DNA of 64,000 bases from Rufibacter glacialis (GTDB lineage: Bacteria; Bacteroidota; Bacteroidia; Cytophagales; Hymenobacteraceae): NCBI RefSeq assembly GCF_008271745.1, contig NZ_VKKZ01000019.1, positions 558,001-622,000 on the forward strand. Reading direction: 5' to 3'. Of the stretch, positions 1-64,000 are shown piece after piece. The translations under genes were made by a program, and so were the position numbers. The first letter of the stretch is position 1. Each line of letters starts with the position of its first letter. Below the pieces are notes generated by a model that did no database searches, was not told where the DNA came from, and was given only the letters and a program-made list of their open reading frames with translations.

Positions 1-104
1 CAGACGAGACCGAAGAAGACTACCAAGGCCTCTTCACCTTCAAAAGCCGGCTGGGAGGGGTAGAATCCTGGAAACCTACCTTTCTTTGGCGGGAGGGAGA
101 ATAA
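1..104 (+). CDS. 3' end of an unidentified gene (partial)
   Basis: The frame starting at base 3 is open from the window edge to a TAA at 102-104 and gives 33 C-terminal residues containing LFTFKSRLGG and ending in WREGE. The segment resembles the C-terminal strand of FemAB/GNAT-type acyltransferases found in Bacteroidota surface-polysaccharide loci, but 33 residues are too few for a firm call. The downstream aminotransferase, flippase and glycosyltransferase suggest a role in the same locus. Confidence 0.45.
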   Translation, partial: DETEEDYQGLFTFKSRLGGVESWKPTFLWREGE

Positions 105-241
105 TCTTCACGGGAAAATACACGTCTTTAGTTTTTTCATGAACTCAATTTAGCTGGTGTTTTTAGTAAAGGGCGCCTAAACAAGGAAAGGGAATGCCCT
201 CTGCTCCCGCACCGTATCCTTTCCCAATTCTGTGCGTTAGC

Positions 242-272
242 TTTGCGGCTCGCTTTTCCAACCGCTACCTTG
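242..272 (+). promoter_or_regulatory. Bacteroidota-type promoter for the aminotransferase gene
   Basis: TTTG at 242-245 is followed after 20 nt by TACCTTG at 266-272, close to the Bacteroidota -33/-7 consensus (TTTG, about 19-21 nt, TAnnTTTG). It lies inside the longest possible reading frame (from 194), so translation should begin downstream, at 302 or 320. Confidence 0.5.
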
Positions 273-319
273 CACTTTCCTTTGTCCTGAATCTCTTGCC
301 CATGCTGTCAGATCCTAAA

Positions 320-1426
320 ATGCAGGTTCCCTTTTTTACCTTCCGCGAATTCCCGGCGGGCCTTCAGCAACGGGTAGAGGAGGCCCTCCTAACAGAACTT
401 CGGAAAAACCATTTGGTTTTGGGTCCGGCGGTGGCGCAGTTTGAAGAAGAATTCGGGCGGTATCTGGGCGGGGGAGAAGTGATTGGCGTGGGCAACGGGT
501 ATGATGCGCTGGTGCTGTGCCTGCGCGCCTTAGGCATTGGGCCCGGCCATGAGGTGGTGGTGCCCGCCAACGGCTACATTGCCACCATCAACGCCGTGCA
601 ACAGGTAGGGGCCAAACCCGTCTTCGCCGAACCTGACCCACAGACCTATAACCTCACGGCCACCTCTGTGTTGCCGGTCATCACACCTAAGACAAAAGTC
701 ATATTGCCCATCCATTTGTACGGCCAAAGCTGCGAGCTGAATGATTTGCTGGACTTATGCCAAAGCCATGATTTTGAGTTGGTAGAGGATTTCGCACAGG
801 CGCAGGGAACTCTGTATGCCGGTCAGCCCGTAGGCACCTTCGGGAAAGTGAACGCCACCAGTTTTTACCCTACCAAGAACCTGGGCGCCGTGGGCGACGG
901 CGGAGCAGTGGTGACGCAAGATGCCGCCATAGCCCACTGGGTGCGGCAATACCATAACTATGGCCAGTCCAGGCGCTACGAGTACGCGCAGGCTGGCATC
1001 AACTCAAGGCTAGACTCATTGCAGGCAGCTGTATTGACCGTGAAGCTCGTCCACTTGCCGGACTTTAATGCGGAACGCAAACGCCTGGCCAGCATCTATC
1101 AGCAAGCCTTGGCAGACGTGGGAGATCTCTGTTTGCCTTCTACCTCCCCGGCTGCCACGGATCATATTTACCACCTGTACGTGGTCCGAACGAGCCAGCG
1201 CGATGCCTTGCAGCAGTTCCTCCAAGAGAAAGGTATTCAGACCCTGGTGCATTATCCGGTACCGCCGCACTTGCAGCCGGCGTACCAGCACCTGGGATAC
1301 CGCCCCGGTGATTTTCCTCTTACTGAGGAACTAGCCACCACCAGCCTAAGCCTGCCGCTTTTCCCGGGCATGACCGAACCGGAGCAGGCGTACGTGGTGG
1401 AGGAAATAACAGCGTTCTTCAGTTAG
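320..1426 (+). CDS. DegT/DnrJ/EryC1/StrS family sugar aminotransferase (FdtB-like)
   Basis: PLP-dependent aminotransferase of the DegT family, which transfers an amino group to nucleotide-activated keto-sugars for LPS or other surface glycans. The 368-residue product is the usual family length. The PLP lysine is probably K186 in the motif SFYPTKNLGAVGDGG; the VPANGYIAT segment and the VEDFAQAQG cofactor-binding stretch are also present. The frame is open from 194, but the first 42 codons do not resemble the family and contain a likely promoter. Starts at 302 and 320 are both possible; 320 puts the conserved VPFF next to the initiator. The flippase gene begins 129 bp after the stop. The exact sugar substrate cannot be read from sequence. 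Confidence 0.88.
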   Translation: MQVPFFTFREFPAGLQQRVEEALLTELRKNHLVLGPAVAQFEEEFGRYLGGGEVIGVGNGYDALVLCLRALGIGPGHEVVVPANGYIATINAVQQVGAKPVFAEPDPQTYNLTATSVLPVITPKTKVILPIHLYGQSCELNDLLDLCQSHDFELVEDFAQAQGTLYAGQPVGTFGKVNATSFYPTKNLGAVGDGGAVVTQDAAIAHWVRQYHNYGQSRRYEYAQAGINSRLDSLQAAVLTVKLVHLPDFNAERKRLASIYQQALADVGDLCLPSTSPAATDHIYHLYVVRTSQRDALQQFLQEKGIQTLVHYPVPPHLQPAYQHLGYRPGDFPLTEELATTSLSLPLFPGMTEPEQAYVVEEITAFFS

Positions 1427-1555
1427 GACAGACCTGCTCCACCCAACTTTTGTTTAACGGCCATTCTTAGGAAAGAAGGCTTAAATCCCCCGGCGGGAGA
1501 AGCAGCCATCTGGGTGCTCAACCCGTATTGTCCTATTTTCTTTGTAGTTTGCAAC

Positions 1556-2833
1556 ATGGCGCGAAAGCAGCACTTGCGGCAATTTTTGGGTAATTCTGTC
1601 TGGTCTGGGCTTTCCACGGTGGCGCGGGCGGGCAGTGCCCTGGTGGTGAACAAGTTGTTTGCGGTGTATTATGGACCGCAGGGAATCACGCTCTTGGCGC
1701 ACTTTCAGAACCTTATCGCGCTATTGACCACGCTTCCCAACAGCGGCATCAACGTGGGGCTCATCCGGCACCTGGCCCAGCATGAACCCCAGAGCCAGCA
1801 GTATCGGGCTTATTTCTGGATTGGCCTGTTATTGAACGCCGCCACCTTTCTGGCCGCGCTTGGGGCTATTGCCCTTTTCCCTGCTTTTTTCCTAGAAAGG
1901 TTTGCCAATGACCTGCTTCCGCAGACCAGTATATCAACCCTAGGGATTTTACTGGGCCTGTTCGTGCTGCTTCTCTTGCAGTTGTTCTGGCTGGCGGTGT
2001 TGTTGGCGCAGCAGGCGTTACGGCCATACGTGTACTTAAGCATATTGACCAGTATCATGGGTATAGGCATTACCTGGTGGGCCGTGGGCAGGGTTGAGCT
2101 ACCGCAGGCCTTGGTTTTGTTTTTGACCGGCCAGAGCATAAGCGGGGTGGTGGGTCTGGGCGTGGTGGCGTATAAGGGGCTTTTACCAAAATGGCAATAT
2201 GCCTGGACCCCGAAAGTTTCCAAGGACCTGGGTAAATTCCTGCTAATGGCGCTCTCTACCCTGGTGGGCGCCAAGTTAATCGACTTTCTGGTGCGGGAGA
2301 TGGCCATCCAGCAGTTTTCCTTGGTGGAAACCGGTTTATGGCAGTCGGTGGTGAAAATCTCAGATTCCTATACCTTAGTCTATGTCTCGATCCTGGGCAT
2401 GGTGTACTACCCTAAGATAGCCTCCTTGCTGCCTCAGCCGCAGTCCTTGCGGGATTACGTAAAAAGCGTTTTTTTTCTCTTGGTGCCTGCATTAGGGGTA
2501 GGGTTGCTGTTTTTCTGGTGGCAGCGCGATTTCTTTATCCGGTTACTTTTCCACCAGGAATTCTTGCCCGCCCGGGATCTGATGGACTTTCAGGTACTGG
2601 GTGACTTCTTCAAAATGACGGCTTGGGTGCTTTCTTATATCATCACGGTGCAGGCGCGGGTAAAACTGTACATCCTTACCCAATTAGGGTCTGGGCTACT
2701 TTATGTGGCGCTGGTGGCCTGGCTCATGCCACTTTTAGGGGTAGAAGGGCTACCCATGGCGCACACCCTTCGGTATGGGGTATATCTGGTGTTTCACCTG
2801 TACCTTTTCCGGTCTTATTTCTCTAAACCATGA
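1556..2833 (+). CDS. Wzx-type O-antigen/polysaccharide flippase
   Basis: Integral membrane protein of the MATE-like/MVF superfamily that flips lipid-linked oligosaccharide across the inner membrane. About 12 hydrophobic segments are spread over 425 residues, and the N-terminal part (NSVWSGLSTVARAGSALVVNK) matches WzxE-like flippases in style. A longer frame from 1514 exists, but the ATG at 1556 begins with MARKQ, directly before the first helix. The stop overlaps the start of the glycosyltransferase gene (ATGA at 2830-2833), so the two are translationally coupled. Family assignment is firm; the glycan is unknown. Confidence 0.85.
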   Translation: MARKQHLRQFLGNSVWSGLSTVARAGSALVVNKLFAVYYGPQGITLLAHFQNLIALLTTLPNSGINVGLIRHLAQHEPQSQQYRAYFWIGLLLNAATFLAALGAIALFPAFFLERFANDLLPQTSISTLGILLGLFVLLLLQLFWLAVLLAQQALRPYVYLSILTSIMGIGITWWAVGRVELPQALVLFLTGQSISGVVGLGVVAYKGLLPKWQYAWTPKVSKDLGKFLLMALSTLVGAKLIDFLVREMAIQQFSLVETGLWQSVVKISDSYTLVYVSILGMVYYPKIASLLPQPQSLRDYVKSVFFLLVPALGVGLLFFWWQRDFFIRLLFHQEFLPARDLMDFQVLGDFFKMTAWVLSYIITVQARVKLYILTQLGSGLLYVALVAWLMPLLGVEGLPMAHTLRYGVYLVFHLYLFRSYFSKP

Positions 2834-3798
2834 CCAAACCACTCGTCTCCATCATCTGCCTAAGCTACAACCATGCGGCCTTCCTGCGGCAAGCGTTAGA
2901 CTCGGTGTTGGCACAAACTTACCAAAACCTGGAGGTGCTGGTGGTAGATGACCTTAGTACCGATAACAGCGTGCAAATAATAGAGGAGTATGTACAGCGG
3001 TTTCCGAGGCTGAAATTCATAAAACATGCCCAAAACACTGGGAACTGCGCGGCCTTCAATGAAGCGTTCCGCCTGAGTACGGGCGAGTTCATCATTGACT
3101 TTGCCACCGATGATGTCCTGCACCCTGACCGGGTGGCCCGCCAGGTAGACGCTTTTCAGCACCTTCCCGCCACGTACGGCGTGGTGTATACAGAGGCCGA
3201 ACTCATTGACGAAACCTCTGCTCCATTGGGCTTTTTCTACACCCGTTCTGCCGCCGGGCAGATAAGCCCGACTCCGGTTGAGGGAGATATTTTTGCGGCC
3301 GTGCTGGAACGCTACTTCATCTGTCCGCCTACCATGATGATACGCCGGCAGGTGTTAGAAGAACTGGGGGGCTACGACCCAACGCTGGCTTATGAGGATT
3401 TCGATTTCTGGGTTCGCTCTTCACGCCAGTGGCAGTACCATTTCCTGGACCAGGCCTTGTGCCAACGAAGAGTCCACCCGCACTCGCTTTCCCGGAAAGT
3501 ATACCAGAAGGGAGACCGACAGTTGGCTTCCACCATCCAGGTGATCCGAAAAGCCCAACGGCTGGTCAAAAACGGCCGGGAACAAGAAGCCCTGCAAACC
3601 AGGATACAATACGAAGCCCGGCATGCCTACCTGACCGCCAATTACCCTGAGGCGGCCCAGTTACTGCAGTTGTTGCGGGATGAAGACGGCCTGACAGGTT
3701 CTTACAGGCTTCTAGAGGTGCTGACCAAACACAGGGTACCCCTGCAGTTTCTCAGGCGGTGGTACCACCGCTGGCGGTATGGGCATACCGGCGCATGA
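2830..3798 (+). CDS. Glycosyltransferase family 2
   Basis: GT-A fold glycosyltransferase that adds a sugar to a surface-polysaccharide intermediate. The N-terminus (VSIICLSYNHAAFLRQALDS, then VVDDLSTDNS) is the nucleotide-sugar binding region, and TDDVLHPDR supplies the metal-binding acidic motif near residue 96. EDFDFWVR near residue 195 fits the catalytic-base region. The start overlaps the flippase stop by 4 bp. The last 47 bp overlap the 3' end of the opposing dimethylformamidase-like gene, an unusual tail-to-tail overlap. Donor and acceptor are not predictable. Confidence 0.88.
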   Translation: MTKPLVSIICLSYNHAAFLRQALDSVLAQTYQNLEVLVVDDLSTDNSVQIIEEYVQRFPRLKFIKHAQNTGNCAAFNEAFRLSTGEFIIDFATDDVLHPDRVARQVDAFQHLPATYGVVYTEAELIDETSAPLGFFYTRSAAGQISPTPVEGDIFAAVLERYFICPPTMMIRRQVLEELGGYDPTLAYEDFDFWVRSSRQWQYHFLDQALCQRRVHPHSLSRKVYQKGDRQLASTIQVIRKAQRLVKNGREQEALQTRIQYEARHAYLTANYPEAAQLLQLLRDEDGLTGSYRLLEVLTKHRVPLQFLRRWYHRWRYGHTGA

Positions 3799-5185
3799 AA
3801 TTTTGCATAAGTACTGTGAAAACGGCATCAGTACCTAAACCCGAACCACTCTGGATAGAGCCTGAGTTCAGGACTGCATGGCTTTCAGAGAGCGGTGTGT
3901 AGGTGATTTCGCCCCCGCCAGCACCGTTCCAGGCTGGGTCTTGCTTGGTGTAAAGATTTGAACCGGATGTTTCTGCTTTGTTGAGCCCTTTGGCTAGGAT
4001 CACGGTAGTGGCAGGGGTACTCCAGGTGGTTTTATCCGTTTCATCACCACAGATAGGGAGACCATCCAATCCCTGCTCCCCAAATAACTCTCCTTCCTTC
4101 CTCTTGGTTCCGGCAAATAGCCAATGCTCCGGGGCCAGGACCCGATAAGGAGCAAACGTACCCATGCCAGCTTCTGAGAACTGAGCCCCTAGCAATTGCG
4201 CCTCTGAGTGGGCGGTATGGCGCCAGAGCCCTCCTCTTTGGCCCTCGTTATGAAAAAAGGCCCCGTTTTTGGGGCATTCCACCTGGGTGAAATTCTGGTG
4301 CCACCGTACCTGCCAATACACCTGGTTCCCGCCCAAAGCCACCAACGACTTGTGCTTCCAGAGCACCAGATCCCTCAATGCCGCATACATCTTCCCCGAG
4401 AAATACTCAGCGTGGTAGGCCAGCACCAGCACCTGGCAGTTTTGAAACACTTTTGGGTGTGCCTCCAGGTAATAATCTGGGTAGAGGTCTGCTTCGTACT
4501 CTTTTGAAAACCAATGGAAGAGGTGTGCTTCTAGGCGCAGGTTGTGCTGCACCGGCTGGGTAGGGGCGTAGGTGAGGGCGGTATTAGGCCGCAAAGCGGA
4601 GACAAAGGCTACTGGGTCGCCACTGATAGCGTTCCGGTACAGCGACTGCCCGCCGTAGGCGTTGTAAGCTACCCAGGTGGTAACAGGGGCTAGAACGGCT
4701 ACTTTCGCTATGGGACTAGCGGGGCCTACCAGGAAGTGGATCTCCGACGGCTTCTCCAGTGAAGGGTGAGTAAGCTGGGCACGGTAATATCCTTGGGCTG
4801 CCGTAGGAGGCAAGGTGAATTGCCAGCCAATGCTCCAGTGGCAGCCTTGTTGCGCCTCGTCTAAGACATCAGGTTGGGGTAGGGCTTCAAACCGGTGATC
4901 GGCTATCTCTTCCCATTCCCCGTCGGCGATGTTCCGCTGCAAGCGCAGGTGGTTCTGGGGCTGCCAGGCCTTGAGGTGGAAAGAAACGGTTTCGCCGGGC
5001 AGGTAAAAGGCTTTATCGGTGTAGCCTTCCAGGGGTTGGGGCACCATGTCTGGGGTTACCGCATGCGGGGGAAGGGCCTTTTTGGACCTGAAGCGCCAAA
5101 GGAAACCTCGGAGAGGCCCCGCCGTTTTCCGCAGAAAACCAGAAAAAGCCGGGGAAACGCGGCTGATGCTTTTAAGCAACCTCAT
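3752..5185 (-). CDS. N,N-dimethylformamidase beta subunit-like domain protein
   Basis: The 477-residue product resembles the C-terminal domain of the large subunit of N,N-dimethylformamidase, a domain widespread in polysaccharide loci where its role is undefined. Visible signs are the conserved VLAPVTTWVAYNAYGGQSLY stretch (about residues 165-185), YYLEAHP, and VLALGGNQVYW-like strands, preceded by a beta-rich segment with PGETVSFHLKA. The N-terminus is basic and slightly hydrophobic but is not a clear signal peptide. Its start overlaps the stop of the upstream methyltransferase by 14 bp, so they form an operon. Real amidase activity should not be assumed. Confidence 0.65.
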   Translation of the reverse strand: MRLLKSISRVSPAFSGFLRKTAGPLRGFLWRFRSKKALPPHAVTPDMVPQPLEGYTDKAFYLPGETVSFHLKAWQPQNHLRLQRNIADGEWEEIADHRFEALPQPDVLDEAQQGCHWSIGWQFTLPPTAAQGYYRAQLTHPSLEKPSEIHFLVGPASPIAKVAVLAPVTTWVAYNAYGGQSLYRNAISGDPVAFVSALRPNTALTYAPTQPVQHNLRLEAHLFHWFSKEYEADLYPDYYLEAHPKVFQNCQVLVLAYHAEYFSGKMYAALRDLVLWKHKSLVALGGNQVYWQVRWHQNFTQVECPKNGAFFHNEGQRGGLWRHTAHSEAQLLGAQFSEAGMGTFAPYRVLAPEHWLFAGTKRKEGELFGEQGLDGLPICGDETDKTTWSTPATTVILAKGLNKAETSGSNLYTKQDPAWNGAGGGEITYTPLSESHAVLNSGSIQSGSGLGTDAVFTVLMQNFMRRYAHTASGGTTA

Positions 5186-5942
5186 GGGCCGGGTGCGTGG
5201 CGACGAAGATAAGTTCCTGGAGACCCAAGCCCAGGCGGGTTTGCTCTTCCGCCGGCCGGGAATTGGCGTAGGCCACCGCCTGTACCGTGAACCCCTGGGC
5301 CGCTACCCGTTCCCCGAAGTCCTGGCCATACTTCCGGAACCGGTCGGACTGCCCGTACACCTGCTGCCGTTGGAGCGGGGTAACGGCCTCCGGCGTTTCC
5401 AGGGTCTTTTCCTGGGGGTGCAGGCGGGCCTGGAGCAACAGTTGGCCCTGGGGTTTGAGTACCCGGCGCAGTTCCTGCAAGGCTTTGGTCTCATCAGGCA
5501 CATGGGCCAGCACATGGGAGCACAGGATCAAGTCAAAGGAAGCGGTGGCATAGGGCAGGGCCTGTAGGTCTACGCGGTCCATGGCTACGGGCGAGGTGAG
5601 ATCGGCGCTGCGGTAAAGCAGGTTAGGGAGTGCATGCAGCCGTTGCTGTACGATAGGTTCAGGGGCCATGTGCAACACCGCTAACGACCGTTCCTGTAGG
5701 TGCACCTGTTCCTGTAGGTAAAGCCACAGCAGCCGGTGGCGTTCCAGGGTATGGCACCGCGGACACAGGGCCTGGGAACGGCGCTCCTTCCCGAAGGGGA
5801 GAAAAGTCCGGAAAGACCTCTCACAGAGCGGGCAGTAGACGTTGGTGCCCAGGTACAACCAGCTCCTGGAAAGCCAGAAAAACTTCCGTAAAGAAAGCCG
5901 GGTCTGGGCCGGAAGCACTTTCTTTAGCAGGGGCAGCGGCAT
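5172..5942 (-). CDS. Class I SAM-dependent methyltransferase with N-terminal zinc-ribbon-like motif
   Basis: Predicted 256-residue methyltransferase. An N-terminal CPLC...CPRC pair (about 35 residues apart) looks like a zinc knuckle, followed by the AdoMet fold with ASFDLILCSHVLAHVPDE (motif II/III region) and LRRVLKPQGQLLLQ. The classic glycine-rich motif I is replaced by LHMAPEP, as seen in some sugar or lipid methyltransferases. The frame is open from 5999, but a TATCTTTG promoter box at 5963-5970 lies inside that extension, so 5942 is preferred. It is the first gene of a two-gene operon; the substrate is unknown, and glycan modification is inferred from context. Confidence 0.72.
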   Translation of the reverse strand: MPLPLLKKVLPAQTRLSLRKFFWLSRSWLYLGTNVYCPLCERSFRTFLPFGKERRSQALCPRCHTLERHRLLWLYLQEQVHLQERSLAVLHMAPEPIVQQRLHALPNLLYRSADLTSPVAMDRVDLQALPYATASFDLILCSHVLAHVPDETKALQELRRVLKPQGQLLLQARLHPQEKTLETPEAVTPLQRQQVYGQSDRFRKYGQDFGERVAAQGFTVQAVAYANSRPAEEQTRLGLGLQELIFVATHPAHEVA

Positions 5943-5962
5943 AAGCGTGAAAAGGTGTTTTT

Positions 5963-5970
5963 CAAAGATA
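5963..5970 (-). promoter_or_regulatory. -7 box for the methyltransferase operon
   Basis: On the minus strand the sequence reads TATCTTTG, an exact match to TAnnTTTG, 21 bp upstream of the ATG at 5942. No good -33 TTG was found at the usual distance. Confidence 0.45.
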
Positions 5971-6116
5971 AATAATTCAAGTTGTTTTCCCGCCAGCATT
6001 TAATACTGACACCTTCCAAGATACTTTTACGTATGAATTGGTTCAGTGAGGTTGTGTGGGGAAGACTGATTTACCCAAGAGTTCAGTAGCCGCCGGGCAT
6101 TCTGCTTAAAATGTAA

Positions 6117-6124
6117 TATATTTG
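6117..6124 (+). promoter_or_regulatory. -7 box for the acyl-ACP desaturase gene
   Basis: TATATTTG matches TAnnTTTG and sits 23 bp before the desaturase ATG, giving a short leader. Confidence 0.45.
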
Positions 6125-6146
6125 TTCTTCCATATCTAAAGAGTTT

Positions 6147-7130
6147 ATGATTAATAATGCCCTAGCCACCCGTTCAGAGGTGATGATATATGTGGAGAAA
6201 TTCCTGGATACGGCCCTGCCCGAATTCCTGAAATCAGTGGAAGATAGCTGGCAACCAGCCGACTTCTTGCCAGATGCCCGCATGGATTCGTTTTTTGACG
6301 AAATCCGGGAACTGAAAGAGCGGGCCCGTGAACTTTCCTATGACCTGTTGGCGGTCTTGATCGGTGATACTATCACAGAGGAGGCTTTGCCTACCTATGA
6401 GAGCTGGATCATGAGCATCAAGCAGGTGAACACCAACCCAGACAGTTCCTGGATGAAGTGGAACCGCGGCTGGACCTCTGAGGAGAACCGCCACGGCGAC
6501 CTGCTGAACCGCTACCTCTACCTGACCGGCCGTATTGACATGCGCCAGATGGAGGCTTCTACCCAATACCTCATCGCCGATGGCATGGACATCAAAACCG
6601 ATGATGATCCGTACCGCAGCTTCGTGTACACCTCGTTCCAGGAGACGGCCACCAACGTGTCGCACCGCCGGGTAGGGGCATTGGCTAAGAAAGCAGGCGA
6701 AACGACCTTGTCGCGGATCTGTAACTTCATTGCCGCTGATGAAGGACGCCATGCCAAAGCCTATAAAACCTTCGTGAAGAAAATCTTTGAGGTAGACCCG
6801 TCTGAGATGATGATCGCCTTTGAAGACATGATGCGCAAGAAGATTGTGATGCCGGCGCATTACTTGCGCGAACTGGGGATTGACCAGGGCCAGACCTTCG
6901 GGCACTTCACAGATGCCGCCCAGCGCATTGGCGTGTACACCTCTTCAGATTACGTGGAGATCATGGAAACCCTCATCAGAGAGTGGAAAATCTCCAGCAT
7001 GACCGGCTTGAACGAAGCCGGTGAGCAGGCCCGGGATTACTTGATGGCCCTGCCCAACCGCCTGCGCCGCGTGGCAGACCGTATACGGGTACCAGAACTG
7101 CAGTACAAGTTCAAATGGATTGACTCCTAA
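6147..7130 (+). CDS. Acyl-[acyl-carrier-protein] desaturase (ferritin-like, type 2)
   Basis: Soluble di-iron desaturase that introduces a cis double bond into acyl-ACP, so it adjusts membrane fluidity. The two iron-ligand motifs are visible: EENRHG (E113, H116) and DEGRHA (E199, H202), embedded in a helical-bundle protein of 327 residues, the usual bacterial length. Its own promoter box (6117-6124) and a strong terminator (7164-7207) make it monocistronic. An electron donor (ferredoxin or flavodoxin) is needed but is not encoded nearby. Confidence 0.93.
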   Translation: MINNALATRSEVMIYVEKFLDTALPEFLKSVEDSWQPADFLPDARMDSFFDEIRELKERARELSYDLLAVLIGDTITEEALPTYESWIMSIKQVNTNPDSSWMKWNRGWTSEENRHGDLLNRYLYLTGRIDMRQMEASTQYLIADGMDIKTDDDPYRSFVYTSFQETATNVSHRRVGALAKKAGETTLSRICNFIAADEGRHAKAYKTFVKKIFEVDPSEMMIAFEDMMRKKIVMPAHYLRELGIDQGQTFGHFTDAAQRIGVYTSSDYVEIMETLIREWKISSMTGLNEAGEQARDYLMALPNRLRRVADRIRVPELQYKFKWIDS

Positions 7131-7163
7131 GGAAAGCGGTTTTCCGCTACTTTTCTTCTAAAT

Positions 7164-7207
7164 AAAGCCAAAACGCCCCACAAGAGATTGTGGGGCGTTT
7201 TGGCTTT
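7164..7207 (+). terminator. Rho-independent terminator of the desaturase gene
   Basis: A perfect 20-bp stem (arms 7164-7183 and 7188-7207) closes a GAGA loop; the arms begin with A and end with T runs, so it can act in both directions. Confidence 0.85.
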
Positions 7208-7385
7208 AGTAGCTTAAAAACTAATAAATAAGGAGTAAACGTGATAATTTGAGCCGCAGGGGAAGAACGCACAGCATGCGTAGCAGATACTGCTCATCTA
7301 TTTGGCAACTGCCTTTTACTTTTCTGCATTGACACTCAGGAACCCTTTTTATAGGTTAGAGAACAGCTTCTCCTCTTCACGCGAA

Positions 7386-7411
7386 AAATCCTCACGGGTA
7401 GGTGAGGATTT
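7386..7411 (-). terminator. Terminator downstream of the DUF427 gene
   Basis: AAATCCTCAC (7386-7395) pairs with GTGAGGATTT (7402-7411). Read on the minus strand, the hairpin follows the DUF427 stop by about 35 bp and ends in a T run. Confidence 0.6.
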
Positions 7412-7446
7412 CTGGTTTTTATATGGGTTAGGAGGAGTACCTAGTG

Positions 7447-7734
7447 TTAATTTTTGCCGACCACTTGCACACCTTTCCAGAACGCCATGTAGCCTTCAAT
7501 GCTCTTTGCTTTTTCCTGGGGCTGCGGATAGGTCCAGGCGGCATCTGGGTTTTCAAAATGGCCTACCTGCAATGAATAATAAGAAGCCTCTCCCTTCCAG
7601 GAGCAGACCGAATGCCGATTACTGGGTTTGAAGAATTCCCAACGGAGCGAGGAGGGTGGGAAATAGTGGTTGCCTTCTATCTCAATGGTAGTGTCGCTTT
7701 CCGCTAGAATCGTGTTTTTCCAAATTGCCCGCAT
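7447..7734 (-). CDS. DUF427 family protein
   Basis: Small (95-residue) single-domain protein of the DUF427 family, whose function is not established. Typical features are the N-terminal RAIWKNTILAESDTTIEIEG, the YFPPSSL segment, SVCSWKGEASYY, and the C-terminal AWTYPQP...AFWKGVQV. No signal peptide or membrane segment is present, so it should be cytosolic. It is monocistronic, transcribed toward the desaturase gene and divergent from the VWA gene. Confidence 0.85.
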   Translation of the reverse strand: MRAIWKNTILAESDTTIEIEGNHYFPPSSLRWEFFKPSNRHSVCSWKGEASYYSLQVGHFENPDAAWTYPQPQEKAKSIEGYMAFWKGVQVVGKN

Positions 7735-7841
7735 TTTAGAATGGTATTTTTATCATAAATTAATAGTACTAATCGCTAGTGTTTACTGGTTTTTCAAGAG
7801 AAGGTTACCTATCATGAGAACATTTGCGTTTACAGGTTGTT

Positions 7842-7971
7842 AGATACAGACACAGGATCCAAGAAGGAAGACGCAGGATTTCGCCCCAGTTATCCATGCC
7901 CAGCGGAGCGTGGTATAGAAAAGCATAGTAGTCATCAGGTAAGTCTTGTGTCTTAGCTCTTGTATCTTGTG
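7842..7971. repeat. Inverted pair of degenerate heptad arrays
   Basis: Five heptads of GAYRCAR type (7842-7876) are mirrored by four of the type TCTTGTG/TCTTAGC (7944-7971) on the opposite strand, separated by about 67 bp. The layout resembles the heptad and octad arrays elsewhere in the window. It occupies the gap before the VWA gene. Confidence 0.5.
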
Positions 7972-7991
7972 GTTCATTAAATAGAAGAGGT

Positions 7992-9092
7992 ATGGCAGCC
8001 GGGTATAGATTCACAGATTTCGTGCCGGAGGAACCCCAGGACAAAGGCTTTGAGGCCTTGCTCCAGATATTCCTCCAGTTGATCACCCTCACCGCCGGAG
8101 ACGTGGCCGAAGCCATGTCCTGGATGAGCGAGCTGGACAAAAAGTTCAACCTCACCGACGACTCCTATGGCCTGGGGGATTTCTTCGAGGACCTCAAGAA
8201 GAACGGGTACATAGATGACAAAGGCCCAGACGGGCAGTTCAAGCTACAGGCAAAAGGCGAGCAGAAGATTAGGAAAAGTGCGCTGGAAGAGATTTTCGGG
8301 AAACTGAAGAAAGGCGGCAAGGGCAACCACAACACCCCCAAGACCGGCATCGGCGATGAACCTTCCGCCGACCAGCGCGAATTCCGCTTCGGCGATGCCG
8401 CCGAGCAGATTGAGTTGACCGAGTCCATCCGCAACGCCCAGATTGAGCACGGCATAGGCGATGATTTCTTTCTGACGGAGCAGGACTTGGAAGTGACCGA
8501 GCGCGAGCACAAGTCGCAGACCAGCACCGTGCTCATGATTGACATCTCGCACTCCATGATCCTGTACGGCGAAGACCGCATCACGCCCGCCAAGAAAGTA
8601 GCCATGGCCCTGGCCGAGCTGGTGAAGATCAAGTACCCCAAAGACAACCTGGACATCATTGTGTTTGGGAACGATGCCTGGCAGATCACGGTGAAAGACT
8701 TGCCCTACCTCATGGTGGGGCCGTACCACACTAACACCGTGGCCGGGCTGGAACTGGCCATGGACCTGCTGCGCCGCCGCAAGACCAGCAACAAGCAGAT
8801 CTTCATGATCACCGACGGCAAACCCACCTGCCTGAAAGAAGGCCTGAAGTACTACAAAAACAGTTTCGGGCTGGACCGGAAAGTGGTGAACAAGACGCTG
8901 AACCTGGCGGCGCAGTGCCGGCGGCTGGGCATACCCATCACCACGTTCATGATCGCCACAGACCCGTACCTGCAGCAGTTCGTGGAAGAGTTCACGCAGG
9001 TGAACAATGGGCAGGCGTATTACAGCGGCCTTCAGGGCCTGGGTGACCTGGTGTTCCGCGACTACGGCCGCAACAAGAAAAAGCGGATGTAG
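7992..9092 (+). CDS. VWA domain protein (partner of MoxR/Mg-chelatase-like ATPase)
   Basis: The 366-residue product has a helical N-terminal region (1-110), a charged linker, and a C-terminal von Willebrand A domain with an intact MIDAS: D184-S186-S188 in DISHS, a threonine in HTNT (247-249), and D275 in ITDGK. Proteins of this type work with MoxR/BchI-like AAA+ ATPases, probably as a substrate-binding or metal-insertion adaptor. The matching ATPase gene is 807 bp downstream on the same strand. No signal peptide is present, so it should be cytosolic. The client protein is unknown. Confidence 0.85.
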   Translation: MAAGYRFTDFVPEEPQDKGFEALLQIFLQLITLTAGDVAEAMSWMSELDKKFNLTDDSYGLGDFFEDLKKNGYIDDKGPDGQFKLQAKGEQKIRKSALEEIFGKLKKGGKGNHNTPKTGIGDEPSADQREFRFGDAAEQIELTESIRNAQIEHGIGDDFFLTEQDLEVTEREHKSQTSTVLMIDISHSMILYGEDRITPAKKVAMALAELVKIKYPKDNLDIIVFGNDAWQITVKDLPYLMVGPYHTNTVAGLELAMDLLRRRKTSNKQIFMITDGKPTCLKEGLKYYKNSFGLDRKVVNKTLNLAAQCRRLGIPITTFMIATDPYLQQFVEEFTQVNNGQAYYSGLQGLGDLVFRDYGRNKKKRM

Positions 9093-9102
9093 CCGATGGG
9101 CG

Positions 9103-9132
9103 TTTAGCGGCCTTTTTTGAGAAAAGAGGCGG
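9103..9132. repeat. Dispersed palindromic repeat, copy
   Basis: GCGGCC, a T run, GAGAAAAGAGGCGG: a degenerate copy of the window-wide GGCC...GTTTTC...GAAAA...GGCC element, 11 bp after the VWA stop. Confidence 0.4.
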
Positions 9133-9140
9133 TTAATATG

Positions 9141-9320
9141 TTATTGCTGGCCTTTTTTGATCTCGCGGCGCCGTAGCTCATTGCCCCAAATGCCTAGTGC
9201 CATGGCTACTGCGATAAGGATATAGGAGCCAGACTTTTCCATAACATGGGAGATTCTTAAGGCGGCGACAGCCACTGCCAGGGCAGAGGCAAGGAGATAT
9301 AGTAAGGAAGACGTTCTCAT
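9141..9320 (-). CDS. Small membrane protein, paralogue of the neighbouring 62-aa protein
   Basis: A 59-codon frame on the minus strand, ATG at 9320 and TAA at 9141. The product has two hydrophobic segments (LLYLLASALAVAVAALRISH and YILIAVAMALGIWGNELRRR) and ends in a basic tail. It aligns along its whole length with the 62-residue product at 9551-9739: MRTSSLLY against MKTHNLLY, ALRISHVMEK against ALRITHTIEK, and a basic C-terminus in both. That paralogy is the main evidence that this frame is real and that the longer overlapping frame at 9178-9456 is not. Function unknown; it may touch the VWA/AAA+ machinery by location only. Confidence 0.7.
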   Translation of the reverse strand: MRTSSLLYLLASALAVAVAALRISHVMEKSGSYILIAVAMALGIWGNELRRREIKKGQQ

Positions 9321-9513
9321 AGGGAGTACGAGCTAAGAAATAAACCTTGTAATCCCGCAAGTACCGCTTGTGCTCCCGCAAGTTTGAGCGAAGCGGTAAC
9401 TTGTGGGAACTAGGAGGCCAGTTTGCAACTGGCGAATTTAAAAATGCTGGCTCCAACTGGCCTTATACGGGTAGGCGAAGGCAGTAAAACGGAAAGGAAA
9501 TAGAGAGCAACAG

Positions 9514-9546
9514 TTTTAAGCCTGCTTTTTGAAAATAAAGGCAAAA
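9514..9546. repeat. Dispersed palindromic repeat, copy
   Basis: TTTTAAGCC, CTTTTTGAAAATA, AAGGCAAAA: arms and core of the window-wide element are clear, immediately 3' of the 62-aa gene. Confidence 0.55.
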
Positions 9547-9550
9547 GTGT

Positions 9551-9739
9551 TTATAAGGTTGTATTCTCCAGGTTCCGTTGATACTTCTTCTTCAACCAGG
9601 CGGCTAGCAGGGACAATGCGATACTAGACCAGAAAATGATGTCAAAGGTAGGCTTCTCAATAGTGTGGGTGATTCTCAGTGCAGCACCCAGTATCACCAT
9701 GGAAGTGGCAATGATATAGAGAAGATTATGTGTTTTCAT
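9551..9739 (-). CDS. Small two-helix membrane protein
   Basis: A 62-residue protein with two predicted membrane helices (residues 6-22 and 31-48) joined by a short loop with RITHTIEKP, and a positively charged tail (WLKKKYQRN). The pattern (hydrophobic, ..L+ITH.., hydrophobic) recalls short GldL-like proteins of Bacteroidota, but the similarity is too weak to assign a function. The frame extends to 9769, but a TATCTTTC box at 9757-9764 supports starting at 9739. A paralogue of 59 residues lies downstream at 9141-9320. Both oppose the flanking VWA and AAA+ genes. Confidence 0.75.
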   Translation of the reverse strand: MKTHNLLYIIATSMVILGAALRITHTIEKPTFDIIFWSSIALSLLAAWLKKKYQRNLENTTL

Positions 9740-9756
9740 AAAGGAAGGTTTGAAAC

Positions 9757-9764
9757 GAAAGATA
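9757..9764 (-). promoter_or_regulatory. -7-like box for the small membrane protein gene
   Basis: The minus strand reads TATCTTTC, one mismatch from TAnnTTTG, 18 bp upstream of the ATG at 9739. Confidence 0.35.
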
Positions 9765-9824
9765 CCCATTTTTTTCGTTCAGCCAATTGAACGTAGCTGT
9801 TAAAAGAAGCAATCATAAATTCTG

Positions 9825-9859
9825 TTTTCGGCTCTATTTTAAAAAAATAAGGCCGAAAA
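9825..9859. repeat. Dispersed palindromic repeat, copy
   Basis: Arms TTTTCGGC (9825-9832) and GCCGAAAA (9852-9859) flank an A/T core with a GNNNTATTTT start. It lies between the small membrane protein gene and the AAA+ gene. Confidence 0.55.
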
Positions 9860-9898
9860 TGGGAATAAGACCAACCATTAACCATCAGCAAACAGAAA

Positions 9899-11434
9899 AT
9901 GCTTTATACTGATATACCTGCAGAGCAACTGCACAAGATCAAGACCTTGGGCCAGTTGAAGGCCGCCGGCTATGAGCCGCGAAGCGTGAAGGAAGAACTG
10001 CGCGCCAACCTCATCCAGAAACTGAGCAGCGGCGAAGAGGTGTTCCCCGGTATCTTCGGGTACGAGGAAACCGTGATCCCAGACCTTCAGCGTGCCATCC
10101 TGAGCCGCCACCACATCAACCTGCTGGGCTTGCGCGGACAGGCCAAGACCCGCATAGCGCGCCTCCTGGTGCAGCTCCTGGACGAGTATGTACCCGTGGT
10201 AGCCGGCTCTGAGCTGAACGATGACCCCCTGCAGCCGCTTTCGCGTTATGCCTTGGATCAGATTGCCCACCACGGCGACGACACCCCCGTCAGTTGGCTG
10301 CACCGCGACGAGCGCTACACCGAGAAACTGGCTACCCCAGACGTCTCCGTAGCCGACCTCATCGGCGATGCCGACCCTATCAAAGCCGCTACCTTGAAAT
10401 TGCCGTACTCAGATGAGCGCGTGATCCACTTCGGGCTGATCCCAAGGGCGCACCGCGGTATCTTCGTGATCAACGAACTGCCCGATCTGCAGGCTCGCAT
10501 CCAGGTGTCATTGTTCAACATTCTGCAGGAAGGCGATATCCAGATAAGGGGCTTCAAGATCAGGCTGCCGCTGGACATCCAGTTCGTGTTCACGGCCAAC
10601 CCCGAGGACTACACCAACCGCGGTTCCATTGTGACCCCGCTCAAAGACCGGATTGACTCCCAGATCATCACGCATTACCCTAAGAACATAGAGGTAGGCA
10701 AGCGCATCACCAAGCAGGAGGCCCGCATTGCGCCGGTGCAGAAAGACCGCGTGAAAGGCCATGAACTTATCCATGACCTGGTAGAGCAAATTGCCTTTGA
10801 GGCCCGCGAGAGCGAATACGTAGACGCGAAAAGCGGCGTGTCGGCACGGTTGACTATTTCTGCTTATGAGAGTGTGGTAAGTGCCGCGGAAAGGCGCGTG
10901 CTGCTCAACGGCGAGACCCAGACCCATGTGCGTGTCGCGGATTTCCTGGCCGCGGTTCCGGCCGTGACGGGCAAGGTGGAACTGGTGTACGAAGGGGAGC
11001 AGGAAGGCGCCGGCGGCGTGGCTTATCGGTTGATGGGCAAAGCCATCAGAACGCAGTTCCTGCACTACTTCCCGGACCCAGACAAGTTCAAGAAGCAGAA
11101 AGAGAAGGACCCCTACAAGAAAGTGACCGCCTGGTTCTCAGACGGCCACACCCTGGACCTGCTCAATGACGCCTCAGACGCCGAGTACAAGCGGGAACTG
11201 AACCAGGTGCCGGGCCTTTCTGAGGTGGTGAACAAATTCCAGGCAACGCCGCAGAGCGAAGCCGAGCACCTTTTCTGGATGGAGTTCTGCCTGCACGGCC
11301 TGGCCGAGTACAGCCTTATCTCCCGCAACCGTCTTACCGCCGGTCTACAGTTCAAAGACCTGCTCAGCAGCATGTTCTCCGGCGGCGGCTTCACCCTCAC
11401 CGAAGACGACGAGGACGACAACGACCGTTTTTAG
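9899..11434 (+). CDS. Magnesium chelatase subunit I/MoxR-like AAA+ ATPase
   Basis: AAA+ ATPase of 511 residues. Walker A is GLRGQAKT (77-84), the Walker B region is GIFVINEL (187-194, with N in place of the usual D), sensor 1 is FTANPEDY (231-238), and PLKDRID (R251) is the likely arginine finger. The layout matches BchI/MoxR-like ATPases that act with VWA proteins; the VWA gene at 7992-9092 is the obvious partner. The C-terminal ~200 residues are helical and end in an acidic tail (TEDDEDDNDR). No chlorophyll or cobalamin genes are present, so Mg-chelatase activity is not implied. The stop codon TAG lies within a copy of the dispersed palindrome. Confidence 0.87.
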   Translation: MLYTDIPAEQLHKIKTLGQLKAAGYEPRSVKEELRANLIQKLSSGEEVFPGIFGYEETVIPDLQRAILSRHHINLLGLRGQAKTRIARLLVQLLDEYVPVVAGSELNDDPLQPLSRYALDQIAHHGDDTPVSWLHRDERYTEKLATPDVSVADLIGDADPIKAATLKLPYSDERVIHFGLIPRAHRGIFVINELPDLQARIQVSLFNILQEGDIQIRGFKIRLPLDIQFVFTANPEDYTNRGSIVTPLKDRIDSQIITHYPKNIEVGKRITKQEARIAPVQKDRVKGHELIHDLVEQIAFEARESEYVDAKSGVSARLTISAYESVVSAAERRVLLNGETQTHVRVADFLAAVPAVTGKVELVYEGEQEGAGGVAYRLMGKAIRTQFLHYFPDPDKFKKQKEKDPYKKVTAWFSDGHTLDLLNDASDAEYKRELNQVPGLSEVVNKFQATPQSEAEHLFWMEFCLHGLAEYSLISRNRLTAGLQFKDLLSSMFSGGGFTLTEDDEDDNDRF

Positions 11435-11461
11435 GCTTGTTTTCTTAAAATTAGGCGAAAA
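11428..11461. repeat. Dispersed palindromic repeat, copy overlapping the AAA+ stop codon
   Basis: TTTTTAGGCTTGTTTTC, TTAAAATTAGGCGAAAA. The TAG stop of the AAA+ gene (11432-11434) is part of the left arm. Confidence 0.6.
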
Positions 11462-11470
11462 TCTTCCTTC

Positions 11471-11506
11471 TAAAGCGCCCGTGGCTGATCTGCCGCGGGC
11501 GCTTTA
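11471..11506 (+). terminator. Terminator of the AAA+ ATPase gene
   Basis: TAAAGCGCCCG pairs with CGGGCGCTTTA and the stem continues inward through a G-T wobble to about 16 bp; a short T run follows. Confidence 0.75.
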
Positions 11507-11565
11507 ACTTTTTAGGGGTGTCTCAAGTACAACCTTTACCCGTTGCTCTCACTAGAATCCGTTCT

Positions 11566-12300
11566 ATGCCCAACTTTTTCATCACACTGCTTCCGTTGCT
11601 AGGGTTCATGGTGGTGCACCTGCTGGGGTACCGCTTGAAGTTTCTGGAGGGCATGCCGCGCAGCATCTGGTTGTCTGGAGCGGGCGGGGTGAGTGTGGCT
11701 TACGTTTTCCTGCACTTGTTCCCAGAATTGCAGGAAGGCCAGGCGCACGTGGAGAAGGCCGCGCGGGGGCAGGGATTGTTTTTCCTGGAGCACCACATGT
11801 ATGTGATGGCCCTGGTGGGATTGGTGCTGTTCTACGGCATTGAGCGCCTGGCCATCAATACCAGAAGAGGCGGCAAAGGAGCTGGTGATGAAACCCCTGT
11901 CTCAGTTTTCTGGGTGCACATGGGTTCCTTCGCGCTTTACAACGCCTTGATTGGCTACCTGCTGCACAAGCGCGAAGAGGAATCGGCCCAGGAGATTCTG
12001 TTTTACTGGGTGGCCATGGCCCTGCACTTTCTGGTCAATGACTTCGGGCTGCGCGAACACCACAAAGAGCGCTACCAGAAACTGGGCCGATGGCTTTTGG
12101 TGGCTGCCTTGGCCCTGGGCTGGGGCATAGGATTATTAGTGGAGGTCTCAGCTGCGGCCACCGCGCTGCTCCTGGCTTTCTTAGCGGGTGGGGTAATTCT
12201 CAACGTTTTGAAAGAGGAACTGCCCGAAGAGCGGGAAAGTAGGTTCTCAGCTTTCTTGGTAGGTACCGCCGTGTATGCGGCCCTTCTGTTGTTGCTCTAA
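11566..12300 (+). CDS. Polytopic membrane protein, ZIP-like
   Basis: A 244-residue protein with about eight hydrophobic segments. HLFPEL in the second segment and KEELPEE before the last helix recall the metal-binding helices of ZIP transporters, and HHMYV and HKREEES lie in loops. The usual histidine-rich loop and the full ZIP signature are missing, so transport of a divalent metal is only a suggestion. The frame reaches back to 11518, but the terminator of the upstream gene sits just before it, and the ATG at 11566 directly precedes the first helix. Confidence 0.6.
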   Translation: MPNFFITLLPLLGFMVVHLLGYRLKFLEGMPRSIWLSGAGGVSVAYVFLHLFPELQEGQAHVEKAARGQGLFFLEHHMYVMALVGLVLFYGIERLAINTRRGGKGAGDETPVSVFWVHMGSFALYNALIGYLLHKREEESAQEILFYWVAMALHFLVNDFGLREHHKERYQKLGRWLLVAALALGWGIGLLVEVSAAATALLLAFLAGGVILNVLKEELPEERESRFSAFLVGTAVYAALLLLL

Positions 12301-12311
12301 GCCAAGTTTTG

Positions 12312-12343
12312 TTTTTTGCCTGTTTTGGGAAAATAAGCCAAAG
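12312..12343. repeat. Dispersed palindromic repeat, copy
   Basis: TTTTTTGCCTGTTTTGG, GAAAATAAGCCAAA: a good match to the consensus, 12 bp after the ZIP-like gene. Confidence 0.6.
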
Positions 12344-12374
12344 AACCAGTTTTAATTTAACCTTGCTTTCATAA

Positions 12375-12408
12375 AAATAGCCGGAAAACGTACGTCTTCC
12401 GGCTATTT
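12375..12408. terminator. Bidirectional terminator between convergent genes
   Basis: AAATAGCCGGAA (12375-12386) pairs with TTCCGGCTATTT (12397-12408). It lies between the ends of the ZIP-like gene and the cyclophilin gene. Confidence 0.8.
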
Positions 12409-12468
12409 CATCTGCACTGGGTGAAAGGCTAGCCTGAGGTGTACTTCAGCCCAACTTTCCCAAGTTGT

Positions 12469-12927
12469 TTACGCCTCGTTTACCACGATTTTCTGGATGC
12501 GGTCACCGGCTTTGATTTCATCAATCACCTCCAGGCCTTCTACCACTTTCCCGAAGCAGGTGTGGTTGCGGTCCAGGTGCGCAGTGTTGTTACGGCTGTG
12601 GCAAACGAAGAACTGTGATCCGCCGGTGTTGCGGCCTGCGTGGGCCATAGACAACACGCCACGGTCATGGTACTGGTTCTCGCCAGATAATTCACAGTCA
12701 ATCTTGTAACCGGGTCCGCCGGTGCCGGGCATGCCTTTGGCGCCTTCGCGGGAGTTAGGGCAACCGCCCTGGATCACGAAATCAGGCAATACGCGGTGAA
12801 ACGTAAGGCCGTCATAGAAGCCGTCTTTGGCCAGTTTGGTGAAGTTCTCAACGGTTTTAGGAGCATCTTTCTCGTAGAATTCTACTTTCATGACTCCTTT
12901 GGCGGTATGGATTTCTGCGGTTTTCAT
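12469..12927 (-). CDS. Cyclophilin-type peptidyl-prolyl cis-trans isomerase
   Basis: Catalyses proline cis-trans isomerisation during protein folding. The 152-residue product is a bare cyclophilin domain: [13 protein letters not shown] carries the catalytic arginine and the FxxxIQGG core, followed by [27 protein letters not shown] and [15 protein letters not shown]. No signal peptide or lipobox is visible, so it should be cytosolic. Its promoter box is at 13007-13014 and it ends at a bidirectional terminator. Confidence 0.93.
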
Positions 12928-13006
12928 CGGTTAATGTGCTAATTAGTGAATGTGCTGGTGTGTTCTTTAAAACGGATCAAGCCTTTCAGGTCTGTCTGTT
13001 TCCGGG

Positions 13007-13014
13007 CAAAGGTA
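13007..13014 (-). promoter_or_regulatory. -7 box for the cyclophilin gene
   Basis: The minus strand reads TACCTTTG, an exact match to TAnnTTTG, 80 bp upstream of the ATG. Confidence 0.45.
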
Positions 13015-13110
13015 CGAATTTTACCGCTACCGCCCAGGTGATTCCCTCCCAAGAAATAGAACCGCTGTTTGCCGGCCGTTTTTTCAAAATAGCCCCTAAA
13101 CGCTATAGAG

Positions 13111-13208
13111 ACTCAAGACTCAAGACGCAAGATCTAAGATTCCAAACTCAGAACTCAGAACTCAGGACTCAGAACTCAAGACTCAGAACTCAAGACTCAG
13201 AACTAAAG
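13111..13208. repeat. Heptad tandem repeat array (14 units, ACTCARR)
   Basis: Fourteen consecutive 7-bp units, mostly ACTCAAG, ACTCAGA and ACTCAGG, with three degenerate units near the left end. The array ends 2 bp before the stop codon of rsgA (minus strand), so it forms the first part of the rsgA 3' untranslated region. Similar arrays sit at 44396-44444 and 44957-45019. Confidence 0.85.
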
Positions 13209-13210
13209 GC

Positions 13211-14134
13211 TTACCTATGTGAATCATCGTTCTGCAGCAGGCTGAGGTAGCTCTCGTAGCGGGGTAGGGCGATCTTGCCTTTCTTCACGGCGTCCTGAAT
13301 GGCGCAACCCGGCTCGTTCACGTGGATGCAGTTGTCAAAGCGGCATTTGTTCAGGCGCGCGCGCATTTCCGGGAAATAGTGGCCAATCTCTTCCTTCTTC
13401 ATTTCCACCACGCCCAATTCTTTGATGCCGGGTGTGTCAATGAGGTAGGTGTTGTTTCCTACTTCAAACATCTCGGCGAAGGTGGTGGTGTGCACGCCTT
13501 TGTCTGAGAATGCCGAGATCTCCGAGGTCTTGATGTCCAGATCAGGTACCAGGCTGTTGACCAACGTACTTTTGCCCACCCCGGAATGGCCGGTGAACAA
13601 GGTCACTTTCTCCGCGAGCAGTCCCTGGATCTCCGAGATGCCTTCGCCGGTATGCGCCGAACACGGAAAACAGGGGTAGCCAATCTGTTGGTAGAGCTGC
13701 ATGACCTGGTCCAGGTACCCTTGGGTGTCCTGGTCGTAAAGATCCAGCTTGTTGAACAGGAGCGTGGCCGGAATGCTGTAGGCCTCTGCGGTGACCAGGA
13801 ACCGGTCAATAAACCCAAAGGAGGTACGCGGCGAGACCAACGTGACCACCAGAAAGGCTTGGTCCAGGTTAGAGGCCACAATGTGGGCATGGTGCGCCTT
13901 GTGGGTAGACTTCCGGATGATGTAGTTGCGCCGCGGTTTTATCACGGTGATCACCGCCTGGTGCTCACCACCCTCGGGCTCCAGGGTCACTTCATCGCCC
14001 ACGGCGATGGGGTTGCTTACCTTGAGGCCTTTGTTCTTGAATTTCCCGCGAAGGCGGCATTTGTACAGCTGCCCTTCTGCGTGGCCGCGTACCAGATACC
14101 AAGATCCTGTTGATTTTACTACTGTCCCTGTCAT
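13211..14134 (-). CDS. rsgA: Ribosome small subunit-dependent GTPase A
   Basis: Circularly permuted GTPase that helps late 30S subunit maturation. The N-terminal OB fold is followed by G4 NKLD (128-131), G1 GHSGVGKST (182-190), G3 DTPG (233-236) and a zinc knuckle (C264, C269, H271, C277). The 307-residue length is typical. The frame extends to 14155, but the ATG at 14134 overlaps the upstream waaA stop as ATGA, and family members start MxGxVxKSTG. The 3' end abuts a heptad repeat array. Confidence 0.95.
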   Translation of the reverse strand: MTGTVVKSTGSWYLVRGHAEGQLYKCRLRGKFKNKGLKVSNPIAVGDEVTLEPEGGEHQAVITVIKPRRNYIIRKSTHKAHHAHIVASNLDQAFLVVTLVSPRTSFGFIDRFLVTAEAYSIPATLLFNKLDLYDQDTQGYLDQVMQLYQQIGYPCFPCSAHTGEGISEIQGLLAEKVTLFTGHSGVGKSTLVNSLVPDLDIKTSEISAFSDKGVHTTTFAEMFEVGNNTYLIDTPGIKELGVVEMKKEEIGHYFPEMRARLNKCRFDNCIHVNEPGCAIQDAVKKGKIALPRYESYLSLLQNDDSHR

Positions 14135-15387
14135 GCTTGCCGCGAAGGTAACCAATATTCCAAAGATGTTAAGATACGGTCAGTAGCGCCGGCCTGTTTC
14201 TGGAGGTAGGCTTGGGTTTTGGCTCTTATTTTCTCCAGCGAGGCAGGTTCTTCCAGCAGTTTCGCAAACTTCTGGCTGAGGTCCTGGGACGAACGGACGC
14301 TGAAGGCCGACCCGGCGGTTACCAGATCAATGGCCTCCTGGAACTTCTCATACTTCGGACCGAAGAAAATGGGTGGCCCAAAGGCGGCTGGTTCCAGGGT
14401 GTTGTGCAGGCCCTTCCCAAACGCGCCGCCCACGTAGGCGTAGGTGGCGTACTGGTAAAGGCCAGAGAGCATACCAATGTTGTCAATGAGCAGGAGTCGG
14501 TAGTTGGCCACGGTGGCAGCATCTGCCTGGGAGTACCGGATAGCCTGCCCGGGGAATTGTTGTTCCTGCTGGGTGAGTTCTTTGTCATGGATCTCGTGCG
14601 GGGCCAGAATGAACTTGAGGGTGGGCAACTGTTGCTGCAGGAAGGGCAGCAATACGGCCATGTCCTGGGGCCAGCTGCTTCCGATCACCATGACCGGGGA
14701 ATCGCCTTTGAAGGCTTGGGCAATGGGGTTAGGGGCGGCGCTTTGAGCGTTCTGCAACACCCGGTCTACCCGCGTATCACCAGCTAGGCTCATTTTGGTG
14801 AAGCCAATGCCAGCCAGCAGTTGCACCGACTCCTGGTTCTGGGTGTAAATGTGGGTGAAGCGCTCCAGAATACGCCGGTAGAATTCCCCGTTCCGCTGGA
14901 AGTAAATCTGGTTAGGGCGGAACGTAGCAGAAATGGAGAACAACGGGATGTGCCGCTTGCGCAGTGCTTTGGTGTAATGGTGCCAGAACTCGTATTTCAC
15001 AAACACGGCCAGCTGCGGTTTCACCAGGTGCAGGAACCGGCGGGCATTCTCAGCGGTATCCAGTGGAAGGTAGAATATATAATCGGCGCCGGCGTAGTTC
15101 TTCCGGATCTCATACCCGGAGGGGGAGAAGAAGGTTAGCACGATCTGGTAATGGGGGAATTTCTGCCGGAAGGCCTCAATGAGTGGTCGGCCTTGCTCAA
15201 ATTCGCCCAGGCTGGCGCAATGGAACCAGGCGATGGGGGCGGTATGGTTCTGTAGCTTTTGCTCTATTTCCTGGAAAACATCTTTGCGCCCCTTTACCCA
15301 GAGGGCAGCCTTGGGGTGGAAAGGAGCGGCCAACCGTACCCCAAGCCCATAGGCCCGTACCCCCACCTCATATAGAATCTTTGACAT
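14131..15387 (-). CDS. waaA: 3-deoxy-D-manno-octulosonic acid (Kdo) transferase
   Basis: Inner-membrane-associated glycosyltransferase (GT30) that attaches Kdo to lipid A precursor in LPS synthesis. ASLGEFEQGRPL carries the catalytic glutamate (E62), and the C-terminal GT-B half shows GGAFGKGLHNTLEPAAFG, the CMP-Kdo binding region. The 418-residue length is normal. It is translationally coupled to rsgA (4-bp overlap). A TATCTTTA box lies at 15440-15447. Confidence 0.93.
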   Translation of the reverse strand: MSKILYEVGVRAYGLGVRLAAPFHPKAALWVKGRKDVFQEIEQKLQNHTAPIAWFHCASLGEFEQGRPLIEAFRQKFPHYQIVLTFFSPSGYEIRKNYAGADYIFYLPLDTAENARRFLHLVKPQLAVFVKYEFWHHYTKALRKRHIPLFSISATFRPNQIYFQRNGEFYRRILERFTHIYTQNQESVQLLAGIGFTKMSLAGDTRVDRVLQNAQSAAPNPIAQAFKGDSPVMVIGSSWPQDMAVLLPFLQQQLPTLKFILAPHEIHDKELTQQEQQFPGQAIRYSQADAATVANYRLLLIDNIGMLSGLYQYATYAYVGGAFGKGLHNTLEPAAFGPPIFFGPKYEKFQEAIDLVTAGSAFSVRSSQDLSQKFAKLLEEPASLEKIRAKTQAYLQKQAGATDRILTSLEYWLPSRQA

Positions 15388-15439
15388 CGCTTTCCGGTTT
15401 TTGTTTCAATATCCCGTTACCGCGGCAACGCTGGTACGG

Positions 15440-15447
15440 TAAAGATA
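15440..15447 (-). promoter_or_regulatory. -7-like box for waaA-rsgA
   Basis: The minus strand reads TATCTTTA, one mismatch from TAnnTTTG, 53 bp upstream of waaA. Confidence 0.35.
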
Positions 15448-15620
15448 CTCCGTATTTTGCTCCAAGGCGCATCTTGCAAGGGTATTTTGCCTGGTGTAAC
15501 CCGTCTGGCAGATCTGGGACCCGCGCCTGGCCTTGGGCAGCACTGGGGTTCTGGGATTACAGCGATAGGTTTCTTTCCTTATGGACCAGGTGTTCAGGAA
15601 GAGCCGCAGAGAGGGCAGGG

Positions 15621-15659
15621 CCAAAAAAAAAGCCCCTGATGACCCAGGGACTTTTTTGG
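15621..15659 (-). terminator. Terminator of the 2-Cys peroxiredoxin gene
   Basis: An A-rich left arm ending GCCCCTG pairs with CAGGGACTTTTTTGG across a 6-nt loop; on the minus strand the hairpin ends in a run of nine T, 18 bp after the stop. Confidence 0.85.
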
Positions 15660-15676
15660 TGAAGCAATTTCTATTC

Positions 15677-16306
15677 TTAGCGGCTTGCCAGGTAAGAAGA
15701 AACGCCTTCATGGGTTGCCTGCATGGCTTCCTGGCCTTCTTCCCAGTTAGCTGGGCAAACTTCGCCTTTTTCTTCAAAGTACTGCAACGCGTCTACCATT
15801 CTCAGGGCTTCGTCAATGCTGCGGCCCAGAGGCATGTCATTCACCACTTGGTGGCGCACAATGCCTTGCTTGTCAATGAGGAACAGACCACGGTAGGCTA
15901 CCGGCTCTCCAACAAAGATCATTTCGCCTTCTTCGTTGTAGTCATAGTGGCCAGCCAGCACGTCATAGTTAGAGGAGATGGTCTTGGTGGCATCTGCTAC
16001 CAGTGGGTAGGTCACGCCTTCAATACCGCCTCTTTCGCGTGGGGTGTTCAACCAGGCCCAGTGCGACTGGTGCGTGTCTGTAGAGCAACCTACCACGGCT
16101 ACGCCTTTGCGGGTAAACTCCTCTAATCTGTCCTGGAACGCGATGATTTCGGTAGGGCACACAAAGGTGAAGTCCATGGGGTAGAAATAGAACAACACGT
16201 GTTGTTTCCCAATGTATTGATCTAAAGAAAAATCCTCTTCGAATTCTAAATCTACTACTGCAGTAGCTTTGAAAGATGGTGCTTTTTTACCTACTAATAC
16301 TGCCAT
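15677..16306 (-). CDS. Typical 2-Cys peroxiredoxin (AhpC/Prx1 type)
   Basis: Thiol peroxidase reducing hydrogen peroxide, peroxynitrite and organic peroxides. The peroxidatic cysteine is C50 in DFTFVCPTE and the resolving cysteine is C184 in GEVCPANW. GGIEGVTYPL (GGLG-type) and the C-terminal tail make it the eukaryote-like, hyperoxidation-sensitive subtype. The product is 209 residues and cytosolic. A strong promoter (TTG, 20 nt, TACCTTTG) precedes it and a good terminator follows, so it is an independently transcribed, probably highly expressed gene. Confidence 0.94.
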   Translation of the reverse strand: MAVLVGKKAPSFKATAVVDLEFEEDFSLDQYIGKQHVLFYFYPMDFTFVCPTEIIAFQDRLEEFTRKGVAVVGCSTDTHQSHWAWLNTPRERGGIEGVTYPLVADATKTISSNYDVLAGHYDYNEEGEMIFVGEPVAYRGLFLIDKQGIVRHQVVNDMPLGRSIDEALRMVDALQYFEEKGEVCPANWEEGQEAMQATHEGVSSYLASR

Positions 16307-16385
16307 GATTTACGGGTAAGGTTAAAGGTTACTATTTGGTAAAACGCTTTAAATCTAAGAAAAACCAGAAGCGCCTTTACGGGTG

Positions 16386-16416
16386 CAAAGGTACGGTTCA
16401 GCCGGCTACCCTGCAA
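16386..16416 (-). promoter_or_regulatory. Promoter of the 2-Cys peroxiredoxin gene
   Basis: On the minus strand TTG (16416-16414) is followed by 20 nt and TACCTTTG (16393-16386). This is one of the best matches to the Bacteroidota consensus in the window; the leader is about 75 nt. Confidence 0.7.
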
Positions 16417-16419
16417 AAA

Positions 16420-16643
16420 AGAAAGGAAATGCCCTTGAAAACCGTGTTATGGGGTGGTATCCTTTAGGATAGCGCACCCAGGAAATACCGGCTCGCCAGA
16501 AAGACAAAATTTCCTGCCTGTTTCCAGTTGTGTACTTGCTGCGTTTATCTCCTGTTTTTTAAGAATAATGCTATAAACAGATGGTTTTTAGAGATTAAAG
16601 TGTTGGATGGGATTATTTTCTGAGACTCTTAAAGAGAATTTCC
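16420..16643. other. Gap between peroxiredoxin promoter and aspartokinase stop
   Basis: About 220 bp of mixed sequence with no reading frame of quality and no strong hairpin. It probably holds only the 3' untranslated region of the aspartokinase gene and upstream promoter DNA. Confidence 0.4.
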
Positions 16644-17924
16644 TTAGTGGGGGAATTCCTGGGTGGGGCGGCAGACAAACTGAAAAGTCTGCCGGCTGCG
16701 TTGTTCCAGCAGGATCTCGCGGCCATGGGTCAGTTTCTCCAGACTGGGCTGGTCATAGTTCTTGATGGTGTACAGGTGCAGCGGCTGGTTGTAAAGGATC
16801 AGGAACTCCTGGGCCAGCGCCTCTTTCACGGCTTCCACCCGGGCCTCATCAGCGTCAACACAGGTAGAAAAGGAGATGGCCGAGTTCTGCATGAGGTTGA
16901 TCTTAAGCCGGTGGTGGCTAAGGGCCTGGAAAATGGTGCTCAGGTGCTGCTCCGTGATAAAGCCGAAATCCTTGGTGTGGAAGGAAAGCAGGCACTGATT
17001 CTGCTTCAGGATAAAGGAAGGGGCAATACGGTCGTGCTGGCAGTTCCAGATCACGGTGCCCGGCTGGTCTGGGTGCAGGAATGATTTCACGTGCAGCGGA
17101 ATGCACTGTTGGGCCAGCGGTTGCACCGTTTTGGGGTGAATGACCGAAGCGCCGTAATACGCCATCTCAATGGCCTCCTGGTACGCGATTTCCTCGTATC
17201 TGATAGTATCCCGGAACAGTTTGGGGTCGGCGTTGAGCAGGCCGGGCACGTCTTTCCAGATGGTGAGCGACTCGGCCTTGAGGCAATAGGCGAAAATGGC
17301 GGCACTGAAGTCTGATCCTTCGCGGCCCAGGGTGGTGGTGCGGCCGGTGGACGTGCCTCCAATGAACCCCTGGGTGATGAGAGCGCCGTTTTCCAGCAGG
17401 GGCGGCAAGTGAGTGGCCATCTGCTGCTGGGTGTATTCCCAGTCCACGCGTCCTTCGCGCCAGGTAGCATCAGTGCGCAGGTAGGGGCGGCAGTCCAGCC
17501 ACTGGTTCTGGTAGCCCTGGCTGCTGAGGAAGTGGTGCAGGATGAGGCTGGACAAAATTTCTCCGCCGCTGATCAACTGATCGTACTGTTCATCGTACTG
17601 CACCTGTGGCCGGATCGTTTTCAGGGTGTTTTCCAGAAAGCGGAACTGTTCCTCCAGGGCCTGGTGCACCGGGTGCCCGAATTCAGGGAAAAGCTCCTGC
17701 ACCACGGTTTGGTGGTACTGGCGCATCTGCTGCCAAGCCTCTGTATAGTCTGACTCTTGGAAGGCAAGCTTAAAGACCTGCTCCAGCGCATTGGTGGTCT
17801 TGCCCATGGCCGATACTACTACCACTGGTTTCTCCTGGGCCGGAAGGGAAGACAAGATGCGGAAGATGTTTCTGAACGCTGCCGCGTCTTTCACTGAGGC
17901 GCCCCCAAATTTGTAAACTAACAT
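16644..17924 (-). CDS. Aspartate kinase
   Basis: Phosphorylates aspartate in the first step of the lysine/threonine/methionine branch. The N-terminal KFGGASVKD (5-13) is the kinase signature, GREGSDFSAA is the phosphate-binding region, and ACT-type regulatory sequence fills the last ~130 residues. The 426-residue length matches monofunctional aspartokinases, with no homoserine dehydrogenase fusion. The gene is divergent from fbp with a 122-bp A/T-rich gap. Which end product inhibits it cannot be read directly. Confidence 0.92.
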   Translation of the reverse strand: MLVYKFGGASVKDAAAFRNIFRILSSLPAQEKPVVVVSAMGKTTNALEQVFKLAFQESDYTEAWQQMRQYHQTVVQELFPEFGHPVHQALEEQFRFLENTLKTIRPQVQYDEQYDQLISGGEILSSLILHHFLSSQGYQNQWLDCRPYLRTDATWREGRVDWEYTQQQMATHLPPLLENGALITQGFIGGTSTGRTTTLGREGSDFSAAIFAYCLKAESLTIWKDVPGLLNADPKLFRDTIRYEEIAYQEAIEMAYYGASVIHPKTVQPLAQQCIPLHVKSFLHPDQPGTVIWNCQHDRIAPSFILKQNQCLLSFHTKDFGFITEQHLSTIFQALSHHRLKINLMQNSAISFSTCVDADEARVEAVKEALAQEFLILYNQPLHLYTIKNYDQPSLEKLTHGREILLEQRSRQTFQFVCRPTQEFPH

Positions 17925-18024
17925 TTAGTACCTACTTTTATGAAGAATCGTTAATTGTAATGTTACTAATTGGTAAATAATTAGTATTATTGTAATTAAG
18001 AGAGGAAGTATCTTCTTACCCCTA

Positions 18025-18032
18025 TACCTTTA
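18025..18032 (+). promoter_or_regulatory. -7-like box for fbp
   Basis: TACCTTTA, one mismatch from TAnnTTTG, 15 bp before the fbp start. Confidence 0.35.
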
Positions 18033-18046
18033 TCCATCGTACTCCT

Positions 18047-19078
18047 ATGACACTAAAAGAAAATTTAGCTCTTCCAGTCGGCACAACCCTAGACCGGTTT
18101 ATCATGCGGAAACAAGAAGATTTCCCCTACGCCACTGGTGAATTATCTCAATTGCTGCGGGATATCGCTTTGGCTGCAAAAATAGTAAACCGGGCCATAA
18201 ACCATGCGGGCCTGACGGATATAGGAGGAGCATACGGAAAACAGAACGTGCAAGGGGAAGACCAGCAGAAACTGGACGTGGTGGCCAATATCCGCTTCAT
18301 ACGCGCCCTGCGCAACGGAGGAGAGGTTTGCGCCATCATCTCTGAGGAAGAGGAAGACGTGATCCACACCGGCAATAACAACGGGAAATACATTGTGGCC
18401 ATTGACCCACTGGACGGTTCCTCTAACATTGACGTGAACGTGTCTATTGGCACCATCTTCTCTATCTACCGCCGGGTTTCTGAACTAGGCACCGAGGCCA
18501 CCATGGATGATTTCTTCCAGAAAGGCACTGAGCAGGTAGCCGCCGGATATGTGATCTATGGCTCCAGCACCATGTTGGTGTATACCACTGGCAACGGGGT
18601 TAACGGCTTCACCTATGAGACTTCTTTGGGTGAGTTCTTCCTGTCGCACCCTAACATCACCACGCCCCAGAACGGCAGCATCTACTCGGTGAACGAGGGC
18701 GGGTTCAACCATTTCCCGGAGAGCATCAAGCATTACGTAGAGCTTTGCCGCGTGCGCAACTACGCCGCCCGCTACATTGGTTCTCTGGTAGCCGACTTCC
18801 ACCGCAACCTGTTGAAAGGTGGCATCTACCTGTACCCCAATACATTGAAATCACCCGGCGGAAAGCTGCGGTTACTATATGAGTGCAATGCCCTGGCGTT
18901 CCTGGTAGAGCAGGCCGGCGGAAAAGCCTCTGACGGCCGGCAACGGATCCTGGAGATCCAGCCTTCAGAACTGCACCAGCGCTGCACCCTGTACATTGGG
19001 TCAAAAGACATGGTGAACGAGGTGGAGAACCTGCTGGTGGCCCGAGACCGGCCGGTTAGATCTTCTTTGGCCGTTTAA
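18047..19078 (+). CDS. fbp: Fructose-1,6-bisphosphatase class 1
   Basis: Hydrolyses fructose 1,6-bisphosphate in gluconeogenesis. The metal-binding signature is [14 protein letters not shown] (DPLDGSS at 120-126), preceded by the acidic SEEEED (99-104); [25 protein letters not shown] is the C-terminal active-site block. The length (343 residues) is typical. Monocistronic, with an unusually long perfect terminator. Confidence 0.95.
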
Positions 19079-19106
19079 GCCCTTATTTCACCAAAACAGC
19101 CTCTAA
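19074..19106. repeat. Dispersed palindromic repeat, copy overlapping the fbp stop
   Basis: TTTAAGCCCTTATTTC, ACCAAAACAGCCTCTAAA: the element in reverse orientation. It includes the TAA stop of fbp and runs into the left arm of the terminator. Confidence 0.55.
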
Positions 19107-19158
19107 ACAAAGCGGCCCCTGCTATCTGGCAGGGGCCGCTTTGTTTAGAGGCTGTTTT
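19093..19158. terminator. 30-bp perfect hairpin between convergent genes
   Basis: Arms 19093-19122 and 19129-19158 are perfectly complementary around a 6-nt TATCTG loop, beginning with AAAACAGCCTC and ending with GAGGCTGTTTT. It separates fbp from the DUF5606 gene and should terminate both directions. The outer arms are the core of the dispersed palindrome. Confidence 0.9.
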
Positions 19159-19171
19159 CAGCAAAACGTGA

Positions 19172-19630
19172 TTATTCTGCGGCAGAGGCAGTTTCCTGGG
19201 GAGCTTCAGAGCCAGCGGCATCAGAAGCGGCCTCTTCAGAGTAAGGCACGAACTGGTTCACGATCACATACCATTGGGCCAGCTTCTTCATGTCTGAGGC
19301 ATACACCCGCTCCTGATCATAGTCCGGGAGAACCGATTCCAGAAACGCAGAAAGTTCCTGGGTGCTGGACTTGGATGTTACCGGCAGGTCAGAGCCGTAC
19401 TGCTTTCTGATTCTGTCAAAGATCTCGGCCAACGGCACGGTGTGCTCTTCATCATTGGTGTACATAGAGATCTCCTGTAGAATAGACACCCGGTTTCTGG
19501 CCTGTGCCACGCTACGGGCTGGTTTCTCCGTCAGGCTTTCTACAATGATTCCATTGCGGGTAGGGGCTACGATCTTGTAGAGCCCCGGCATACCGGAAAT
19601 AGAAGCGATCTCTCTCAGGTCAAATGGCAT
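19172..19630 (-). CDS. DUF5606 domain protein
   Basis: A 152-residue Bacteroidota-restricted protein with the DUF5606 N-terminus (DLREIASISGMPGLYKIVAPTRNGIIVESL, an SH3-like beta region) and a helical part followed by an acidic, alanine-rich tail. Function unknown; cytosolic. It is the last gene of a three-gene operon engB, TonB-like, DUF5606 (gaps 37 and 27 bp). Confidence 0.85.
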   Translation of the reverse strand: MPFDLREIASISGMPGLYKIVAPTRNGIIVESLTEKPARSVAQARNRVSILQEISMYTNDEEHTVPLAEIFDRIRKQYGSDLPVTSKSSTQELSAFLESVLPDYDQERVYASDMKKLAQWYVIVNQFVPYSEEAASDAAGSEAPQETASAAE

Positions 19631-19657
19631 AAAGGTAAATTAGGTTATAATGAATGA

Positions 19658-20059
19658 TTAGAGTTTGAAATTCACGGGCACGCTGTATTCCTGGCTGTAC
19701 CCCGGGGCGTTGAATTTAAGCAGCTGCACTACCCGTAAGGCCTCCTGACCGGTACCACCGCCTACTTCTTTCAGAATCTTGGCGTTTTTGATGGAGCCGT
19801 CCTCTTTGAGAGTGAAGTGGATGATGCAGGTGCCCATCACGCGGTTCCGCTTGGCCATGGCCGGGTACTGGATGTTGCGCTGCATTTCCGCCACCATCGC
19901 CTCCTGGCCACCAGGGTAATGCTCGGCCACCGGCAGTTTGCCCGTTTGCGTGGTAGCGGCAGGCTTGGCGGTCTGGCCTGGTTTAGTGGTCTGGGCGGTA
20001 ACGGTACCTGCGGCAAAGAAGGTGAAAAAGGCCGCGGCCGCAAAATGTTTTAATTCCAT
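19658..20059 (-). CDS. Periplasmic TonB C-terminal domain protein
   Basis: A 133-residue protein with a cleavable signal peptide (hydrophobic 5-20, cleavage likely after TVTAQ) and a TonB_C-type domain: QRNIQYPAMAKRNRVMGTCIIHFTLKEDGSI...VVQLLKFNAPG. It lacks the membrane anchor and proline-rich linker of true TonB, so it is a stand-alone TonB-like domain, as is common in Bacteroidota. Role unknown; it may bind an envelope partner. Second gene of the engB operon. Confidence 0.8.
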   Translation of the reverse strand: MELKHFAAAAFFTFFAAGTVTAQTTKPGQTAKPAATTQTGKLPVAEHYPGGQEAMVAEMQRNIQYPAMAKRNRVMGTCIIHFTLKEDGSIKNAKILKEVGGGTGQEALRVVQLLKFNAPGYSQEYSVPVNFKL

Positions 20060-20096
20060 CTTAGATAAAGTTTGGCTGGTAAAGGATGAACAATGC

Positions 20097-20705
20097 TTAC
20101 TGCTCCTCCTGGTACCGCTGGTTCACGCTGGCTATGAAATTAAGGATCTCTTCCCGGCCTTCTTTAGAGGTAGAGGAGCTTTTCATGTACATAGGCAACT
20201 CTTCCCAGGTTTCCTGGAGGGTTTTCATGAAGACTGCAATGTTAGCATCAGTTTTCGTGCCAGATTGTTTGTCGGTCTTCGTGAAGATAAGCACAAAAGG
20301 CACCCCCATGGTTCCCAGCAGCTCTATAAACTCCAGGTCTGTTTTCTGCGGGGGTAGCCGGGAATCAACCAGAACAAAGACACAGGCGAGATTGGTGCGG
20401 TTTTTCAGGTAGAACTGCACCATTTTGCGCCACTGCTCCCGCGAGTCTTTGCTCACCTTGGCCCAGCCATACCCCGGTAAGTCTACCAGGTACCACTCGC
20501 CATTGATGAGGAAGTGGTTGATGAGCTGGGTCTTGCCCGGGAAAGAGGAGGTTTTGGCCAGTTTGAGGTGGTTGGTGAGCATGTTGATGAGCGAGGATTT
20601 GCCCACGTTTGACCTGCCAATAAACGCATATTCCGGCAGTTGGGTCTGCGGGCACAAATCAGCGCGGGTATTGCTGGTAACGAACTTTGCTTCTTTGATG
20701 ACCAT
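20097..20705 (-). CDS. engB: Ribosome biogenesis GTP-binding protein EngB/YsxC
   Basis: Small P-loop GTPase needed for 50S subunit assembly. GRSNVGKSS (30-38) is G1, the FPGKTQLINHF segment holds the G2 threonine, DLPGYGWAKV is G3, and TKTDK is G4. The 202-residue length is typical. First gene of the operon; a TACCTTTG box sits at 20734-20741, only 28 bp from the ATG. Confidence 0.94.
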   Translation of the reverse strand: MVIKEAKFVTSNTRADLCPQTQLPEYAFIGRSNVGKSSLINMLTNHLKLAKTSSFPGKTQLINHFLINGEWYLVDLPGYGWAKVSKDSREQWRKMVQFYLKNRTNLACVFVLVDSRLPPQKTDLEFIELLGTMGVPFVLIFTKTDKQSGTKTDANIAVFMKTLQETWEELPMYMKSSSTSKEGREEILNFIASVNQRYQEEQ

Positions 20706-20733
20706 AATTACTGCATACGTTTATTAATAATTG

Positions 20734-20741
20734 CAAAGGTA
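20734..20741 (-). promoter_or_regulatory. -7 box for the engB operon
   Basis: The minus strand reads TACCTTTG, exact to the consensus, 28 bp upstream of engB. Confidence 0.5.
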
Positions 20742-21090
20742 CCAAATAAACGGCGAACCCTGTCCATATCTCGGAATACGCAAATTCTGCGTGATAATCT
20801 GTTGGTTTAAGTAACCATTTAACACAATTCTGAGTATCGTAGCGCAGGCACCCAAAGCGGATATGATGACCAGATAAGATAGTTTTTCTATATTGCAGCA
20901 CTTTACCAATAATACAGTTGCAATAAATTTTTGTTAGGAAAGATGTATCTAAAGATTTTTAAATATTATTGTGAAGTTCTTTGACTGCTCTCTGTTAGAT
21001 GAGGAAACCTTTTTTTGAAGGTACTTATCTGTCTATCATCAATGCTTACCCGTCTATATTAAGTAGCTACTATACCTTAACCTTTACACT
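20742..21090. other. A/T-rich divergent regulatory gap
   Basis: About 350 bp between engB and the PorE-like gene. It is clearly richer in A/T than its surroundings, with no credible gene. It should carry the promoter and leader of the PorE-like gene, but no convincing TTG/TAnnTTTG pair was found. Confidence 0.4.
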
Positions 21091-23034
21091 ATGGATCACT
21101 TAGACAAGCGATTGTTTAGAACATCATTCTTGCTTCTCACCCTCTTTCTCATGGCTTCTTCGGCCATGGCGCAAAGCACGCGCAAGCTTATCCGGAGCGG
21201 AGATAAATTCTTTAACCAGGCTAATTTCCGGGCGGCGCTTCCTTTCTATGAGCGGGCATTAGAGCGTGATCCAGACAATGCCAAGGCCATGTACCGGGCA
21301 GGTATCAGCTATATTGCCTTTGACAAAGAGAAAGCCAGCGAGTATGTCTACAAAGCCTACCGCATCAAGCCCAAAGTAGGTGATGATGTACTTTATTGGT
21401 TAGGCCGGGTAGACCTGGTGAACTATGAGTTTGACAACGCTATCAAGAACGCCCAAGCCTATCAGGCTACCTTGGGCAAGCGGGATGATGACGGCAAAGA
21501 GCAGGCGGCCCTGTTGTTACAGCATGCCCGTAACGCCAAGAAAGAGGTAGCCAACCCCAAAGACATCTTCGTGAAGAACCTGGGTCCTACCGTGAACACC
21601 CCTTACTCTGAGCACAGCCCGGTGATCTCTTCAGATGACAACTACCTGTTGTTTACTTCGCGCAGCGCCGGTGTTACCGGGGGCAAAGAAGCCGAAGATG
21701 GTGAGTATTTTGAAGACATCTTTGAGACCCGCCGTTTAGGTGTTGATTCTTGGGAAACCCCTAAATCATTGAGCGCCCGTTTGAACGGTACCGGTCATGA
21801 TGCCTCTATCCAGTTGTTTGACAATGACAGCAAATTGCTGATGTACCGCCAAGACGAAGGGGGTGACATTTTCATGACCACCCGTGACGGTGGTGACTGG
21901 GGCCAGCCGCAGAAACTGAACCGCAACATCAACTCCAAAGGATTTGAAAGCGATGCCTTCATCACAAGAGATGGCAGCACCCTTTATTTCTCTACAAGCC
22001 AATTCTCGCAGAACGGTGACCTGGATATCTACTACTCTAAGCGCCAGCCTAACGGCGAGTGGGGTGCCCCTAAGAACTTCGGAAGTGGCGTGAACACCCC
22101 GTTTGACGAGGATAGCCCGTACTTCACCCCAGATGGTTTGACCATGTACTTCAGCTCACGTGGCCACAACACCATGGGCGGCTATGACATCTTCACCATG
22201 AAGTTTGACACCGTGGCCCGCCGCTGGAGCAGACCTGAGAACATGGGCTACCCTGTGAACACGCCAGATGATGATACCTACTACCGCTTGAGCCCAGATG
22301 GTTCTTACGCGTACCTTTCTTCTTACCGCATGGGCGGATACGGTGAAAAAGACATCTACACCATCAACTACATCCGGAACGCCTCAGTGAGAGGCCACGT
22401 GTACAGCCTGCGTGACTCTACCATCATCCCTGGGGTGGAATTAGTGTTCTCTGGTAAAACCGCCAACAACACGCCTCTGGAGTACCGTGACGTAACCAAG
22501 CCGGATTCTGGCAACTACCAGGTGTCTGTGCTTTCTGCGCGCCCTTACCAGGTTACCCTGTCTAAAGACGGAAAGACCCTGGCCACCGAGCAGTATGAAG
22601 TGCCTATGTCATTGAACGACACCACCGTGTTTGAGAAGGACTTTTACATTGCCTTTGAAGATACCTCTGGCGTGGGTGTGGGCGCTTTCGCCTTCAAACG
22701 CATCTACTATGACACGGACAAGTACAACCTGCGTCCGGAGTCTATCTCTGAGCTGGACAACATTGTGCGGGTGATGAAAGCCAACCCAAGCCTGCGTCTT
22801 TCCATTGATGGCCACACTGACTCACGCGCCTCAGATGCCTACAACGTAACGCTGGGCGAGAACCGTGCCATGGCTGCGTACAACTACCTGTTGCAGCAGG
22901 GCATCCCAAGCAACCGCATGATCACGGTTTCTTACGGTGAGCGCCGTCCGGCCGCACCAAATGATACTCCTGAGAACATGCAGTTGAACCGCCGCACTGA
23001 GTTCAACGTGATCAAGAGCGTAGAGCAGCAATAG
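21091..23034 (+). CDS. PorE-like OmpA family protein (TPR, PD40 propeller, CRD, OmpA)
   Basis: Envelope protein of 647 residues. After a signal peptide (cleavage near 27) come TPR repeats (about 30-140, e.g. ALPFYERALERDPDNAKAMY), a WD40-like PD40 propeller (about 170-425, with repeated SSDDNYLLFTS, TRDGSTLYFST, TPDGLTMYFSS, SPDGSYAYLSS blades), a CarboxypepD-type beta domain (about 430-520) and an OmpA peptidoglycan-binding domain ending with DGHTDSRA...NRRTEFNV. This order is that of PorE of the type IX secretion system, but the signal peptide lacks a lipobox cysteine, so equivalence is likely rather than certain. Monocistronic, with a strong terminator. Confidence 0.85.
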   Translation: MDHLDKRLFRTSFLLLTLFLMASSAMAQSTRKLIRSGDKFFNQANFRAALPFYERALERDPDNAKAMYRAGISYIAFDKEKASEYVYKAYRIKPKVGDDVLYWLGRVDLVNYEFDNAIKNAQAYQATLGKRDDDGKEQAALLLQHARNAKKEVANPKDIFVKNLGPTVNTPYSEHSPVISSDDNYLLFTSRSAGVTGGKEAEDGEYFEDIFETRRLGVDSWETPKSLSARLNGTGHDASIQLFDNDSKLLMYRQDEGGDIFMTTRDGGDWGQPQKLNRNINSKGFESDAFITRDGSTLYFSTSQFSQNGDLDIYYSKRQPNGEWGAPKNFGSGVNTPFDEDSPYFTPDGLTMYFSSRGHNTMGGYDIFTMKFDTVARRWSRPENMGYPVNTPDDDTYYRLSPDGSYAYLSSYRMGGYGEKDIYTINYIRNASVRGHVYSLRDSTIIPGVELVFSGKTANNTPLEYRDVTKPDSGNYQVSVLSARPYQVTLSKDGKTLATEQYEVPMSLNDTTVFEKDFYIAFEDTSGVGVGAFAFKRIYYDTDKYNLRPESISELDNIVRVMKANPSLRLSIDGHTDSRASDAYNVTLGENRAMAAYNYLLQQGIPSNRMITVSYGERRPAAPNDTPENMQLNRRTEFNVIKSVEQQ

Positions 23035-23065
23035 TATTTCTGGGCTGTTTTCCAGAAATCTATCT

Positions 23066-23101
23066 TCAAAGAGCCCCGGCCAAACGGTCGGGGCTCTTTG
23101 A
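23066..23101 (+). terminator. Terminator of the PorE-like gene
   Basis: TCAAAGAGCCCCG (23066-23078) pairs with CGGGGCTCTTTGA (23089-23101), 31 bp after the stop. Confidence 0.85.
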
Positions 23102-23153
23102 TTTATGAGGGGTGCCGGTACAACATAATGCGGGAATTCTAGTTAAAGCATAG

Positions 23154-23161
23154 TAGCTTTG
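23154..23161 (+). promoter_or_regulatory. -7 box for ubiE-porT
   Basis: TAGCTTTG matches TAnnTTTG, 23 bp before the ubiE start. Confidence 0.45.
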
Positions 23162-23184
23162 CCCTCTATAACCATACCTAGTAC

Positions 23185-23907
23185 ATGTCAGTAGTACCTT
23201 ATAAAGACCAGGAGGAAGGGAAGAAAAAGCAGGTGGCGCAAATGTTCAACAGCATTGCCAAGCGCTATGATTTTCTAAACCATTTCCTTAGCGCGGGAGT
23301 AGACATCTACTGGCGCAAAAGAGCGGTGAAACTGCTAAAGCGCGTAAAGCCCCAACTGGTGCTGGACATTGCCACTGGTACCGGAGATTTTGCCCTGGAA
23401 ACACTGCAGCTCAAGCCCAAGCAGATCATAGGCATTGACATCTCAGAGGGCATGCTGCAGGTAGGCCGCGAGAAAATCAACAAAAGGGGATTGAGCCATC
23501 TGGTGCAGCTGCAGTTAGGTGATTCAGAGAATATCCAGTTCCCAGACAATCATTTTGATGCCATCACCGTTGCTTTTGGGGTACGTAACTTTGAGAACCT
23601 GGAGAAGGGCCTCGCGGAGATGTACCGGGTGTTGAAGCCGGGCGGCATGGCGGTGATTCTGGAGTTCTCCAAGCCCCAGCGCTTCCCCATGAAACAGGGT
23701 TATAATTTTTACTTCAAACATATATTGCCGGTTTTCGGGAAAATGATCTCAAAAGACAATGCCGCCTATACGTACCTGCCAGAGTCTGTGCAGGCGTTCC
23801 CAGACGGAAATGATTTTTTGGCTATTTTCAAGAGAATCGGGTTTAAAAACACAGAATGGCACTCACTTACCTTCGGCATCAGCTCCATTTACAGCGGTAC
23901 AAAATAA
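23185..23907 (+). CDS. ubiE: Demethylmenaquinone methyltransferase
   Basis: AdoMet-dependent C-methyltransferase that converts demethylmenaquinone to menaquinone (also called MenG). The N-terminal MFNSIAKRYDFLNHFLSAGVD, LDIATGTGDFALE (motif I, 60-72) and AFGVRNFENLEKGLAEMYRVLKPGG are diagnostic. The 240-residue length is normal. Its last 52 bp overlap the start of porT in another frame; ubiE-porT adjacency is typical of Bacteroidota. Confidence 0.95.
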   Translation: MSVVPYKDQEEGKKKQVAQMFNSIAKRYDFLNHFLSAGVDIYWRKRAVKLLKRVKPQLVLDIATGTGDFALETLQLKPKQIIGIDISEGMLQVGREKINKRGLSHLVQLQLGDSENIQFPDNHFDAITVAFGVRNFENLEKGLAEMYRVLKPGGMAVILEFSKPQRFPMKQGYNFYFKHILPVFGKMISKDNAAYTYLPESVQAFPDGNDFLAIFKRIGFKNTEWHSLTFGISSIYSGTK

Positions 23908-24614
23908 TAGGCTTTTTTCTTCTGGTGTTGCTGGTGGGCAACCGGCCAGCGCAGGCCCAGGGAAAACTCAAAAGCGAGAACCTTCCGGGCTATGAGTACA
24001 AACGCCTGCGCTGGGGATTCTCTCTGGGCGTGAACACCTCCTGGTACCAGTTAGAGCACTCAGACCGGTATGTAGCCGAGATCAAACAGAATGACTCACT
24101 ATCTGTGAATGACAAGACTGGGATCGGGTTCAACGTGAACTTTATCACCACCTACCGCCTTTCGCCAAACCTGGTGTTGCGGGCCCAGCCGGGCGTGGGC
24201 TACCACAGCCGCGCCATAGAGTACAAAGGAGTAGCGGCTGAGCCAGAGAATAACATTGCCGCCGGCGACCATCTGCAGGAGGTGAACACGTTCTCAGGGG
24301 AACTCCCGCTGTTGGTGAAGTATGAGTCAAAACGCCGCAAGAACACCCAGATGTACTTTGTAGCCGGCGTGAAACCTTCTTTGGTAGTAGGAGGGCAGAA
24401 GAAGGGCAATGAATACCTGCAATTGAAAACCATGGATTTTGCCATTGAGTATGGGGTAGGCTTAGACATGTTCTATCCTTTCTTCAAGTTCGCGCCGGAG
24501 ATCAGGTATTCGCGGGGCATCGGGAACCTGCACAAGCCAGCCAACAGCATCTTCAACAACAGCATCCAGCAGCTGAACACCAACACGGTCACGCTTTATC
24601 TCAATTTTGAATAA
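23856..24614 (+). CDS. porT: PorT-family outer membrane protein of the type IX secretion system
   Basis: Outer-membrane beta-barrel protein required for type IX secretion and gliding in Bacteroidota. A signal peptide ends near residue 35 (hydrophobic FFLLVLLVGNRPAQAQG), followed by alternating strands (WGFSLGVNTSWY, NFITTYRLSPNLVLRAQPGVGYH, PLLVKYESKRRKNTQMYFVAG, EIRYSRGIGNLHKPANS) that end in an aromatic strand (VTLYLNFE). No ATG lies closer to the signal peptide, so the start at 23856, inside ubiE, is retained. The 252-residue length fits the family. Confidence 0.87.
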   Translation: MALTYLRHQLHLQRYKIIGFFLLVLLVGNRPAQAQGKLKSENLPGYEYKRLRWGFSLGVNTSWYQLEHSDRYVAEIKQNDSLSVNDKTGIGFNVNFITTYRLSPNLVLRAQPGVGYHSRAIEYKGVAAEPENNIAAGDHLQEVNTFSGELPLLVKYESKRRKNTQMYFVAGVKPSLVVGGQKKGNEYLQLKTMDFAIEYGVGLDMFYPFFKFAPEIRYSRGIGNLHKPANSIFNNSIQQLNTNTVTLYLNFE

Positions 24615-24621
24615 TTCCCCT

Positions 24622-25377
24622 ATGACAACGCAGAAGATTGCCCTGGTAACCGGTGCCACCTCTGGCATTGGCAGAGCCACCGCTGTCTCCCTGGCCCAAC
24701 AGGGCTTTAAGATTATTGCCACCGGCCGGCGCACCCAGCGGTTGCAGGAGCTCAGCCAGCAACTTGGCCAGGAGAACGTGTACCCGCTGGAGTTTGACGT
24801 GCGAGACAAGGAAGCGGTGCAGACCGCTATTGCCGGTTTGCCCCCAGAATGGCGGTCAGTGGATGTGCTGGTCAACAACGCCGGGAATGCCCATGGCCTG
24901 TCTAACATTCAGAGCGGTGACCTGGACGATTGGGAAGCCATGCTGGACATCAACGTGAAAGGTTTGCTGTACGTGACCAAGGCCGTGCTACCCATTATGA
25001 TTGAGCGGAAGTCTGGGCACATCATCAACATTGGCTCTATTGCGGGCAAGGAAGTGTACGCCAACGGCAATGTGTACTGCGCGAGCAAATTCGCGGTAGA
25101 CGCCCTGTCAAAGGCCATGCGCATTGACCTGATTCACGAAGGCCTGAAGGTGTCTGAGGTAAACCCCGGGGCGGTAGAAACCGAGTTCTCTGAAGTGCGT
25201 TTCAAAGGCGATACCCAACGGGCCGCTACCGTGTACCAAGGGTTTGAAGCCTTGCAGGCCGAAGACATCGCTGACCTGATCTCTTTCATGGTGACCCGGC
25301 CCAAGCATGTGAACCTGGCAGAAGTGCTTATTCTCCCCGCGGCCCAGGCCAGCGCTACCATCATCAACAAGCAGTAA
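24622..25377 (+). CDS. SDR family NAD(P)-dependent oxidoreductase (YdfG-like)
   Basis: Short-chain dehydrogenase of 251 residues. TGATSGIG (10-17) binds the cofactor, NNAG is 85-88, and the catalytic residues are S139, Y152 and K156 (YCASK). The basic residues after the second strand (TGRRTQR) favour NADP. The overall sequence is close to YdfG, an NADP-dependent 3-hydroxy acid/serine dehydrogenase. An in-frame TTG at 24607 exists, but the ATG at 24622 fits the family start. It follows porT by 7 bp and is followed by a terminator. Confidence 0.9.
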   Translation: MTTQKIALVTGATSGIGRATAVSLAQQGFKIIATGRRTQRLQELSQQLGQENVYPLEFDVRDKEAVQTAIAGLPPEWRSVDVLVNNAGNAHGLSNIQSGDLDDWEAMLDINVKGLLYVTKAVLPIMIERKSGHIINIGSIAGKEVYANGNVYCASKFAVDALSKAMRIDLIHEGLKVSEVNPGAVETEFSEVRFKGDTQRAATVYQGFEALQAEDIADLISFMVTRPKHVNLAEVLILPAAQASATIINKQ

Positions 25378-25395
25378 CCGGATCTATTTTACAGT

Positions 25396-25427
25396 AAGGC
25401 CCGCTCGTTCTTAAACGGGTGGGCCTT
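25396..25427 (+). terminator. Terminator after the SDR gene
   Basis: AAGGCCC (25396-25402) pairs with GGGCCTT (25421-25427) and the stem continues inward to about 14 bp with two G-T pairs. Confidence 0.7.
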
Positions 25428-25513
25428 GCCGTTCCTGGGCAGTTTTGGCAGAAGTAGGCTCAAAAGGGCAAATCTTTCTTTTGCGCGGTTCGTTGCAGGA
25501 GAAAAGACTAGCT

Positions 25514-25906
25514 ATGGAATTTACCAAGATAAAGGAAACTTGTCTGTACGTTCAGGACCTTGAGCGCACCACTACTTTCTATGCGCAGGTGCTAGGCTTG
25601 CCAGTGATTGGCGAGGTAGCCGGTAGGCACGTGTTTTTCAGGGTGGGAAGTTCTGTGTTATTGTGTTTCAATGCCCAGAAAACGAGCAGCAGCAAAGACC
25701 TGCCACCGCATTTTGGGGAAGGGCAACTGCATCTGGCCTTCGAATGTGAAGCCGCGCAGTACCAGGGCTGGAAAGAAAAGCTACAGCAAGCCAATATTCC
25801 CATTGAGCACGAGCAGAGGTGGCCCCACGACCGCAAATCTTGCTACTTCCGGGACCCGGACCAGCACTTGCTGGAGATTGTAGTGCCAGGAATCTGGGAG
25901 AAGTAA
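25514..25906 (+). CDS. VOC family protein (glyoxalase/bleomycin resistance-like)
   Basis: A 130-residue single vicinal-oxygen-chelate domain: ETCLYVQDLERTTTFYAQVLGLP at the N-terminus, GEGQLHLAFEC in the middle and CYFRDPDQHLLEIVVPG at the end, with a conserved metal-ligand glutamate in LLEIV. It belongs to the glyoxalase/dioxygenase superfamily; the reaction cannot be told. The frame extends upstream through a TTG at 25445, but the ATG at 25514 gives the family N-terminus (MEFTKIKETCLYV). Confidence 0.88.
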   Translation: MEFTKIKETCLYVQDLERTTTFYAQVLGLPVIGEVAGRHVFFRVGSSVLLCFNAQKTSSSKDLPPHFGEGQLHLAFECEAAQYQGWKEKLQQANIPIEHEQRWPHDRKSCYFRDPDQHLLEIVVPGIWEK

Positions 25907-26014
25907 ACGGATTGGTTTTCCCACCCTTTTTATCAAAAGCTGGGAATACCCCAGTCTTGCCTTTTCCACCTGCATTCTCCCTGCTTCACTTCCTGCTTAC
26001 TCCCAATTTTATCT

Positions 26015-26094
26015 TCCTGGAAGGATCTTGTGGGCGAAGGGTAAAAGCAACTTCTCAACCGGAACTACCGCTTGCTACTGAGATCCTTTCAGGA
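26015..26094. repeat. Short inverted-repeat element (family with the copy at 44193)
   Basis: A 24-bp left end starting TCCTGGAAGGATC (26015-26038) nearly matches the left end at 44193-44216, and AGATCCTTTCAGGA (26081-26094) forms the inverted right end. There is no coding sequence inside. The right arm is shorter than in the 44-kb copy. Confidence 0.6.
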
Positions 26095-26110
26095 AAACAG
26101 AGGGGGGAGG

Positions 26111-26144
26111 TTTTTACCGCCTTTTCCAGAAAACGGGGTTTAAA
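26111..26144. repeat. Dispersed palindromic repeat, copy (weak)
   Basis: TTTTTACCGCCTTTTCC, AGAAAACGGGGTTTAA: arms and core are recognisable but degenerate. It precedes the 3' end of the esterase gene (minus strand). Confidence 0.4.
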
Positions 26145-26158
26145 CAATGGGTGGTGAT

Positions 26159-26815
26159 CTAGTCTCCCTGCCGTTGCTTCAACTCTTGCAAAACTGCCTG
26201 GTCAAGTTCGTGTTTTCCGGCAAAGGTGCGCACTTCAGGCTGCAGCCCCAATTCCCGTACCCGGGCCAATTGGACTTGCACCCGGTCTTCGGCTACAAAC
26301 GGGTCTTGGGTGCCATACACGTAGGTAAGCCGGGCTTGGGTAAGGGTAGGACTGGCTGAGGCCATTTCCATATCCTCGGGGAACACGCCCGCCCACAGTA
26401 CCAGGTCTTTGACCAGGTCTTCTGCCTGCGCCAACCATCGGCACGCCGTGGCCGCACCCTGCGAAAAGCCGAGTACGTGCAAGACTGCCTGGGGCGCTTC
26501 CTGCAGGGCCATTTCCCGCACCTGATTTAAGTAAGTAACGTAATCTGTGATCTCATGCAGCCGTTCCTCTTTGGTCATCCAGGTGGCGCCAACGCGGCCT
26601 GAGAACCCTTCCAGATAAAAGCGGGAGAGACCCTCCGGGGCAATGAAGGCAGTTTGCGCGTCTGCCAGGGGCTCGAAGTGCCGGATAAAGTACCGTGCTA
26701 ACTGGCCATAGCCGTGCAGTACCACCCACAGGTGCCGGGTTTCCGCCGACAAGGCGCCCGCCTGATGGAGGTGGGCCGTGCGGGGTACGGTAATGGTTCG
26801 GTGAAGTGCCGCCAA
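26159..26815 (-). CDS. Alpha/beta-hydrolase (carboxylesterase/phospholipase type)
   Basis: Alpha/beta-hydrolase resembling the carboxylesterase/acyl-protein thioesterase group. LHGYGQLA is the oxyanion-hole region, GFSQG the nucleophile elbow, GTQDPFV the acid segment, and GKHEL near the C-terminus the catalytic histidine. The frame is open from an ATG at 26860 inside cdd, but family members start close to TVPRTAH, so a TTG at 26815, just after the cdd stop, is the likelier initiator. It is cotranscribed with cdd. Substrate unknown. Confidence 0.78.
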   Translation of the reverse strand: MAALHRTITVPRTAHLHQAGALSAETRHLWVVLHGYGQLARYFIRHFEPLADAQTAFIAPEGLSRFYLEGFSGRVGATWMTKEERLHEITDYVTYLNQVREMALQEAPQAVLHVLGFSQGAATACRWLAQAEDLVKDLVLWAGVFPEDMEMASASPTLTQARLTYVYGTQDPFVAEDRVQVQLARVRELGLQPEVRTFAGKHELDQAVLQELKQRQGD

Positions 26816-26816
26816 G

Positions 26817-27302
26817 CTAGAGCTGGTCTTTGGTGAACATGAAGGGCAGCAGATCCTCAATAGATTTCATGCGCATCACTTTTCCGTCCTCGGCCTGCAT
26901 GAGCAGCTTGATAGGTGCCTGTTGCCGGCTCTGGTATTCCGCTATCACTTGGCGGCAGGCCCCGCAGGGGCAGGCTTTCAGGAAATGTTCCTCATGCCGG
27001 CGGCGCACGGTGACGGCCATCATCTCTATCTGTTTGTCTGGGTGGTTAGAACCTACGCCAAACAGCAAGGTGCGCTCTGCACAGAGACCCGAGGGGTAGG
27101 CTGCGTTTTCCTGGTTGGTGCCTTGGTGGGTACTGCCATCAGAAAGAAGCAAAGCGGCGCCTACCATGAAATTGGAATAGGGGGCGTACGCGTTGTTGGT
27201 GGCTTGTTGGGCAAGAACGAAGACCTGCCGTTCCTGAGGGGTTAATTCTTCAATGGAAGACACTACCTCATAGGTAATGCTGAGTTGTACTTGTTCTGTC
27301 AT
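26817..27302 (-). CDS. cdd: Cytidine deaminase
   Basis: Zinc enzyme deaminating cytidine and deoxycytidine for pyrimidine salvage. Zinc motifs are CAE (C74, E76) and PCGAC (C113, C116); NAYAPYSNFMVGAAL is the substrate-binding N-terminus. The length (161 residues) fits the homotetrameric type. The frame extends 6 codons further to 27320. A promoter (TTG, 19 nt, TAACTTTG) lies at 27337-27366. The start of the following esterase gene adjoins its stop. Confidence 0.94.
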   Translation of the reverse strand: MTEQVQLSITYEVVSSIEELTPQERQVFVLAQQATNNAYAPYSNFMVGAALLLSDGSTHQGTNQENAAYPSGLCAERTLLFGVGSNHPDKQIEMMAVTVRRRHEEHFLKACPCGACRQVIAEYQSRQQAPIKLLMQAEDGKVMRMKSIEDLLPFMFTKDQL

Positions 27303-27336
27303 AGGGTGCGTTCTCCGCACACGGTCGTACGGGAGC

Positions 27337-27366
27337 CAAAGTTAACAAGTAGCCCCGAAATTGCAA
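27337..27366 (-). promoter_or_regulatory. Promoter of cdd
   Basis: On the minus strand TTG (27366-27364) is followed by 19 nt and TAACTTTG (27344-27337). Confidence 0.65.
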
Positions 27367-27433
27367 GAACCGGTTGCCCATACAAGATAAAATGCCCATT
27401 TTAAGGCGCCAAACAACTCCTGTTTTCCTTGCC

Positions 27434-28807
27434 ATGAACAAGATCCTGCTCCTGGGCGCCGGTCGCTCCGCCTCCGTTCTCCTTGATTACCTTCTAGTAA
27501 ACGCAAGTACTTTTAACTGGCAAGTGGCCGTGGGCGATGTGCGGGTAGACCACCTGGCCCGGCAGGTCCAGCAAAATCCCCAGCTAAGAGCCTTTGTGTT
27601 TGATGTGCAGGACGAGGCGCAGCGCAGGGAAGAGATCGGTCGGGCCGAGGTGGTGATCTCCATGCTGCCCGCCCTGTTTCACCCGCTGGTAGCGCAGACC
27701 TGCCTGGATTTGGAAAAGCACTTGGTCACCGCTTCGTACGTGCCGCCCCAGATCAAAGCCATGCACGCCCAGGCCGAAGCCAAAGGCCTCACCTTTCTCA
27801 TGGAATGCGGGCTGGACCCCGGCATTGACCACCTCTCGGCCATGCGGCTCATTCACCAGATACAAGGGCAGGGCGGCACCATTACCTCCTTCAAATCCTT
27901 TACCGGCGGCCTCATGGCCCCTGAGTCTGACAACAACCCCTGGCACTATAAATTTACCTGGAACCCGCGCAATGTGATTTTGGCCGGGCAAGGTACGGCC
28001 CGCTACAAGCAAGACGGCAGCTACAAATACATCCCTTACCCCGTGCTGTTCAGGCGCACGGAGACCTTTCTGGTAGAGGGGTTCGGGTACTTTGACGGCT
28101 ATGCCAACCGCGACTCCCTGGGCTACCTGGAGCCCTACGGCCTGGAAGGCATTCAAACCATGCTGCGCGGCACCCTGCGCCGGCCTGGTTACTGCCAGGC
28201 CTGGCAAGTGCTGGTGCACCTGGGCCTCACTGACGATTCTTATTCTCTGGCAGACTCTTCGCACCTGACCTACGGCGATCTGGTGAGAAGTTTCTTGCCC
28301 CCGAGCCCGGAAAGCCATCTGCCGCTCAAAGAACAGGTAGCTGCCTACCTAAGAATTGCCCCTGAGGTCGAAGAACTGCAGCTTGTGGAATGGACGGGTC
28401 TTTTTGACGAGGTACCTATTGATCTGGAGAATGCTACTCCGGCCCAGGCCCTGGAGAAACTGCTGGTGCAGAAATGGAAGCTGGAGCCCGGTGATAAAGA
28501 TATGATTGTGATGCTGCACGAGTTGGAGTACGAACAGGAGGGCGACAAAAGAAAATGCACTTCTTCTCTGGTGGTGCTGGGCGAGGACGAGGTGCAGACG
28601 GCCATGGCCAAAACGGTGGGCCTGCCCCTGGGCATCGCGACCAAGCTCCTGCTGCAAGGGAAGCTGCAAGCAAAGGGCGTCGTAGTGCCGCTGCAACCCG
28701 ATCTTTATCTTCCCATCCTGGCGGAACTGGAACAGTACGGCATCCGGTTCACGGAGCGGGAAGAGCAGACCAGCGATTTTGGGGTGATTTCAAGGAATCA
28801 GGCGTAA
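27434..28807 (+). CDS. Saccharopine dehydrogenase family protein
   Basis: NAD(P)-dependent dehydrogenase of 457 residues. The Rossmann motif is ILLLGAGRSAS at the N-terminus, VVISMLPALFHP is the conserved NAD(P)-binding strand, and MECGLDPGIDHLSAM matches the saccharopine dehydrogenase/spermidine-synthase-linked family. In Bacteroidota such genes are usually annotated as saccharopine dehydrogenase, but a role in lysine breakdown versus another amino-acid reaction cannot be decided here. An in-frame ATG at 27394 exists; 27434 gives the family start MNKILLLGAG. Confidence 0.88.
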   Translation: MNKILLLGAGRSASVLLDYLLVNASTFNWQVAVGDVRVDHLARQVQQNPQLRAFVFDVQDEAQRREEIGRAEVVISMLPALFHPLVAQTCLDLEKHLVTASYVPPQIKAMHAQAEAKGLTFLMECGLDPGIDHLSAMRLIHQIQGQGGTITSFKSFTGGLMAPESDNNPWHYKFTWNPRNVILAGQGTARYKQDGSYKYIPYPVLFRRTETFLVEGFGYFDGYANRDSLGYLEPYGLEGIQTMLRGTLRRPGYCQAWQVLVHLGLTDDSYSLADSSHLTYGDLVRSFLPPSPESHLPLKEQVAAYLRIAPEVEELQLVEWTGLFDEVPIDLENATPAQALEKLLVQKWKLEPGDKDMIVMLHELEYEQEGDKRKCTSSLVVLGEDEVQTAMAKTVGLPLGIATKLLLQGKLQAKGVVVPLQPDLYLPILAELEQYGIRFTEREEQTSDFGVISRNQA

Positions 28808-28872
28808 AATAGGAAGACAGGTTTAGGCCGTTTGCTCCCCATTAGGTAGACCATTGTCTCATGGGATTTACC

Positions 28873-28898
28873 TCCGTTTCCTGAAAAAAAGCCGGGAA
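28873..28898. repeat. Dispersed palindromic repeat, copy (weak)
   Basis: CCGTTTCCTGAAAAAAAGCC: a partial match to the core and right arm, just 3' of trmN6 (minus strand). Confidence 0.35.
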
Positions 28899-29612
28899 TC
28901 AGAAAATAAGGTAATACTCCCGGAGCAGTTCCTGGAAAGTCAAAGTATACTCCCCATCTTTTTCCCGCACGGCTAAAGTGCTGCTGGTAGTGGCGGAAGG
29001 CTGGCGGGTGTAGGTATGGATGGCGCGCAGCAGTTTGCCTTGCGGGGTAGCCTCTAACCAGAGAATCTGGCGGGTGTGGAAACCAGCCGCCTGGGCTTCC
29101 CGCTCAAAGACCCCGGCCTCGTGCGGCGGCAAGAGGATATGCAGTTTTCCCTCGGGAGCAAGATAACGCTGGGCAAAGGAAACCACCTCGGCAAAGGAGA
29201 GCGACCCGGTATGCTTGGCCTGGTTTTTTGCCCCGTCAGCTGATTTCAGGGAAGCCTGAAAAAAAGGCGGGTTGCTGATGATGACGTCAAAAGCCTGAGG
29301 CTGGGTAAGGGCAAACTCCTGCAACCCCATGGGGAACAACTTGACCCGGTTTGCCCATGGGCTGGCGGCCATGTTTTCCTGGGCCTGGGACGCGGCATTC
29401 GCGTCAATCTCCACCGCTTCCACCTGGGCCTGCGACGCCCGCTGCGCCACCATCAAACTCAACAAGCCCGTGCCCGCCCCAATGTCCAGAATCCTCCGGG
29501 CCCCCTGTACATCAGCGAAAGCCCCCAGCACGCAGGAGTCGGTACACACCTTCATGGCGCACCGGTCTTGCCTGATCAAAAACTGCTTAAACTGGAAATA
29601 GTCGTTGGCCAC
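28899..29612 (-). CDS. trmN6: tRNA1(Val) A37 N6-methyltransferase
   Basis: N6-adenine methyltransferase modifying A37 of tRNA-Val. FxFKQF and DRCAMKVCTDSCVLGAFA form the N-terminal signature, LDIGAGTGLLSLM (42-54) is motif I, and N114-P-P-F-F is the catalytic NPPF motif. The 237-residue length is normal. Its ATG lies 20 bp from an octad repeat array, with rnhA further upstream on the same strand. Confidence 0.92.
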   Translation of the reverse strand: MANDYFQFKQFLIRQDRCAMKVCTDSCVLGAFADVQGARRILDIGAGTGLLSLMVAQRASQAQVEAVEIDANAASQAQENMAASPWANRVKLFPMGLQEFALTQPQAFDVIISNPPFFQASLKSADGAKNQAKHTGSLSFAEVVSFAQRYLAPEGKLHILLPPHEAGVFEREAQAAGFHTRQILWLEATPQGKLLRAIHTYTRQPSATTSSTLAVREKDGEYTLTFQELLREYYLIF

Positions 29613-29631
29613 TTTTTAAATTTGGAGATGG

Positions 29632-29826
29632 GAAGATTTGAAGATGTGAAGATTTGAAGATGTGAAAATTTTAAAATGATGGAGTTTAATGATACGATTA
29701 TTAAGTGCGTAAATTGGATTCGGCTTTTGTTATGTAGAAACTGCAGTTGCGCTCTTTCTTCCCATCTCCAAATCTCCACATCTTCAAATTCTCTCATCTC
29801 CACATCTCCTCATCTCCAAATCTTCA
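29632..29826. repeat. Inverted pair of octad repeat arrays
   Basis: Left arm (29632-29671): five units alternating GAAGATTT and GAAGATGT. Right arm (29763-29826): eight units of the reverse type (CATCTCCA, AATCTTCA and variants). The ~90-bp centre is A/T-rich and non-coding. The right arm ends 6 bp before the rnhA stop codon. A second inverted pair of the same family lies at 51678-51758. Confidence 0.8.
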
Positions 29827-29832
29827 AAGTTG

Positions 29833-30294
29833 CTACCCTGCCGTTGGGTTAGCTTCAAAGCCTTTGTCGGGGGGGAGGTTGGGTTGGAGGGCGGCGGCGA
29901 CGGCTAGTTGGTCACAGCGCTCGTTCTCGGCGTGGCCGGCGTGGCCGCGGACCCACACAAAGCGCACCTGGTGCTTGCGGTATACCTTCAGGAACCGTTG
30001 CCACAGGTCTGGGTTGGCCTTGCCTACAAAGCCTTTCTTCTCCCAGCCAAACACCCATTTCTTCTCCACCGAGTCAATCACATATTTGGAGTCTGAATAG
30101 ACGGTGACCGGAATGCCGGGTTTGGTGATGGACTCCAGGGCCACGATCACGGCCAGAAGCTCCATGCGGTTGTTGGTGGTCTTCCGGAATCCTTCGCTTA
30201 ATTCTTTCACGTGGGGGCCGTACCGCAGGATAACGCCGTAACCCCCAGGACCAGGATTGCCCCGGGAGGCGCCATCGGTAAATATCTCTATCAA
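29833..30294 (-). CDS. rnhA: Ribonuclease HI
   Basis: Cleaves RNA in RNA-DNA hybrids. Catalytic acids are D7 (FTDGASRGNPG), E45 (NNRMELLAV) and D68 (VYSDSKYV); the fourth is in the C-terminal NERCDQLA. The 153-residue length matches bacterial RNase HI, without the N-terminal hybrid-binding domain. A TATTTTTG promoter box is at 30317-30324. Confidence 0.95.
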   Translation of the reverse strand: MIEIFTDGASRGNPGPGGYGVILRYGPHVKELSEGFRKTTNNRMELLAVIVALESITKPGIPVTVYSDSKYVIDSVEKKWVFGWEKKGFVGKANPDLWQRFLKVYRKHQVRFVWVRGHAGHAENERCDQLAVAAALQPNLPPDKGFEANPTAG

Positions 30295-30316
30295 AACGCG
30301 TGTGGTTAGTCTGGCG

Positions 30317-30324
30317 CAAAAATA
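30317..30324 (-). promoter_or_regulatory. -7 box for rnhA
   Basis: The minus strand reads TATTTTTG, a match to TAnnTTTG, 23 bp upstream of rnhA. Confidence 0.45.
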
Positions 30325-30400
30325 CCCAAACTTGCCTAGGAGTAGCGGGAAGGCCCCATATTATTTCTGGAGGAGGTACCCTGGCAAAGTGGAGGAACCG

Positions 30401-30436
30401 TTTTTAGCCTGTTTTCAGGGAAACATCCCTAAAAAA
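30401..30436. repeat. Dispersed palindromic repeat, copy
   Basis: TTTTTAGCCTGTTTTCAG, GGAAACATCCCTAAAAAA: close to the consensus. It lies in the 344-bp gap between rnhA and the CarboxypepD_reg-like gene, which holds no gene. Confidence 0.6.
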
Positions 30437-30500
30437 GAGTAGGCGGCAAAGTAGGTAGGGCAAGAACAGGGAGGAAGCTTCGGCGATGGCCGGGCTCTCT

Positions 30501-30538
30501 TGTTTTGGCTGCATTTTGGGAAAGTCAGCGGCAAAACA
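30501..30538. repeat. Dispersed palindromic repeat, copy
   Basis: TGTTTTGGCTGCATTTTG, GGAAAGTCAGCGGCAAAACA: second copy in the same gap, with self-complementary outer ends (TGTTTTG / CAAAACA). Confidence 0.5.
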
Positions 30539-30638
30539 GAGGCAAATGCCTTAAAGGTTGCGGTGGGTTGATGCCCTTCAAGTCAGCTGTGATTTACCAA
30601 AGGGCCCAGAAGAGGGGCAGGGGAAAGGGCTTTGGGCT

Positions 30639-31463
30639 TTATTTCGCGAAGCTGATGGTGGCGTTGAAGCCCAAGCCTATGATGGGTACTTTCTGCCACA
30701 CGTCCTGGCTGGCTTTCCTGAAATAAGAATCGCTGTTCATGAAACCACCGCTAAACAAGAGGCCGCCGTGGCCCAGGTCTTTGACCAGTTCCAGGGAAAG
30801 CAGCACGTCTGCCTCAAGGTAAATCTGGTGCTCCTGCATATCCAGGGAGATGCCGTTTACGACGTCTTTTTTAAGGGCGGTGAGGTAAATAGGCGCGCTT
30901 AAAAGGTTCTCTTCAGGACCATTCTTGCCCATTCTGTAGATATTGATGCGCAGGAAAAGAGTATCATACGCATTGTTGGCCAAATTGAAAGTGACCTTCT
31001 CCAGGAACGACGGGCGGTTGATAGACAGCACCGTGCCTATCTCGCTGCCCAAACCGTTGCTCTTGAACCCACCCATAATGCTCTTGGAATCCGTTTCATT
31101 GCCCACCACCTTCGTTTTGAATTTCTGGGGCCGAACTACCACTTCCCGCAAGGCCACGGCTTCTTCCTTGAGGTGGATCACTGCCTCGCGGCTGCCGAAC
31201 TTCTGCTTGAACTCGCCCACCTTCCAGGTGACGGGCCGGTACCCGATGGCGGAGACCTGAAGGGTACGGGCATCCAGGGAATCTGGTAAGGAAAGGATAA
31301 AGGTGCCTTGTTCTGACGAGACGGTGCCTACGCCCTGGCCTATCACCCCAATGTTCACAAAGGGCACCGGGGCGTTTTTATGGTCTAATATTTTGCCCTG
31401 AAAGCGTTGCGCCTGGGCCAGGAAGGAGAAGGAAAGGAGCAGGAACAGGAAGGGCAGTTTCAT
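30639..31463 (-). CDS. CarboxypepD regulatory-like domain protein
   Basis: Secreted or outer-membrane-associated protein of 274 residues with a signal peptide (LPFLFLLLSFSFLAQAQ, cleavage near residue 19) and an N-terminal CarboxypepD_reg-like domain (about 21-110, FQGKILDHKNAPVPFVNIGVIGQGVGTVSSEQGTFIL). The rest is beta-rich and of unknown function, found in many Bacteroidota. The frame is open to 31562, but starts at 31463 or 31472 fit the signal peptide. Confidence 0.78.
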   Translation of the reverse strand: MKLPFLFLLLSFSFLAQAQRFQGKILDHKNAPVPFVNIGVIGQGVGTVSSEQGTFILSLPDSLDARTLQVSAIGYRPVTWKVGEFKQKFGSREAVIHLKEEAVALREVVVRPQKFKTKVVGNETDSKSIMGGFKSNGLGSEIGTVLSINRPSFLEKVTFNLANNAYDTLFLRINIYRMGKNGPEENLLSAPIYLTALKKDVVNGISLDMQEHQIYLEADVLLSLELVKDLGHGGLLFSGGFMNSDSYFRKASQDVWQKVPIIGLGFNATISFAK

Positions 31464-31691
31464 GGGCGGCATTTCTTTTCTTCCAAGATGCAGAAATTTC
31501 ACCGGCCGTTGCCTGCCTTTGGAAAAGAAGTGCCTTTTTTGTCCAGATCGAAGAACAGCCAAAACAGCCGCCAGATTTTTTCAGGTTTCCGGTGATTGGT
31601 TCCTTTATGGCGAAGAAGTATCTGGCGCCCTTTTTTGAAAAGGTTCTAGTAGAGCGTTTTAAATAAAGGCAGGGAAAAGAAAGGCTGCTGG

Positions 31692-31720
31692 TTTAAGGCT
31701 TATTTTATGAAAATTGGACC
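31692..31720. repeat. Dispersed palindromic repeat, copy
   Basis: TTTAAGGCTTATTTTATG, AAAATTGGACC: clear core, degenerate right arm; 10 bp 3' of marC (minus strand). Confidence 0.45.
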
Positions 31721-31729
31721 TACAACCGG

Positions 31730-32302
31730 CTAAAGGCTAACGTGCGTCTTGAAAAGCTTGATGGCAATGGCCAGCAGGATCACGCCAAACACCTTGCGCA
31801 GCACCTCGGTGCCGTTCTGACCCAGTTTGCGTTCCAGCCAGTTAGAGCTTTTGAGCACGATGTAGACAAACACCAGGTTGAGCAGAATGCCCACCAGCAC
31901 ATTGGGCAGGGCATAGGCCGCCCGCAAAGAAAGCAGAGTGGTCATGGTGCCGGCCCCCACAATCAGGGGGAAGGCCAGCGGCACAATGGAGCCGGTTTTC
32001 ACCTCGGGGTTGGAATGGAACAGGTGAATGCCCAATACCATCTCCATGCCCATGAGAAAGATGATGAGGGCCCCCGCAATGGCAAAGGAAGCGAAATCAA
32101 TCCCGAAGAGCTTCAGAATGCCGTCTCCCACAAACAGGAACACAATCATGAGCACGCCAGCCACCAGCGTGGCCTTTTCAGATTGGATGACCCCTTCGCG
32201 CTGGCGCAGCTGTATGATAATGGGAATTGACCCCAGAATATCAATGATGGCGAACAGAATCAGGCTAACGGAAACGATCTCTTTGAAGCTGAATTGGATC
32301 AT
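31730..32302 (-). CDS. MarC family membrane protein
   Basis: Integral membrane protein of 190 residues with six hydrophobic segments, including LILFAIIDILGSIPI at the start and GAGTMTTLLSLRAA in the centre, typical of the MarC/NAAT family. The old link to multiple antibiotic resistance has been withdrawn for E. coli MarC, and the transport substrate is not established. It follows the class V aminotransferase gene with a 43-bp gap, probably one transcript. Confidence 0.9.
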   Translation of the reverse strand: MIQFSFKEIVSVSLILFAIIDILGSIPIIIQLRQREGVIQSEKATLVAGVLMIVFLFVGDGILKLFGIDFASFAIAGALIIFLMGMEMVLGIHLFHSNPEVKTGSIVPLAFPLIVGAGTMTTLLSLRAAYALPNVLVGILLNLVFVYIVLKSSNWLERKLGQNGTEVLRKVFGVILLAIAIKLFKTHVSL

Positions 32303-32345
32303 GGGGCAGTGACAACACCATTAGGGTGCTGTTTCAGGCGCGAAA

Positions 32346-33407
32346 TTAGTGATAATGGGCGGAAATGAAACCCCGCAGCACCTCATATTCCGCATCTGGC
32401 ACGGCCGGGAAGTTGGCGATGCGGAAGGTGCATTTGGCCCAGGGGCCGTAGCCGTTCCCCAGCGTGATGCCCTGCGTGGCGGCCAGGCGTTTCGCCTCGG
32501 CTACCCAGCGGTCTGGTCCTTTGATGGCCAGCACCGTAAGGGCGCGTACCTCGGGGTTCTCTACCAGCAGCTGCATTTCCCTTAATTCTTCAAAGAACGT
32601 GTACAGGTCCTGGGCCCGCTGCGTGAGGTGCTGGTCAATGTTTTTGATGAGGGGCCGTTGCTCCAGTACTTTCTTGAGCAGGTACAGGTTGAGTACGTTG
32701 GGCGTGAAGGTGGTCTGGTAGTTGAGCATCTTCTCGTGCAGGAACACCAGGCTGTTGTAGTGCTTGCGGTCGTTGAGGCCCTTGGCCCGCTGAATGGTAC
32801 GCGGCGAGCACACCAGCACCCCCATGCCAGAGGGCAACCCGAAGCATTTCTGCACCGAGGCAAACCAGATGTCTGCCCTGATGAACTTGAGGTTGCCTCC
32901 GGCCATGCTGGAGGTGGCATCAACGGCCAGCAAGGGGTCCTTGAACTGGTTCTGCAGTTTCAGGAGGGTGTTCATGCTCACCTGGGTCCCGTTAGAGGTC
33001 TCAGTCTGGGTTACGCAGATCAGGTCTGTGTCGTCTTCCACCGGCAGGTTGGGGGCGTCCAGCACGTCTTCCAGGCCAAAGGCCTGCCCGTAGCTGTCGG
33101 GCCGCAGGCGCTTGGCGTACTGGTACCACTTCTCCCCGAAGGCCCCGTTGTAGAGGTGCAGGCTTTTGTTTGGGGTCAGGCTCTGGGCCAGGATCTCCCA
33201 GCACTCGGTGGCCGAGGAGGTGAAGAAGATGTAGTAGTCCTGCGGAATGTTCAGTTTGGTGCGCAGCAGGCCTACCAGGTCCCGCATCATCTGCACAAAG
33301 CGCTCGCCGCGGTGCGGAATACTCAGCATCCCTTCATCATAGGCCATGGTCAGGTAATCCCGAACCTCGGGGTAGACTTGGGAGGGACCCGGATAGAAGT
33401 TAAGCAT
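32346..33407 (-). CDS. Class V aminotransferase (phosphoserine aminotransferase-like)
   Basis: PLP-dependent fold-type I enzyme of 353 residues. The N-terminus FYPGPSQVYPEV matches SerC-like enzymes, ATSSMAGG and RADIWFASVQKCFGLPSGMG contain the PLP lysine (K187). Whether it uses phosphohydroxypyruvate, or is an alanine-glyoxylate type enzyme, cannot be decided from this alone. The frame runs to 33692, but a TACCTTTG box at 33450-33457 and the family start (MLNFYPGPSQ) put the start at 33407. Confidence 0.85.
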   Translation of the reverse strand: MLNFYPGPSQVYPEVRDYLTMAYDEGMLSIPHRGERFVQMMRDLVGLLRTKLNIPQDYYIFFTSSATECWEILAQSLTPNKSLHLYNGAFGEKWYQYAKRLRPDSYGQAFGLEDVLDAPNLPVEDDTDLICVTQTETSNGTQVSMNTLLKLQNQFKDPLLAVDATSSMAGGNLKFIRADIWFASVQKCFGLPSGMGVLVCSPRTIQRAKGLNDRKHYNSLVFLHEKMLNYQTTFTPNVLNLYLLKKVLEQRPLIKNIDQHLTQRAQDLYTFFEELREMQLLVENPEVRALTVLAIKGPDRWVAEAKRLAATQGITLGNGYGPWAKCTFRIANFPAVPDAEYEVLRGFISAHYH

Positions 33408-33449
33408 GGCAGAAGGGGAGTTGAGTGGAACGTAGCGTGAAATAAGGGG

Positions 33450-33457
33450 CAAAGGTA
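33450..33457 (-). promoter_or_regulatory. -7 box for the class V aminotransferase-marC operon
   Basis: The minus strand reads TACCTTTG, exact to the consensus, 43 bp upstream of the chosen ATG. Confidence 0.5.
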
Positions 33458-33488
33458 GTAGGTAAGTGGGGTGCCAGGAAAGCCCTTT

Positions 33489-33519
33489 CCTGCTTGTTTT
33501 CTGAAAATAATGCCAGAAA
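33489..33519. repeat. Dispersed palindromic repeat, copy
   Basis: CCTGCTTGTTTTCTGAAAATA, ATGCCAGAAA: intact core, in the gap between the aminotransferase and aroQ genes. Confidence 0.5.
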
Positions 33520-33573
33520 GAAGCCTGTACTGGGGCCCTGTTGCCATGGCTACACGTGCAAAACGAGCGGTGG

Positions 33574-34032
33574 TTACGCTTTGGTGTAAGTAAAACCAAC
33601 CTTATTGGGCTTCTGCCGCTCAAAGTGTTGCAGGCCAAGCCGGTAACTTTCCAGCCCAAAACCGCTGATGCTGCCCACGCACCGGCCGCCAATATAAGTC
33701 ACGTGCCGGGTGGCTTCACGGGCGAATACGTTGGAGATGTGGATCTCTATGACCGGGGTCTCAATGGCGGCAATGGCGTCTGCCAGGGCCAGGCTGGAAT
33801 GGGTGTAAGCGCCCGCGTTGAACAGAATACCCTGGTAATGAAAGCCCACCTCATGCAGTTTGTCAATCAAGACACCTTCCACATTGGATTGGAAATATTC
33901 CAGTTCCAGGTCTGGGAAAGCCGGAATCAAGTCTTTCTCCAGGTAATCTTCAAAGGAACGCGACCCGTAGATGGACTTTTCACGGCGGCCCAGCAGGTTC
34001 AGGTTAGGCCCGTTCAGGATAAGGATTTTCAT
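33574..34032 (-). CDS. aroQ: 3-dehydroquinate dehydratase, type II
   Basis: Third step of the shikimate pathway. The N-terminus ILILNGPNLNLLGRREKSIYGS carries the lid arginine and the catalytic tyrosine (Y22); FNAGAYTHSSLALADA and EIHISNVFAREATRHVTYIG complete the active site, including the general-acid histidine. The length (152 residues) is normal. It is divergent from xerD with back-to-back promoter boxes. Confidence 0.95.
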   Translation of the reverse strand: MKILILNGPNLNLLGRREKSIYGSRSFEDYLEKDLIPAFPDLELEYFQSNVEGVLIDKLHEVGFHYQGILFNAGAYTHSSLALADAIAAIETPVIEIHISNVFAREATRHVTYIGGRCVGSISGFGLESYRLGLQHFERQKPNKVGFTYTKA

Positions 34033-34081
34033 AGCGGTAGGGGTTTGGGCAGGCTTAAAAAAATGCCCGCAGGCTCATGGC

Positions 34082-34089
34082 CAAATGTA
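34082..34089 (-). promoter_or_regulatory. -7 box for aroQ
   Basis: The minus strand reads TACATTTG, a match to TAnnTTTG. It lies only 9 bp from the opposed xerD box, so the two promoters overlap. Confidence 0.5.
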
Positions 34090-34098
34090 CGGAATAAC

Positions 34099-34106
34099 TA
34101 CCTTTG
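34099..34106 (+). promoter_or_regulatory. -7 box for xerD
   Basis: TACCTTTG, exact to the consensus, 75 bp upstream of the xerD start. Confidence 0.5.
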
Positions 34107-34181
34107 GGTAACTATGTGCTTTTCTTCGGTTTGCAAAAACAGAGGAGAAAAACAGCGTTGGAATAATCACCTCCCTCCCCC

Positions 34182-35081
34182 ATGAACTGGTCCATCAGCC
34201 TCACCCAATTTCAAGGATACCTCCAGTTGGAGAAATCCTTGTCCAGCCACTCTGTAGAGGCTTATCTACGGGATGTACGCAAACTGGTGCAGTACCTGGA
34301 AATCACCCACCAGAAAACCGGGCCCCTGGCCATTGAGGCCGCCCAGTTGCAGGGCTTTCTGGAATGGATCCATTCCCTGGGCATGACTGCCCATTCGCAG
34401 GCGCGCACCATTTCCGGCATACGGGCTTTCTACAAGTTCCTGATCATGGAAGACCTGCTGGACTCTGACCCCACAGAGACCCTGGAAAGCCCCAAACTGC
34501 AGCGCAAGCTCCCAGACACCCTCACCTATGACGAGATCGTGGCCCTTTTTGACGCCATTGACGTGAGCACCCCAGAGGGTACCCGCAACAAGGCCATGCT
34601 GGAAACCCTCTACAGCAGCGGATTGCGTGTGACGGAGCTGATTGAGTTGAAAATCACCAACCTGTATGAAGACTTGGGCTTTCTGCGCATTACGGGCAAA
34701 GGCAACAAAGAGCGCCTGGTACCCATTGGCCGCGACGCCCTCAAGTACATCAGGATTTACCTGGATGGTGTGCGGGCGCACCAGACCATCAAGAAAGGCC
34801 ATGAGGATTTCGTGTTCCTGAACCGCCGGGGCGCCAGCCTGAGCCGGGTCATGGTCTTCAACATCATCAAAGATTTGGCCGCCAAAATCGGGCTTCAGAA
34901 AAACATCAGCCCGCACACCTTCCGGCACTCCTTCGCCACGCACCTTATTGAGGGCGGGGCAGACCTACGGGCGGTGCAGGAAATGTTGGGCCATGAATCC
35001 ATCACCACCACCGAGATCTATACCCACCTGGACCGTGACTACCTGAAACAGGTCATCCAGGAATTTCACCCCAGAAGTTAA
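34182..35081 (+). CDS. xerD: Site-specific tyrosine recombinase XerD
   Basis: Tyrosine recombinase that with a partner resolves chromosome dimers at dif. The SAM-like N-terminal core-binding domain (about 1-90: YLQLEKSLSSHSVEAYLRDVRKL) is followed by the catalytic domain with GLRVTELIEL (arginine), HTFRHSFATHLIEGGADLRAV (H-x-x-R) and LGHESITTTEIYTHLDRDYL (H and the nucleophile Y). The 299-residue length is typical of XerD/C. No attachment site or integrated element is next to it, so it is the housekeeping type. Confidence 0.93.
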   Translation: MNWSISLTQFQGYLQLEKSLSSHSVEAYLRDVRKLVQYLEITHQKTGPLAIEAAQLQGFLEWIHSLGMTAHSQARTISGIRAFYKFLIMEDLLDSDPTETLESPKLQRKLPDTLTYDEIVALFDAIDVSTPEGTRNKAMLETLYSSGLRVTELIELKITNLYEDLGFLRITGKGNKERLVPIGRDALKYIRIYLDGVRAHQTIKKGHEDFVFLNRRGASLSRVMVFNIIKDLAAKIGLQKNISPHTFRHSFATHLIEGGADLRAVQEMLGHESITTTEIYTHLDRDYLKQVIQEFHPRS

Positions 35082-35171
35082 AAGTGGGGCACCCTTGTAG
35101 TTGCCTTTTTAGTAGAATAAATTAACCCAATATAAGGGCAACCACCAGGGATAGGCCCTACATCTGCAACC

Positions 35172-35201
35172 GTAGAGACCAGGCACTGCCTTGTCTCTAA
35201 C
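35172..35201. repeat. GTAGAGAC palindrome, copy 1
   Basis: GTAGAGACCAGGCA followed by CTGCCTTGTCTCTAAC: near-perfect palindrome 3' of xerD. The surrounding 234-bp gap holds nothing else. Confidence 0.7.
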
Positions 35202-35315
35202 CTATCTGCTGATCTACCAAATCTAGAAATACCTGTCTTTGTTGTTTTGCCGGAGGAGAAGACTTGCGCTCATTTTTGAGAAGCAAATGCAAAAACAAAG
35301 AATAAAAGCCCTCAA

Positions 35316-36299
35316 TCAGGAAAGCAAGCCAAACAACTCCGCCGCCGCGGCGAAAGGTGATTTCTGTCCCTGTGTGACCTGTCCGGCTACTGTTTCCCAC
35401 TGGGCTTGCACGGCCGGGTGCTGGTAGAATCGTTCCTCTAACTGTTGCCGGATGCTGTGCCGCAGCCAATGCAGGTTCTGCTCTTGGCGGCGCTGGTGGA
35501 AGTAGCCGTTCTGCTGCGTTAACTGCACGTATTCGGTCACAGAGTCCCAGATGTCGCCAAGCCCGGATTTCTCATACGCGGAACAGACCGTCACTTTAGG
35601 GCTCCATTTTGACGCACCCAATGGGAAAAGGTGTAAGGCGCTTTGGTACTCGGCTTGGGCACTGGTGGCTGGGGTTAGGTTGGGGCCGTCGGCTTTGGTG
35701 ATGGCAATGGCATCGGCCATTTCCATGATGCCTTTTTTGATGCCCTGAAGTTCATCGCCGGCCCCGGCCAGCATCAGGAGCAGGAAGAAATCCACCATCT
35801 CGTGCACCGCCGTCTCCGACTGGCCCACACCTACGGTTTCCACGAAAATCACATCAAAGCCCGCGGCCTCGCAGAGTAAGATGCTTTCCCGGGTGCTGCG
35901 GGCTACGCCGCCCAGGGTTTTGCCCGCCGGTGAGGGACGGATATAGGCGTTTTGATGGATAGACAAGGTTTCCATGCGGGTCTTGTCGCCTAAGATGGAG
36001 CCGCCGGTGCGCTGGCTGGTAGGGTCAATGGCCAGCACCGCCAGTTTCTTGCCGTGCTGTTCCAGCAGGTAATTCCCAAATGCCTCAATAAACGTGCTCT
36101 TGCCCACGCCTGGCACGCCCGTGATGCCCACCCGCACTGATTTACCCACGTGCGGCAATACCTGTTCCATGACCGCATGGGCCAGGACTTGGTCAGAAGG
36201 AAGGGTACTTTCCACTAAAGTGATGGCGCGGCTCAGGAGTACCCGGTTCCCAGATAACACTCCGGCCGCGTACTCGTCAGGGGTCAATCGTTTCGGCAC
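35316..36299 (-). CDS. meaB: Methylmalonyl-CoA mutase-associated GTPase MeaB
   Basis: G3E-family GTPase that guards cofactor loading and protects methylmalonyl-CoA mutase from inactivation. GITGVPGVGKSTFIEAFG (about 58-75) is the P-loop, AIDPTS the Mg-binding region, FVETVGVGQSE the switch/Walker B region, and TKAD the base-specificity motif. The length (327 residues) is usual. Its partners mutB and mutA are 5.7 kb downstream in coordinate terms on the same strand, separated by unrelated genes. Confidence 0.93.
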   Translation of the reverse strand: MPKRLTPDEYAAGVLSGNRVLLSRAITLVESTLPSDQVLAHAVMEQVLPHVGKSVRVGITGVPGVGKSTFIEAFGNYLLEQHGKKLAVLAIDPTSQRTGGSILGDKTRMETLSIHQNAYIRPSPAGKTLGGVARSTRESILLCEAAGFDVIFVETVGVGQSETAVHEMVDFFLLLMLAGAGDELQGIKKGIMEMADAIAITKADGPNLTPATSAQAEYQSALHLFPLGASKWSPKVTVCSAYEKSGLGDIWDSVTEYVQLTQQNGYFHQRRQEQNLHWLRHSIRQQLEERFYQHPAVQAQWETVAGQVTQGQKSPFAAAAELFGLLS

Positions 36300-36302
36300 T
36301 CG

Positions 36303-36335
36303 TTTTGGGGCTGTTTTCAGAAAAGTACGCGAAAA
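36303..36335. repeat. Dispersed palindromic repeat, copy
   Basis: TTTTGGGGCTGTTTTCAG, AAAAGTACGCGAAAA: strong match, directly upstream of meaB. Confidence 0.55.
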
Positions 36336-36799
36336 TCAGGAATTAGTCCCGGCTTCTGCCGAGGTTTCTGGAAAGTAGGCTCTTTTTGAGGAAAAGGTAA
36401 GGTGCAAACCCAAATTACAGAGCACGCATTCCGTCCCCCTTTGAAGGGGGTAGGGGGATGACGAGGCTGCTTGAACAACCGTATCCCCGCGGCTAAGCGC
36501 AAGGGCAACCATAAGAGATTGCCTCTACAAAAACTCTTGCAACGGCTTGAACTGCTAAAGTAGTCATACCCTTCCCCTCCAAAGGGGTAGGGCCGTTAAG
36601 TTCTACTTTGAAGGTTTAAACTGGGGTGAAGTTCCTTACCATTCTTGCAACTTCAGCTCATTTTAGGTCCAAGTTAGAAACTTGAACCAGCTATATTTTC
36701 AGAAATTATCGGCCCTGCTTCCAAAGGACAGAATGCGGGTTATTGCCTGAAGAGCATGCTCTGTGATATTCTTGTTTCAGGCGTAAAAAAGCAAACTTA
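36336..36799. other. 464-bp non-coding gap upstream of meaB
   Basis: No convincing reading frame. A short palindrome CCCCCTTTGAAGGGGG lies at 36435-36450, and a related C-run/G-run pair (CCCCTCCAAAGGGG) near 36575. No promoter box was recognised. Confidence 0.45.
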
Positions 36800-37966
36800 C
36801 TACTTTGGCGGAAGGGCCGAGGTGGTGGAAGGAGACAGGTTCTGAAAATAGAAACCGGGGAAGTTGGGCAGGCCGAGGGCGCTTTTCTGGGTACCCAGGT
36901 TGATGCCGCTATCTTTGTAGTCGCAGGCAGGGCCCAGGGCGTTGGGGTTCCGGATCACGCCTAGCCAGTTGCTGTTGTTGCGGGCCACATAGATGCGGCC
37001 GTCGGGGCCTAGCTGGAGGGCGCCAATCTTGCGGCTGATGCTTTTGGCTACCTGCTTGCCCGAGTGGATGATGGCGTCATTGGTACCCGCTGACAGATCA
37101 AACTGGAAGATACGGGCTTCGCCTCCGGCAATGCCGTTTTTACCGCCGTACAGTTTGGTGCCATCCGGCGAAAATTCTACCCCATAGGCTTCATCAAACT
37201 TACCTAGATCTACCGCCAGTGACAGTTTTCCGTTCTCGTTGTTGAACCCGAATACCTCAATCTTGTTCACGGTGGCCCAGGTGGCTACGGCCAGCTTATC
37301 GCCGGTAGGCGAGGCTTTCATGTAACCGATGGTGCCGCCGTTGTCACCGGCGTGGATGCTGCCCAGGTGGCTTTCCACGGGTTTGAAGGTGATGCCGTCG
37401 GCACTGATGAGGTAGGCGTAGAACGCCGAGCTGTTCCACCGGTGGGTGATAACCCAGTAATCGCGGCCGTTGCGGTGTTTGATGGCCGTCAGTTTCTCGG
37501 TGACGGGTGCAAAAATGAGGTTGTTTTTGGAGACTACTTCGCCCAGGCCCCCGTTGCGGCTTAAGTCAATGAGGTGGTACTGCAGGCCGTGGCTCTGGCC
37601 CTGGAAATCGGTGGTGAAAAGGTAATACAGGTGCTGCGAACCCGGCTTTGGTAAGATCACTGCCGATTGGGTAGAGGATTCATGGCCTTTGAGGGAATCG
37701 CCGCCGGCCATGATCTGCTTGTTGCGGTTCCAGACCTGCATGCCGTTGGTGTAAAACAGCAGGTTGCCCAAGGCGTCTGAGAGAACAGCGCAGCCTTCCT
37801 CACTGAACATATTCCCATCTTTGAGGGGCTGCGGGTTGGCCGGGTCTGCAAAGGACAAACCCGCGTTGTGCCCAAAGTACCAGGTGGTAGCTTCTTTCTG
37901 GGCCAATGCCATAAGGGAAAGAAGCCCCAGCGGAAGCAGAAGCAAAAATTTAAGCGTGTTCTTCAT
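36800..37966 (-). CDS. Secreted beta-propeller protein (NWYFG type)
   Basis: Secreted protein of 388 residues with a signal peptide (LKFLLLLPLGLLSLMALAQ) and then TWYFGHNAGLSFADPANPQPL, typical of large Bacteroidota surface proteins that begin with a WD40-like propeller and end in PKD and sorting domains. This one stops after the propeller: repeated blades such as GNLLFYTNGMQVWN, FSPDGTKLYGG and LGPDGRIYVARNN are visible, but no C-terminal sorting domain is present. Function unknown. The frame extends to 37981. Confidence 0.72.
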   Translation of the reverse strand: MKNTLKFLLLLPLGLLSLMALAQKEATTWYFGHNAGLSFADPANPQPLKDGNMFSEEGCAVLSDALGNLLFYTNGMQVWNRNKQIMAGGDSLKGHESSTQSAVILPKPGSQHLYYLFTTDFQGQSHGLQYHLIDLSRNGGLGEVVSKNNLIFAPVTEKLTAIKHRNGRDYWVITHRWNSSAFYAYLISADGITFKPVESHLGSIHAGDNGGTIGYMKASPTGDKLAVATWATVNKIEVFGFNNENGKLSLAVDLGKFDEAYGVEFSPDGTKLYGGKNGIAGGEARIFQFDLSAGTNDAIIHSGKQVAKSISRKIGALQLGPDGRIYVARNNSNWLGVIRNPNALGPACDYKDSGINLGTQKSALGLPNFPGFYFQNLSPSTTSALPPK

Positions 37967-38197
37967 TGTCACGTAAGCCATTCAATTTGTAGAGAACATT
38001 TCAAAGATTGCGCCAAAAACCTGTTGTCGCTTGTTTTGCCCCGCTCAAGGAAGCAAGCTGCGTTTACGGAGAAAGCAAAGCCTTCAACGTGAGATTTTTA
38101 CCAAGTGAGGCTCTCCTGAACAGATACTGTTGGCTGAGCTTTTACCTGGGGTCTGCTCTTTATAAACCGTGGAGGAGGTTAAAATATTGTTCCTTTG

Positions 38198-38232
38198 TTT
38201 TAGGTGTGTTTTCCTGGAAACAGCCCTTTTTT
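38198..38232. repeat. Dispersed palindromic repeat, copy
   Basis: GTTTTAGGTGTGTTTTCC, TGGAAACAGCCCTTTTTT: good left arm and core, right arm degenerate. Confidence 0.5.
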
Positions 38233-38255
38233 GGAAATCCTATAGGCTGTAACGC

Positions 38256-38289
38256 AAAAAAGCGGCGCCTGGTGGGGCACCGCTTTTTT
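38256..38289 (-). terminator. Terminator of the zinc metalloprotease gene
   Basis: AAAAAAGCGG (38256-38265) pairs with CCGCTTTTTT (38280-38289) with an inner GCC/GGC pair; on the minus strand it ends in a T run, 22 bp after the stop. Confidence 0.85.
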
Positions 38290-38311
38290 AGGCTATGAAA
38301 ATCTTGGAAGA

Positions 38312-40879
38312 TTATCCTCTAGGGTTCAGGGCTTCGTTGATGCGGTCAGAGAGATCCAGCAAGTGGTAGTTGCTCAGTGAATCTGACTGCGATGCCGCTG
38401 AGGCCTTGATCAGGTTGTTGATGTTACGCAGTTCGGCTTTAGCTACCGAGATCACATCACTCTGGGCAATGTTCATGGTAGGGGCGGTGTTGCCTCTGCC
38501 AGGCATTTGAGCGGTGGCACCGGTTGGTGCCGGGGCTGGCTTCACCAGGTCAATGAGTTGCTCTACGTAGATCTTCTGCAGGTTGCGGCGGTACACGTCA
38601 ATGGCCTGCTTGTTTTTCACTTCCCGGAAGATGGAGTTGTTCATGTCCTGGAAAAAGTCGGTAACCTTGTAGGCCTTGGCGCCATCCATGGCTTCGCCGG
38701 CAATCAGCTTGGTAAGGGTGTTGTTGCTGATAAGACGGTTCAAAACGGTCTGCTGGCTTCTGGAAACCACGATCATGGGGTTGGTGCCGATGTTGTTTAA
38801 CACGTTAGGCGCCAGTAACCAGGTAGGAGTAGTGAACAATTGCTTGTCCAGGAACGCCATGGCCTCTTTCTGGGTAGCGGCCGGGGTACGTTCGTACACC
38901 ACGCCTTCCATCTCCACGGTCTTCGGGTTCTCGTAGATACCGCCAATGTTCTTGGCCACGTGGCCCATGTAGCGGTTGAACTGGCCGGTCAGCTGACCGT
39001 ACATGTTCTGCAGGTTGTCATAGCCTTCGTTCTCTTCACGGGTCCATTCTGGCAGTTTGACCAAGATGCGCTGCAGGTTCTTGATGCCGTACTCGCTGGC
39101 TTTCATGGCGTTGTCGCCTAAGTCCTCGTTCTGGGAGTTCGGATCGTCGGGGTTGATCTCGGTCCCGAACCAGTTGCGACGGTTTTTCAACTTCTCCATG
39201 GTCATCTTGTTCAGGATAGGCATCTCTGCAGCGGCGTTCTTGGCGTTAGGCAACAGACGGTAGCCCCACTCAATGGCCCACAGGTCATAGTCCCCAATTC
39301 TAGGGTAGATGCCTTTAGAGGAAATGTTGTCTTCTGGCTGGGCCACGTAGTTGAAGCGGGCGTAGTCCATGATAGACGGGGTGTGGCCGTTCTGCTCCAC
39401 CCATTTCTTGTTACGCAGGTTTTCCACCGGCACTGTAGAGCTGGAACCGTAGTTGTGGCGCAGACCCAGCGTGTGGCCTACCTCATGCGACGACACAAAG
39501 CGGATCAAATCACCCATCAATTCATCTGGGAACTCCATTTTGCGGGCGCGTGGATCCGTGGCCGAGGCCTGGATCATGTACCAGTCGCGCACCAGTTTCA
39601 TCACGTTGTGGTACCAGTTGATGTGGCTTTCCATAATCTCGCCGCTGCGCGGATCTGAGATGCTGGGGCCACTGGCGTTGGAGATCTCAGAAGGCTTGTA
39701 CACGATGGCGCTGTGACGGGCATCATCCAGGCTCCAGTTAGGATTCTCTTTGGCAGAAGGGGCTTCCTTGCCGACGATGGCGTTCTTGAAACCGGCTTTC
39801 TCAAACGCTTTCTGCCAGTCGTTTACGCCAGTAATCAGGTAAGGCACCCATTTCTTCGGCGTAGCCGGGTCAATGTAGAACACGATGGGCTCTTTGGGCT
39901 CTACCAGTTCGCCGCGCTTGTACTTTGCCATGTCTTTCTCTTTGGGCTCCAGTCTCCAGCGTTTCACCATCTGGATTTCCTTCACCCCCTGGGGGTTGGC
40001 ATCAAAGTCAGTATAGCCCACAGTGAAGTACCCTACGCGCGGATCAAAATAACGCGGCTGCATGGGTTTCTTAGGCAGCACCACCATAGAGGTGTTCACT
40101 TCAATGGTAGAAGAACCGTTCAAGGTAGAGTTGCCCGCGGCTCCGGCCGGTGACGCCCCGAAACCAGTGGTGGGCGGGGTAAGCACGTAGGTCTTCACGG
40201 TGGTCACTTCCACGTTCTGCGGGAAGCTGCGCACGTTCTGGATGTAGCTGCGGTCTGGGATGAAGTTGCCTAACCGGAAACGGGTTTTACCCGCCGCTGA
40301 ACTGAACGAGAAAATCTCATTTTCGCCTTTGATGTAGTCAGTGACATCAATCACGCTGCCTTTGTTGCCCGGGCTGAAGGCGGCCACGTTGAACGCCGCC
40401 ACAATGGCCTGCACGTTGGAGCGCTGCACGGCCTGGTACATAGACTTGGTGCTGTCTGGGCTGTAGGTGGCATAGGAGATCTTCCGCATGAAAATACGGT
40501 CATCTGGCCCCTTCTCAAACATGATCACCGCGCTGCCGATCTGGTCTCCGGCATACCCAGAGGCAGAACGAACCTCGGCCCCGGCTTTGGAGATACGGTT
40601 CACCACCAGGATCTCGCGGCCTAAAACGGAGTCGGCTAGTTCAAAGAAGTACTTGTCTTCTACTTTGTGGGTCTTGAAAAAGCCTGATTTGGATTGGGCT
40701 TTGTCTGTGATGACCTGGTCGTAGGGTTTTGGTTTGGCTTTTTGGTTGGCCGTGCCTGCCATACCGGCCGCTCCCGCTACCCGGCGGGTAGAATCAGCGG
40801 GCTGCGTGGGACGAGTCTGGGCCATGGTCACCCCGGCAAAAGAGGAAACCAGCCCCAGCGTCAGTAAGAATTTCTTCAT
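38312..40879 (-). CDS. Secreted zinc-dependent metalloprotease (DUF5117/DUF4953 type)
   Basis: Large exported metalloprotease of 855 residues. A signal peptide (FLLTLGLVSSFAGVTMAQ) is followed by an N-terminal DUF5118-like segment (PKPYDQVITDKAQSKSGFFKTHK), a DUF5117-like domain and a metzincin-like catalytic domain with HEVGHTLGLRH (H465, E466, H469, H475), the extended HExxHxxGxxH zinc motif. Repeated blocks include DDPNSQNEDLGDNAMKASEYGI. Such proteins are widespread in Bacteroidota and poorly characterised. The frame runs 21 codons further upstream, but the signal peptide begins at 40879. Confidence 0.88.
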   Translation of the reverse strand: MKKFLLTLGLVSSFAGVTMAQTRPTQPADSTRRVAGAAGMAGTANQKAKPKPYDQVITDKAQSKSGFFKTHKVEDKYFFELADSVLGREILVVNRISKAGAEVRSASGYAGDQIGSAVIMFEKGPDDRIFMRKISYATYSPDSTKSMYQAVQRSNVQAIVAAFNVAAFSPGNKGSVIDVTDYIKGENEIFSFSSAAGKTRFRLGNFIPDRSYIQNVRSFPQNVEVTTVKTYVLTPPTTGFGASPAGAAGNSTLNGSSTIEVNTSMVVLPKKPMQPRYFDPRVGYFTVGYTDFDANPQGVKEIQMVKRWRLEPKEKDMAKYKRGELVEPKEPIVFYIDPATPKKWVPYLITGVNDWQKAFEKAGFKNAIVGKEAPSAKENPNWSLDDARHSAIVYKPSEISNASGPSISDPRSGEIMESHINWYHNVMKLVRDWYMIQASATDPRARKMEFPDELMGDLIRFVSSHEVGHTLGLRHNYGSSSTVPVENLRNKKWVEQNGHTPSIMDYARFNYVAQPEDNISSKGIYPRIGDYDLWAIEWGYRLLPNAKNAAAEMPILNKMTMEKLKNRRNWFGTEINPDDPNSQNEDLGDNAMKASEYGIKNLQRILVKLPEWTREENEGYDNLQNMYGQLTGQFNRYMGHVAKNIGGIYENPKTVEMEGVVYERTPAATQKEAMAFLDKQLFTTPTWLLAPNVLNNIGTNPMIVVSRSQQTVLNRLISNNTLTKLIAGEAMDGAKAYKVTDFFQDMNNSIFREVKNKQAIDVYRRNLQKIYVEQLIDLVKPAPAPTGATAQMPGRGNTAPTMNIAQSDVISVAKAELRNINNLIKASAASQSDSLSNYHLLDLSDRINEALNPRG

Positions 40880-40960
40880 AAAGGTGTTCGCTTGTTTGTA
40901 ATAAGGGTTTAGGAAGGTGTGCTTTGAATGTGCGTTAGACAAACTAACAGCAGGAAGGTT

Positions 40961-40968
40961 TAAAGGTA
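40961..40968 (-). promoter_or_regulatory. -7-like box for the metalloprotease gene
   Basis: The minus strand reads TACCTTTA, one mismatch from TAnnTTTG, 82 bp upstream of the start. Confidence 0.35.
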
Positions 40969-41005
40969 GGGAAATAGAAAGGTGAGAAAAATTCAGAGAG
41001 AGAGG

Positions 41006-41034
41006 TTTTAGGGCTGGTTTAGAGAAAAGAGGCC
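41006..41034. repeat. Dispersed palindromic repeat, copy
   Basis: TTTTAGGGCTGGTTTAGAG, AAAAGAGGCC: strong left arm, in the gap between the metalloprotease and the unknown 225-aa gene. Confidence 0.55.
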
Positions 41035-41099
41035 ATGAACAAGATGATCCTGATTATAGAACCTGCAGGTGAAGTACCATTATGACGGGAGAAAAAGCC

Positions 41100-41777
41100 T
41101 TACACTGCTTGAACCTGATAAGTAATGTCAGCGAACTTATTGCCTTGCGTGATGAGTCCTTCGGTTACGCCCAAAGAATCAAATGTATTATCAAAAGAGC
41201 CTTGCACCAGAAACAACTGATCATCTTTGTTGCCTTTTAATATCTTGGCAGTCAAAGCAAGGGCAAAATCTGTTGCTGCTGTGATCAAGGCAATTTGCGG
41301 AGCGCCTAAGGTAGTTATCCCTGAAATAGAATTTTTGAAGCTTTGGAATTGCTGGTTGCCCTGTACTTCTGCCAAAACAGCTCCCATGTCTCTGGCACCT
41401 CCGTCAAATTCCATGACCATGATACGATAGTCCAGGAAATGGGGGATTTTACCCGGGGTGTTCCGATAGCAAGTCACGCCTTTGGGACCCAGGCTTAAAT
41501 GGGTTTTGTTTTTGACATGTTCAAAAACCCTTGTCTCCAACTGCAACGGCTCCGTGGAGGAGTCATCTGCGATTACCGTCAGCACATAAACCTCAGCCTT
41601 GCCAATTTCTCTTTTCTTTTTGATATAGACATCGGTGAGTTGAAAGCGAATGTCAGTGGTGGCAGGCGGGAGGCCCGTTACCTTCACGAGGCTTTCTGCC
41701 GTAGCTTCCTCGCTAAATACCATGTCTCTCATTTGTTTAGAGGGACTGACAATAACATCTGGGGTGAAGGCTTCCAT
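41100..41777 (-). CDS. Unrecognised protein, predicted beta-sandwich plus helical hairpin
   Basis: I do not recognise this 225-residue product. No signal peptide or lipobox is present. Residues 40-110 alternate strands (DIRFQLTDVYIKKKREIG, AEVYVLTVIADDS), with a second strand-rich part near 125-150 and a hydrophobic helical segment (GAPQIALITAATDFALALTAKIL) followed by LFLVQGSFDNTFDS...FADITYQVQ. The pattern could be a C2-like or jelly-roll fold with a helical insert; that is a guess from pattern only. The frame extends to a GTG at 41834. It stands alone between the metalloprotease and mutB on the same strand. Confidence 0.55.
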   Translation of the reverse strand: MEAFTPDVIVSPSKQMRDMVFSEEATAESLVKVTGLPPATTDIRFQLTDVYIKKKREIGKAEVYVLTVIADDSSTEPLQLETRVFEHVKNKTHLSLGPKGVTCYRNTPGKIPHFLDYRIMVMEFDGGARDMGAVLAEVQGNQQFQSFKNSISGITTLGAPQIALITAATDFALALTAKILKGNKDDQLFLVQGSFDNTFDSLGVTEGLITQGNKFADITYQVQAV

Positions 41778-41903
41778 AAAAAGGTAAATTTTAGGATTAA
41801 AGCTTACTTCAGAGATACTGCTTAGGGAATTCACACCATTAAAAAAAGGTGGCTCCTAAGGTTTGCTCTTTGAAAATAGTGAAAATAGATAAACCAAAAA
41901 CAG

Positions 41904-41937
41904 TCAGGACGCCCTATTTCTAAATGAGGCGCCCTGA
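41904..41937 (-). terminator. Hairpin downstream of mutB
   Basis: TCAGGACGCC (41904-41913) pairs with GGCGCCCTGA (41928-41937) with one mismatch, 28 bp after the mutB stop; no long T run, so a weak terminator or processing site. Confidence 0.5.
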
Positions 41938-41965
41938 TAATGATGTTGATGGTTGGTTCTAAACC

Positions 41966-44098
41966 TTACCCCTTCAGCAACTTCTCTAAAATCTCCTGCG
42001 CGGCAACACTAATGACCGTTCCTGGCCCAAACACGCCTGCAACCCCGGCATCATACAGGAACTGGTAATCCTGGGCAGGAATTACGCCGCCGGCAATAAC
42101 CATGATGTCGTCGCGGCCTAATTTTTTAAGTTCGGCAATCAAGGAAGGAATGAGGGTTTTATGGCCGGCGGCCAGGCTGCTCACGCCTACCACATGCACG
42201 TCGTTCTCGGCGGCTTGCAGGGCTACTTCTTCCGGGGTTTGGAAGAGCGGGCCCAGGTCTACGTCAAACCCGAGGTCGGCGAAAGAGGTGGCGATGACTT
42301 TGGAGCCGCGGTCGTGGCCGTCCTGGCCCATTTTAGCGACCATGATTCTGGGTCTGCGGCCTTCCTGGGCGGCAAACTGATCAGCTAAAGCCTGGGCCTT
42401 GCCGAAGTTCTCGTCGTCTGATATCTCTGAACTGTACACGCCGGATATGGATCTGATGGTGGCCCGATGGCGGCCGTAAACTTTTTCTAACGCATAAGAA
42501 ATTTCGCCCAAGCTGCAGCGCACGCGGGCCGCTTGCACGGCCAGTTCCAACAGGTTGCCCTCGCCGGTTTCGGCAGCATTGGTGAGTGCATCCATGGCGG
42601 CGAACACGGCGGCCTCATCGCGGTTCTCGCGGAGCTGGGCCAGCCGCGCCAGTTGCGATTCGCGCACGGCGGTGTTGTCAATGTCCAGAATCTCCAGTTT
42701 TTCCTCAGACTCCGGCCGGAATTTGTTCACACCCACGATCACGTCTTTGCCGGCATCAATGCGGGCCTGTTTGCGGGCGGCGGCTTCCTCAATGCGCATC
42801 TTGGGCAGCCCGGTTTCAATGGCTTTGGCCATACCGCCCAAGCGCTCCACTTCCTGGATCAGGTCCCAGGCGCGGTGCGAGAGTTGGTGGGTGAGGGCCT
42901 CCACGTAGTAAGAGCCGCCCCACGGGTCTACGGTTTTAGTGATGTGCGTTTCCTGCTGCAGGTAAATCTGGGTGTTGCGGGCAATGCGCGCCGAAAAATC
43001 CGTGGGCAAGGCAATAGCCTCGTCCAAGGCGTTGGTATGCAGACTCTGGGTTCCACCTAAAGCCGCGGCTAAAGCTTCCACGGTGGTGCGGGCTACGTTG
43101 TTGAACGGGTCTTGCTCGGTGAGGCTCCAGCCAGAGGTTTGGCAATGGGTACGCAGGGCCAGGGATTTGTCGCTTTTGGGGTTGAACTGCTTGATGAGCT
43201 TGGCCCATAGCATACGGGCGGCGCGCATCTTGGCAATCTCCATGAAGTGGTTCATGCCAATCGCCCAGAAAAACGATAAGCGCGGCGCGAAGGTGTCAAT
43301 GTCCATGCCCGCGGCCAAGCCGGTACGCACGTATTCCAGGCCATCCGCCAGGGTATAGGCCAACTCCAGATCGGCCGTGGCCCCGGCTTCCTGCATGTGG
43401 TAGCCACTGATGGAGATGGAGTTGAATTTGGGCATATGCCGCGAGGTGTAGGCGAAGATATCGGCGATGATCTTCATGCTGGGCTCCGGCGGATAAATGT
43501 AGGTGTTGCGCACCATGAACTCCTTCAGGATGTCGTTCTGGATGGTGCCGCTCAACTGCTCCGGTTTCACGCCCTGCTCCTCGGCGGCCACAATGTAGAA
43601 GGCCAGAATGGGCAGTACCGCGCCGTTCATGGTCATGGAGACGCTCATCTGGTCCAGCGGAATCTGATCGAACAGAACCTTCATATCCAGAATGGAGTCA
43701 ATGGCCACGCCCGCCTTGCCCACGTCGCCCACCACGCGTGGGTGGTCTGAGTCATAGCCCCGGTGCGTAGCCAGGTCAAAGGCCACGGAAAGTCCTTTTT
43801 GCCCGGCTTCCAGATTCCGGCGGTAAAACGCGTTGGATTCCTCGGCGGTACTGAAGCCGGCATACTGCCGGATGGTCCAGGGGTTCTTCACGTACATGGT
43901 GCTGTACGGCCCGCGCAGGAAGGGTGGCAGACCAGCCGCGAAGTCCAAGTGCTCAAAGGCGGCCGTGTCTTCTTTGGTGTAGAAGTTCTGCAGGGGCAGC
44001 CGCTCCGCCGTTTTCCAGGCCTTGGGCTCCGTTTTGGGCGCGTTTTGGCCAACAGAGGCCGAAAACGTGAAAGGTATCTTGGTGAAATCTGGTTTCAT
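41966..44098 (-). CDS. mutB: Methylmalonyl-CoA mutase large subunit
   Basis: Catalytic subunit interconverting succinyl-CoA and methylmalonyl-CoA, with adenosylcobalamin as cofactor. The N-terminal TIM barrel (about 1-550: [41 protein letters not shown]) is followed by the cobalamin domain with the base-off motif DGHDRGSK and a helical PLFQTPEEV region. The length (710 residues) is usual. The small subunit lies upstream, but an NTF2-like gene intervenes. No cobalamin riboswitch was seen before it. Confidence 0.95.
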
Positions 44099-44192
44099 GG
44101 GTTCGTTTCAAGTAGCAGGAATCAAGTATTTTGTAACGGGATATCTGCCTGTTTAACATGTGTAAAGTTCTCGCTCCCTTTCTGTGTTGTCC

Positions 44193-44368
44193 TCCTGAAA
44201 GGATCTTGTGGGCGAACTGTATTTCAGGTAGTCGTGGGTAAAAAGCCCACTTTCGGGTTCATTGACTTTATTTTCAATTCCCTATCAGTCCTCTTTGCCT
44301 TAACCCAATGGAAATAGGATGTTCCATAGTCCTTGCCTTTCTAGTTCGCCCACAAGATCCTTTCAGGA
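44193..44368. mobile_element. Short element with 26-bp perfect inverted ends (MITE-like)
   Basis: Left end 44193-44218 (starting TCCTGAAAGGATC) and right end 44343-44368 are exact reverse complements over 26 bp; the 124-bp interior has no gene. A related pair occurs at 26015-26094. Target-site duplications were not clear, and no transposase is present, so a non-autonomous element is inferred. Confidence 0.65.
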
Positions 44369-44395
44369 TGACAGGAAAGGGAGGCGTATTCTAAG

Positions 44396-44444
44396 CCTCA
44401 AGACTCAAGACTCAGGACTCAGGACTCAGAACTCAGGACTCCCT
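44396..44444. repeat. Heptad array (7 units, ACTCARR)
   Basis: Seven units of CCTCAAG/ACTCAAG/ACTCAGG/ACTCAGA. The array overlaps the stop codon of the NTF2-like gene at 44443. Confidence 0.8.
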
Positions 44445-44841
44445 AAGAGGCGTGCTCCGAGGCAATCACCCATTTGCCATCCATTTTCTTCCAGATCTGC
44501 GAAGAAACGCCGCCCATGAGTCTTTTGCCGTCCAGCTCAATCTTCCATTGGATCACGTACAGGGCGGCTTCTTTGCCCAGGGCTTCCAGGTGCAGCGGTT
44601 CATAGGAGTACTGCCCCATGGTGCTGCGGTCCTGGAAATCTTGCTGAAACATCTCCCAGACCGGTTGCCAGCCTTTTTCTACGCCCGTCTTACTGATCCA
44701 GAGCATCTCTGGTGAATTCCAGTAAAAGTCCATGGCCTGTTCCGTGTTTCCGGCATTCCAGGCATCTACCTGGCCCTGCAAACCTATTTTGGCGGCCTCT
44801 AGGGGCGTTTCTGAAGCGGCTACGGAAAGCGTGTTTTCCAT
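44443..44841 (-). CDS. NTF2-like (SnoaL/YybH-type) protein
   Basis: A 132-residue cone-fold protein of the NTF2-like superfamily: an N-terminal helix (IGLQGQVDAWNAGNTEQAMDFYW) followed by strands (MLWISKTGVEKGWQPVWEMFQQDF, YSYEPLHLEALGKEAALYVIQWKIELDGKRLMGGVSSQIWKKMDGKWVIASEHAS). Activity unknown; many members bind small molecules or are non-enzymatic. The frame extends to 44931; the ATG at 44841 fits the fold. The gene sits between mutA and mutB and is bordered by heptad arrays. Confidence 0.8.
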   Translation of the reverse strand: MENTLSVAASETPLEAAKIGLQGQVDAWNAGNTEQAMDFYWNSPEMLWISKTGVEKGWQPVWEMFQQDFQDRSTMGQYSYEPLHLEALGKEAALYVIQWKIELDGKRLMGGVSSQIWKKMDGKWVIASEHAS

Positions 44842-44895
44842 TGGTGTAATTTGTGTGTAGGAATTGGATGCGGAAGCTTCTTCGGCCTGTGACCT

Positions 44896-44937
44896 CCTGC
44901 TTTGGGGCTGTTTTTCCAGAAACAACCCCAAAGCAGG
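44896..44937. repeat. Dispersed palindromic repeat, copy with 12-bp perfect arms
   Basis: CCTGCTTTGGGG (44896-44907) and CCCCAAAGCAGG (44926-44937) flank CTGTTTTTCC, AGAAACAA. One of the most complete copies in the window. Confidence 0.7.
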
Positions 44938-44956
44938 AAATTAATGAACATGCACA

Positions 44957-45019
44957 ACTAAGAACTCAAGACTCGGAACCCAAGACTCAGAACCCAAGAC
45001 CCAGAACTCAAGACTCGGC
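44957..45019. repeat. Heptad array (9 units)
   Basis: Nine units such as ACTCAAG, ACTCGGA, ACCCAAG. The array ends 1 bp before the mutA stop at 45021. Confidence 0.8.
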
Positions 45020-45020
45020 G

Positions 45021-46856
45021 CTACGCGCCTAACCGTTCCTGAATGCGGGTGATGATTTCTTTGGTGTCACAGCCCTGGAACAGGAACTCGTCAAAGCCGT
45101 GCCCGCGGAGCTCATCTTTCAAGCTCATGGGGTCATCGGCGAGGATCAGGGCTGGTCCCTGTTTCTGCTGGGCCCGCATCCCTTTGGCGAAGGCCTCCGC
45201 AAACTCCTGGAACTGCTGGTCTGGGGCTGCCATCACTATCACCTGCACGTCCAGTTCTTTCACACCCGTCAGCGCCGCAGAAACATTGTCGAATTTCAGC
45301 ACCTGGGTAGTGAAGCCCGAACAGGTGAAAAACTCGCGGGCGAAGGAGGCGTGTATATGTTCCTGCAAGGCCTTTCCCATGTGCACCACCAACGCATGCG
45401 GACGGCGCTTCTTCTTCCGGAAATGCAGCTCGGTGGCCAGGCGCATCACTTCATAGGAGTAGGCAGCGCGGGTATTGTCAAATTTTTTGCTCTGGATCAG
45501 TTTCTCCGGGTCAAATTCGTGCTGCTCGTTGGGGTTGGGGAATTTGTTTGTGCCCAGTATTACCTCTTTGCCGCTGGCAATATCTTTGAACTTCTGGTTT
45601 GTGGTTTCCTTGATCAGGTCCTGGATAAAGCCCGCGTTGGAGGCCGGAATGAACCCACCCTTGCCTTCAATTTCCTGAAACAGCGCCCAGGCTTTCTCCG
45701 CGATCTGCTGGGTGAGGTACTCCAGGTAATAGGAACCAGCCGCCGGGTCAATGGCCTGGTCCAGGTACGCTTCCTCTCTAAGGATGATGGGGATATTACG
45801 GGCAATGCGCTCACTGAAGGCGTTGTCTTCCTTGAAGGTGCTGTCAAAAGGCTCTACCTCCACGGAGTCGGCTCCGCCGATGATGGCGCTCATCATCTGG
45901 GTAGTATGGCGCAGCAGGTTGGTATGCGGATCCAGGGTGGCCTGGTGCCAGCGGGACGTGGAAACGTGGATGCGGAGTGCACCCGCCGCTTCCTGCGGGG
46001 CACCGTAGGCTTCCACCACCTTCGCCCACAGCAGCCGCACGGCCCGTAGTTTGGCAATCTCAAAGAAGTAGTTGGTGCCTGCCGTGAGGTGGAACTGCAT
46101 GTTCCGGAAGATACGCTCCTCGGGCAGCACCTCGTGCCGTATTCCGTTGGTATAGCACACGGCAATAGCCAGCGTGATGGCGATTTCCTGCACCAGCGTG
46201 GCACCCTTGTTGCTGAAGTGCGAGCCGTTGATGGTGAGGGCGTAGAAATTATCCGCGTCCAGAGACTGTTCCAACAGGTGTTTCACGTGGTCCATGTCCA
46301 GCAGCTTGTAGCTCTCTGACGACAGGATAGGCGCGCACTTCAGGAACCCGTTCAGCTGCCCTAAGCTCAGGCCTTTGCGGTAAAGACCGGTCACCAGGTG
46401 GTGCAGAAAATTGGCCGCCTCAGAGGAAACCGTGTATGATACCGGCACCTGGGTGAGATCAATATGCTCAATTAGGTAATCACAGTCAAACTCATACCCA
46501 TTCTCCAGAATGAAATGAATCCCGTCTACGCCGCGGGTGAGAACAGAAACCGCCTTGTCTACCGCCTTGTGCCCTTTGCTGGTGGAGTGGATGGCCTGCA
46601 GGTTAAGCCATTGGTTTTTCTGCGTTTTGGCCGTGCGCACGAAAGGGGATTGCCCTGGCCGGGTATCCAATGCCGGGTTCTGCGGAAGGTCTTCCCTTGT
46701 ATAAAACGGGGCCACGGAAATCCCCTCGTAGCTCTGCCACTGCAGGTCGGCGGGATCAGTGCCTTTGAGGTCTTGGGTTACTCTGGCGGTCCATTGCGCA
46801 GCCGTTACCGGCCCAAACTCCGGGAAAAGTGCCTCCTCTGAGGATTTGTCTGTCAT
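45021..46856 (-). CDS. mutA: Methylmalonyl-CoA mutase small subunit
   Basis: Non-catalytic partner of mutB, with the mutase barrel (GTNYFFEIAKLRAVRLLWAKVVE, FDSTFKEDNAFSERIARNI) but a C-terminal domain that lacks the DxHxxG cobalamin motif, as is normal for the small subunit. The length (611 residues) is typical. A TATCTTTA box lies at 46881-46888. The usual direct mutA-mutB junction is broken by a ~0.9-kb insert with the NTF2-like gene and repeats. Confidence 0.92.
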   Translation of the reverse strand: MTDKSSEEALFPEFGPVTAAQWTARVTQDLKGTDPADLQWQSYEGISVAPFYTREDLPQNPALDTRPGQSPFVRTAKTQKNQWLNLQAIHSTSKGHKAVDKAVSVLTRGVDGIHFILENGYEFDCDYLIEHIDLTQVPVSYTVSSEAANFLHHLVTGLYRKGLSLGQLNGFLKCAPILSSESYKLLDMDHVKHLLEQSLDADNFYALTINGSHFSNKGATLVQEIAITLAIAVCYTNGIRHEVLPEERIFRNMQFHLTAGTNYFFEIAKLRAVRLLWAKVVEAYGAPQEAAGALRIHVSTSRWHQATLDPHTNLLRHTTQMMSAIIGGADSVEVEPFDSTFKEDNAFSERIARNIPIILREEAYLDQAIDPAAGSYYLEYLTQQIAEKAWALFQEIEGKGGFIPASNAGFIQDLIKETTNQKFKDIASGKEVILGTNKFPNPNEQHEFDPEKLIQSKKFDNTRAAYSYEVMRLATELHFRKKKRRPHALVVHMGKALQEHIHASFAREFFTCSGFTTQVLKFDNVSAALTGVKELDVQVIVMAAPDQQFQEFAEAFAKGMRAQQKQGPALILADDPMSLKDELRGHGFDEFLFQGCDTKEIITRIQERLGA

Positions 46857-46880
46857 AAAAATAGCAGGCGTATAATGGGG

Positions 46881-46888
46881 TAAAGATA
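46881..46888 (-). promoter_or_regulatory. -7-like box for mutA
   Basis: The minus strand reads TATCTTTA, one mismatch from TAnnTTTG, 25 bp upstream of mutA. No cobalamin riboswitch box was seen nearby. Confidence 0.35.
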
Positions 46889-46936
46889 ACTTTTTGCTCC
46901 AACTGTTCTACGGCTGCCGTGGGATTTGCGCTGTCT

Positions 46937-46973
46937 GTTTTAGGCCCGGTTCTGCAAAAAGAGGCGCTAAAAG
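46937..46973. repeat. Dispersed palindromic repeat, copy
   Basis: GTTTTAGGCCCGGTTCTG, CAAAAAGAGGCGCTAAAAG: clear arms, slightly altered core. Confidence 0.5.
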
Positions 46974-47071
46974 AACATATGCCAACCGTTGAATAGGAAA
47001 GAACCAGAAGAGTGGCCGTGAAACCAGTTGGGAGAGGCATTCTTAGGGCGGAGGTATTTCCCTGAATTCCA

Positions 47072-47107
47072 TTTCAGGCTTGATTCCCTGGAAACAGCCC
47101 TAAAATG
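47072..47107. repeat. Dispersed palindromic repeat, copy
   Basis: TTTCAGGCTTGATTCCC, TGGAAACAGCCCTAAAATG: reverse orientation of the consensus. Confidence 0.5.
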
Positions 47108-47595
47108 CCTCACTCTAGCTTCAACCACGCAACCGGCAAGACCTGTGAAGACAAGGCATGCGTAAAGAGACAAGGCGGTGCCGTTGTCTCTACAGGGTTC
47201 TCCTCACCGTCAATGCTACTTTCCCCTGTTCCAGTCTTTCCCGAGCGCGCCTCGCTTTTGGCCCTAGATAGGCACATACTAAGAGAAACAGACAGTTCAG
47301 GCCGAAAGGGCAGTGCGAGAGGGGAAGACGGGGCCCCGCGGCCGTGAGCGCTCGGAGAGTAGCTATGGAAAGGCAAAGCATAAGGGCACCGCATCAACCA
47401 GCCGCCACGCCAGCAACGGCAAAAGGCATTCCCCATAATCGGGCAGCGCAAGTAGAAGATAACGGAACCCCGCCCTGCCTCACACCCACCAAAGTCTTCT
47501 GATCTTCAAGAAAGTAGCCTGTAAAAGGCGTCTTTTCCCCAAGCGAACGCTCCACGTGGCAAAACCCAAACCCAGATTCTGCGTCTCTACTCCAC
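47108..47595. other. Non-coding gap before the DUF72 gene
   Basis: The whole mutA-DUF72 gap is about 740 bp. After two dispersed palindromes it holds a GTAGAGAC palindrome (47166-47193); the rest has no believable gene. The longest frame (47110-47451, minus) has a composition unlike the neighbouring proteins and includes the palindrome. Confidence 0.45.
47166..47193. repeat. GTAGAGAC palindrome, copy 2
   Basis: AGAGACAAGGCGGTGCC, GTTGTCTCTAC: same family as the copies at 35172, 54794 and 54927. Confidence 0.65.
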
Positions 47596-48345
47596 ATGGA
47601 CTTTGAACAAGACAAATTATACATAGGAACCTCCGGCTACAGCTACGCGTGGCGCGGCATCTTTTACCCCGAGGACATCAAATCAGCGGAGATGTTGCCC
47701 TTTTATGCCCAGCATTTCAACTGTACCGAGGTGAACAGCAGTTTCTACCATTTCACCATGGAGAAGACCATCTTGAAGTGGCTGGAAACCACCCCGGCGC
47801 ATTTCAAGTTCGCGCCCAAACTGCACCGCTCTATCACGCATGAAAGCCGGTTGCAGAACGTAGAAGAGCCGCTTAAAAAATGGATGGACCGCTTCCTGCT
47901 CATGGGCGACCGCCTGGGCCCGGTGTTGGTGCAGTTGCCTGGTTCCTTCCATTACAATGAGTTGATTGCCAAACATTTTTTTACGCTCCTGAGAAAGCTG
48001 TATCCGGAGACGGTGTTCGCGCTGGAAGTACGGCACGCGTCCTGGCATACCGAGGAGGTGCTGGAACTGCTGGAGGAATTTGAGATCTCTCTGGTGGTGA
48101 TCAGTGCCGGGAAGCGCTGGCCTGCCTTGGCCGCCGCCACTACCAACACGGTGTACATGCGGTTGCACGGCCACGAGCAGCTCTACCGCGGTGCTTACCC
48201 AGAAGAGGAGCTGGAGCGGTTCGGGTACATGGCCCAGGACTGGCTTCTAGACGAGAAAACCGTTTGGTGCTTTTTCAACAACACCATTGGTGGAAACGCT
48301 ACTTCAGACGCCAAAAAGCTGAGGGAGGTCATCCTGAACCTTTAA
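47596..48345 (+). CDS. DUF72 family protein
   Basis: A 249-residue protein of the DUF72 family with a TIM-barrel fold and unknown activity. Diagnostic segments are YIGTSGYSYAWRGIFYPEDI, FNCTEVNSSFYHF, LGPVLVQLPGSFHYN, FALEVRHASWHTEEV, YMRLHGHEQLYRGAY and VWCFFNNTIGGNA. The last 4 bp overlap the stop codon of the opposed DUF1232 gene. Confidence 0.92.
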   Translation: MDFEQDKLYIGTSGYSYAWRGIFYPEDIKSAEMLPFYAQHFNCTEVNSSFYHFTMEKTILKWLETTPAHFKFAPKLHRSITHESRLQNVEEPLKKWMDRFLLMGDRLGPVLVQLPGSFHYNELIAKHFFTLLRKLYPETVFALEVRHASWHTEEVLELLEEFEISLVVISAGKRWPALAAATTNTVYMRLHGHEQLYRGAYPEEELERFGYMAQDWLLDEKTVWCFFNNTIGGNATSDAKKLREVILNL

Positions 48346-48731
48346 CGGCTTTGATACCAGCGCCAGACCAACTGCCCGGCCCACCAAAGAAACAGAAGCC
48401 ACAGCAGGACGATAATGGCGGCGGCAGTTTTGCTTCTGGGTAATTTCTGCTTGCCCCTCAGCGCCACCTGTTCCCTGAACTCCTGGAGCAGTACCGGCGG
48501 GATAAGCTTAAGGGAAAAGTAAATACCGATGGGTAACAGCAAAAGATCGTCCAGATAGCCTAAAACAGGGATGAAGTCCGGGATAAGGTCAATGGGGCTG
48601 AGGGCGTAGGCCACCGTGATACCGGCCATTACTTTGGCGTACCAAGGTACCCGGGCATCGGTCACCGCCAAAGCCAAGGCCTGGAGGTCTGCCTTAAGTT
48701 GCTTTGCCCATTGTTTCAGTTTCTGCCACAC
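48342..48731 (-). CDS. YkvA family (DUF1232) membrane protein
   Basis: A 129-residue protein with the DUF1232 signature VAYALSPIDLIPDFIPVLGYLDDLLLLPIGI and a further C-terminal hydrophobic helix (AAIIVLLWLLFLWWAGQLVW). The family is found across bacteria without a firm function. It overlaps the end of the DUF72 gene by 4 bp, tail to tail. Confidence 0.88.
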   Translation of the reverse strand: MWQKLKQWAKQLKADLQALALAVTDARVPWYAKVMAGITVAYALSPIDLIPDFIPVLGYLDDLLLLPIGIYFSLKLIPPVLLQEFREQVALRGKQKLPRSKTAAAIIVLLWLLFLWWAGQLVWRWYQSR

Positions 48732-48767
48732 GACTTTTTAGCGTCATTACACTGGGGAAGGAGAATC

Positions 48768-48795
48768 GTTTTAGGCCCGTTTTCAGGAAATGAAC
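48768..48795. repeat. Dispersed palindromic repeat, copy
   Basis: GTTTTAGGCCCGTTTTCAG, GAAATGAAC: strong left arm and core, right arm lost. It lies between the DUF1232 and ctlX genes. Confidence 0.55.
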
Positions 48796-48809
48796 TGTAA
48801 ATAAGATGG

Positions 48810-48867
48810 TTGATTGTTCATTGCTGATTGTTCAAAACACATTCAACAATGAACAATCAACAATTAA
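48810..48867. repeat. 14-bp inverted repeat covering the ctlX stop
   Basis: TTGATTGTTCATTG (48810-48823) and CAATGAACAATCAA (48847-48860) are exact reverse complements. Short related units (ATTGTTCA, AACAATCAAC) repeat in both arms. The TAA of ctlX at 48864-48866 lies at its right edge. Confidence 0.75.
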
Positions 48868-49817
48868 ATAAAAATCTCGGCTAGCATGCAGCGGGCGCTT
48901 CCGCCGCCGTGGGCTTCAATGGTTCGCAGGTCAGAGCGTACCATCTTGGTGCGGCTGTTCAGCTCCTCAAACTGGTCTTTGCGCAAGGCTTTGTAGGCTT
49001 TCTCAGACATGACCAGCACCGGCTCGCCCACCTTGTTCCGGATCTGGAGCATGTTGCCAGCCATCTTTTTCACCTGGGCCAGACTTAAGTCCAGGATTTC
49101 CTTGCCCGTGTCGGCCAGCGCTTCCAATAGGAACCCTTGCTCTTCCTCATCGGGAATCGCCTCCAGGCACACCAAGGCGAAGTCGGCGCCTACGGTGAGC
49201 AGCACATTGGTGTGGTAGATGGGCAATCCATTGGCATCAACGGCATGGAACATAATCGGGCGGTAGCCCATCTTCTCGCAGAAAACCTCCAGGGGCTCCC
49301 GGTGGGTGCGTTCTGAGAGGCAGGCATAGGCGATTTTGTGCTGGCGGTCCAGGACCAGGCTGCCGGTGCCTTCCAGGAACTTGCCTTCGTCCTCAAAAGG
49401 AGTAAGGTCTATGACCTCGGTAAAAGGCAGGCCGTGCTCTTCCTGCAACTGGGCCAATAATTCAGGCCGGCGCTCCAGGCGGCGGGTAGGGGAGAGCATG
49501 GGGTATAAAACCACCTTGCCGCCCTGGTGGAAGGAAATCCAGTTGTTGGGGAAAACCGCGTCTGGGGTGGCAGGATCGGTTACGTCATCCAGCACCACCG
49601 CGTCTATGCGGGCAGCCCAAAGCTTCAGGAGGAACTGGTTGAATTCATCCAGCGCCCTTTGCTGCACCTGGGCCTCGGTGCCGGCCGGCACTTCCTGCTG
49701 AAAGGCATTGGTGGCGGCCGTTTGGGGGTTTGACCCAAAACTGGCCGGACGTACCAGCAAGACTTGGGTAGCCAAAGGCACATTGGTAAAGGAAGGAAGT
49801 TTATGTTCAGTTTGCAT
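48864..49817 (-). CDS. ctlX: Citrulline utilisation hydrolase CtlX/arginine-deiminase-related protein
   Basis: Guanidino-group-modifying enzyme of the amidinotransferase superfamily (317 residues). FPNNWISFH, GKFLEGTGSLVLDR, HTNVLLTVG and the C-terminal GGGSARCMLAEIFI with nucleophile C310 are diagnostic. In Bacteroidota such proteins are usually annotated ctlX; whether it acts on citrulline, arginine or a dimethylarginine is not settled by sequence. Its stop codon lies inside an inverted repeat. Confidence 0.85.
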   Translation of the reverse strand: MQTEHKLPSFTNVPLATQVLLVRPASFGSNPQTAATNAFQQEVPAGTEAQVQQRALDEFNQFLLKLWAARIDAVVLDDVTDPATPDAVFPNNWISFHQGGKVVLYPMLSPTRRLERRPELLAQLQEEHGLPFTEVIDLTPFEDEGKFLEGTGSLVLDRQHKIAYACLSERTHREPLEVFCEKMGYRPIMFHAVDANGLPIYHTNVLLTVGADFALVCLEAIPDEEEQGFLLEALADTGKEILDLSLAQVKKMAGNMLQIRNKVGEPVLVMSEKAYKALRKDQFEELNSRTKMVRSDLRTIEAHGGGSARCMLAEIFI

Positions 49818-49930
49818 GGATAGGCCATTTGGTTCGTAGCTGCAAGATACGGCAATTAAAAGAACAGGAAACAGCCCCGCCCCCGGAAAGCAGGTTTGGG
49901 CGGGAATACCTGCATTTACCGGTAGGCGTC

Positions 49931-49965
49931 TTTTCAGGGCCGTTTTCCTGAAAAGGCCCTGAAAA
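49931..49965. repeat. Dispersed palindromic repeat, near-perfect copy
   Basis: TTTTCAGGGCC (49931-49941) and GGCCCTGAAAA (49955-49965) are exact inverted arms around GTTTTCCTGAAAA. Best copy for defining the consensus. It lies in the otherwise empty gap between ctlX and the 87-aa gene. Confidence 0.75.
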
Positions 49966-50039
49966 CATAATCCCCTTTCCTGGTCTGCGCACAGAACAGG
50001 AAAGGGGACAGGGTTAAAAAGGTTTTAAACAAGAAGGTT

Positions 50040-50303
50040 CTATTTGGTTCCTTGCAGCGGGGCCAGTGCCTCTTTTTTACGCTGGGTGGCAGCAGGGCGG
50101 TTGCGCCAGAAGTACCGGAAGCAGCGGCTCATCACGCCTCTGAATTTCTTAGGGAACGTAGCGCGGCACCACCGCTTCAGCTCCCTGATCTCTTGAATGG
50201 GCAATAACCGGAGGCATTTCCGGAACTCTTTTTCAAAAAGCACTACGTCAAAACTAACTTTTAAAAGAATGAATTTACTGTACTGTAAATAAGAAGTGCT
50301 CAT
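50040..50303 (-). CDS. Small conserved Bacteroidota protein
   Basis: An 87-residue protein with the N-terminus STSYLQYSKFILLKVSFDVVLFEKEFRKCLR and a following IQEIRELKRWC helix. Small proteins of this kind are common in Cytophagales and are annotated as hypothetical. The C-terminal third is basic (RRPAATQRKKE). No signal peptide. Function unknown. Confidence 0.72.
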   Translation of the reverse strand: MSTSYLQYSKFILLKVSFDVVLFEKEFRKCLRLLPIQEIRELKRWCRATFPKKFRGVMSRCFRYFWRNRPAATQRKKEALAPLQGTK

Positions 50304-50859
50304 GGTGGTGATGGTTAAGGATGGTTGAAATCTAAAAACAGAAACCTGCTTTTAAAGGATAGGGCAAAGCCTTGAAGCCCTGTCTTTTGCCCGGCCAGGG
50401 GAGCGGCAGGGCAAGAAAACAAGTACCACATGGTATAAGTTGAAACGAAGAAAAGGCCGATCTGGTGTCTTTGGGAACCTGGGCCGCGGGTCTAGCCTAC
50501 GGCGGAGAGTGCGGCAACCGCGTTCTGGGAAAGGTGAAGGAACAGTCCAGAAAACGCTCCATGGACAGGTCCATTTTTTCTCTGCAGCCGAGGGGCGTCG
50601 GTGCGGTCAGCTTCTCGTTCAGCGGCCGGGTAAGCCTCAGGGAGAAGGAGTTGCCTATGAGAAATGGGTTCCTGTTGGTTTGGGACATTAGGGTCTGCGC
50701 GCGTGATCTATAGGTGGGTACTGGTTTAACCTGAATGGAATCAAGTTTACTTAAAAACGTATTAAAAGTCAAGAGGTTATAAAGCAGGGAGGGGCTGTTG
50801 CTTTGCTGTCATTTGTCTTAAAAGAGCCTTAAAATGGCTTGCTGGCCTTGTAGGGCAGA
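50304..50859. other. Non-coding gap before the 5'-nucleotidase genes
   Basis: About 560 bp with short frames only; none has the codon pattern of the neighbours. It probably carries the leader of the small 87-aa gene and regulatory DNA of the nucleotidase operon. Confidence 0.4.
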
Positions 50860-50891
50860 TTGGCTTTTTAAGATCAACCCCCGTATCTTTG
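50860..50891 (+). promoter_or_regulatory. Promoter of the split 5'-nucleotidase operon
   Basis: TTG (50860-50862), a 21-nt spacer and TATCTTTG (50884-50891), exact to the -7 consensus; the leader is about 20 nt. Confidence 0.6.
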
Positions 50892-50910
50892 GTAAAATCA
50901 GTATTTACCC

Positions 50911-51678
50911 ATGCCTTTATTTTCTTTCTTCCGTACCCGCGCTCTTGGCTTAGGCGTAGGCGTGGCTTTGATGTTGGCGGGTTGCCAAAAAGCATTGGTG
51001 CCTACCGCGCGTCTGGCCTCCCAAACGGATATCCCGGTCAACACCCAGGTGGCCCCCGACCCCGCCCTGGAAGAAGTGATCACCCCCTACCGTACCCGCG
51101 TTGACAAAACCATGAACGAGGTGATAGGGCAGGCCCCGGCGGCCCTTGAGAAGGGAGAGTGGGAGTCGCCGCTGGGGAATTTCGTGGCCGACCTGAGCCG
51201 CACCCAAACCATGGCCGTGTACGGCAAGCCCATTGACCTGGGCGGCATGACCAACGGCGGGCTGCGCAACCCCTTAGACAAAGGACCTATCACCGTAGGA
51301 GACGTGTTTGAGATGATGCCCTTTGAAAACGAGATGATGGTCTTGACCCTGTCTGGGGCTACCGTGAAAGAAATGTTCGCCTTTGCCGGCCGCACCAAGA
51401 TCCTCTCCCTGGCCAATGCCTCCTATACGCTTCGCAACGGGCAGGTGGAGAACATCACCATCGGGGGCCAGCCCCTTGACCTGGCCAAAACCTATACCCT
51501 GGCTATCTCAGATTACCTGGCCAACGGCGGCGATAACATGGGTTTCCTGAAAAACGCCCTCAAAACGGAGAAAACTGGCCTTTTGGCCCGTGATGCCATC
51601 ATGAACGAAATCAAACAGCGCACCGCCAAGGGCCTGCCCGTGGTCTCTGAGAAAGACGGCCGGGTGAAAGTGCTTTAG
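50911..51678 (+). CDS. 5'-nucleotidase C-terminal domain lipoprotein
   Basis: A 255-residue lipoprotein with a lipobox (LMLAGC, C25) and the substrate-binding C-terminal domain of 5'-nucleotidases: GNFVADLSRTQTMA, LGGMTNGGLRNPL, VGDVFEMMPFENEMMVLTLSGATVKEMF and YTLAISDYLANGGDNMGFL. The catalytic metallophosphatase domain is missing and is encoded by the next gene. The two probably assemble in the periplasm to form a working nucleotide or UDP-sugar hydrolase. The stop codon borders an octad repeat array. Confidence 0.88.
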   Translation: MPLFSFFRTRALGLGVGVALMLAGCQKALVPTARLASQTDIPVNTQVAPDPALEEVITPYRTRVDKTMNEVIGQAPAALEKGEWESPLGNFVADLSRTQTMAVYGKPIDLGGMTNGGLRNPLDKGPITVGDVFEMMPFENEMMVLTLSGATVKEMFAFAGRTKILSLANASYTLRNGQVENITIGGQPLDLAKTYTLAISDYLANGGDNMGFLKNALKTEKTGLLARDAIMNEIKQRTAKGLPVVSEKDGRVKVL

Positions 51679-51758
51679 ATTTGGAGATTAGGAGATGTGG
51701 AAATTTGAAAATTCACTATCTCCCAATTTCCACATCTTCAAATCTTCAAATTTGAAAA
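51678..51758. repeat. Inverted pair of octad repeat arrays
   Basis: Units such as GATTTGGA, GATTAGGA, GATGTGGA (51678-51713) are mirrored by TCTCCCAA, TTTCCACA, TCTTCAAA (51715-51758). It begins at the stop codon of the C-terminal-domain gene and fills the space to the metallophosphatase gene. Same family as 29632-29826. Confidence 0.75.
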
Positions 51759-51761
51759 GAA

Positions 51762-52697
51762 ATGAAACGCAGGGAATTTATAAAGAGTACCTTAGCAGGA
51801 ACGGCAGGTTTGGCGGTGGTGGGGCTGCCCAGTCTGGCCTTTGGCGCTTCTACCCCCATCAAACTCACCATTCTGCACACCAATGACATGCACTCCCGCA
51901 TTGATCCCTTCCCCAACGACGGGCGCAAGAACGGAGGCCTGGGCGGAATGGCCCGCCGGGCCACGCTGGTCAAGCAGATCAGGGCGCAGGAGCCTAACGT
52001 ACTGTTGCTAGACGCCGGAGACATTTGGCAGGGTACGCCCTATTTCAACTTCTTTGGCGGCGAGCTGGAGTATAAACTCATGAGCCAGATGGGGTATGAT
52101 GCCGCCACGCTGGGCAACCATGACTTTGATAACGGCCTGGAAGGCTTGCAGAAGCAATTGCCCCACGCCAGTTTCCCGTTCCTGATTGCCAATTATGACT
52201 TCTCAGGCTCTATCTTGAAAGACCGCTTCAAGCCCTATAAGGTATTTGTGAAGGAAGGTGTGAGGGTAGGGGTCTTTGGGTTGGGCATCCAGCTGGCGGG
52301 ATTGGTGGCCGACACCCACTACGCCGGGGTAAAGTATCTGGATCCCGTGGCCACCGCCCAGAAAATGGTGAAAGCCCTGCGCGAAGAGGAGAAAGCCGAT
52401 CTGGTGATTTGCCTGTCGCACTTAGGGTATAAGTACGAATCTGAGAGGATTGATGACCGCAAACTGGCAACGCAAGTGAGCGGCATGGACCTGATCATTG
52501 GGGGCCACACGCATACGTTCCTGGACGAGCCGGAAAAGATCACCCACGCCAGCGGCCATGAGACCCTGGTGAACCAGGTAGGCTGGTCAGGCATCAATTT
52601 GGGCCGGATTGACTTTTCCTTTGACCGGAAATCGAAAACAAAAACCGCCACCACCGCCTCAGTTCTGCCATTGAATGGGGGTGTCAGAATTTCATAA
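51762..52697 (+). CDS. Metallophosphatase (5'-nucleotidase catalytic domain)
   Basis: A 311-residue exported enzyme with a twin-arginine-like signal (KRREFIKSTLAGTAGLAVVGLPSLAFG). The dinuclear metal site is visible: ILHTNDMHS, LDAGDIWQGTP, LGNHDFDNG and GGHTHTF. It matches the catalytic half of 5'-nucleotidase/UDP-sugar hydrolases; the binding domain is on the preceding gene, and together they form the split enzyme. Reaction: phosphate release from nucleotides, probably in the periplasm for phosphate or nucleoside salvage. Confidence 0.88.
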   Translation: MKRREFIKSTLAGTAGLAVVGLPSLAFGASTPIKLTILHTNDMHSRIDPFPNDGRKNGGLGGMARRATLVKQIRAQEPNVLLLDAGDIWQGTPYFNFFGGELEYKLMSQMGYDAATLGNHDFDNGLEGLQKQLPHASFPFLIANYDFSGSILKDRFKPYKVFVKEGVRVGVFGLGIQLAGLVADTHYAGVKYLDPVATAQKMVKALREEEKADLVICLSHLGYKYESERIDDRKLATQVSGMDLIIGGHTHTFLDEPEKITHASGHETLVNQVGWSGINLGRIDFSFDRKSKTKTATTASVLPLNGGVRIS

Positions 52698-52787
52698 GGT
52701 TCAAGTTTTTTGTTCAAGAGTTTTTTTCCATTTTTGTAACCCCCTCAAGAATTTGACACTCAATATAACGGCGGATTGGAAGAAGCG

Positions 52788-54218
52788 ATGTTAATGATAA
52801 AGGACTGTACTACCGTCTGGCATAACTGTTTACAGGTTATCAAGGACAACATAGGAGAGCAGAGCTACAAGACGTGGTTCGAGCCAATCGTGCCTTTGTC
52901 ATTGGCGAACAACGTGCTGACCATTCAGGTACCCAGCCAGTTCTTCTATGAGTGGCTGGAGGAGCATTACGTGGGCCTGCTCAAGAAAGTGGTGTTCCAG
53001 GAACTGGGCTCAGAAGGCCGCCTGGAATACTCCATCATCGTGGACCAGGGCAATGACCACAGCAAGCCCCAAACGGTGAATATCCCTACCAAGAAGGTGC
53101 CTACCGCCGTGGCCAACTCCTACAGCCCTGAGCGCAGCTTCCTCAAGAACCCGTTTGAGTCCAAAGCCATTGACCGGCACTTCTTCAACTCGCAGCTGAA
53201 CCAGAGCTACACGTTTGAGAACTACATAGAGGGCGACTGCAACCGCCTGGCCCGTTCTGCGGGGTACGCGGTGGCCAACAAGCCAGGCACTACCTCCTTT
53301 AACCCGTTAATGGTGTATGGCGGCGTAGGGTTGGGCAAGACCCACCTGGTGCAGGCCATCGGTAACCACATCAAAGGCAATAACCCAGACAAGTTCGTGC
53401 TGTACGTGTCTTCTGAGAAATTCGTGAACCAGTTCATTGAATCTGTGAAGACCAACAGCGTGCAGGATTTCGCCAATTTCTACCTGCTGGTAGACATTCT
53501 CATCATTGATGACGTGCAGTTCCTGAGCGGAAAAGACAAAACCCAGGAGATGTTCTTCCACATCTTCAACCACCTGCACCAGAGCGGCAAGCAGATTGTG
53601 ATGACCTCAGACTGTCCGCCCCGTGACCTGAAAGGCCTGGAGGAGCGCCTGCTGTCCCGCTTCAAGTGGGGCCTCACTGCCGATTTGCAGAGCCCGGATT
53701 TTGAGACCCGTATGGCCATCATCCAGAAGAAGATGCAGAGCGACGGGATCCACATCCCTGACAACGTGATTGAATACCTAGCCTACAGCGTAGATACCAA
53801 CGTGCGGGAACTGGAAGGGGTGTTGATTTCGTTAATAGCGCAGTCCTCCTTGAACCGCAAAGAGATTGACCTGGAACTGGCCAAAGCCGCCCTGAAACAC
53901 ATCATTGAAGATGTGGAGACGGAGGTGAACCTTGACTTTATCCAGAAAACGGTGGCGGAGTACTTCCAGGTAAGCCTGGACTCCCTCAAAGCCAAAACCC
54001 GCAAGAAAGAGATTGTGACCGCCCGCCAGGTGGCCATGTACTTCGCCAAAGAATACACCAGCCATTCTCTCAAATCAATCGGGTACCATTTTGGGGGCCG
54101 CGACCATTCTACCGTGATCCACTCGGTACAGACGGTCTCTGACTTGATTGATACCGACAAGAAATTCAAGGCTTCTATTCAGGAGCTGCAGAAGAAGTTC
54201 AAGGTGAAGGCGGTTTAA
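52788..54218 (+). CDS. dnaA: Chromosomal replication initiator protein DnaA
   Basis: AAA+ initiator of chromosome replication (476 residues from 52788). The N-terminal domain I (WHNCLQVIKDNIGEQSYKTWFEPI), Walker A GGVGLGKTHLVQ (about 178-189), Walker B ILIIDDVQFLSGK and the C-terminal DnaA-box-binding helix (SIGYHFGGRDHSTVIHSVQ) are all present. ATGs at 52788 and 52794 are both possible; a TTG at 52776 is less likely. No dnaN, recF or DnaA-box cluster adjoins it here. Confidence 0.96.
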   Translation: MLMIKDCTTVWHNCLQVIKDNIGEQSYKTWFEPIVPLSLANNVLTIQVPSQFFYEWLEEHYVGLLKKVVFQELGSEGRLEYSIIVDQGNDHSKPQTVNIPTKKVPTAVANSYSPERSFLKNPFESKAIDRHFFNSQLNQSYTFENYIEGDCNRLARSAGYAVANKPGTTSFNPLMVYGGVGLGKTHLVQAIGNHIKGNNPDKFVLYVSSEKFVNQFIESVKTNSVQDFANFYLLVDILIIDDVQFLSGKDKTQEMFFHIFNHLHQSGKQIVMTSDCPPRDLKGLEERLLSRFKWGLTADLQSPDFETRMAIIQKKMQSDGIHIPDNVIEYLAYSVDTNVRELEGVLISLIAQSSLNRKEIDLELAKAALKHIIEDVETEVNLDFIQKTVAEYFQVSLDSLKAKTRKKEIVTARQVAMYFAKEYTSHSLKSIGYHFGGRDHSTVIHSVQTVSDLIDTDKKFKASIQELQKKFKVKAV

Positions 54219-54241
54219 CAACGCGTTTTCTCTTACACCCT

Positions 54242-54691
54242 ATGATTTCAAAAAAAGCCAAGTACGCCCTCAAAGCGCTTTTGTATTTAGCGAAGCAGCA
54301 AGATCGCGGCCTGGTGCTTATCTCTGAGATTGCCGCCGCAGAGCGAATCCCTCGTAAATTCCTGGAAGCCATTCTGGTAGACCTCAAGGTGCAGCAGATC
54401 GTGCAAAGCACCCGCGGCAAGAACGGCGGCTACACCCTGGTGAAAGACCCGGCCCAGATCTCCGTGGGCAACGTGATCAGGATGGTAGACGGCCCGCTGG
54501 CCCCAGTGCACTGCGTGAGCCACCTCTATTACCGCAAGTGCGAAGAGTGCGTAGACGAGGCCACCTGCGAGATACGCCTGCTCATGAAGCGCGTGCGCGA
54601 TGCCACCTGTGACATTCTGGACACCACCTTTCTGGCTGATTTCTCCAAAGTAACCGCCCTGGTGGTAGAGGAGGAAGCCAACCAGATCTAA
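54242..54691 (+). CDS. Rrf2 family transcriptional regulator
   Basis: Winged-helix regulator of 149 residues with the Rrf2 N-terminus (SKKAKYALKALLYLAKQQ), ISEIAAAERIPRKFLEAILVDLK and RGKNGGYTLVKDP (wing). The cysteines C91, C100, C103, C109 and C123 could bind a [2Fe-2S] cluster, but spacing differs from IscR (C-x5-C-x5-C), so the sensed signal is open. It begins 23 bp after dnaA. Targets unknown; a nearby peroxiredoxin gene invites an oxidative-stress role, which is only a guess. Confidence 0.85.
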   Translation: MISKKAKYALKALLYLAKQQDRGLVLISEIAAAERIPRKFLEAILVDLKVQQIVQSTRGKNGGYTLVKDPAQISVGNVIRMVDGPLAPVHCVSHLYYRKCEECVDEATCEIRLLMKRVRDATCDILDTTFLADFSKVTALVVEEEANQI

Positions 54692-54710
54692 GTTCCTATT
54701 TTCATTTTAG

Positions 54711-54743
54711 GGCTGTTTTAACCAAACTAAGGTTAAAACAGCC
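54711..54743 (+). terminator. Terminator of the Rrf2 gene, built on the dispersed repeat
   Basis: GGCTGTTTTAACC (54711-54723) pairs with GGTTAAAACAGCC (54731-54743), followed by a T run. The left part (TTTTAGGGCTGTTTTAA) is the dispersed-repeat left arm and core. Confidence 0.85.
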
Positions 54744-54792
54744 TTTTCTTTTATAGGCTATCCTGGGTGGTTTGCCATCTGTAATTTTCCCC

Positions 54793-54954
54793 TGTAGAGA
54801 CCAGGCACTGCCTTGTCTCTCACGCATTGCGGATTGGTTCTGCCGTTCCAGGTGCTGCTGGGGCTTGGTTTCACTAATGCAGGCTTGTTCCGGGGCATCA
54901 GAATGAAACGAGACCCTGCAGAAAAAAGAGACAAGGCAATGCCTGGTCTCTACC
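54793..54954. mobile_element. 162-bp element with GTAGAGAC palindromes as inverted ends (MITE-like)
   Basis: The left end (54794-54820, GTAGAGACCAGGCACTG...) and right end (54927-54953, ...GTCTCTAC) are inverted copies of the same palindrome, differing at about two positions. The interior has no gene. Two solitary copies occur at 35172 and 47166. Confidence 0.6.
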
Positions 54955-54955
54955 A

Positions 54956-55302
54956 TTTGTAAATGCCTGACTTAACGGACTCATCAGACCTGCAGATCTG
55001 CCTTTTCAGCCCACCAAGCCATTTTAACCTTGTTTTCCAGAAGAAGGCCATAAAAGGAAACCACGTTGGCGGCTACAGCAGGGAAACTGCGGAACTTAGC
55101 GACGAAACCTACTTTCTATTATCAACTTGCTAATTATATTCCTGAGGGGTTGGATTTACCGCAATTGGTTTCTTTATTTGTCTACTTCATCTATAGAGAT
55201 TCTTTCGCAGTTATAGAGTTGAACAGCTATAGAGATGCCTCTCATGGTGGAGCAGCATACGTCCTTTGGCACCTACTTTTCCAATTTTAAGCAATAAACA
55301 TT
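54956..55302. other. Non-coding gap before the 1-Cys peroxiredoxin gene
   Basis: The first part holds a dispersed-repeat copy (55022-55057). A frame at 55066-55290 starts only with TTG, is A/T-richer than its neighbours and has no recognisable feature; it is not called. Confidence 0.4.
55022..55057. repeat. Dispersed palindromic repeat, copy
   Basis: TTTTAACCTTGTTTTCCAG, AAGAAGGCCATAAAAGG: core and right arm good. Confidence 0.45.
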
Positions 55303-55941
55303 ATGGCATTACGATTAGGCGACATCGCCCCTGATTTCACGGCAGAGACCTCTGAAGGCACCATCAATTTCCATGAGTGGATTGGCGAAGGCTGGGCAGT
55401 CCTATTTTCGCACCCTAGTGACTATACCCCGGTCTGCACCACAGAGCTAGGGGCGGTAGCCCGCATCAAAGATGAGTTTGACCGCCGCAACGTGAAAGTG
55501 GCAGCCTTGAGTGTTGACCCTATTGATTCCCACCACGGCTGGATCCAGGACATCAATGAGACGCAGAACACCACGGTGAATTTTCCCATCATTGCTGACC
55601 CAGACCGCCAAGTGTCTGACCTGTATGACATGATCCACCCTAATGCCAGTGATACCTTTACGGTGCGGTCTGTGTTCATCATAGGCCCAGACAAGAAAGT
55701 AAAGCTGATCTTCACCTATCCGGCGTCTACGGGGCGTAATTTCGCGGAGATCCTGCGGGTGATAGATTCTTTACAGTTGACGGCCCATCACAGCGTGGCC
55801 ACGCCCGCCAACTGGGAAAATGGTCAGGAGTGCGTGATCCTGCCTTCTGTGAAGGCCGAGGAACTGGAAGCCAAATTCCCCAAAGGGCACCGGGTGATCA
55901 AGCCGTACCTGAAGATGACGCCGCAGCCGAACTTAAACTAA
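55303..55941 (+). CDS. 1-Cys peroxiredoxin (Prx6 type)
   Basis: Peroxidase of 212 residues. FSHPSDYTPVCTTELG holds the peroxidatic cysteine C45; ALSVDPIDSHHGWIQDIN and the long C-terminal extension (TPANWENGQECVILPSVKAEELEAKFPKGHRVIKPYLKMTPQP) are typical of the Prx6 class. A second cysteine occurs near 177 in ECVILP, so a resolving role cannot be excluded. Monocistronic, followed by a perfect bidirectional hairpin. Confidence 0.94.
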   Translation: MALRLGDIAPDFTAETSEGTINFHEWIGEGWAVLFSHPSDYTPVCTTELGAVARIKDEFDRRNVKVAALSVDPIDSHHGWIQDINETQNTTVNFPIIADPDRQVSDLYDMIHPNASDTFTVRSVFIIGPDKKVKLIFTYPASTGRNFAEILRVIDSLQLTAHHSVATPANWENGQECVILPSVKAEELEAKFPKGHRVIKPYLKMTPQPNLN

Positions 55942-55975
55942 GCATTATCTTTGCCTGGTTCGGGAAATCTGCCCG

Positions 55976-56033
55976 AGCCATCAAACCAAAAAGGGCCCTT
56001 CTGCAAAGAAGGGCCCTTTTTGGTTTGATGGCT
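55976..56033. terminator. 27-bp perfect hairpin with GCAA tetraloop
   Basis: Arms 55976-56002 and 56007-56033 are exact reverse complements and enclose a GNRA-type GCAA loop. The hairpin separates the convergent 1-Cys peroxiredoxin and PH-like membrane protein genes and should terminate both. Confidence 0.92.
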
Positions 56034-56043
56034 TTTAAACCGT

Positions 56044-56541
56044 TTATCTTTTTGGAGTCGCTGTCAGGTCGGTGACCGGAATGGCGTGTTTATCGGCTAT
56101 TTCCTGTATTTTCTCCTTCACCAGGCGTTGGCTTTTGCGGTTGCTGATCAACTTCAGGTTTACCTGGCATTTGCTGCCGTTGCGCATGCTGAATTTAGCC
56201 AACCCGTTGTTGATGGTAATGCCGGTGACATCTTGCAGGTAAATGGCGGTCTTCTTTTTGAAGTGCCCCCGCTTTTCCACCACGTAGGCCGGCGTGATCT
56301 CCAGGTAAGACTGCGTCCCGAACAAGCCCGTGTTCTGGGCCAGGATGAACAACAGGTACCCAAAAGCCAGAATCAGGAACACGTAATGGATGAAATGACG
56401 GTCGTTAGCGGAGTTGGTAGGCTCCGTGAAAATAAGAAACAACCCATAGGTCATCCACAGCAGCACCAAAGCCAACTGCACCCCGAAGGAAATTTTGTGG
56501 TCACGTGACGGCCGCAACCCAACCCTAGCCAATGATCTCAT
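56044..56541 (-). CDS. Two-helix membrane protein with PH-like C-terminal domain
   Basis: A 165-residue protein with two hydrophobic helices (about 20-39, FGVQLALVLLWMTYGLFLIF; 50-66, IHYVFLILAFGYLLFIL) and a cytosolic strand-rich tail (YLEITPAYVVEKRGHFKKKTAIYLQDVTGITI...) that looks like a bacterial PH-type domain. Function unknown. The promoter box TATCTTTG is at 56559-56566. Confidence 0.72.
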   Translation of the reverse strand: MRSLARVGLRPSRDHKISFGVQLALVLLWMTYGLFLIFTEPTNSANDRHFIHYVFLILAFGYLLFILAQNTGLFGTQSYLEITPAYVVEKRGHFKKKTAIYLQDVTGITINNGLAKFSMRNGSKCQVNLKLISNRKSQRLVKEKIQEIADKHAIPVTDLTATPKR

Positions 56542-56558
56542 GCAATAAAAGTATTCGG

Positions 56559-56566
56559 CAAAGATA
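56559..56566 (-). promoter_or_regulatory. -7 box for the PH-like membrane protein gene
   Basis: The minus strand reads TATCTTTG, exact to TAnnTTTG, 18 bp upstream of the ATG. Confidence 0.5.
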
Positions 56567-56603
56567 GTGAAATTTTAATACTGGTTTAAAGCCTTTCCCC
56601 AGC

Positions 56604-57038
56604 TTAGGCGCCTTTCAGCGTCGCCTTGAGCGTCATCTCCGGTACAGAGGCCAAGGCCCGGGAGATAGGGCAGCCCTCTTTGGCCTTCTGGGCCAGCTGC
56701 TGCAGTTCCTCGTCAGACAGACCCGGGGCCTCCACCTCGGTGGTCAAATCAATCTTCTTGATGAACGGTCCGTTGTCTTGCCCCAGGTGCACCTTGGCCT
56801 GGGTTCTCACCGAGATCGCCTTTTTGCCGGCTCCCTCCAGCAGGCTGCTCAGGAACATGGAGAAGCAGCCTGCGTGGGCGGCGCCTACCAGTTCTTCAGG
56901 GTTAGTGCCGGTCACGTCTTCCTCAAAGCGGGTACCAAAGGAGTAGCGGGCGTCTAGCGTGCCGCTTTGGGTGGAAACAGTTCCTTTTCCGTCTTTCAGG
57001 CCACCTTGCCAGATGCCTGTACCTGTGTTATTTGCCAT
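56604..57038 (-). CDS. OsmC family peroxiredoxin-like protein
   Basis: A 144-residue OsmC protein that reduces organic hydroperoxides through two cysteines: C58 in AHAGCFSMFL and C123 in EGCPISRAL. GTGIWQGGLKDGKGTVSTQSGTL and PEELVGAAHAG are family hallmarks. The length is typical of OsmC rather than Ohr. Third peroxide-detoxifying protein in the window after the two peroxiredoxins, but not in their operons. Confidence 0.92.
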   Translation of the reverse strand: MANNTGTGIWQGGLKDGKGTVSTQSGTLDARYSFGTRFEEDVTGTNPEELVGAAHAGCFSMFLSSLLEGAGKKAISVRTQAKVHLGQDNGPFIKKIDLTTEVEAPGLSDEELQQLAQKAKEGCPISRALASVPEMTLKATLKGA

Positions 57039-57275
57039 AGTTTTGGATGGTTGATGGGTTTGTGTAGTAGAAGGTACTATTTTTTAGGAGATTAAGTTTT
57101 GGCGGAAGATGGTTTTAGGACTTGTCTAAAGCCCAAATCCGTTCTTCTAAGGCGGTTACAAAGGGAAGGCACTTGGCAGGTTAATCTGTTATCGGTTATC
57201 CAACGGGCCCCGTAGTGGGAAGGCCGGCGCACTCAAATGGTTACCTCTTTTAAAATGCCTATAGGCGGTTTTTCC

Positions 57276-57310
57276 GTTTGGGTGGCCTTTTCCTGAAAAG
57301 CCACCCAAAC
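57276..57310. repeat. Dispersed palindromic repeat, copy with 11-bp arms
   Basis: GTTTGGGTGGC (57276-57286) and GCCACCCAAAC (57300-57310) flank CTTTTCCTGAAAA; arms differ from the consensus in sequence but are exactly complementary, showing compensatory change. Confidence 0.65.
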
Positions 57311-57352
57311 CCCTAATCTGGTCCTGCCCAATAGGAACTTCAGCAAGATTAT

Positions 57353-57360
57353 TATCTTTA
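57353..57360 (+). promoter_or_regulatory. -7-like box for the GH3 gene
   Basis: TATCTTTA, one mismatch from TAnnTTTG, 87 bp upstream. Confidence 0.3.
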
Positions 57361-57446
57361 CAGCTTCTCAAAGAGAGGAAGCCCCGCAATTTTTTAGAAT
57401 TAAAAGCAGATTCTTCCGTTTATTCAGATACAAGCATATTGACTAC

Positions 57447-58946
57447 ATGGGAATAAAAGCGCTCTTGAGTAAACCTATGGCCGCCTGGGTAGTGGCCCGC
57501 CAACAACGTTGGATGGAAGACCCCGCCCAGGCCCAGCAACAGGTTTTTGCGTCTATCGTCCGTGCCGCGGCTTCCACCGCTTTCGGGAAAGACCATTACT
57601 TCAAGGACGTGCAGACCCCGCAGGATTTGGCGCAAGCCGTACCCGTGCGCGACTACGAGGCGCTGCGCCCGTACTTTGACCGCCTGAAGGCCGGGGAGCG
57701 CGATGTGCTCTGGCCGGGCCTGCCCTTGTATTTCGCTAAAACCTCCGGCACCACCTCAGGCACCAAGTACATTCCCATTACCCAGGCTTCTATTCCCAAT
57801 CACATAAACGGGGCCAAAAACGCCCTCCTGAATTATATCCAGGAAACGGGCCGGTCTCAGTTTCTAGACGGTAAACTGATTTTCCTGAGCGGTAGTCCGG
57901 TTTTGGAGGAAGTGGCCGGTATCCATACCGGTCGGCTGTCGGGCATTGTAAACCACCATGTGCCGGGCTACCTGCGCACCAACCAGTTGCCCAGTTACCA
58001 AACCAATTGCATTGAGGACTGGGAAACCAAGCTGGATGCCATTGTGAACGAGACCATTGACCAGCGCATGACGCTCATCTCAGGCATTCCGCCCTGGGTG
58101 CAGATGTATTTTGACAAGATCATGTCGCGCACGGGCAAGCAGATCAAAGACGTGTTCCCAGACTTTAACCTGTTTGTGTACGGCGGTGTGAACTTTGCCC
58201 CCTATAAAACCAAGCTGCTGGACAGCATTGGCCGCCAGGTGGATTCCATAGAGACGTTTCCGGCCTCAGAGGGCTTTTTCGCGTTCCAGAACCGGCAGGA
58301 AGACCCCAGCCTGCTCTTGCTCGCCGACAGCGGTATTTTCTACGAATTCATTGCCGTGGAGGAGTTCTACCAGCCCAACCCGCGCCGCCTTACGCTGGCC
58401 GAGGTGAAGACCGGCGTCAATTACGCCCTCATCATCAGCAGCAACGCCGGGTTGTGGGGATATTCCATAGGCGACACCGTCAAGTTCACGTCCTTGTTCC
58501 CGCATAAACTAGTGGTGAGCGGCCGCCTGAAGCATTTTATCTCGGCCTTCGGGGAACACGTGATAGGAGAGGAGGTGGAAGGCGCCCTGCAAGATGCCAT
58601 GGCCGAGTTCCCGGAGGTGGCCGTGACCGAGTTCACCGTGGCGCCTTACGTAGACCAGGGCAACGGCCCTTCGTACCATGAATGGCTTATTGCCTTTGAC
58701 TCGCCGCCGCATGACCTGGAACGGTTCGCCAAATCCCTAAACTGGCACCTGCGCAAACGCAATACCTATTATGATGACCTTATCTCAGGTAACATCCTGG
58801 CCACGTTGAAGGTGACTCCCTTGCCGCCCAATGCCTTTCAGCAGTACATGAAACGGCAGGGCAAGCTGGGGGGGCAGAACAAAGTGCCCCGGCTAAGCAA
58901 TGATCGTACCCTGGCCAATGGCTTGCTGGAAGCCCTGCAGGTTTAA
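57447..58946 (+). CDS. GH3 family adenylate-forming protein
   Basis: Protein of 499 residues of the GH3/auxin-responsive superfamily, in which plant members conjugate amino acids to acyl acids. ATP-binding motif FAKTSGTTSGTKYIPIT (about 100-116), FPDFNLFVYGGVNFAPY, FPASEGFFAFQ and GLWGYSIGDTVKFTSL are visible; the C-terminal domain contains HLRKRNTYYDDL. In Bacteroidota the substrate is unknown. The downstream CNNM/CorC gene follows by 24 bp, so they may be cotranscribed. Confidence 0.92.
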   Translation: MGIKALLSKPMAAWVVARQQRWMEDPAQAQQQVFASIVRAAASTAFGKDHYFKDVQTPQDLAQAVPVRDYEALRPYFDRLKAGERDVLWPGLPLYFAKTSGTTSGTKYIPITQASIPNHINGAKNALLNYIQETGRSQFLDGKLIFLSGSPVLEEVAGIHTGRLSGIVNHHVPGYLRTNQLPSYQTNCIEDWETKLDAIVNETIDQRMTLISGIPPWVQMYFDKIMSRTGKQIKDVFPDFNLFVYGGVNFAPYKTKLLDSIGRQVDSIETFPASEGFFAFQNRQEDPSLLLLADSGIFYEFIAVEEFYQPNPRRLTLAEVKTGVNYALIISSNAGLWGYSIGDTVKFTSLFPHKLVVSGRLKHFISAFGEHVIGEEVEGALQDAMAEFPEVAVTEFTVAPYVDQGNGPSYHEWLIAFDSPPHDLERFAKSLNWHLRKRNTYYDDLISGNILATLKVTPLPPNAFQQYMKRQGKLGGQNKVPRLSNDRTLANGLLEALQV

Positions 58947-58970
58947 GCCTTTTCCCTTTTCAAACCACCC

Positions 58971-60254
58971 ATGGAAATATTGATTTTAGTGATTCTTACC
59001 TTGTTGAACGGCTTTTTCGCCCTGTCAGAGATCTCCATCATCTCGGTGAGGAAAGACAGGATGAAGCGCAAAGCCCAGGAAGGGAATAAAAACGCCCAGG
59101 TAGTGCTAGACCTGCTGGAGGAGCCGGAGGATTTCCTGTCGGCGGTGCAGGTGGGCATCACCTTGATTGGGGTGGTGTTGGGTGCCTATGGCGGGGCCGC
59201 CCTCTCAGATGACATGCGCGTGGTGCTGGAGCAGGTGGCGTTTCTGGCCCCTTATGCCCAAACCTTGTCCATTGTGATTGTTATTGGCCTAATCACCTAT
59301 TTCTCCATTGTGATTGGGGAATTGATTCCTAAGACGCTGGCCATGGGCAACAGTGAGGCCATTGCGCTGTTTGTAGCTCCCATTATCAAAATCTTCACCA
59401 AACTGACCCTTCCGCTGGTCAAGCTGCTCTCCGCCTCTACCAACGTGGTCATCAAGCTGCTGCGAATCAAAGAGCCCGAAGAAGAGAAGATGTCTGAGGA
59501 GGAACTGCGGCAGATCATCAAAACCGCTGGCCGTCAGGGCGTTCTGGCCAAAGAAGAGACGGACCTGCACCAGAATATCTTCCATTATGCCGCGCAGAAG
59601 GCCAAGCACCTCAAAACCCACCGCATGGAGGTAGAGTGGGTGAGCCTGCAAGACACCCCGGAGGAGATCAACGCCAAAATCCAACGCAGCGCCCACTCCA
59701 AGTTCCCGGTGTATGACCGCGCACCCGACCAGGTGCTGGGTATTCTGAACGCGAAAGACTTCTATGAGAACCTGCTGAACGAGCGGATGCCCCTGACCTC
59801 CATTCTCAAGGAGCCATTGTTCGTGCCCGAGACCATGTATGCCAACACGGTGCTGAACCTGTTCAAAAAGCACAAAGTCTACATGGGCATAGTGGTAGAT
59901 GAGTTTGGGTCGGTGGAAGGGATTGTGACCCTGCATGACCTGCTGGAAGCCATTGTAGGTGACATCCCTGACCTGGACGAAGAGCAGGAAACCCTCTTTG
60001 TGCCCCGCGCCGACCATTCTTACCTGGTCAGCGGGTCCATTCCCATCCGGGAACTGAACCGGAAACTGAAACGCGAGTTCATCAAAAAAGACCCCTCGGA
60101 GTATGAGACCCTGGCTGGCTTCGTGCTGCACCACCTGAACCGGATTCCCGCCACCGGTGAAACCTTCCTGTACAACGGCGTGGAGGTAGAGGTGGTGGAC
60201 CTGGACGGCAGCAAGATTGACAAACTCCTCCTGAAAGAAGTGCTCCTGAAGTAG
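58971..60254 (+). CDS. CNNM/CorC-type membrane protein (hemolysin family)
   Basis: A 427-residue protein with a DUF21 (CNNM) transmembrane domain (three to four helices in the first ~150 residues: ILILVILTLLNGFFALSEISIISVRKDRMK, GITLIGVVLGAYGG), a CBS pair (about 200-320: HRMEVEWVSLQDTPEEI, VYMGIVVDEFGSVEGIVTLHDLLEAIVGDI) and a C-terminal CorC/HlyC domain. Members are linked to Mg2+ or Co2+ efflux rather than haemolysis. Confidence 0.93.
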   Translation: MEILILVILTLLNGFFALSEISIISVRKDRMKRKAQEGNKNAQVVLDLLEEPEDFLSAVQVGITLIGVVLGAYGGAALSDDMRVVLEQVAFLAPYAQTLSIVIVIGLITYFSIVIGELIPKTLAMGNSEAIALFVAPIIKIFTKLTLPLVKLLSASTNVVIKLLRIKEPEEEKMSEEELRQIIKTAGRQGVLAKEETDLHQNIFHYAAQKAKHLKTHRMEVEWVSLQDTPEEINAKIQRSAHSKFPVYDRAPDQVLGILNAKDFYENLLNERMPLTSILKEPLFVPETMYANTVLNLFKKHKVYMGIVVDEFGSVEGIVTLHDLLEAIVGDIPDLDEEQETLFVPRADHSYLVSGSIPIRELNRKLKREFIKKDPSEYETLAGFVLHHLNRIPATGETFLYNGVEVEVVDLDGSKIDKLLLKEVLLK

Positions 60255-60261
60255 AAGGTTG

Positions 60262-60298
60262 TTTCAGGCCTGTTTTTGGGGAAATCACCCGAAAATGG
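60262..60298. repeat. Dispersed palindromic repeat, copy
   Basis: TTTCAGGCCTGTTTTTGG, GGAAATCACCCGAAAATGG: close to the consensus, 8 bp after the CNNM/CorC gene. Confidence 0.6.
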
Positions 60299-60439
60299 GA
60301 CATAGCTGCACCTGAGAAGCTGTCATTTGGGCTTGCACCCTTGGCCTGGCAAAAGACCCCGATTATCATTTGCGGGCAAACTCCTGTTTTTCCCTTAATT
60401 TCGCAGAAACAGCCTGTAAAAAGGCAATGATTATACTAC

Positions 60440-61594
60440 ATGAAGAAACGAGTAGCCATTCTCGGCTCCACGGGCTCTATTGGCACGCAGGCGCTGGAAG
60501 TGATCCAAAGCCAGCCGCAGGCCTTTGAGGTAGAGGTGCTCACGGCCCATGCCAACGCTGACCTGCTCATTGCCCAGGCCATTGCCTTTCAGCCCAACGC
60601 GGTGGTGATCACCAGAGAAGACCTCTATGAGCCCGTGCGTGACGCCTTGGCCGCCCACCCTATCAAGGTGTACGCCGGTATGAATGCCGTGAACGGGGTG
60701 GTGCAGATGGATACCGTGGACATTGTGCTCACGGCCATGGTAGGGTATGCCGGCCTGCAACCTACCATCAAAGCCATTGAAGCCGGTAAAGCCATCGCGC
60801 TAGCCAACAAAGAAACGTTAGTGGTAGCTGGCCAACTCATCACCCAACTAGCCCGGGAGAAAGGCGTGAACATCTATCCCGTTGACTCTGAGCACAGCGC
60901 TATTTTCCAGTGCCTGGCCGGCGAGTTCCACAACCCCATTGAGAAGATCGTGCTCACCGCCTCGGGTGGCCCGTTCCGGGGGAAAGACCGCGGCTTTCTG
61001 CAAACCGTGACCCGGGCCCAGGCGTTAAAGCACCCTAATTGGGAAATGGGCGCCAAAATCACCATTGACTCGGCCTCGCTTATGAACAAGGGGCTGGAGG
61101 TGATGGAGGCCAAATGGCTGTTCGGGCTGCGCAATGACCAGATTGAAGTAGTGGTGCACCCACAATCTATCGTGCATTCGCTCGTTCAGTTCGAAGACGG
61201 TTCGCTGAAGGCCCAGATGGGCCTGCCAGACATGAAGTTGCCTATCCAGTACGCCTTGAATTATCCGCATAGACTCAAAACCGATTTTCCGCGCTTCAAC
61301 TTCCTGAACTACCCGCAACTCACCTTTGAGCAGCCTGACCTGGAGACCTTCCGGAATCTGGGGCTGGCGTACGCGGCCATGGAGCAGGGCGGGAACGCCC
61401 CTTGCGTGCTCAACGCGGCCAATGAAGTGGCGGTGGCCGCCTTTCTGCGGGAGGAAATAGGCTTTTTGGAGATGTCTGACCTCATTTCTGACTGTCTCGC
61501 TAAAGTTGCGTATATTGCCGCGCCTTCTTTGGATGACTTTGTGCAAACCGATCAGGAGGCGCGCCAGGTAGCGTTAAGCTTACTGCAGGCGTAA
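60440..61594 (+). CDS. dxr: 1-deoxy-D-xylulose-5-phosphate reductoisomerase
   Basis: Second enzyme of the MEP isoprenoid pathway. The NADPH motif is ILGSTGSIGTQALEV (8-22), followed by ALANKETLVVAG, PVDSEHSAIFQCL and KIVLTASGGPFRG; GAKITIDSASLMNKGLEVMEA and VVHPQSIVHS are the substrate and metal regions. The length (384 residues) is normal. It is followed by rseP (89-bp gap), a common arrangement. Confidence 0.96.
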   Translation: MKKRVAILGSTGSIGTQALEVIQSQPQAFEVEVLTAHANADLLIAQAIAFQPNAVVITREDLYEPVRDALAAHPIKVYAGMNAVNGVVQMDTVDIVLTAMVGYAGLQPTIKAIEAGKAIALANKETLVVAGQLITQLAREKGVNIYPVDSEHSAIFQCLAGEFHNPIEKIVLTASGGPFRGKDRGFLQTVTRAQALKHPNWEMGAKITIDSASLMNKGLEVMEAKWLFGLRNDQIEVVVHPQSIVHSLVQFEDGSLKAQMGLPDMKLPIQYALNYPHRLKTDFPRFNFLNYPQLTFEQPDLETFRNLGLAYAAMEQGGNAPCVLNAANEVAVAAFLREEIGFLEMSDLISDCLAKVAYIAAPSLDDFVQTDQEARQVALSLLQA

Positions 61595-61683
61595 TCCCTT
61601 TTACCCAACAACACCAATCTGAAAAGTACAAACCCCAGGTACCTCTTGTACGCGCCCTGGGCAAGACCCTATAAACACGTTCA

Positions 61684-62997
61684 ATGGAAGCATTAGTAAT
61701 GGCCGGCCAGTTAATCCTGGGCCTGACCATCTTAGTAGGAATACATGAATTAGGCCACATGCTCACGGCCAAATGGTTTGGGATGCGCGTAGAGAAATAC
61801 GCCATCGGGTTCCCGCCCAAACTGGTGAGCAAGCAGGTAGGAGAGACCGAATACATGATTGGCATGATCCCTTTAGGTGGTTTCGTGAAGATCTCGGGCA
61901 TGATAGATGAGTCACTGGACACGGCTTCCCTCAACAAGGAACCGGAGCCCTGGGAGTTCCGGGCCAAGCCCGCCTGGCAGCGCCTGATTGTCATGATGGG
62001 CGGTATCATCTTCAACGTGATCACCGGTATCCTCATCTTCGCGGCTTTGACTTATATGTACGGCGAGAGCTATTTATTGGCCAAAGACGTGCAATACGGC
62101 ATTGAGACCAATGAGATAGGCGAGCAGATGGGCCTGCGCGACGGCGACAAGATCGTGGCCGTGAACGGGAAACCCCTGGTGGAATTCCAGGACGTGTACA
62201 GCCCAGACGTGTTGCTGGGCCAGAACGGTTCTTACACTGTGGAGCGCAATGGCCAGCAATTGAACGTGCCCGTGCCTTCTAACCTCATTGACAAACTAGC
62301 CGATGGCAACAAAGTAGGCTTTATCATGGCCCGTGAACCGTTTGCGGTAGAAGCCGTGAAAGCCAAGAGCCCGGCCTCTGCGGCCGGCCTGCAACCCGGT
62401 GACCGCATTACCCAGGTAGGCGACAAGCCGGTGCAGTTCTTCCATGATTTCCAGCAAACCCTGCAAGCCCACAAAGGCAAGACCGTCGCTCTGCAGGTGG
62501 ACCGCGCCGGTGAGCCTGTGACTTTGAAAGCCACCGTGGATGAAGACGGTACCCTTGGTTTCTACCCTAAATTGTTACTGCCCCGGGCCACGCGAGAATA
62601 CGGTTTGCTGGCGGCAATCCCGGTAGGTGCTGAGAAAGCGTTCTCCGTGATCACCACCAACATCAAAGGCTTCGCGAAGATCTTCCGGGCTGAGGTTTCC
62701 CCATCCAAAGCCTTGAGCGGCCCTATTGGCATTGCGCAGATCTTTGGTGGTAACTTCTCCTGGGTGAATTTCTGGGCCATCACCGCCATGCTTTCCATGG
62801 TACTGGCGTTCATGAACTTCCTGCCGATTCCGGCGCTGGACGGCGGACACGTGATGTTCCTTACCTATGAGATCATCTCGGGCCGCAAGCCCTCTGACAA
62901 GTTCTTAGAGAATGCCCAGAAGGTAGGCATGGTGCTGTTGCTAGGCCTCATGGGCTTTGCTATCTTCAATGACTTCTTCAAGCTGTTGTTCAACTAG
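61684..62997 (+). CDS. rseP: Intramembrane metalloprotease RseP
   Basis: Site-2 protease that cuts within the membrane to release envelope-stress signals. HELGH (21-25) is the zinc motif in the first helix, followed by the membrane-reentrant GGFVKISG, one or two PDZ domains (about 125-285, AGLQPGDRITQVGDKPVQ), and the second zinc ligand in NFLPIPALDGGHVM. The 437-residue length is typical. The anti-sigma partner is not in the window. Confidence 0.95.
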   Translation: MEALVMAGQLILGLTILVGIHELGHMLTAKWFGMRVEKYAIGFPPKLVSKQVGETEYMIGMIPLGGFVKISGMIDESLDTASLNKEPEPWEFRAKPAWQRLIVMMGGIIFNVITGILIFAALTYMYGESYLLAKDVQYGIETNEIGEQMGLRDGDKIVAVNGKPLVEFQDVYSPDVLLGQNGSYTVERNGQQLNVPVPSNLIDKLADGNKVGFIMAREPFAVEAVKAKSPASAAGLQPGDRITQVGDKPVQFFHDFQQTLQAHKGKTVALQVDRAGEPVTLKATVDEDGTLGFYPKLLLPRATREYGLLAAIPVGAEKAFSVITTNIKGFAKIFRAEVSPSKALSGPIGIAQIFGGNFSWVNFWAITAMLSMVLAFMNFLPIPALDGGHVMFLTYEIISGRKPSDKFLENAQKVGMVLLLGLMGFAIFNDFFKLLFN

Positions 62998-63040
62998 GAA
63001 GCACCGCAGCCCACACTTTGTTGATAAAAAATTGCCAGGG

Positions 63041-63063
63041 AAGACGCAAGATAATTGCGTCTT
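63041..63063 (+). terminator. Terminator after rseP
   Basis: AAGACGCAA (63041-63049) pairs with TTGCGTCTT (63055-63063), followed by T-rich sequence. It ends 32 bp before the DUF6702 start, so it may attenuate rather than stop transcription. Confidence 0.6.
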
Positions 63064-63095
63064 TCTCTGTTTATTGGGGGAGAAGTGAAAAAACA

Positions 63096-63611
63096 ATGAA
63101 GAAACAAGCAGTTGGTTTTTTTGGGTGGTGCTTGCTGGCTGCGCTGTGGGTAGGGCTACCGGCAGTTAGCTGGGCGCATGACTTCCATACCAGCATCACA
63201 GATGCCCGGTACAACCCTAAAAACCAGACCTATGAACTATCTGTTAGGGTGTTCGCTGATGACCTGGAGGAAGCCCTGAGCCGCCGCCACAAAACCACCG
63301 TGCGGCTAGACCGGTCTGAGCGCGTGAACAAACTGATGGCCGAGTACCTGCAAGCCCATCTGGCTATATCCGTGGTGAAGGGAACCAGGGCTCCGCAGAA
63401 GTTCATTGGCGCCCAGGAAGAAGCCGATGCCATTTGGCTGTACCTTGAAATACCGGCTGGCAAGGCCCCTGCTGGTCAGGTCTGGGTGCAGAACGCCCTT
63501 CTCACCGAGGTGTTCAATGACCAGACCAATATCCTAAACCTGGAGGTGGCGGGCAAGAAACGCTCGGTCTTATGCCGTACCGGCGAAACGCAGCAGGTGC
63601 TTTCCTTTTAA
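63096..63611 (+). CDS. DUF6702 family exported protein
   Basis: A 171-residue protein with a signal peptide (cleavage near AVSWA-HDF) and the DUF6702 pattern: HDFHTSITDARYNPKNQTYELSVRVFADDLEEAL, a helical middle and a C-terminal strand region (ILNLEVAGKKRSVLCRTGETQQVLSF). Bacteroidota proteins of this family are periplasmic and uncharacterised, often near M1 peptidases. The frame is open to 63018; the ATG at 63096 gives the signal peptide. Confidence 0.85.
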   Translation: MKKQAVGFFGWCLLAALWVGLPAVSWAHDFHTSITDARYNPKNQTYELSVRVFADDLEEALSRRHKTTVRLDRSERVNKLMAEYLQAHLAISVVKGTRAPQKFIGAQEEADAIWLYLEIPAGKAPAGQVWVQNALLTEVFNDQTNILNLEVAGKKRSVLCRTGETQQVLSF

Positions 63612-63910
63612 TTTAGAAGGTGTTAATAAAAGGCCCAGGGCTAGGGGCGGCGGCCTGAGCTGGTAATTTAAAAGTTAAAATAGGCCTACTGCTTTCTCAA
63701 TCAGAACCGGGAAAGTACCTTTGTTTCTGGTGGAGGCGCCGGGCTGCCTTGGCAGGGACGCTTCCGCTTAAGGCCAAAACAAGGGCAAGCCCAGGCGATT
63801 ACCGCGCAGTTTTGCGCAAAGGCCTTGAAGATAGAGTAGGGTTGCCTGCTGGAAAGTCGCCTTGCAGAAAGATCCAGCGGCAGATTAAGTTGAGTTTTTA
63901 AGTTTGTTTT
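63612..63910. other. Gap with promoter and long leader
   Basis: About 300 bp between the DUF6702 and lipoprotein genes. A TACCTTTG box at 63716-63723 predicts a leader of about 180 nt before the ATG at 63911. The leader is G/C-rich with several self-complementary stretches (e.g. GGGCTTGCC against GGCAAGCCC-type segments). Confidence 0.4.
63716..63723 (+). promoter_or_regulatory. -7 box for the lipoprotein gene
   Basis: TACCTTTG, exact to TAnnTTTG; no TTG was found at the right distance upstream. Confidence 0.45.
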
Positions 63911-64000
63911 ATGAGAAAAAGCGTACTCTGGGCAGTTGGCATCATGTTAGGGATTGGGGTGAGCAGCTGTTCCTCTGTGTACATGCCCAACGTGCCCAAT
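63911..64000 (+). CDS. Lipoprotein, 5' end (partial)
   Basis: The window ends after 30 codons: MRKSVLWAVGIMLGIGVSSC, then SSVYMPNVPN. The lipobox (GVSSC, C20) marks a lipoprotein. The following SSVYMPNVPN resembles the start of Bacteroidota outer-membrane lipoproteins, but the product cannot be named. Confidence 0.6.
   Translation, partial: MRKSVLWAVGIMLGIGVSSCSSVYMPNVPN

Follow-up and report, generated by a model that had tools for sequence, protein, structure and literature searches.

A dispersed 36-bp dyad at gene borders in Rufibacter, a putative protein-binding boundary site

What is the short palindrome that recurs between the genes of Rufibacter glacialis, and what keeps it there? Dispersed extragenic palindromes are often taken for the debris of mobile elements; in Rufibacter, occupied gaps are shared genus-wide, and the spelling of the element is genome-specific. 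Rufibacter are soil bacteria, and the window analysed is a stretch of 64,000 nucleotides from one contig. A preliminary description, made from this stretch, had offered a REP-like element, a recurrent terminator or a protein-binding site as readings. It is borne out in part: the protein-binding reading is best supported, while the terminator and REP-like readings fit partially.

The dyad unit and its copies in the window

The 17 copies first listed were all present at their positions, and the dispersed palindrome is confirmed as real. Its palindromic form stood, while its size, given as about 35 bp, is corrected to 36 bp, with the consensus GTTTTnGGCCTGTTTTCnnGAAAACAGGCCnAAAAC. Each of the dyad's two half-sites spans about 18 bp and contains a pair of A/T tracts whose 11-bp spacing is close to one turn of the helix. 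Since MAFFT alignments were poor for copies of unequal length, the covariance model called for at the outset was trained on 12 window copies of 36 nt each. With search filters off and E ≤ 0.01, it found 27 distinct window sites (Table 1), 15 of them outside the training set; 16 of the 17 listed copies were among the 27, and the remaining one (30501) had E = 0.23. A consensus-plus-pairing scan recovered all 17, with scores from 15.4 to 27. Twenty-three window sites scored at least 18, and 21 of these lay outside the ORFs of the first gene call (22 kb intergenic), which was incomplete and was superseded by a second; gene starts are approximate. Five Markov resamplings of those 22 kb gave one such site in total, so that the excess over resampled intergenic DNA, on which the preliminary description had staked its claim beforehand, was found. 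Rfam at gathering thresholds gave zero matches in the window, and searches of open-licence papers turned up no recognised description of this element.

The statement that copies avoid coding sequence was nearly right. The exceptions are the copies at 11428 and 19073, at stop codons, and those at 28776-28810 and 44031-44066; the Pfam domain of the ORF holding the last begins at residue 29, so the start of that ORF may be overcalled.

Table 1 Copies of the dyad in the window (no strand assigned; strands refer to neighbouring ORFs)
Positions	Feature	Detection or neighbourhood
7139..7174	dyad copy	8 bp past stop of 6147-7130(+)
9102..9137	dyad copy	~10 bp past stop of 7992-9092(+)
9513..9548	dyad copy	scan and covariance model
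9824..9860	dyad copy	38 bp ahead of 9899-11434(+)
11428..11462	dyad copy	overlaps stop of 9899-11434(+); then terminator-like hairpin
12311..12346	dyad copy	10 bp past ORF end at 12300(+)
13067..13101	dyad copy	scan and covariance model
19073..19108	dyad copy	overlaps stop of ORF ending 19078(+); then terminator-like hairpin
23036..23071	dyad copy, weak	immediately past ORF end at 23034(+)
26110..26145	dyad copy	scan and covariance model
28776..28810	dyad copy, weak	spans final ~30 bases of ORF ending 28807(+)
30400..30435	dyad copy	scan and covariance model
30502..30537	dyad copy, weak (E=0.23)	earlier listed as 30501
31691..31726	dyad copy	3 bp past stop of 31730-32302(-)
33485..33520	dyad copy	upstream of 32346-33407(-), start revised
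36302..36336	dyad copy	14 bp from called start of 35316-36287(-)
41005..41040	dyad copy	scan and covariance model
44031..44066	dyad copy	within first ~22 codons of called ORF 41966-44098(-)
44899..44934	dyad copy, long complementary arms	86 bp past stop of 45021-46856(-)
46937..46972	dyad copy, divergent gap	80 bp from start of 45021-46856(-)
47071..47106	second dyad copy, divergent gap of 46937..46972	covariance model
48768..48802	dyad copy	scan and covariance model
49931..49966	dyad copy, outer arms fully complementary	covariance model
54704..54739	dyad copy	12 bp past stop of 54242-54691(+)
55021..55056	dyad copy, gap shared with 54704..54739	scan and covariance model
57276..57310	dyad copy, outer arms fully complementary	between divergent 56604-57038(-) and 57477-58946(+)
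60261..60296	dyad copy	6 bp past stop of 58971-60254(+)
60386..60421	dyad copy, weak	17 bp ahead of 60440-61594(+)

Abundance, conservation and dialects

Every one of the 16 Rufibacter genomes searched contained the element, and 104 other genomes of the family were nearly free of it. A systematic 400-kb sample of genome G017 held 165 intergenic sites scoring at least 18 (0.7 by chance), and extrapolation from a systematic sample of one related genome gives about 1,700 copies per genome. The 464 kb examined of the window's genome contained 144 intergenic and 7 coding sites at this score against 0.33 in resampled intergenic DNA, a density biased upward because the 20 stretches outside the window were picked after hit lists had been seen (18 of them contain an already listed hit). 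A whole-genome pattern search allowing one mismatch gave 53 matches, and none with the reversed pattern. Copies are mostly intergenic, typically one per gap. About half of all gaps of at least 80 bp carry one, as do 18 of 43 (G017) and 17 of 61 (G000) divergent gaps of that size, and tandem copies lie a median of 36 bp (G017) or 61 bp (G000) past the stop codon. Where a gap offered less than 400 bp, second copies were rare: 5 vs 28 expected in G017 (lowest of 1000 simulations, 20), 4 vs 19 in G000 (lowest, 12) and 2 vs 6.5 in G012 (lowest, 2); this depletion was not seen in G051 (8 vs 10.5). In 150 kb of a Rufibacter tibetensis plasmid only 3 sites scored at least 18, a plasmid BLAST with a 40-nt consensus returned one hit to a Rufibacter plasmid at E = 0.5 besides three further weak matches, and an exact-pattern scan of viral contigs gave 0 matches. 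As the sole genus plasmid examined is almost copy-free, the element may distinguish long-resident chromosome from recently acquired DNA.

G017 and G022, two species with 85% DNA identity, were concordant in occupancy at 131 of 138 orthologous gaps (72 occupied in both, 59 in neither, 7 in one). Across the 16 genomes there were 147 discordant pairs vs 392 expected, the pairs not being independent. The divergent gap of the copy at 46937..46972 was occupied in 16 of 16 genomes and the gap of 49931..49966 in 15 of 15, and the 14-bp distance between the copy at 36302..36336 and its gene was kept in 8 of the 9 genomes having that gap. Orthologous copies were 83.6% identical vs 68.0% in their flanks (54 pairs), and the T/A positions 3-5, 14-15, 22-23 and 32-34 were near-invariant, changing at most 2 times each (51 pairs); at the thresholds used, 58 of the 138 gaps had one copy on each side; of these, 54 could be aligned and 4 could not, and the per-position counts rest on the 51 pairs of length 36. 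Cross-genus conserved occupancy is not claimed: in a comparison of G001 and G007, pooled, with Rufibacter, 14 gaps were occupied in both, 9 and 4 on one side and 12 in neither (p = 0.03; comparisons not independent), and the other genus's weak hits in the divergent gap inspected resemble promoter sequence.

The spelling of the half-site differs between genomes. With two flanking bases, its consensus is ccGTTTtnGG in G000, cCGTTTTTGG in G017, CCGTTTTcGG in G051 and CcGTTTTagG in G012. Held-out copies fitted the profile of their own genome best in 7 of 7 cases (G051), 9 of 10 (G017) and 3 of 6 (G012; 5 of 8 with two copies that overlap the profile sample). Species thus have half-site dialects, and both arms therefore change together between species. 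The compensatory arm change suggested earlier holds across species at one orthologous site (8 pairs with two-sided changes vs 3.5 shuffled, from the 11 of 15 copies that are 36 nt long), but within genomes covariation is mainly confined to positions 5-8 and the flanks.

A putative boundary protein and the alternatives

We propose, with a probability of about 0.45, that the element is the dyad recognition site of a putative DNA-binding protein at transcription-unit borders and acts as a two-way boundary. A sequence-specific Rufibacter protein, perhaps dimeric or tetrameric, would read both half-sites in double-stranded DNA, and about one site would be kept per border, be it past a stop, between genes that converge or in some of the gaps between divergent genes. 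Once bound, the protein would most likely serve as a roadblock or topological insulator, backing up intrinsic terminators and shielding promoters nearby, and might thereby act on transcription or chromosome structure; its recognition sequence would drift between species, with the sites following. The dyad form, position-specific constraint, absence of strand-specific pairing, divergent-gap copies and dialects all point to such a site. Against it speak the sheer number of sites, about 1,700 being very many for a single sequence-specific protein, the failure of the one-per-gap rule in G051, and the share of the signal that is linked to terminators.

A REP-like, non-autonomous mobile element is unlikely. 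It would have amplified in the Rufibacter ancestor with a preference for terminator-hairpin surroundings and would now be mostly static, the likeness of copies reflecting shared origin and occasional new waves. The distribution is indeed REP-like, since the element is a 20-40 bp, extragenic, high-copy palindrome nearly restricted to the genus; but the unpaired GTAG or CGTC foot that REPs have at one end was absent from the half-site consensus of G000, G017, G051 and G012, and REP-type clusters or inverted dimers were not seen, second copies being below chance in G000, G017 and G012 and near chance in G051. The G051 copies, closely alike and not under-dispersed, and three gaps that differ by a copy-spacer-copy arrangement (alignments as read) speak for mobility. 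Y1_Tnp genes occur in 15 of the 16 genomes, and some carry NHLH and YIHQNP motifs, resembling Bacteroidetes subclass 2.6 with its atypical REPs (PMC6006769); yet G017 has clean copies and no Y1_Tnp match. Twelve Y1_Tnp loci (39 kb) held 21 copies scoring at least 16. Two of the 12 (L098 and L100) had copies within 400 bp of the match on both sides, and another two had none in the about 1.5 kb examined on either side. The double flanking is not striking, because genes border gaps and gaps are so often occupied, and homology between L098 and L100 ends well short of the copies. The concordant gaps, the position-by-position constraint on orthologous copies and the nearly copy-free plasmid argue against mobility as well. 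A MITE or other mobile repeat would be polymorphic for presence and leave target-site duplications, which fits poorly with 7 discordant gaps in 138; none of the alignments inspected showed a clean empty site bearing such a duplication.

Quite unlikely, too, is an RNA element at mRNA 3' ends, that is, a hairpin blocking exonucleases or aiding termination, although copies do lie near stop codons. Covariation within genomes reached z values of up to 7 at arm positions 5-8 and at flank positions -4 to 0, as expected from a hairpin or cruciform and not from a simple dimer site. Total pairing slightly exceeded every permutation (10.36 vs at most 10.08 in G000; 13.61 vs at most 13.54 in G022), and both observations count against a protein site. 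For 11-22% of copies the pairing continues into a longer stem, flanks tend to pair, and in convergent gaps roughly one side of a copy in four or five is adjoined by a hairpin, so that some of the signal is tied to terminators. A minority of copies lie within or directly behind a terminator-like hairpin, for which the GTTTTT of the copy provides the U-tract. T-runs stand behind 23-27% of convergent or tandem copies vs 11-14% for A-runs, and behind 27% of tandem copies near stops, in gene direction, vs 11%; the G017 sample overlaps the 220-kb G017 region by about 22 kb, and the stem, abutting-hairpin and T-run counts are not fully independent across sets. The recurrent terminator first suggested thus describes a minority of copies, but most have no T-run behind them and copies also occupy divergent gaps, conserved ones included. 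With few T-runs and a negative transcript-strand test, we rejected the intrinsic terminator, an RNA hairpin with a U-tract directly behind it in the direction of the gene, as a description of the copies in general. The inner arm positions vary with weak and scattered covariation within a single genome, which we rejected as proof of a hairpin, and the transcript strand showed no excess of G-U over A-C (306 vs 300 cells near stops and 249 vs 263 farther, without a positive control); together these make an RNA hairpin unlikely as the main function.

A sequence that serves DNA uptake in transformation, its species dialects maintained by biased uptake as in Neisseriaceae, is highly improbable. Copy number, dialects, association with terminators, A/T tracts spaced by about one turn, the presence of ComEC and a slight excess of coding sites scoring at least 14 over synonymous shuffles (7 vs 2.3 and 8 vs 3.0) would suit it, but half-site words are scarce in coding sequence (3 vs 2.0 and 8 vs 2.6 expected), the gaps having 114 and 87, and a search for the T2SSE/PilB/PilT-family ATPase (PF00437) that matched in 14 of 14 controls, 13 above the cut-off, gave 0 matches for the window's genome. 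Neither common coding copies nor machinery of the type IV pilus type, by which we would recognise an uptake sequence, was found.

Possible border marking and known systems

Phased A/T tracts occur in Haemophilus uptake sequences and are shared with the Rufibacter element. Like the uptake sequences of Neisseriaceae (PMC3630211) and Pasteurellaceae, the element has thousands of copies, lineage dialects and a terminator association, and overlapping dyad DUS pairs described in PMC3630211 offer a precedent for the uptake reading; unlike them, it is scarce in coding sequence and a dyad by design, and no type IV pilus or type II secretion ATPase was found in the window's genome. With the GTAG-/CGTC-tagged REPs and BIMEs and their RAYTs (PMC3733652) it shares a palindrome of 20-40 bp, extragenic placement mostly in convergent or tandem gaps and high copy number, but it differs in having no foot, in being mostly a singleton, in occupancy kept genus-wide, in dialects and in dyad constraint without strand bias. 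The TnpA-REP subclass 2.6 of Bacteroidetes, whose atypical REPs also have no GTAG (PMC6006769), belongs to the same phylum, and Rufibacter has RAYT-like ORFs with matching motifs; regular pairs were not seen around these ORFs, G017 has no Y1_Tnp match, and the two are set apart here by description, not by REP sequence.

Returning to the boundary site, the same gaps are occupied while the spelling changes by genome, which makes protein-read border marking, and which protein does the reading, directly testable. A wider and rather doubtful extension is that the dyad forms a genome-wide punctuation, one per transcription-unit border, in which a putative fast-evolving, lineage-specific protein and its sites shift together, a bacterial insulator code with another code in a neighbouring genus. 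Roadblock or topological-insulator sites are known from gyrase and IHF at E. coli BIMEs, an association reportedly described by Moulin et al. in 2005. Placed like these downstream of or between transcription units, the Rufibacter element differs in being a lineage-specific 36-bp dyad with about one copy per border and a putative binding partner.

Abundance and placement of the 36-bp dyad

The window is Rufibacter DNA, and one of its proteins has a relative with 86% identity in Rufibacter sp. XAAS-G3-1. All 17 palindromes listed in the preliminary description were present in the window, and their excess over chance was borne out: 23 window sites reached a consensus-plus-pairing score of at least 18, versus one in five Markov resamplings combined of the 22 kb called intergenic in the first gene call, and 21 of these sites lay outside its ORFs. 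A covariance model built on 12 copies found 27 window sites at E ≤ 0.01, recovering 16 of the 17. Copies were counted on stretches, the whole-genome model search covering the best 150 of 8174 candidates. A systematic 400-kb sample of another Rufibacter genome, G017 (stretches taken at 200-kb intervals), contained 165 intergenic sites and 3 coding ones scoring at least 18, versus 0.7 in resampled intergenic DNA. Its 20-kb stretches had between 3 and 14 copies each, and extrapolation to 4.14 Mb gives roughly 1,700. For the window's genome the counts were 144 and 7 versus 0.3 in 464 kb, a sample biased because 18 of its 20 chosen stretches hold a previously listed match. Across this whole genome, a search tolerating one mismatch matched the left-arm pattern 53 times and the reversed pattern never. 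All 16 Rufibacter genomes gave 45 to 57 matches each among the best candidates scored (at most 57), and among 104 genomes from elsewhere in the family five gave 1 to 5, counted over the matches listed.

Coordinates and stretches of the features discussed
Feature	Source	Position	Observation
Divergent gap	window	46857-47595	between G017 and G022 and other species: copy-spacer-copy in one, single copy with matching outer flanks in the other (by eye); promoter-like block GTAAAGATA...TTTTTGC, common to Rufibacter species in the orthologous gaps, beside the methylmalonyl-CoA mutase gene, also in G001 (by eye)
Two segments between copies	window	9150-9320; 9551-9739	similar by eye; may be paralogous short minus-strand ORFs
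Spacers between two copies	G022	L122, L135-L144	another repeat, containing an inverted repeat like GTAG...CTAC; may be a conventional REP family; gaps match G017:C1:462753 and 582965
Near-perfect palindromes	G051	L165-L174	many copies, up to 44 bp, TTCC/GGAA flanks
R. tibetensis plasmid	NZ_CP012644.1	L205-L207	3 sites scoring at least 18 in 150 kb of 235 kb; far under chromosomal density of sampled genomes (none known to be of the plasmid's strain)
Asymmetric motif	G001, G007	L161-L164, L185-L202	three A/T tracts 11-12 bp apart, TA[GC]CGTTTT core
Own repeated words	G004	L153-L156	CCTAGGTGCC
Own repeated words	G002	L145-L148	CTATATATGG
Own repeated words	G016	L157-L160	CTGAGGAGGG

Among gaps of at least 80 bp, copies occupied 27/35 convergent, 83/150 tandem and 18/43 divergent gaps in the G017 sample, and 28/47, 72/147 and 17/61 in G000, apparently the window's own genome. 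Tandem gaps under 40 bp held none (0/49 and 0/38, respectively), and the median tandem-gap copy lay 36 bp (G017) or 61 bp (G000) past the stop and 129 or 134 bp from the next called start. Where less than 400 bp was available, two copies shared a gap in G017 5 times versus an expected 28 (minimum over 1000 simulations, 20); the figures were 4 versus 19 in G000 (lowest 12) and, in two further Rufibacter genomes, 2 versus 6.5 in G012 (lowest 2) and 8 versus 10.5 in G051; with no length limit, second copies numbered 13/33, 17/28, 8/10.3 and 14/16.5 (observed/expected). G051 had no one-per-gap pattern, and its copies may represent a recent wave.

Occupancy was conserved between G017 and the Rufibacter genome G022, which are about 85% identical in DNA: of 138 orthologous gaps (score at least 14), 72 were occupied in both, 59 in neither and 7 in one only. 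Around the mutase gene, pairwise counts over 16 genomes, whose pairs have common history, were 376 both, 147 one and 274 neither, with 392 one-sided under independence. One divergent gap was occupied in 16/16 genomes and one tandem gap in 15/15, and the gap ahead of dnaA held a copy in 0/14. Orthologous copies were 83.6% identical versus 68.0% in flanks of up to 25 bp each side (54 pairs); in 51 pairs, changes avoided positions 3-5, 14-15, 22-23 and 32-34 and concentrated at 12, 16, 18-19, 25 and 27-28. The orthologous copies are under site-specific purifying selection, not neutral decay.

Arm pairing and a putative protein-binding site

Our leading interpretation, at a probability of roughly 45%, is a protein-binding site at transcription-unit borders: a putative dimeric protein would bind the element, mark the borders and block or insulate in both directions. 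Genomes differed in their versions of the site. Held-out copies were best matched by their own genome's profile in 7/7 cases in G051, 9/10 in G017 and 3/6 in G012, and the consensus was GTTTTCGGGCTCATTTC in G051, GTTTTTGGCCTGTTTTC in G017 and GTTTAGGGGCtGTTTTT in the Rufibacter genome G048 (from 7 copies).

Compensatory arm change, proposed from arms of differing sequence with exact complementarity, was seen at one orthologous site in 11 species, where 87.5% of positions were paired versus 81.4% after shuffling (slid controls far lower) and 8 pairs had two-sided change versus 3.5 shuffled, counts that relatedness inflates. Within genomes, covariation among positions 9-17 was scattered (12 in G000 and G051, 9 in G051, 11 and 15 in G017, 13 in G022). 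It peaked at positions 5-8 of the arms and at -4 to 0 in the flanks, and in G000 and G022 total pairing was slightly higher than in any permutation. At positions 1-12 of orthologue pairs, 37 pairs were broken, 31 restored, and 11 two-sided changes kept pairing. The within-genome and cross-species results are compatible if every species has its own half-site. We read the element as a dyad site whose reader would have drifted, a reading that does not account for covariation of positions 5-8 and of the flanks.

Mobility, transcript ends and DNA uptake

An old REP-like family, which the preliminary description had offered, is possible but doubtful. As we read the alignments, two G017/G022 gaps had copy-spacer-copy versus a single copy between matching outer flanks, and copies are places where recombination or insertion occurs; no clean empty site with target duplication appeared among the discordant gaps inspected. 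Y1_Tnp genes occurred in 15 of 16 Rufibacter genomes, which agrees with that proposal, but G017, rich in copies, had no Y1_Tnp match. Copies lay within 400 bp on both sides of 2 of 12 Y1_Tnp loci versus 1-2% of random segments, weak evidence because any short gene has a gap on either side; the mutual homology of these two loci stops before the copies.

That the copies act in RNA, as 3'-end elements, we consider unlikely. A functional transcript hairpin should tolerate G-U over A-C on the transcript strand; no such excess was found in 12 comparisons, a test run without a positive control. In tandem copies near stops, G-U and A-C numbered 63 versus 73 (positions 1-8), 128 versus 125 (9-17) and 115 versus 102 (flanks), and farther from stops 46/54, 93/122 and 110/87; p < 0.05 was reached once, in divergent gaps (22 versus 41), where orientation is arbitrary. 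In convergent gaps, 14/68, 14/54, 14/62 and 16/76 of the sides facing the 3' end of a gene had a strong hairpin that ended no more than 5 bases from the copy, usually flush with it, versus 3-6% of control places; tandem 3'-facing sides gave 12/100, 4/44, 2/44 and 11/82, and divergent gaps 0 or 1. The outer GTTTTT of the copy is the U-tract for such a hairpin. Beyond the element itself, 11 to 22% of copies scoring at least 20 had a contiguous stem of 5 or more pairs (25/168 in the G017 sample versus 5.6 permuted, 12/113 in G000 versus 2.2, and 17/89 and 21/97 in the G017 and G022 regions versus 3.3 each). In the gene direction, T-runs followed 23-27% of convergent and tandem copies versus 11-14% for A-runs, and the two were equal in divergent gaps. 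The suggested recurrent terminator thus survives at a minority of copies, where termination is coupled to the site.

A DNA uptake sequence is very improbable: a small coding excess appeared at low threshold, but copies were scarce in coding DNA and a search of the window's genome gave no match to an ATPase of type II secretion or type IV pili.

Neighbouring genera and known systems

In G001, of another genus of Hymenobacteraceae, the top over-represented intergenic words formed a different, mostly asymmetric motif of about 30 bp, not the Rufibacter dyad. It gave 72 intergenic and 15 coding matches in 80 kb versus 4 in resampled intergenic DNA, and another 200 kb yielded 126 and 61 versus 5, about one per kb; coding matches numbered 57 versus 19 after synonymous shuffling. 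In G007, of the same genus, the G001 profile gave 57 intergenic and 33 coding matches in 160 kb versus 0, but words of the motif did not rank among the most over-represented there. In samples of 80 kb, four more genera each had weaker repeated words of their own.

Haemophilus uptake sequences are built with phased A/T tracts, and BIMEs are bound by gyrase. REPs are defined in PMC3733652 by GTAG or CGTC; the Rufibacter consensus has neither. Some Rufibacter Y1_Tnp genes share motifs reported for a Bacteroidetes subclass in PMC6006769.
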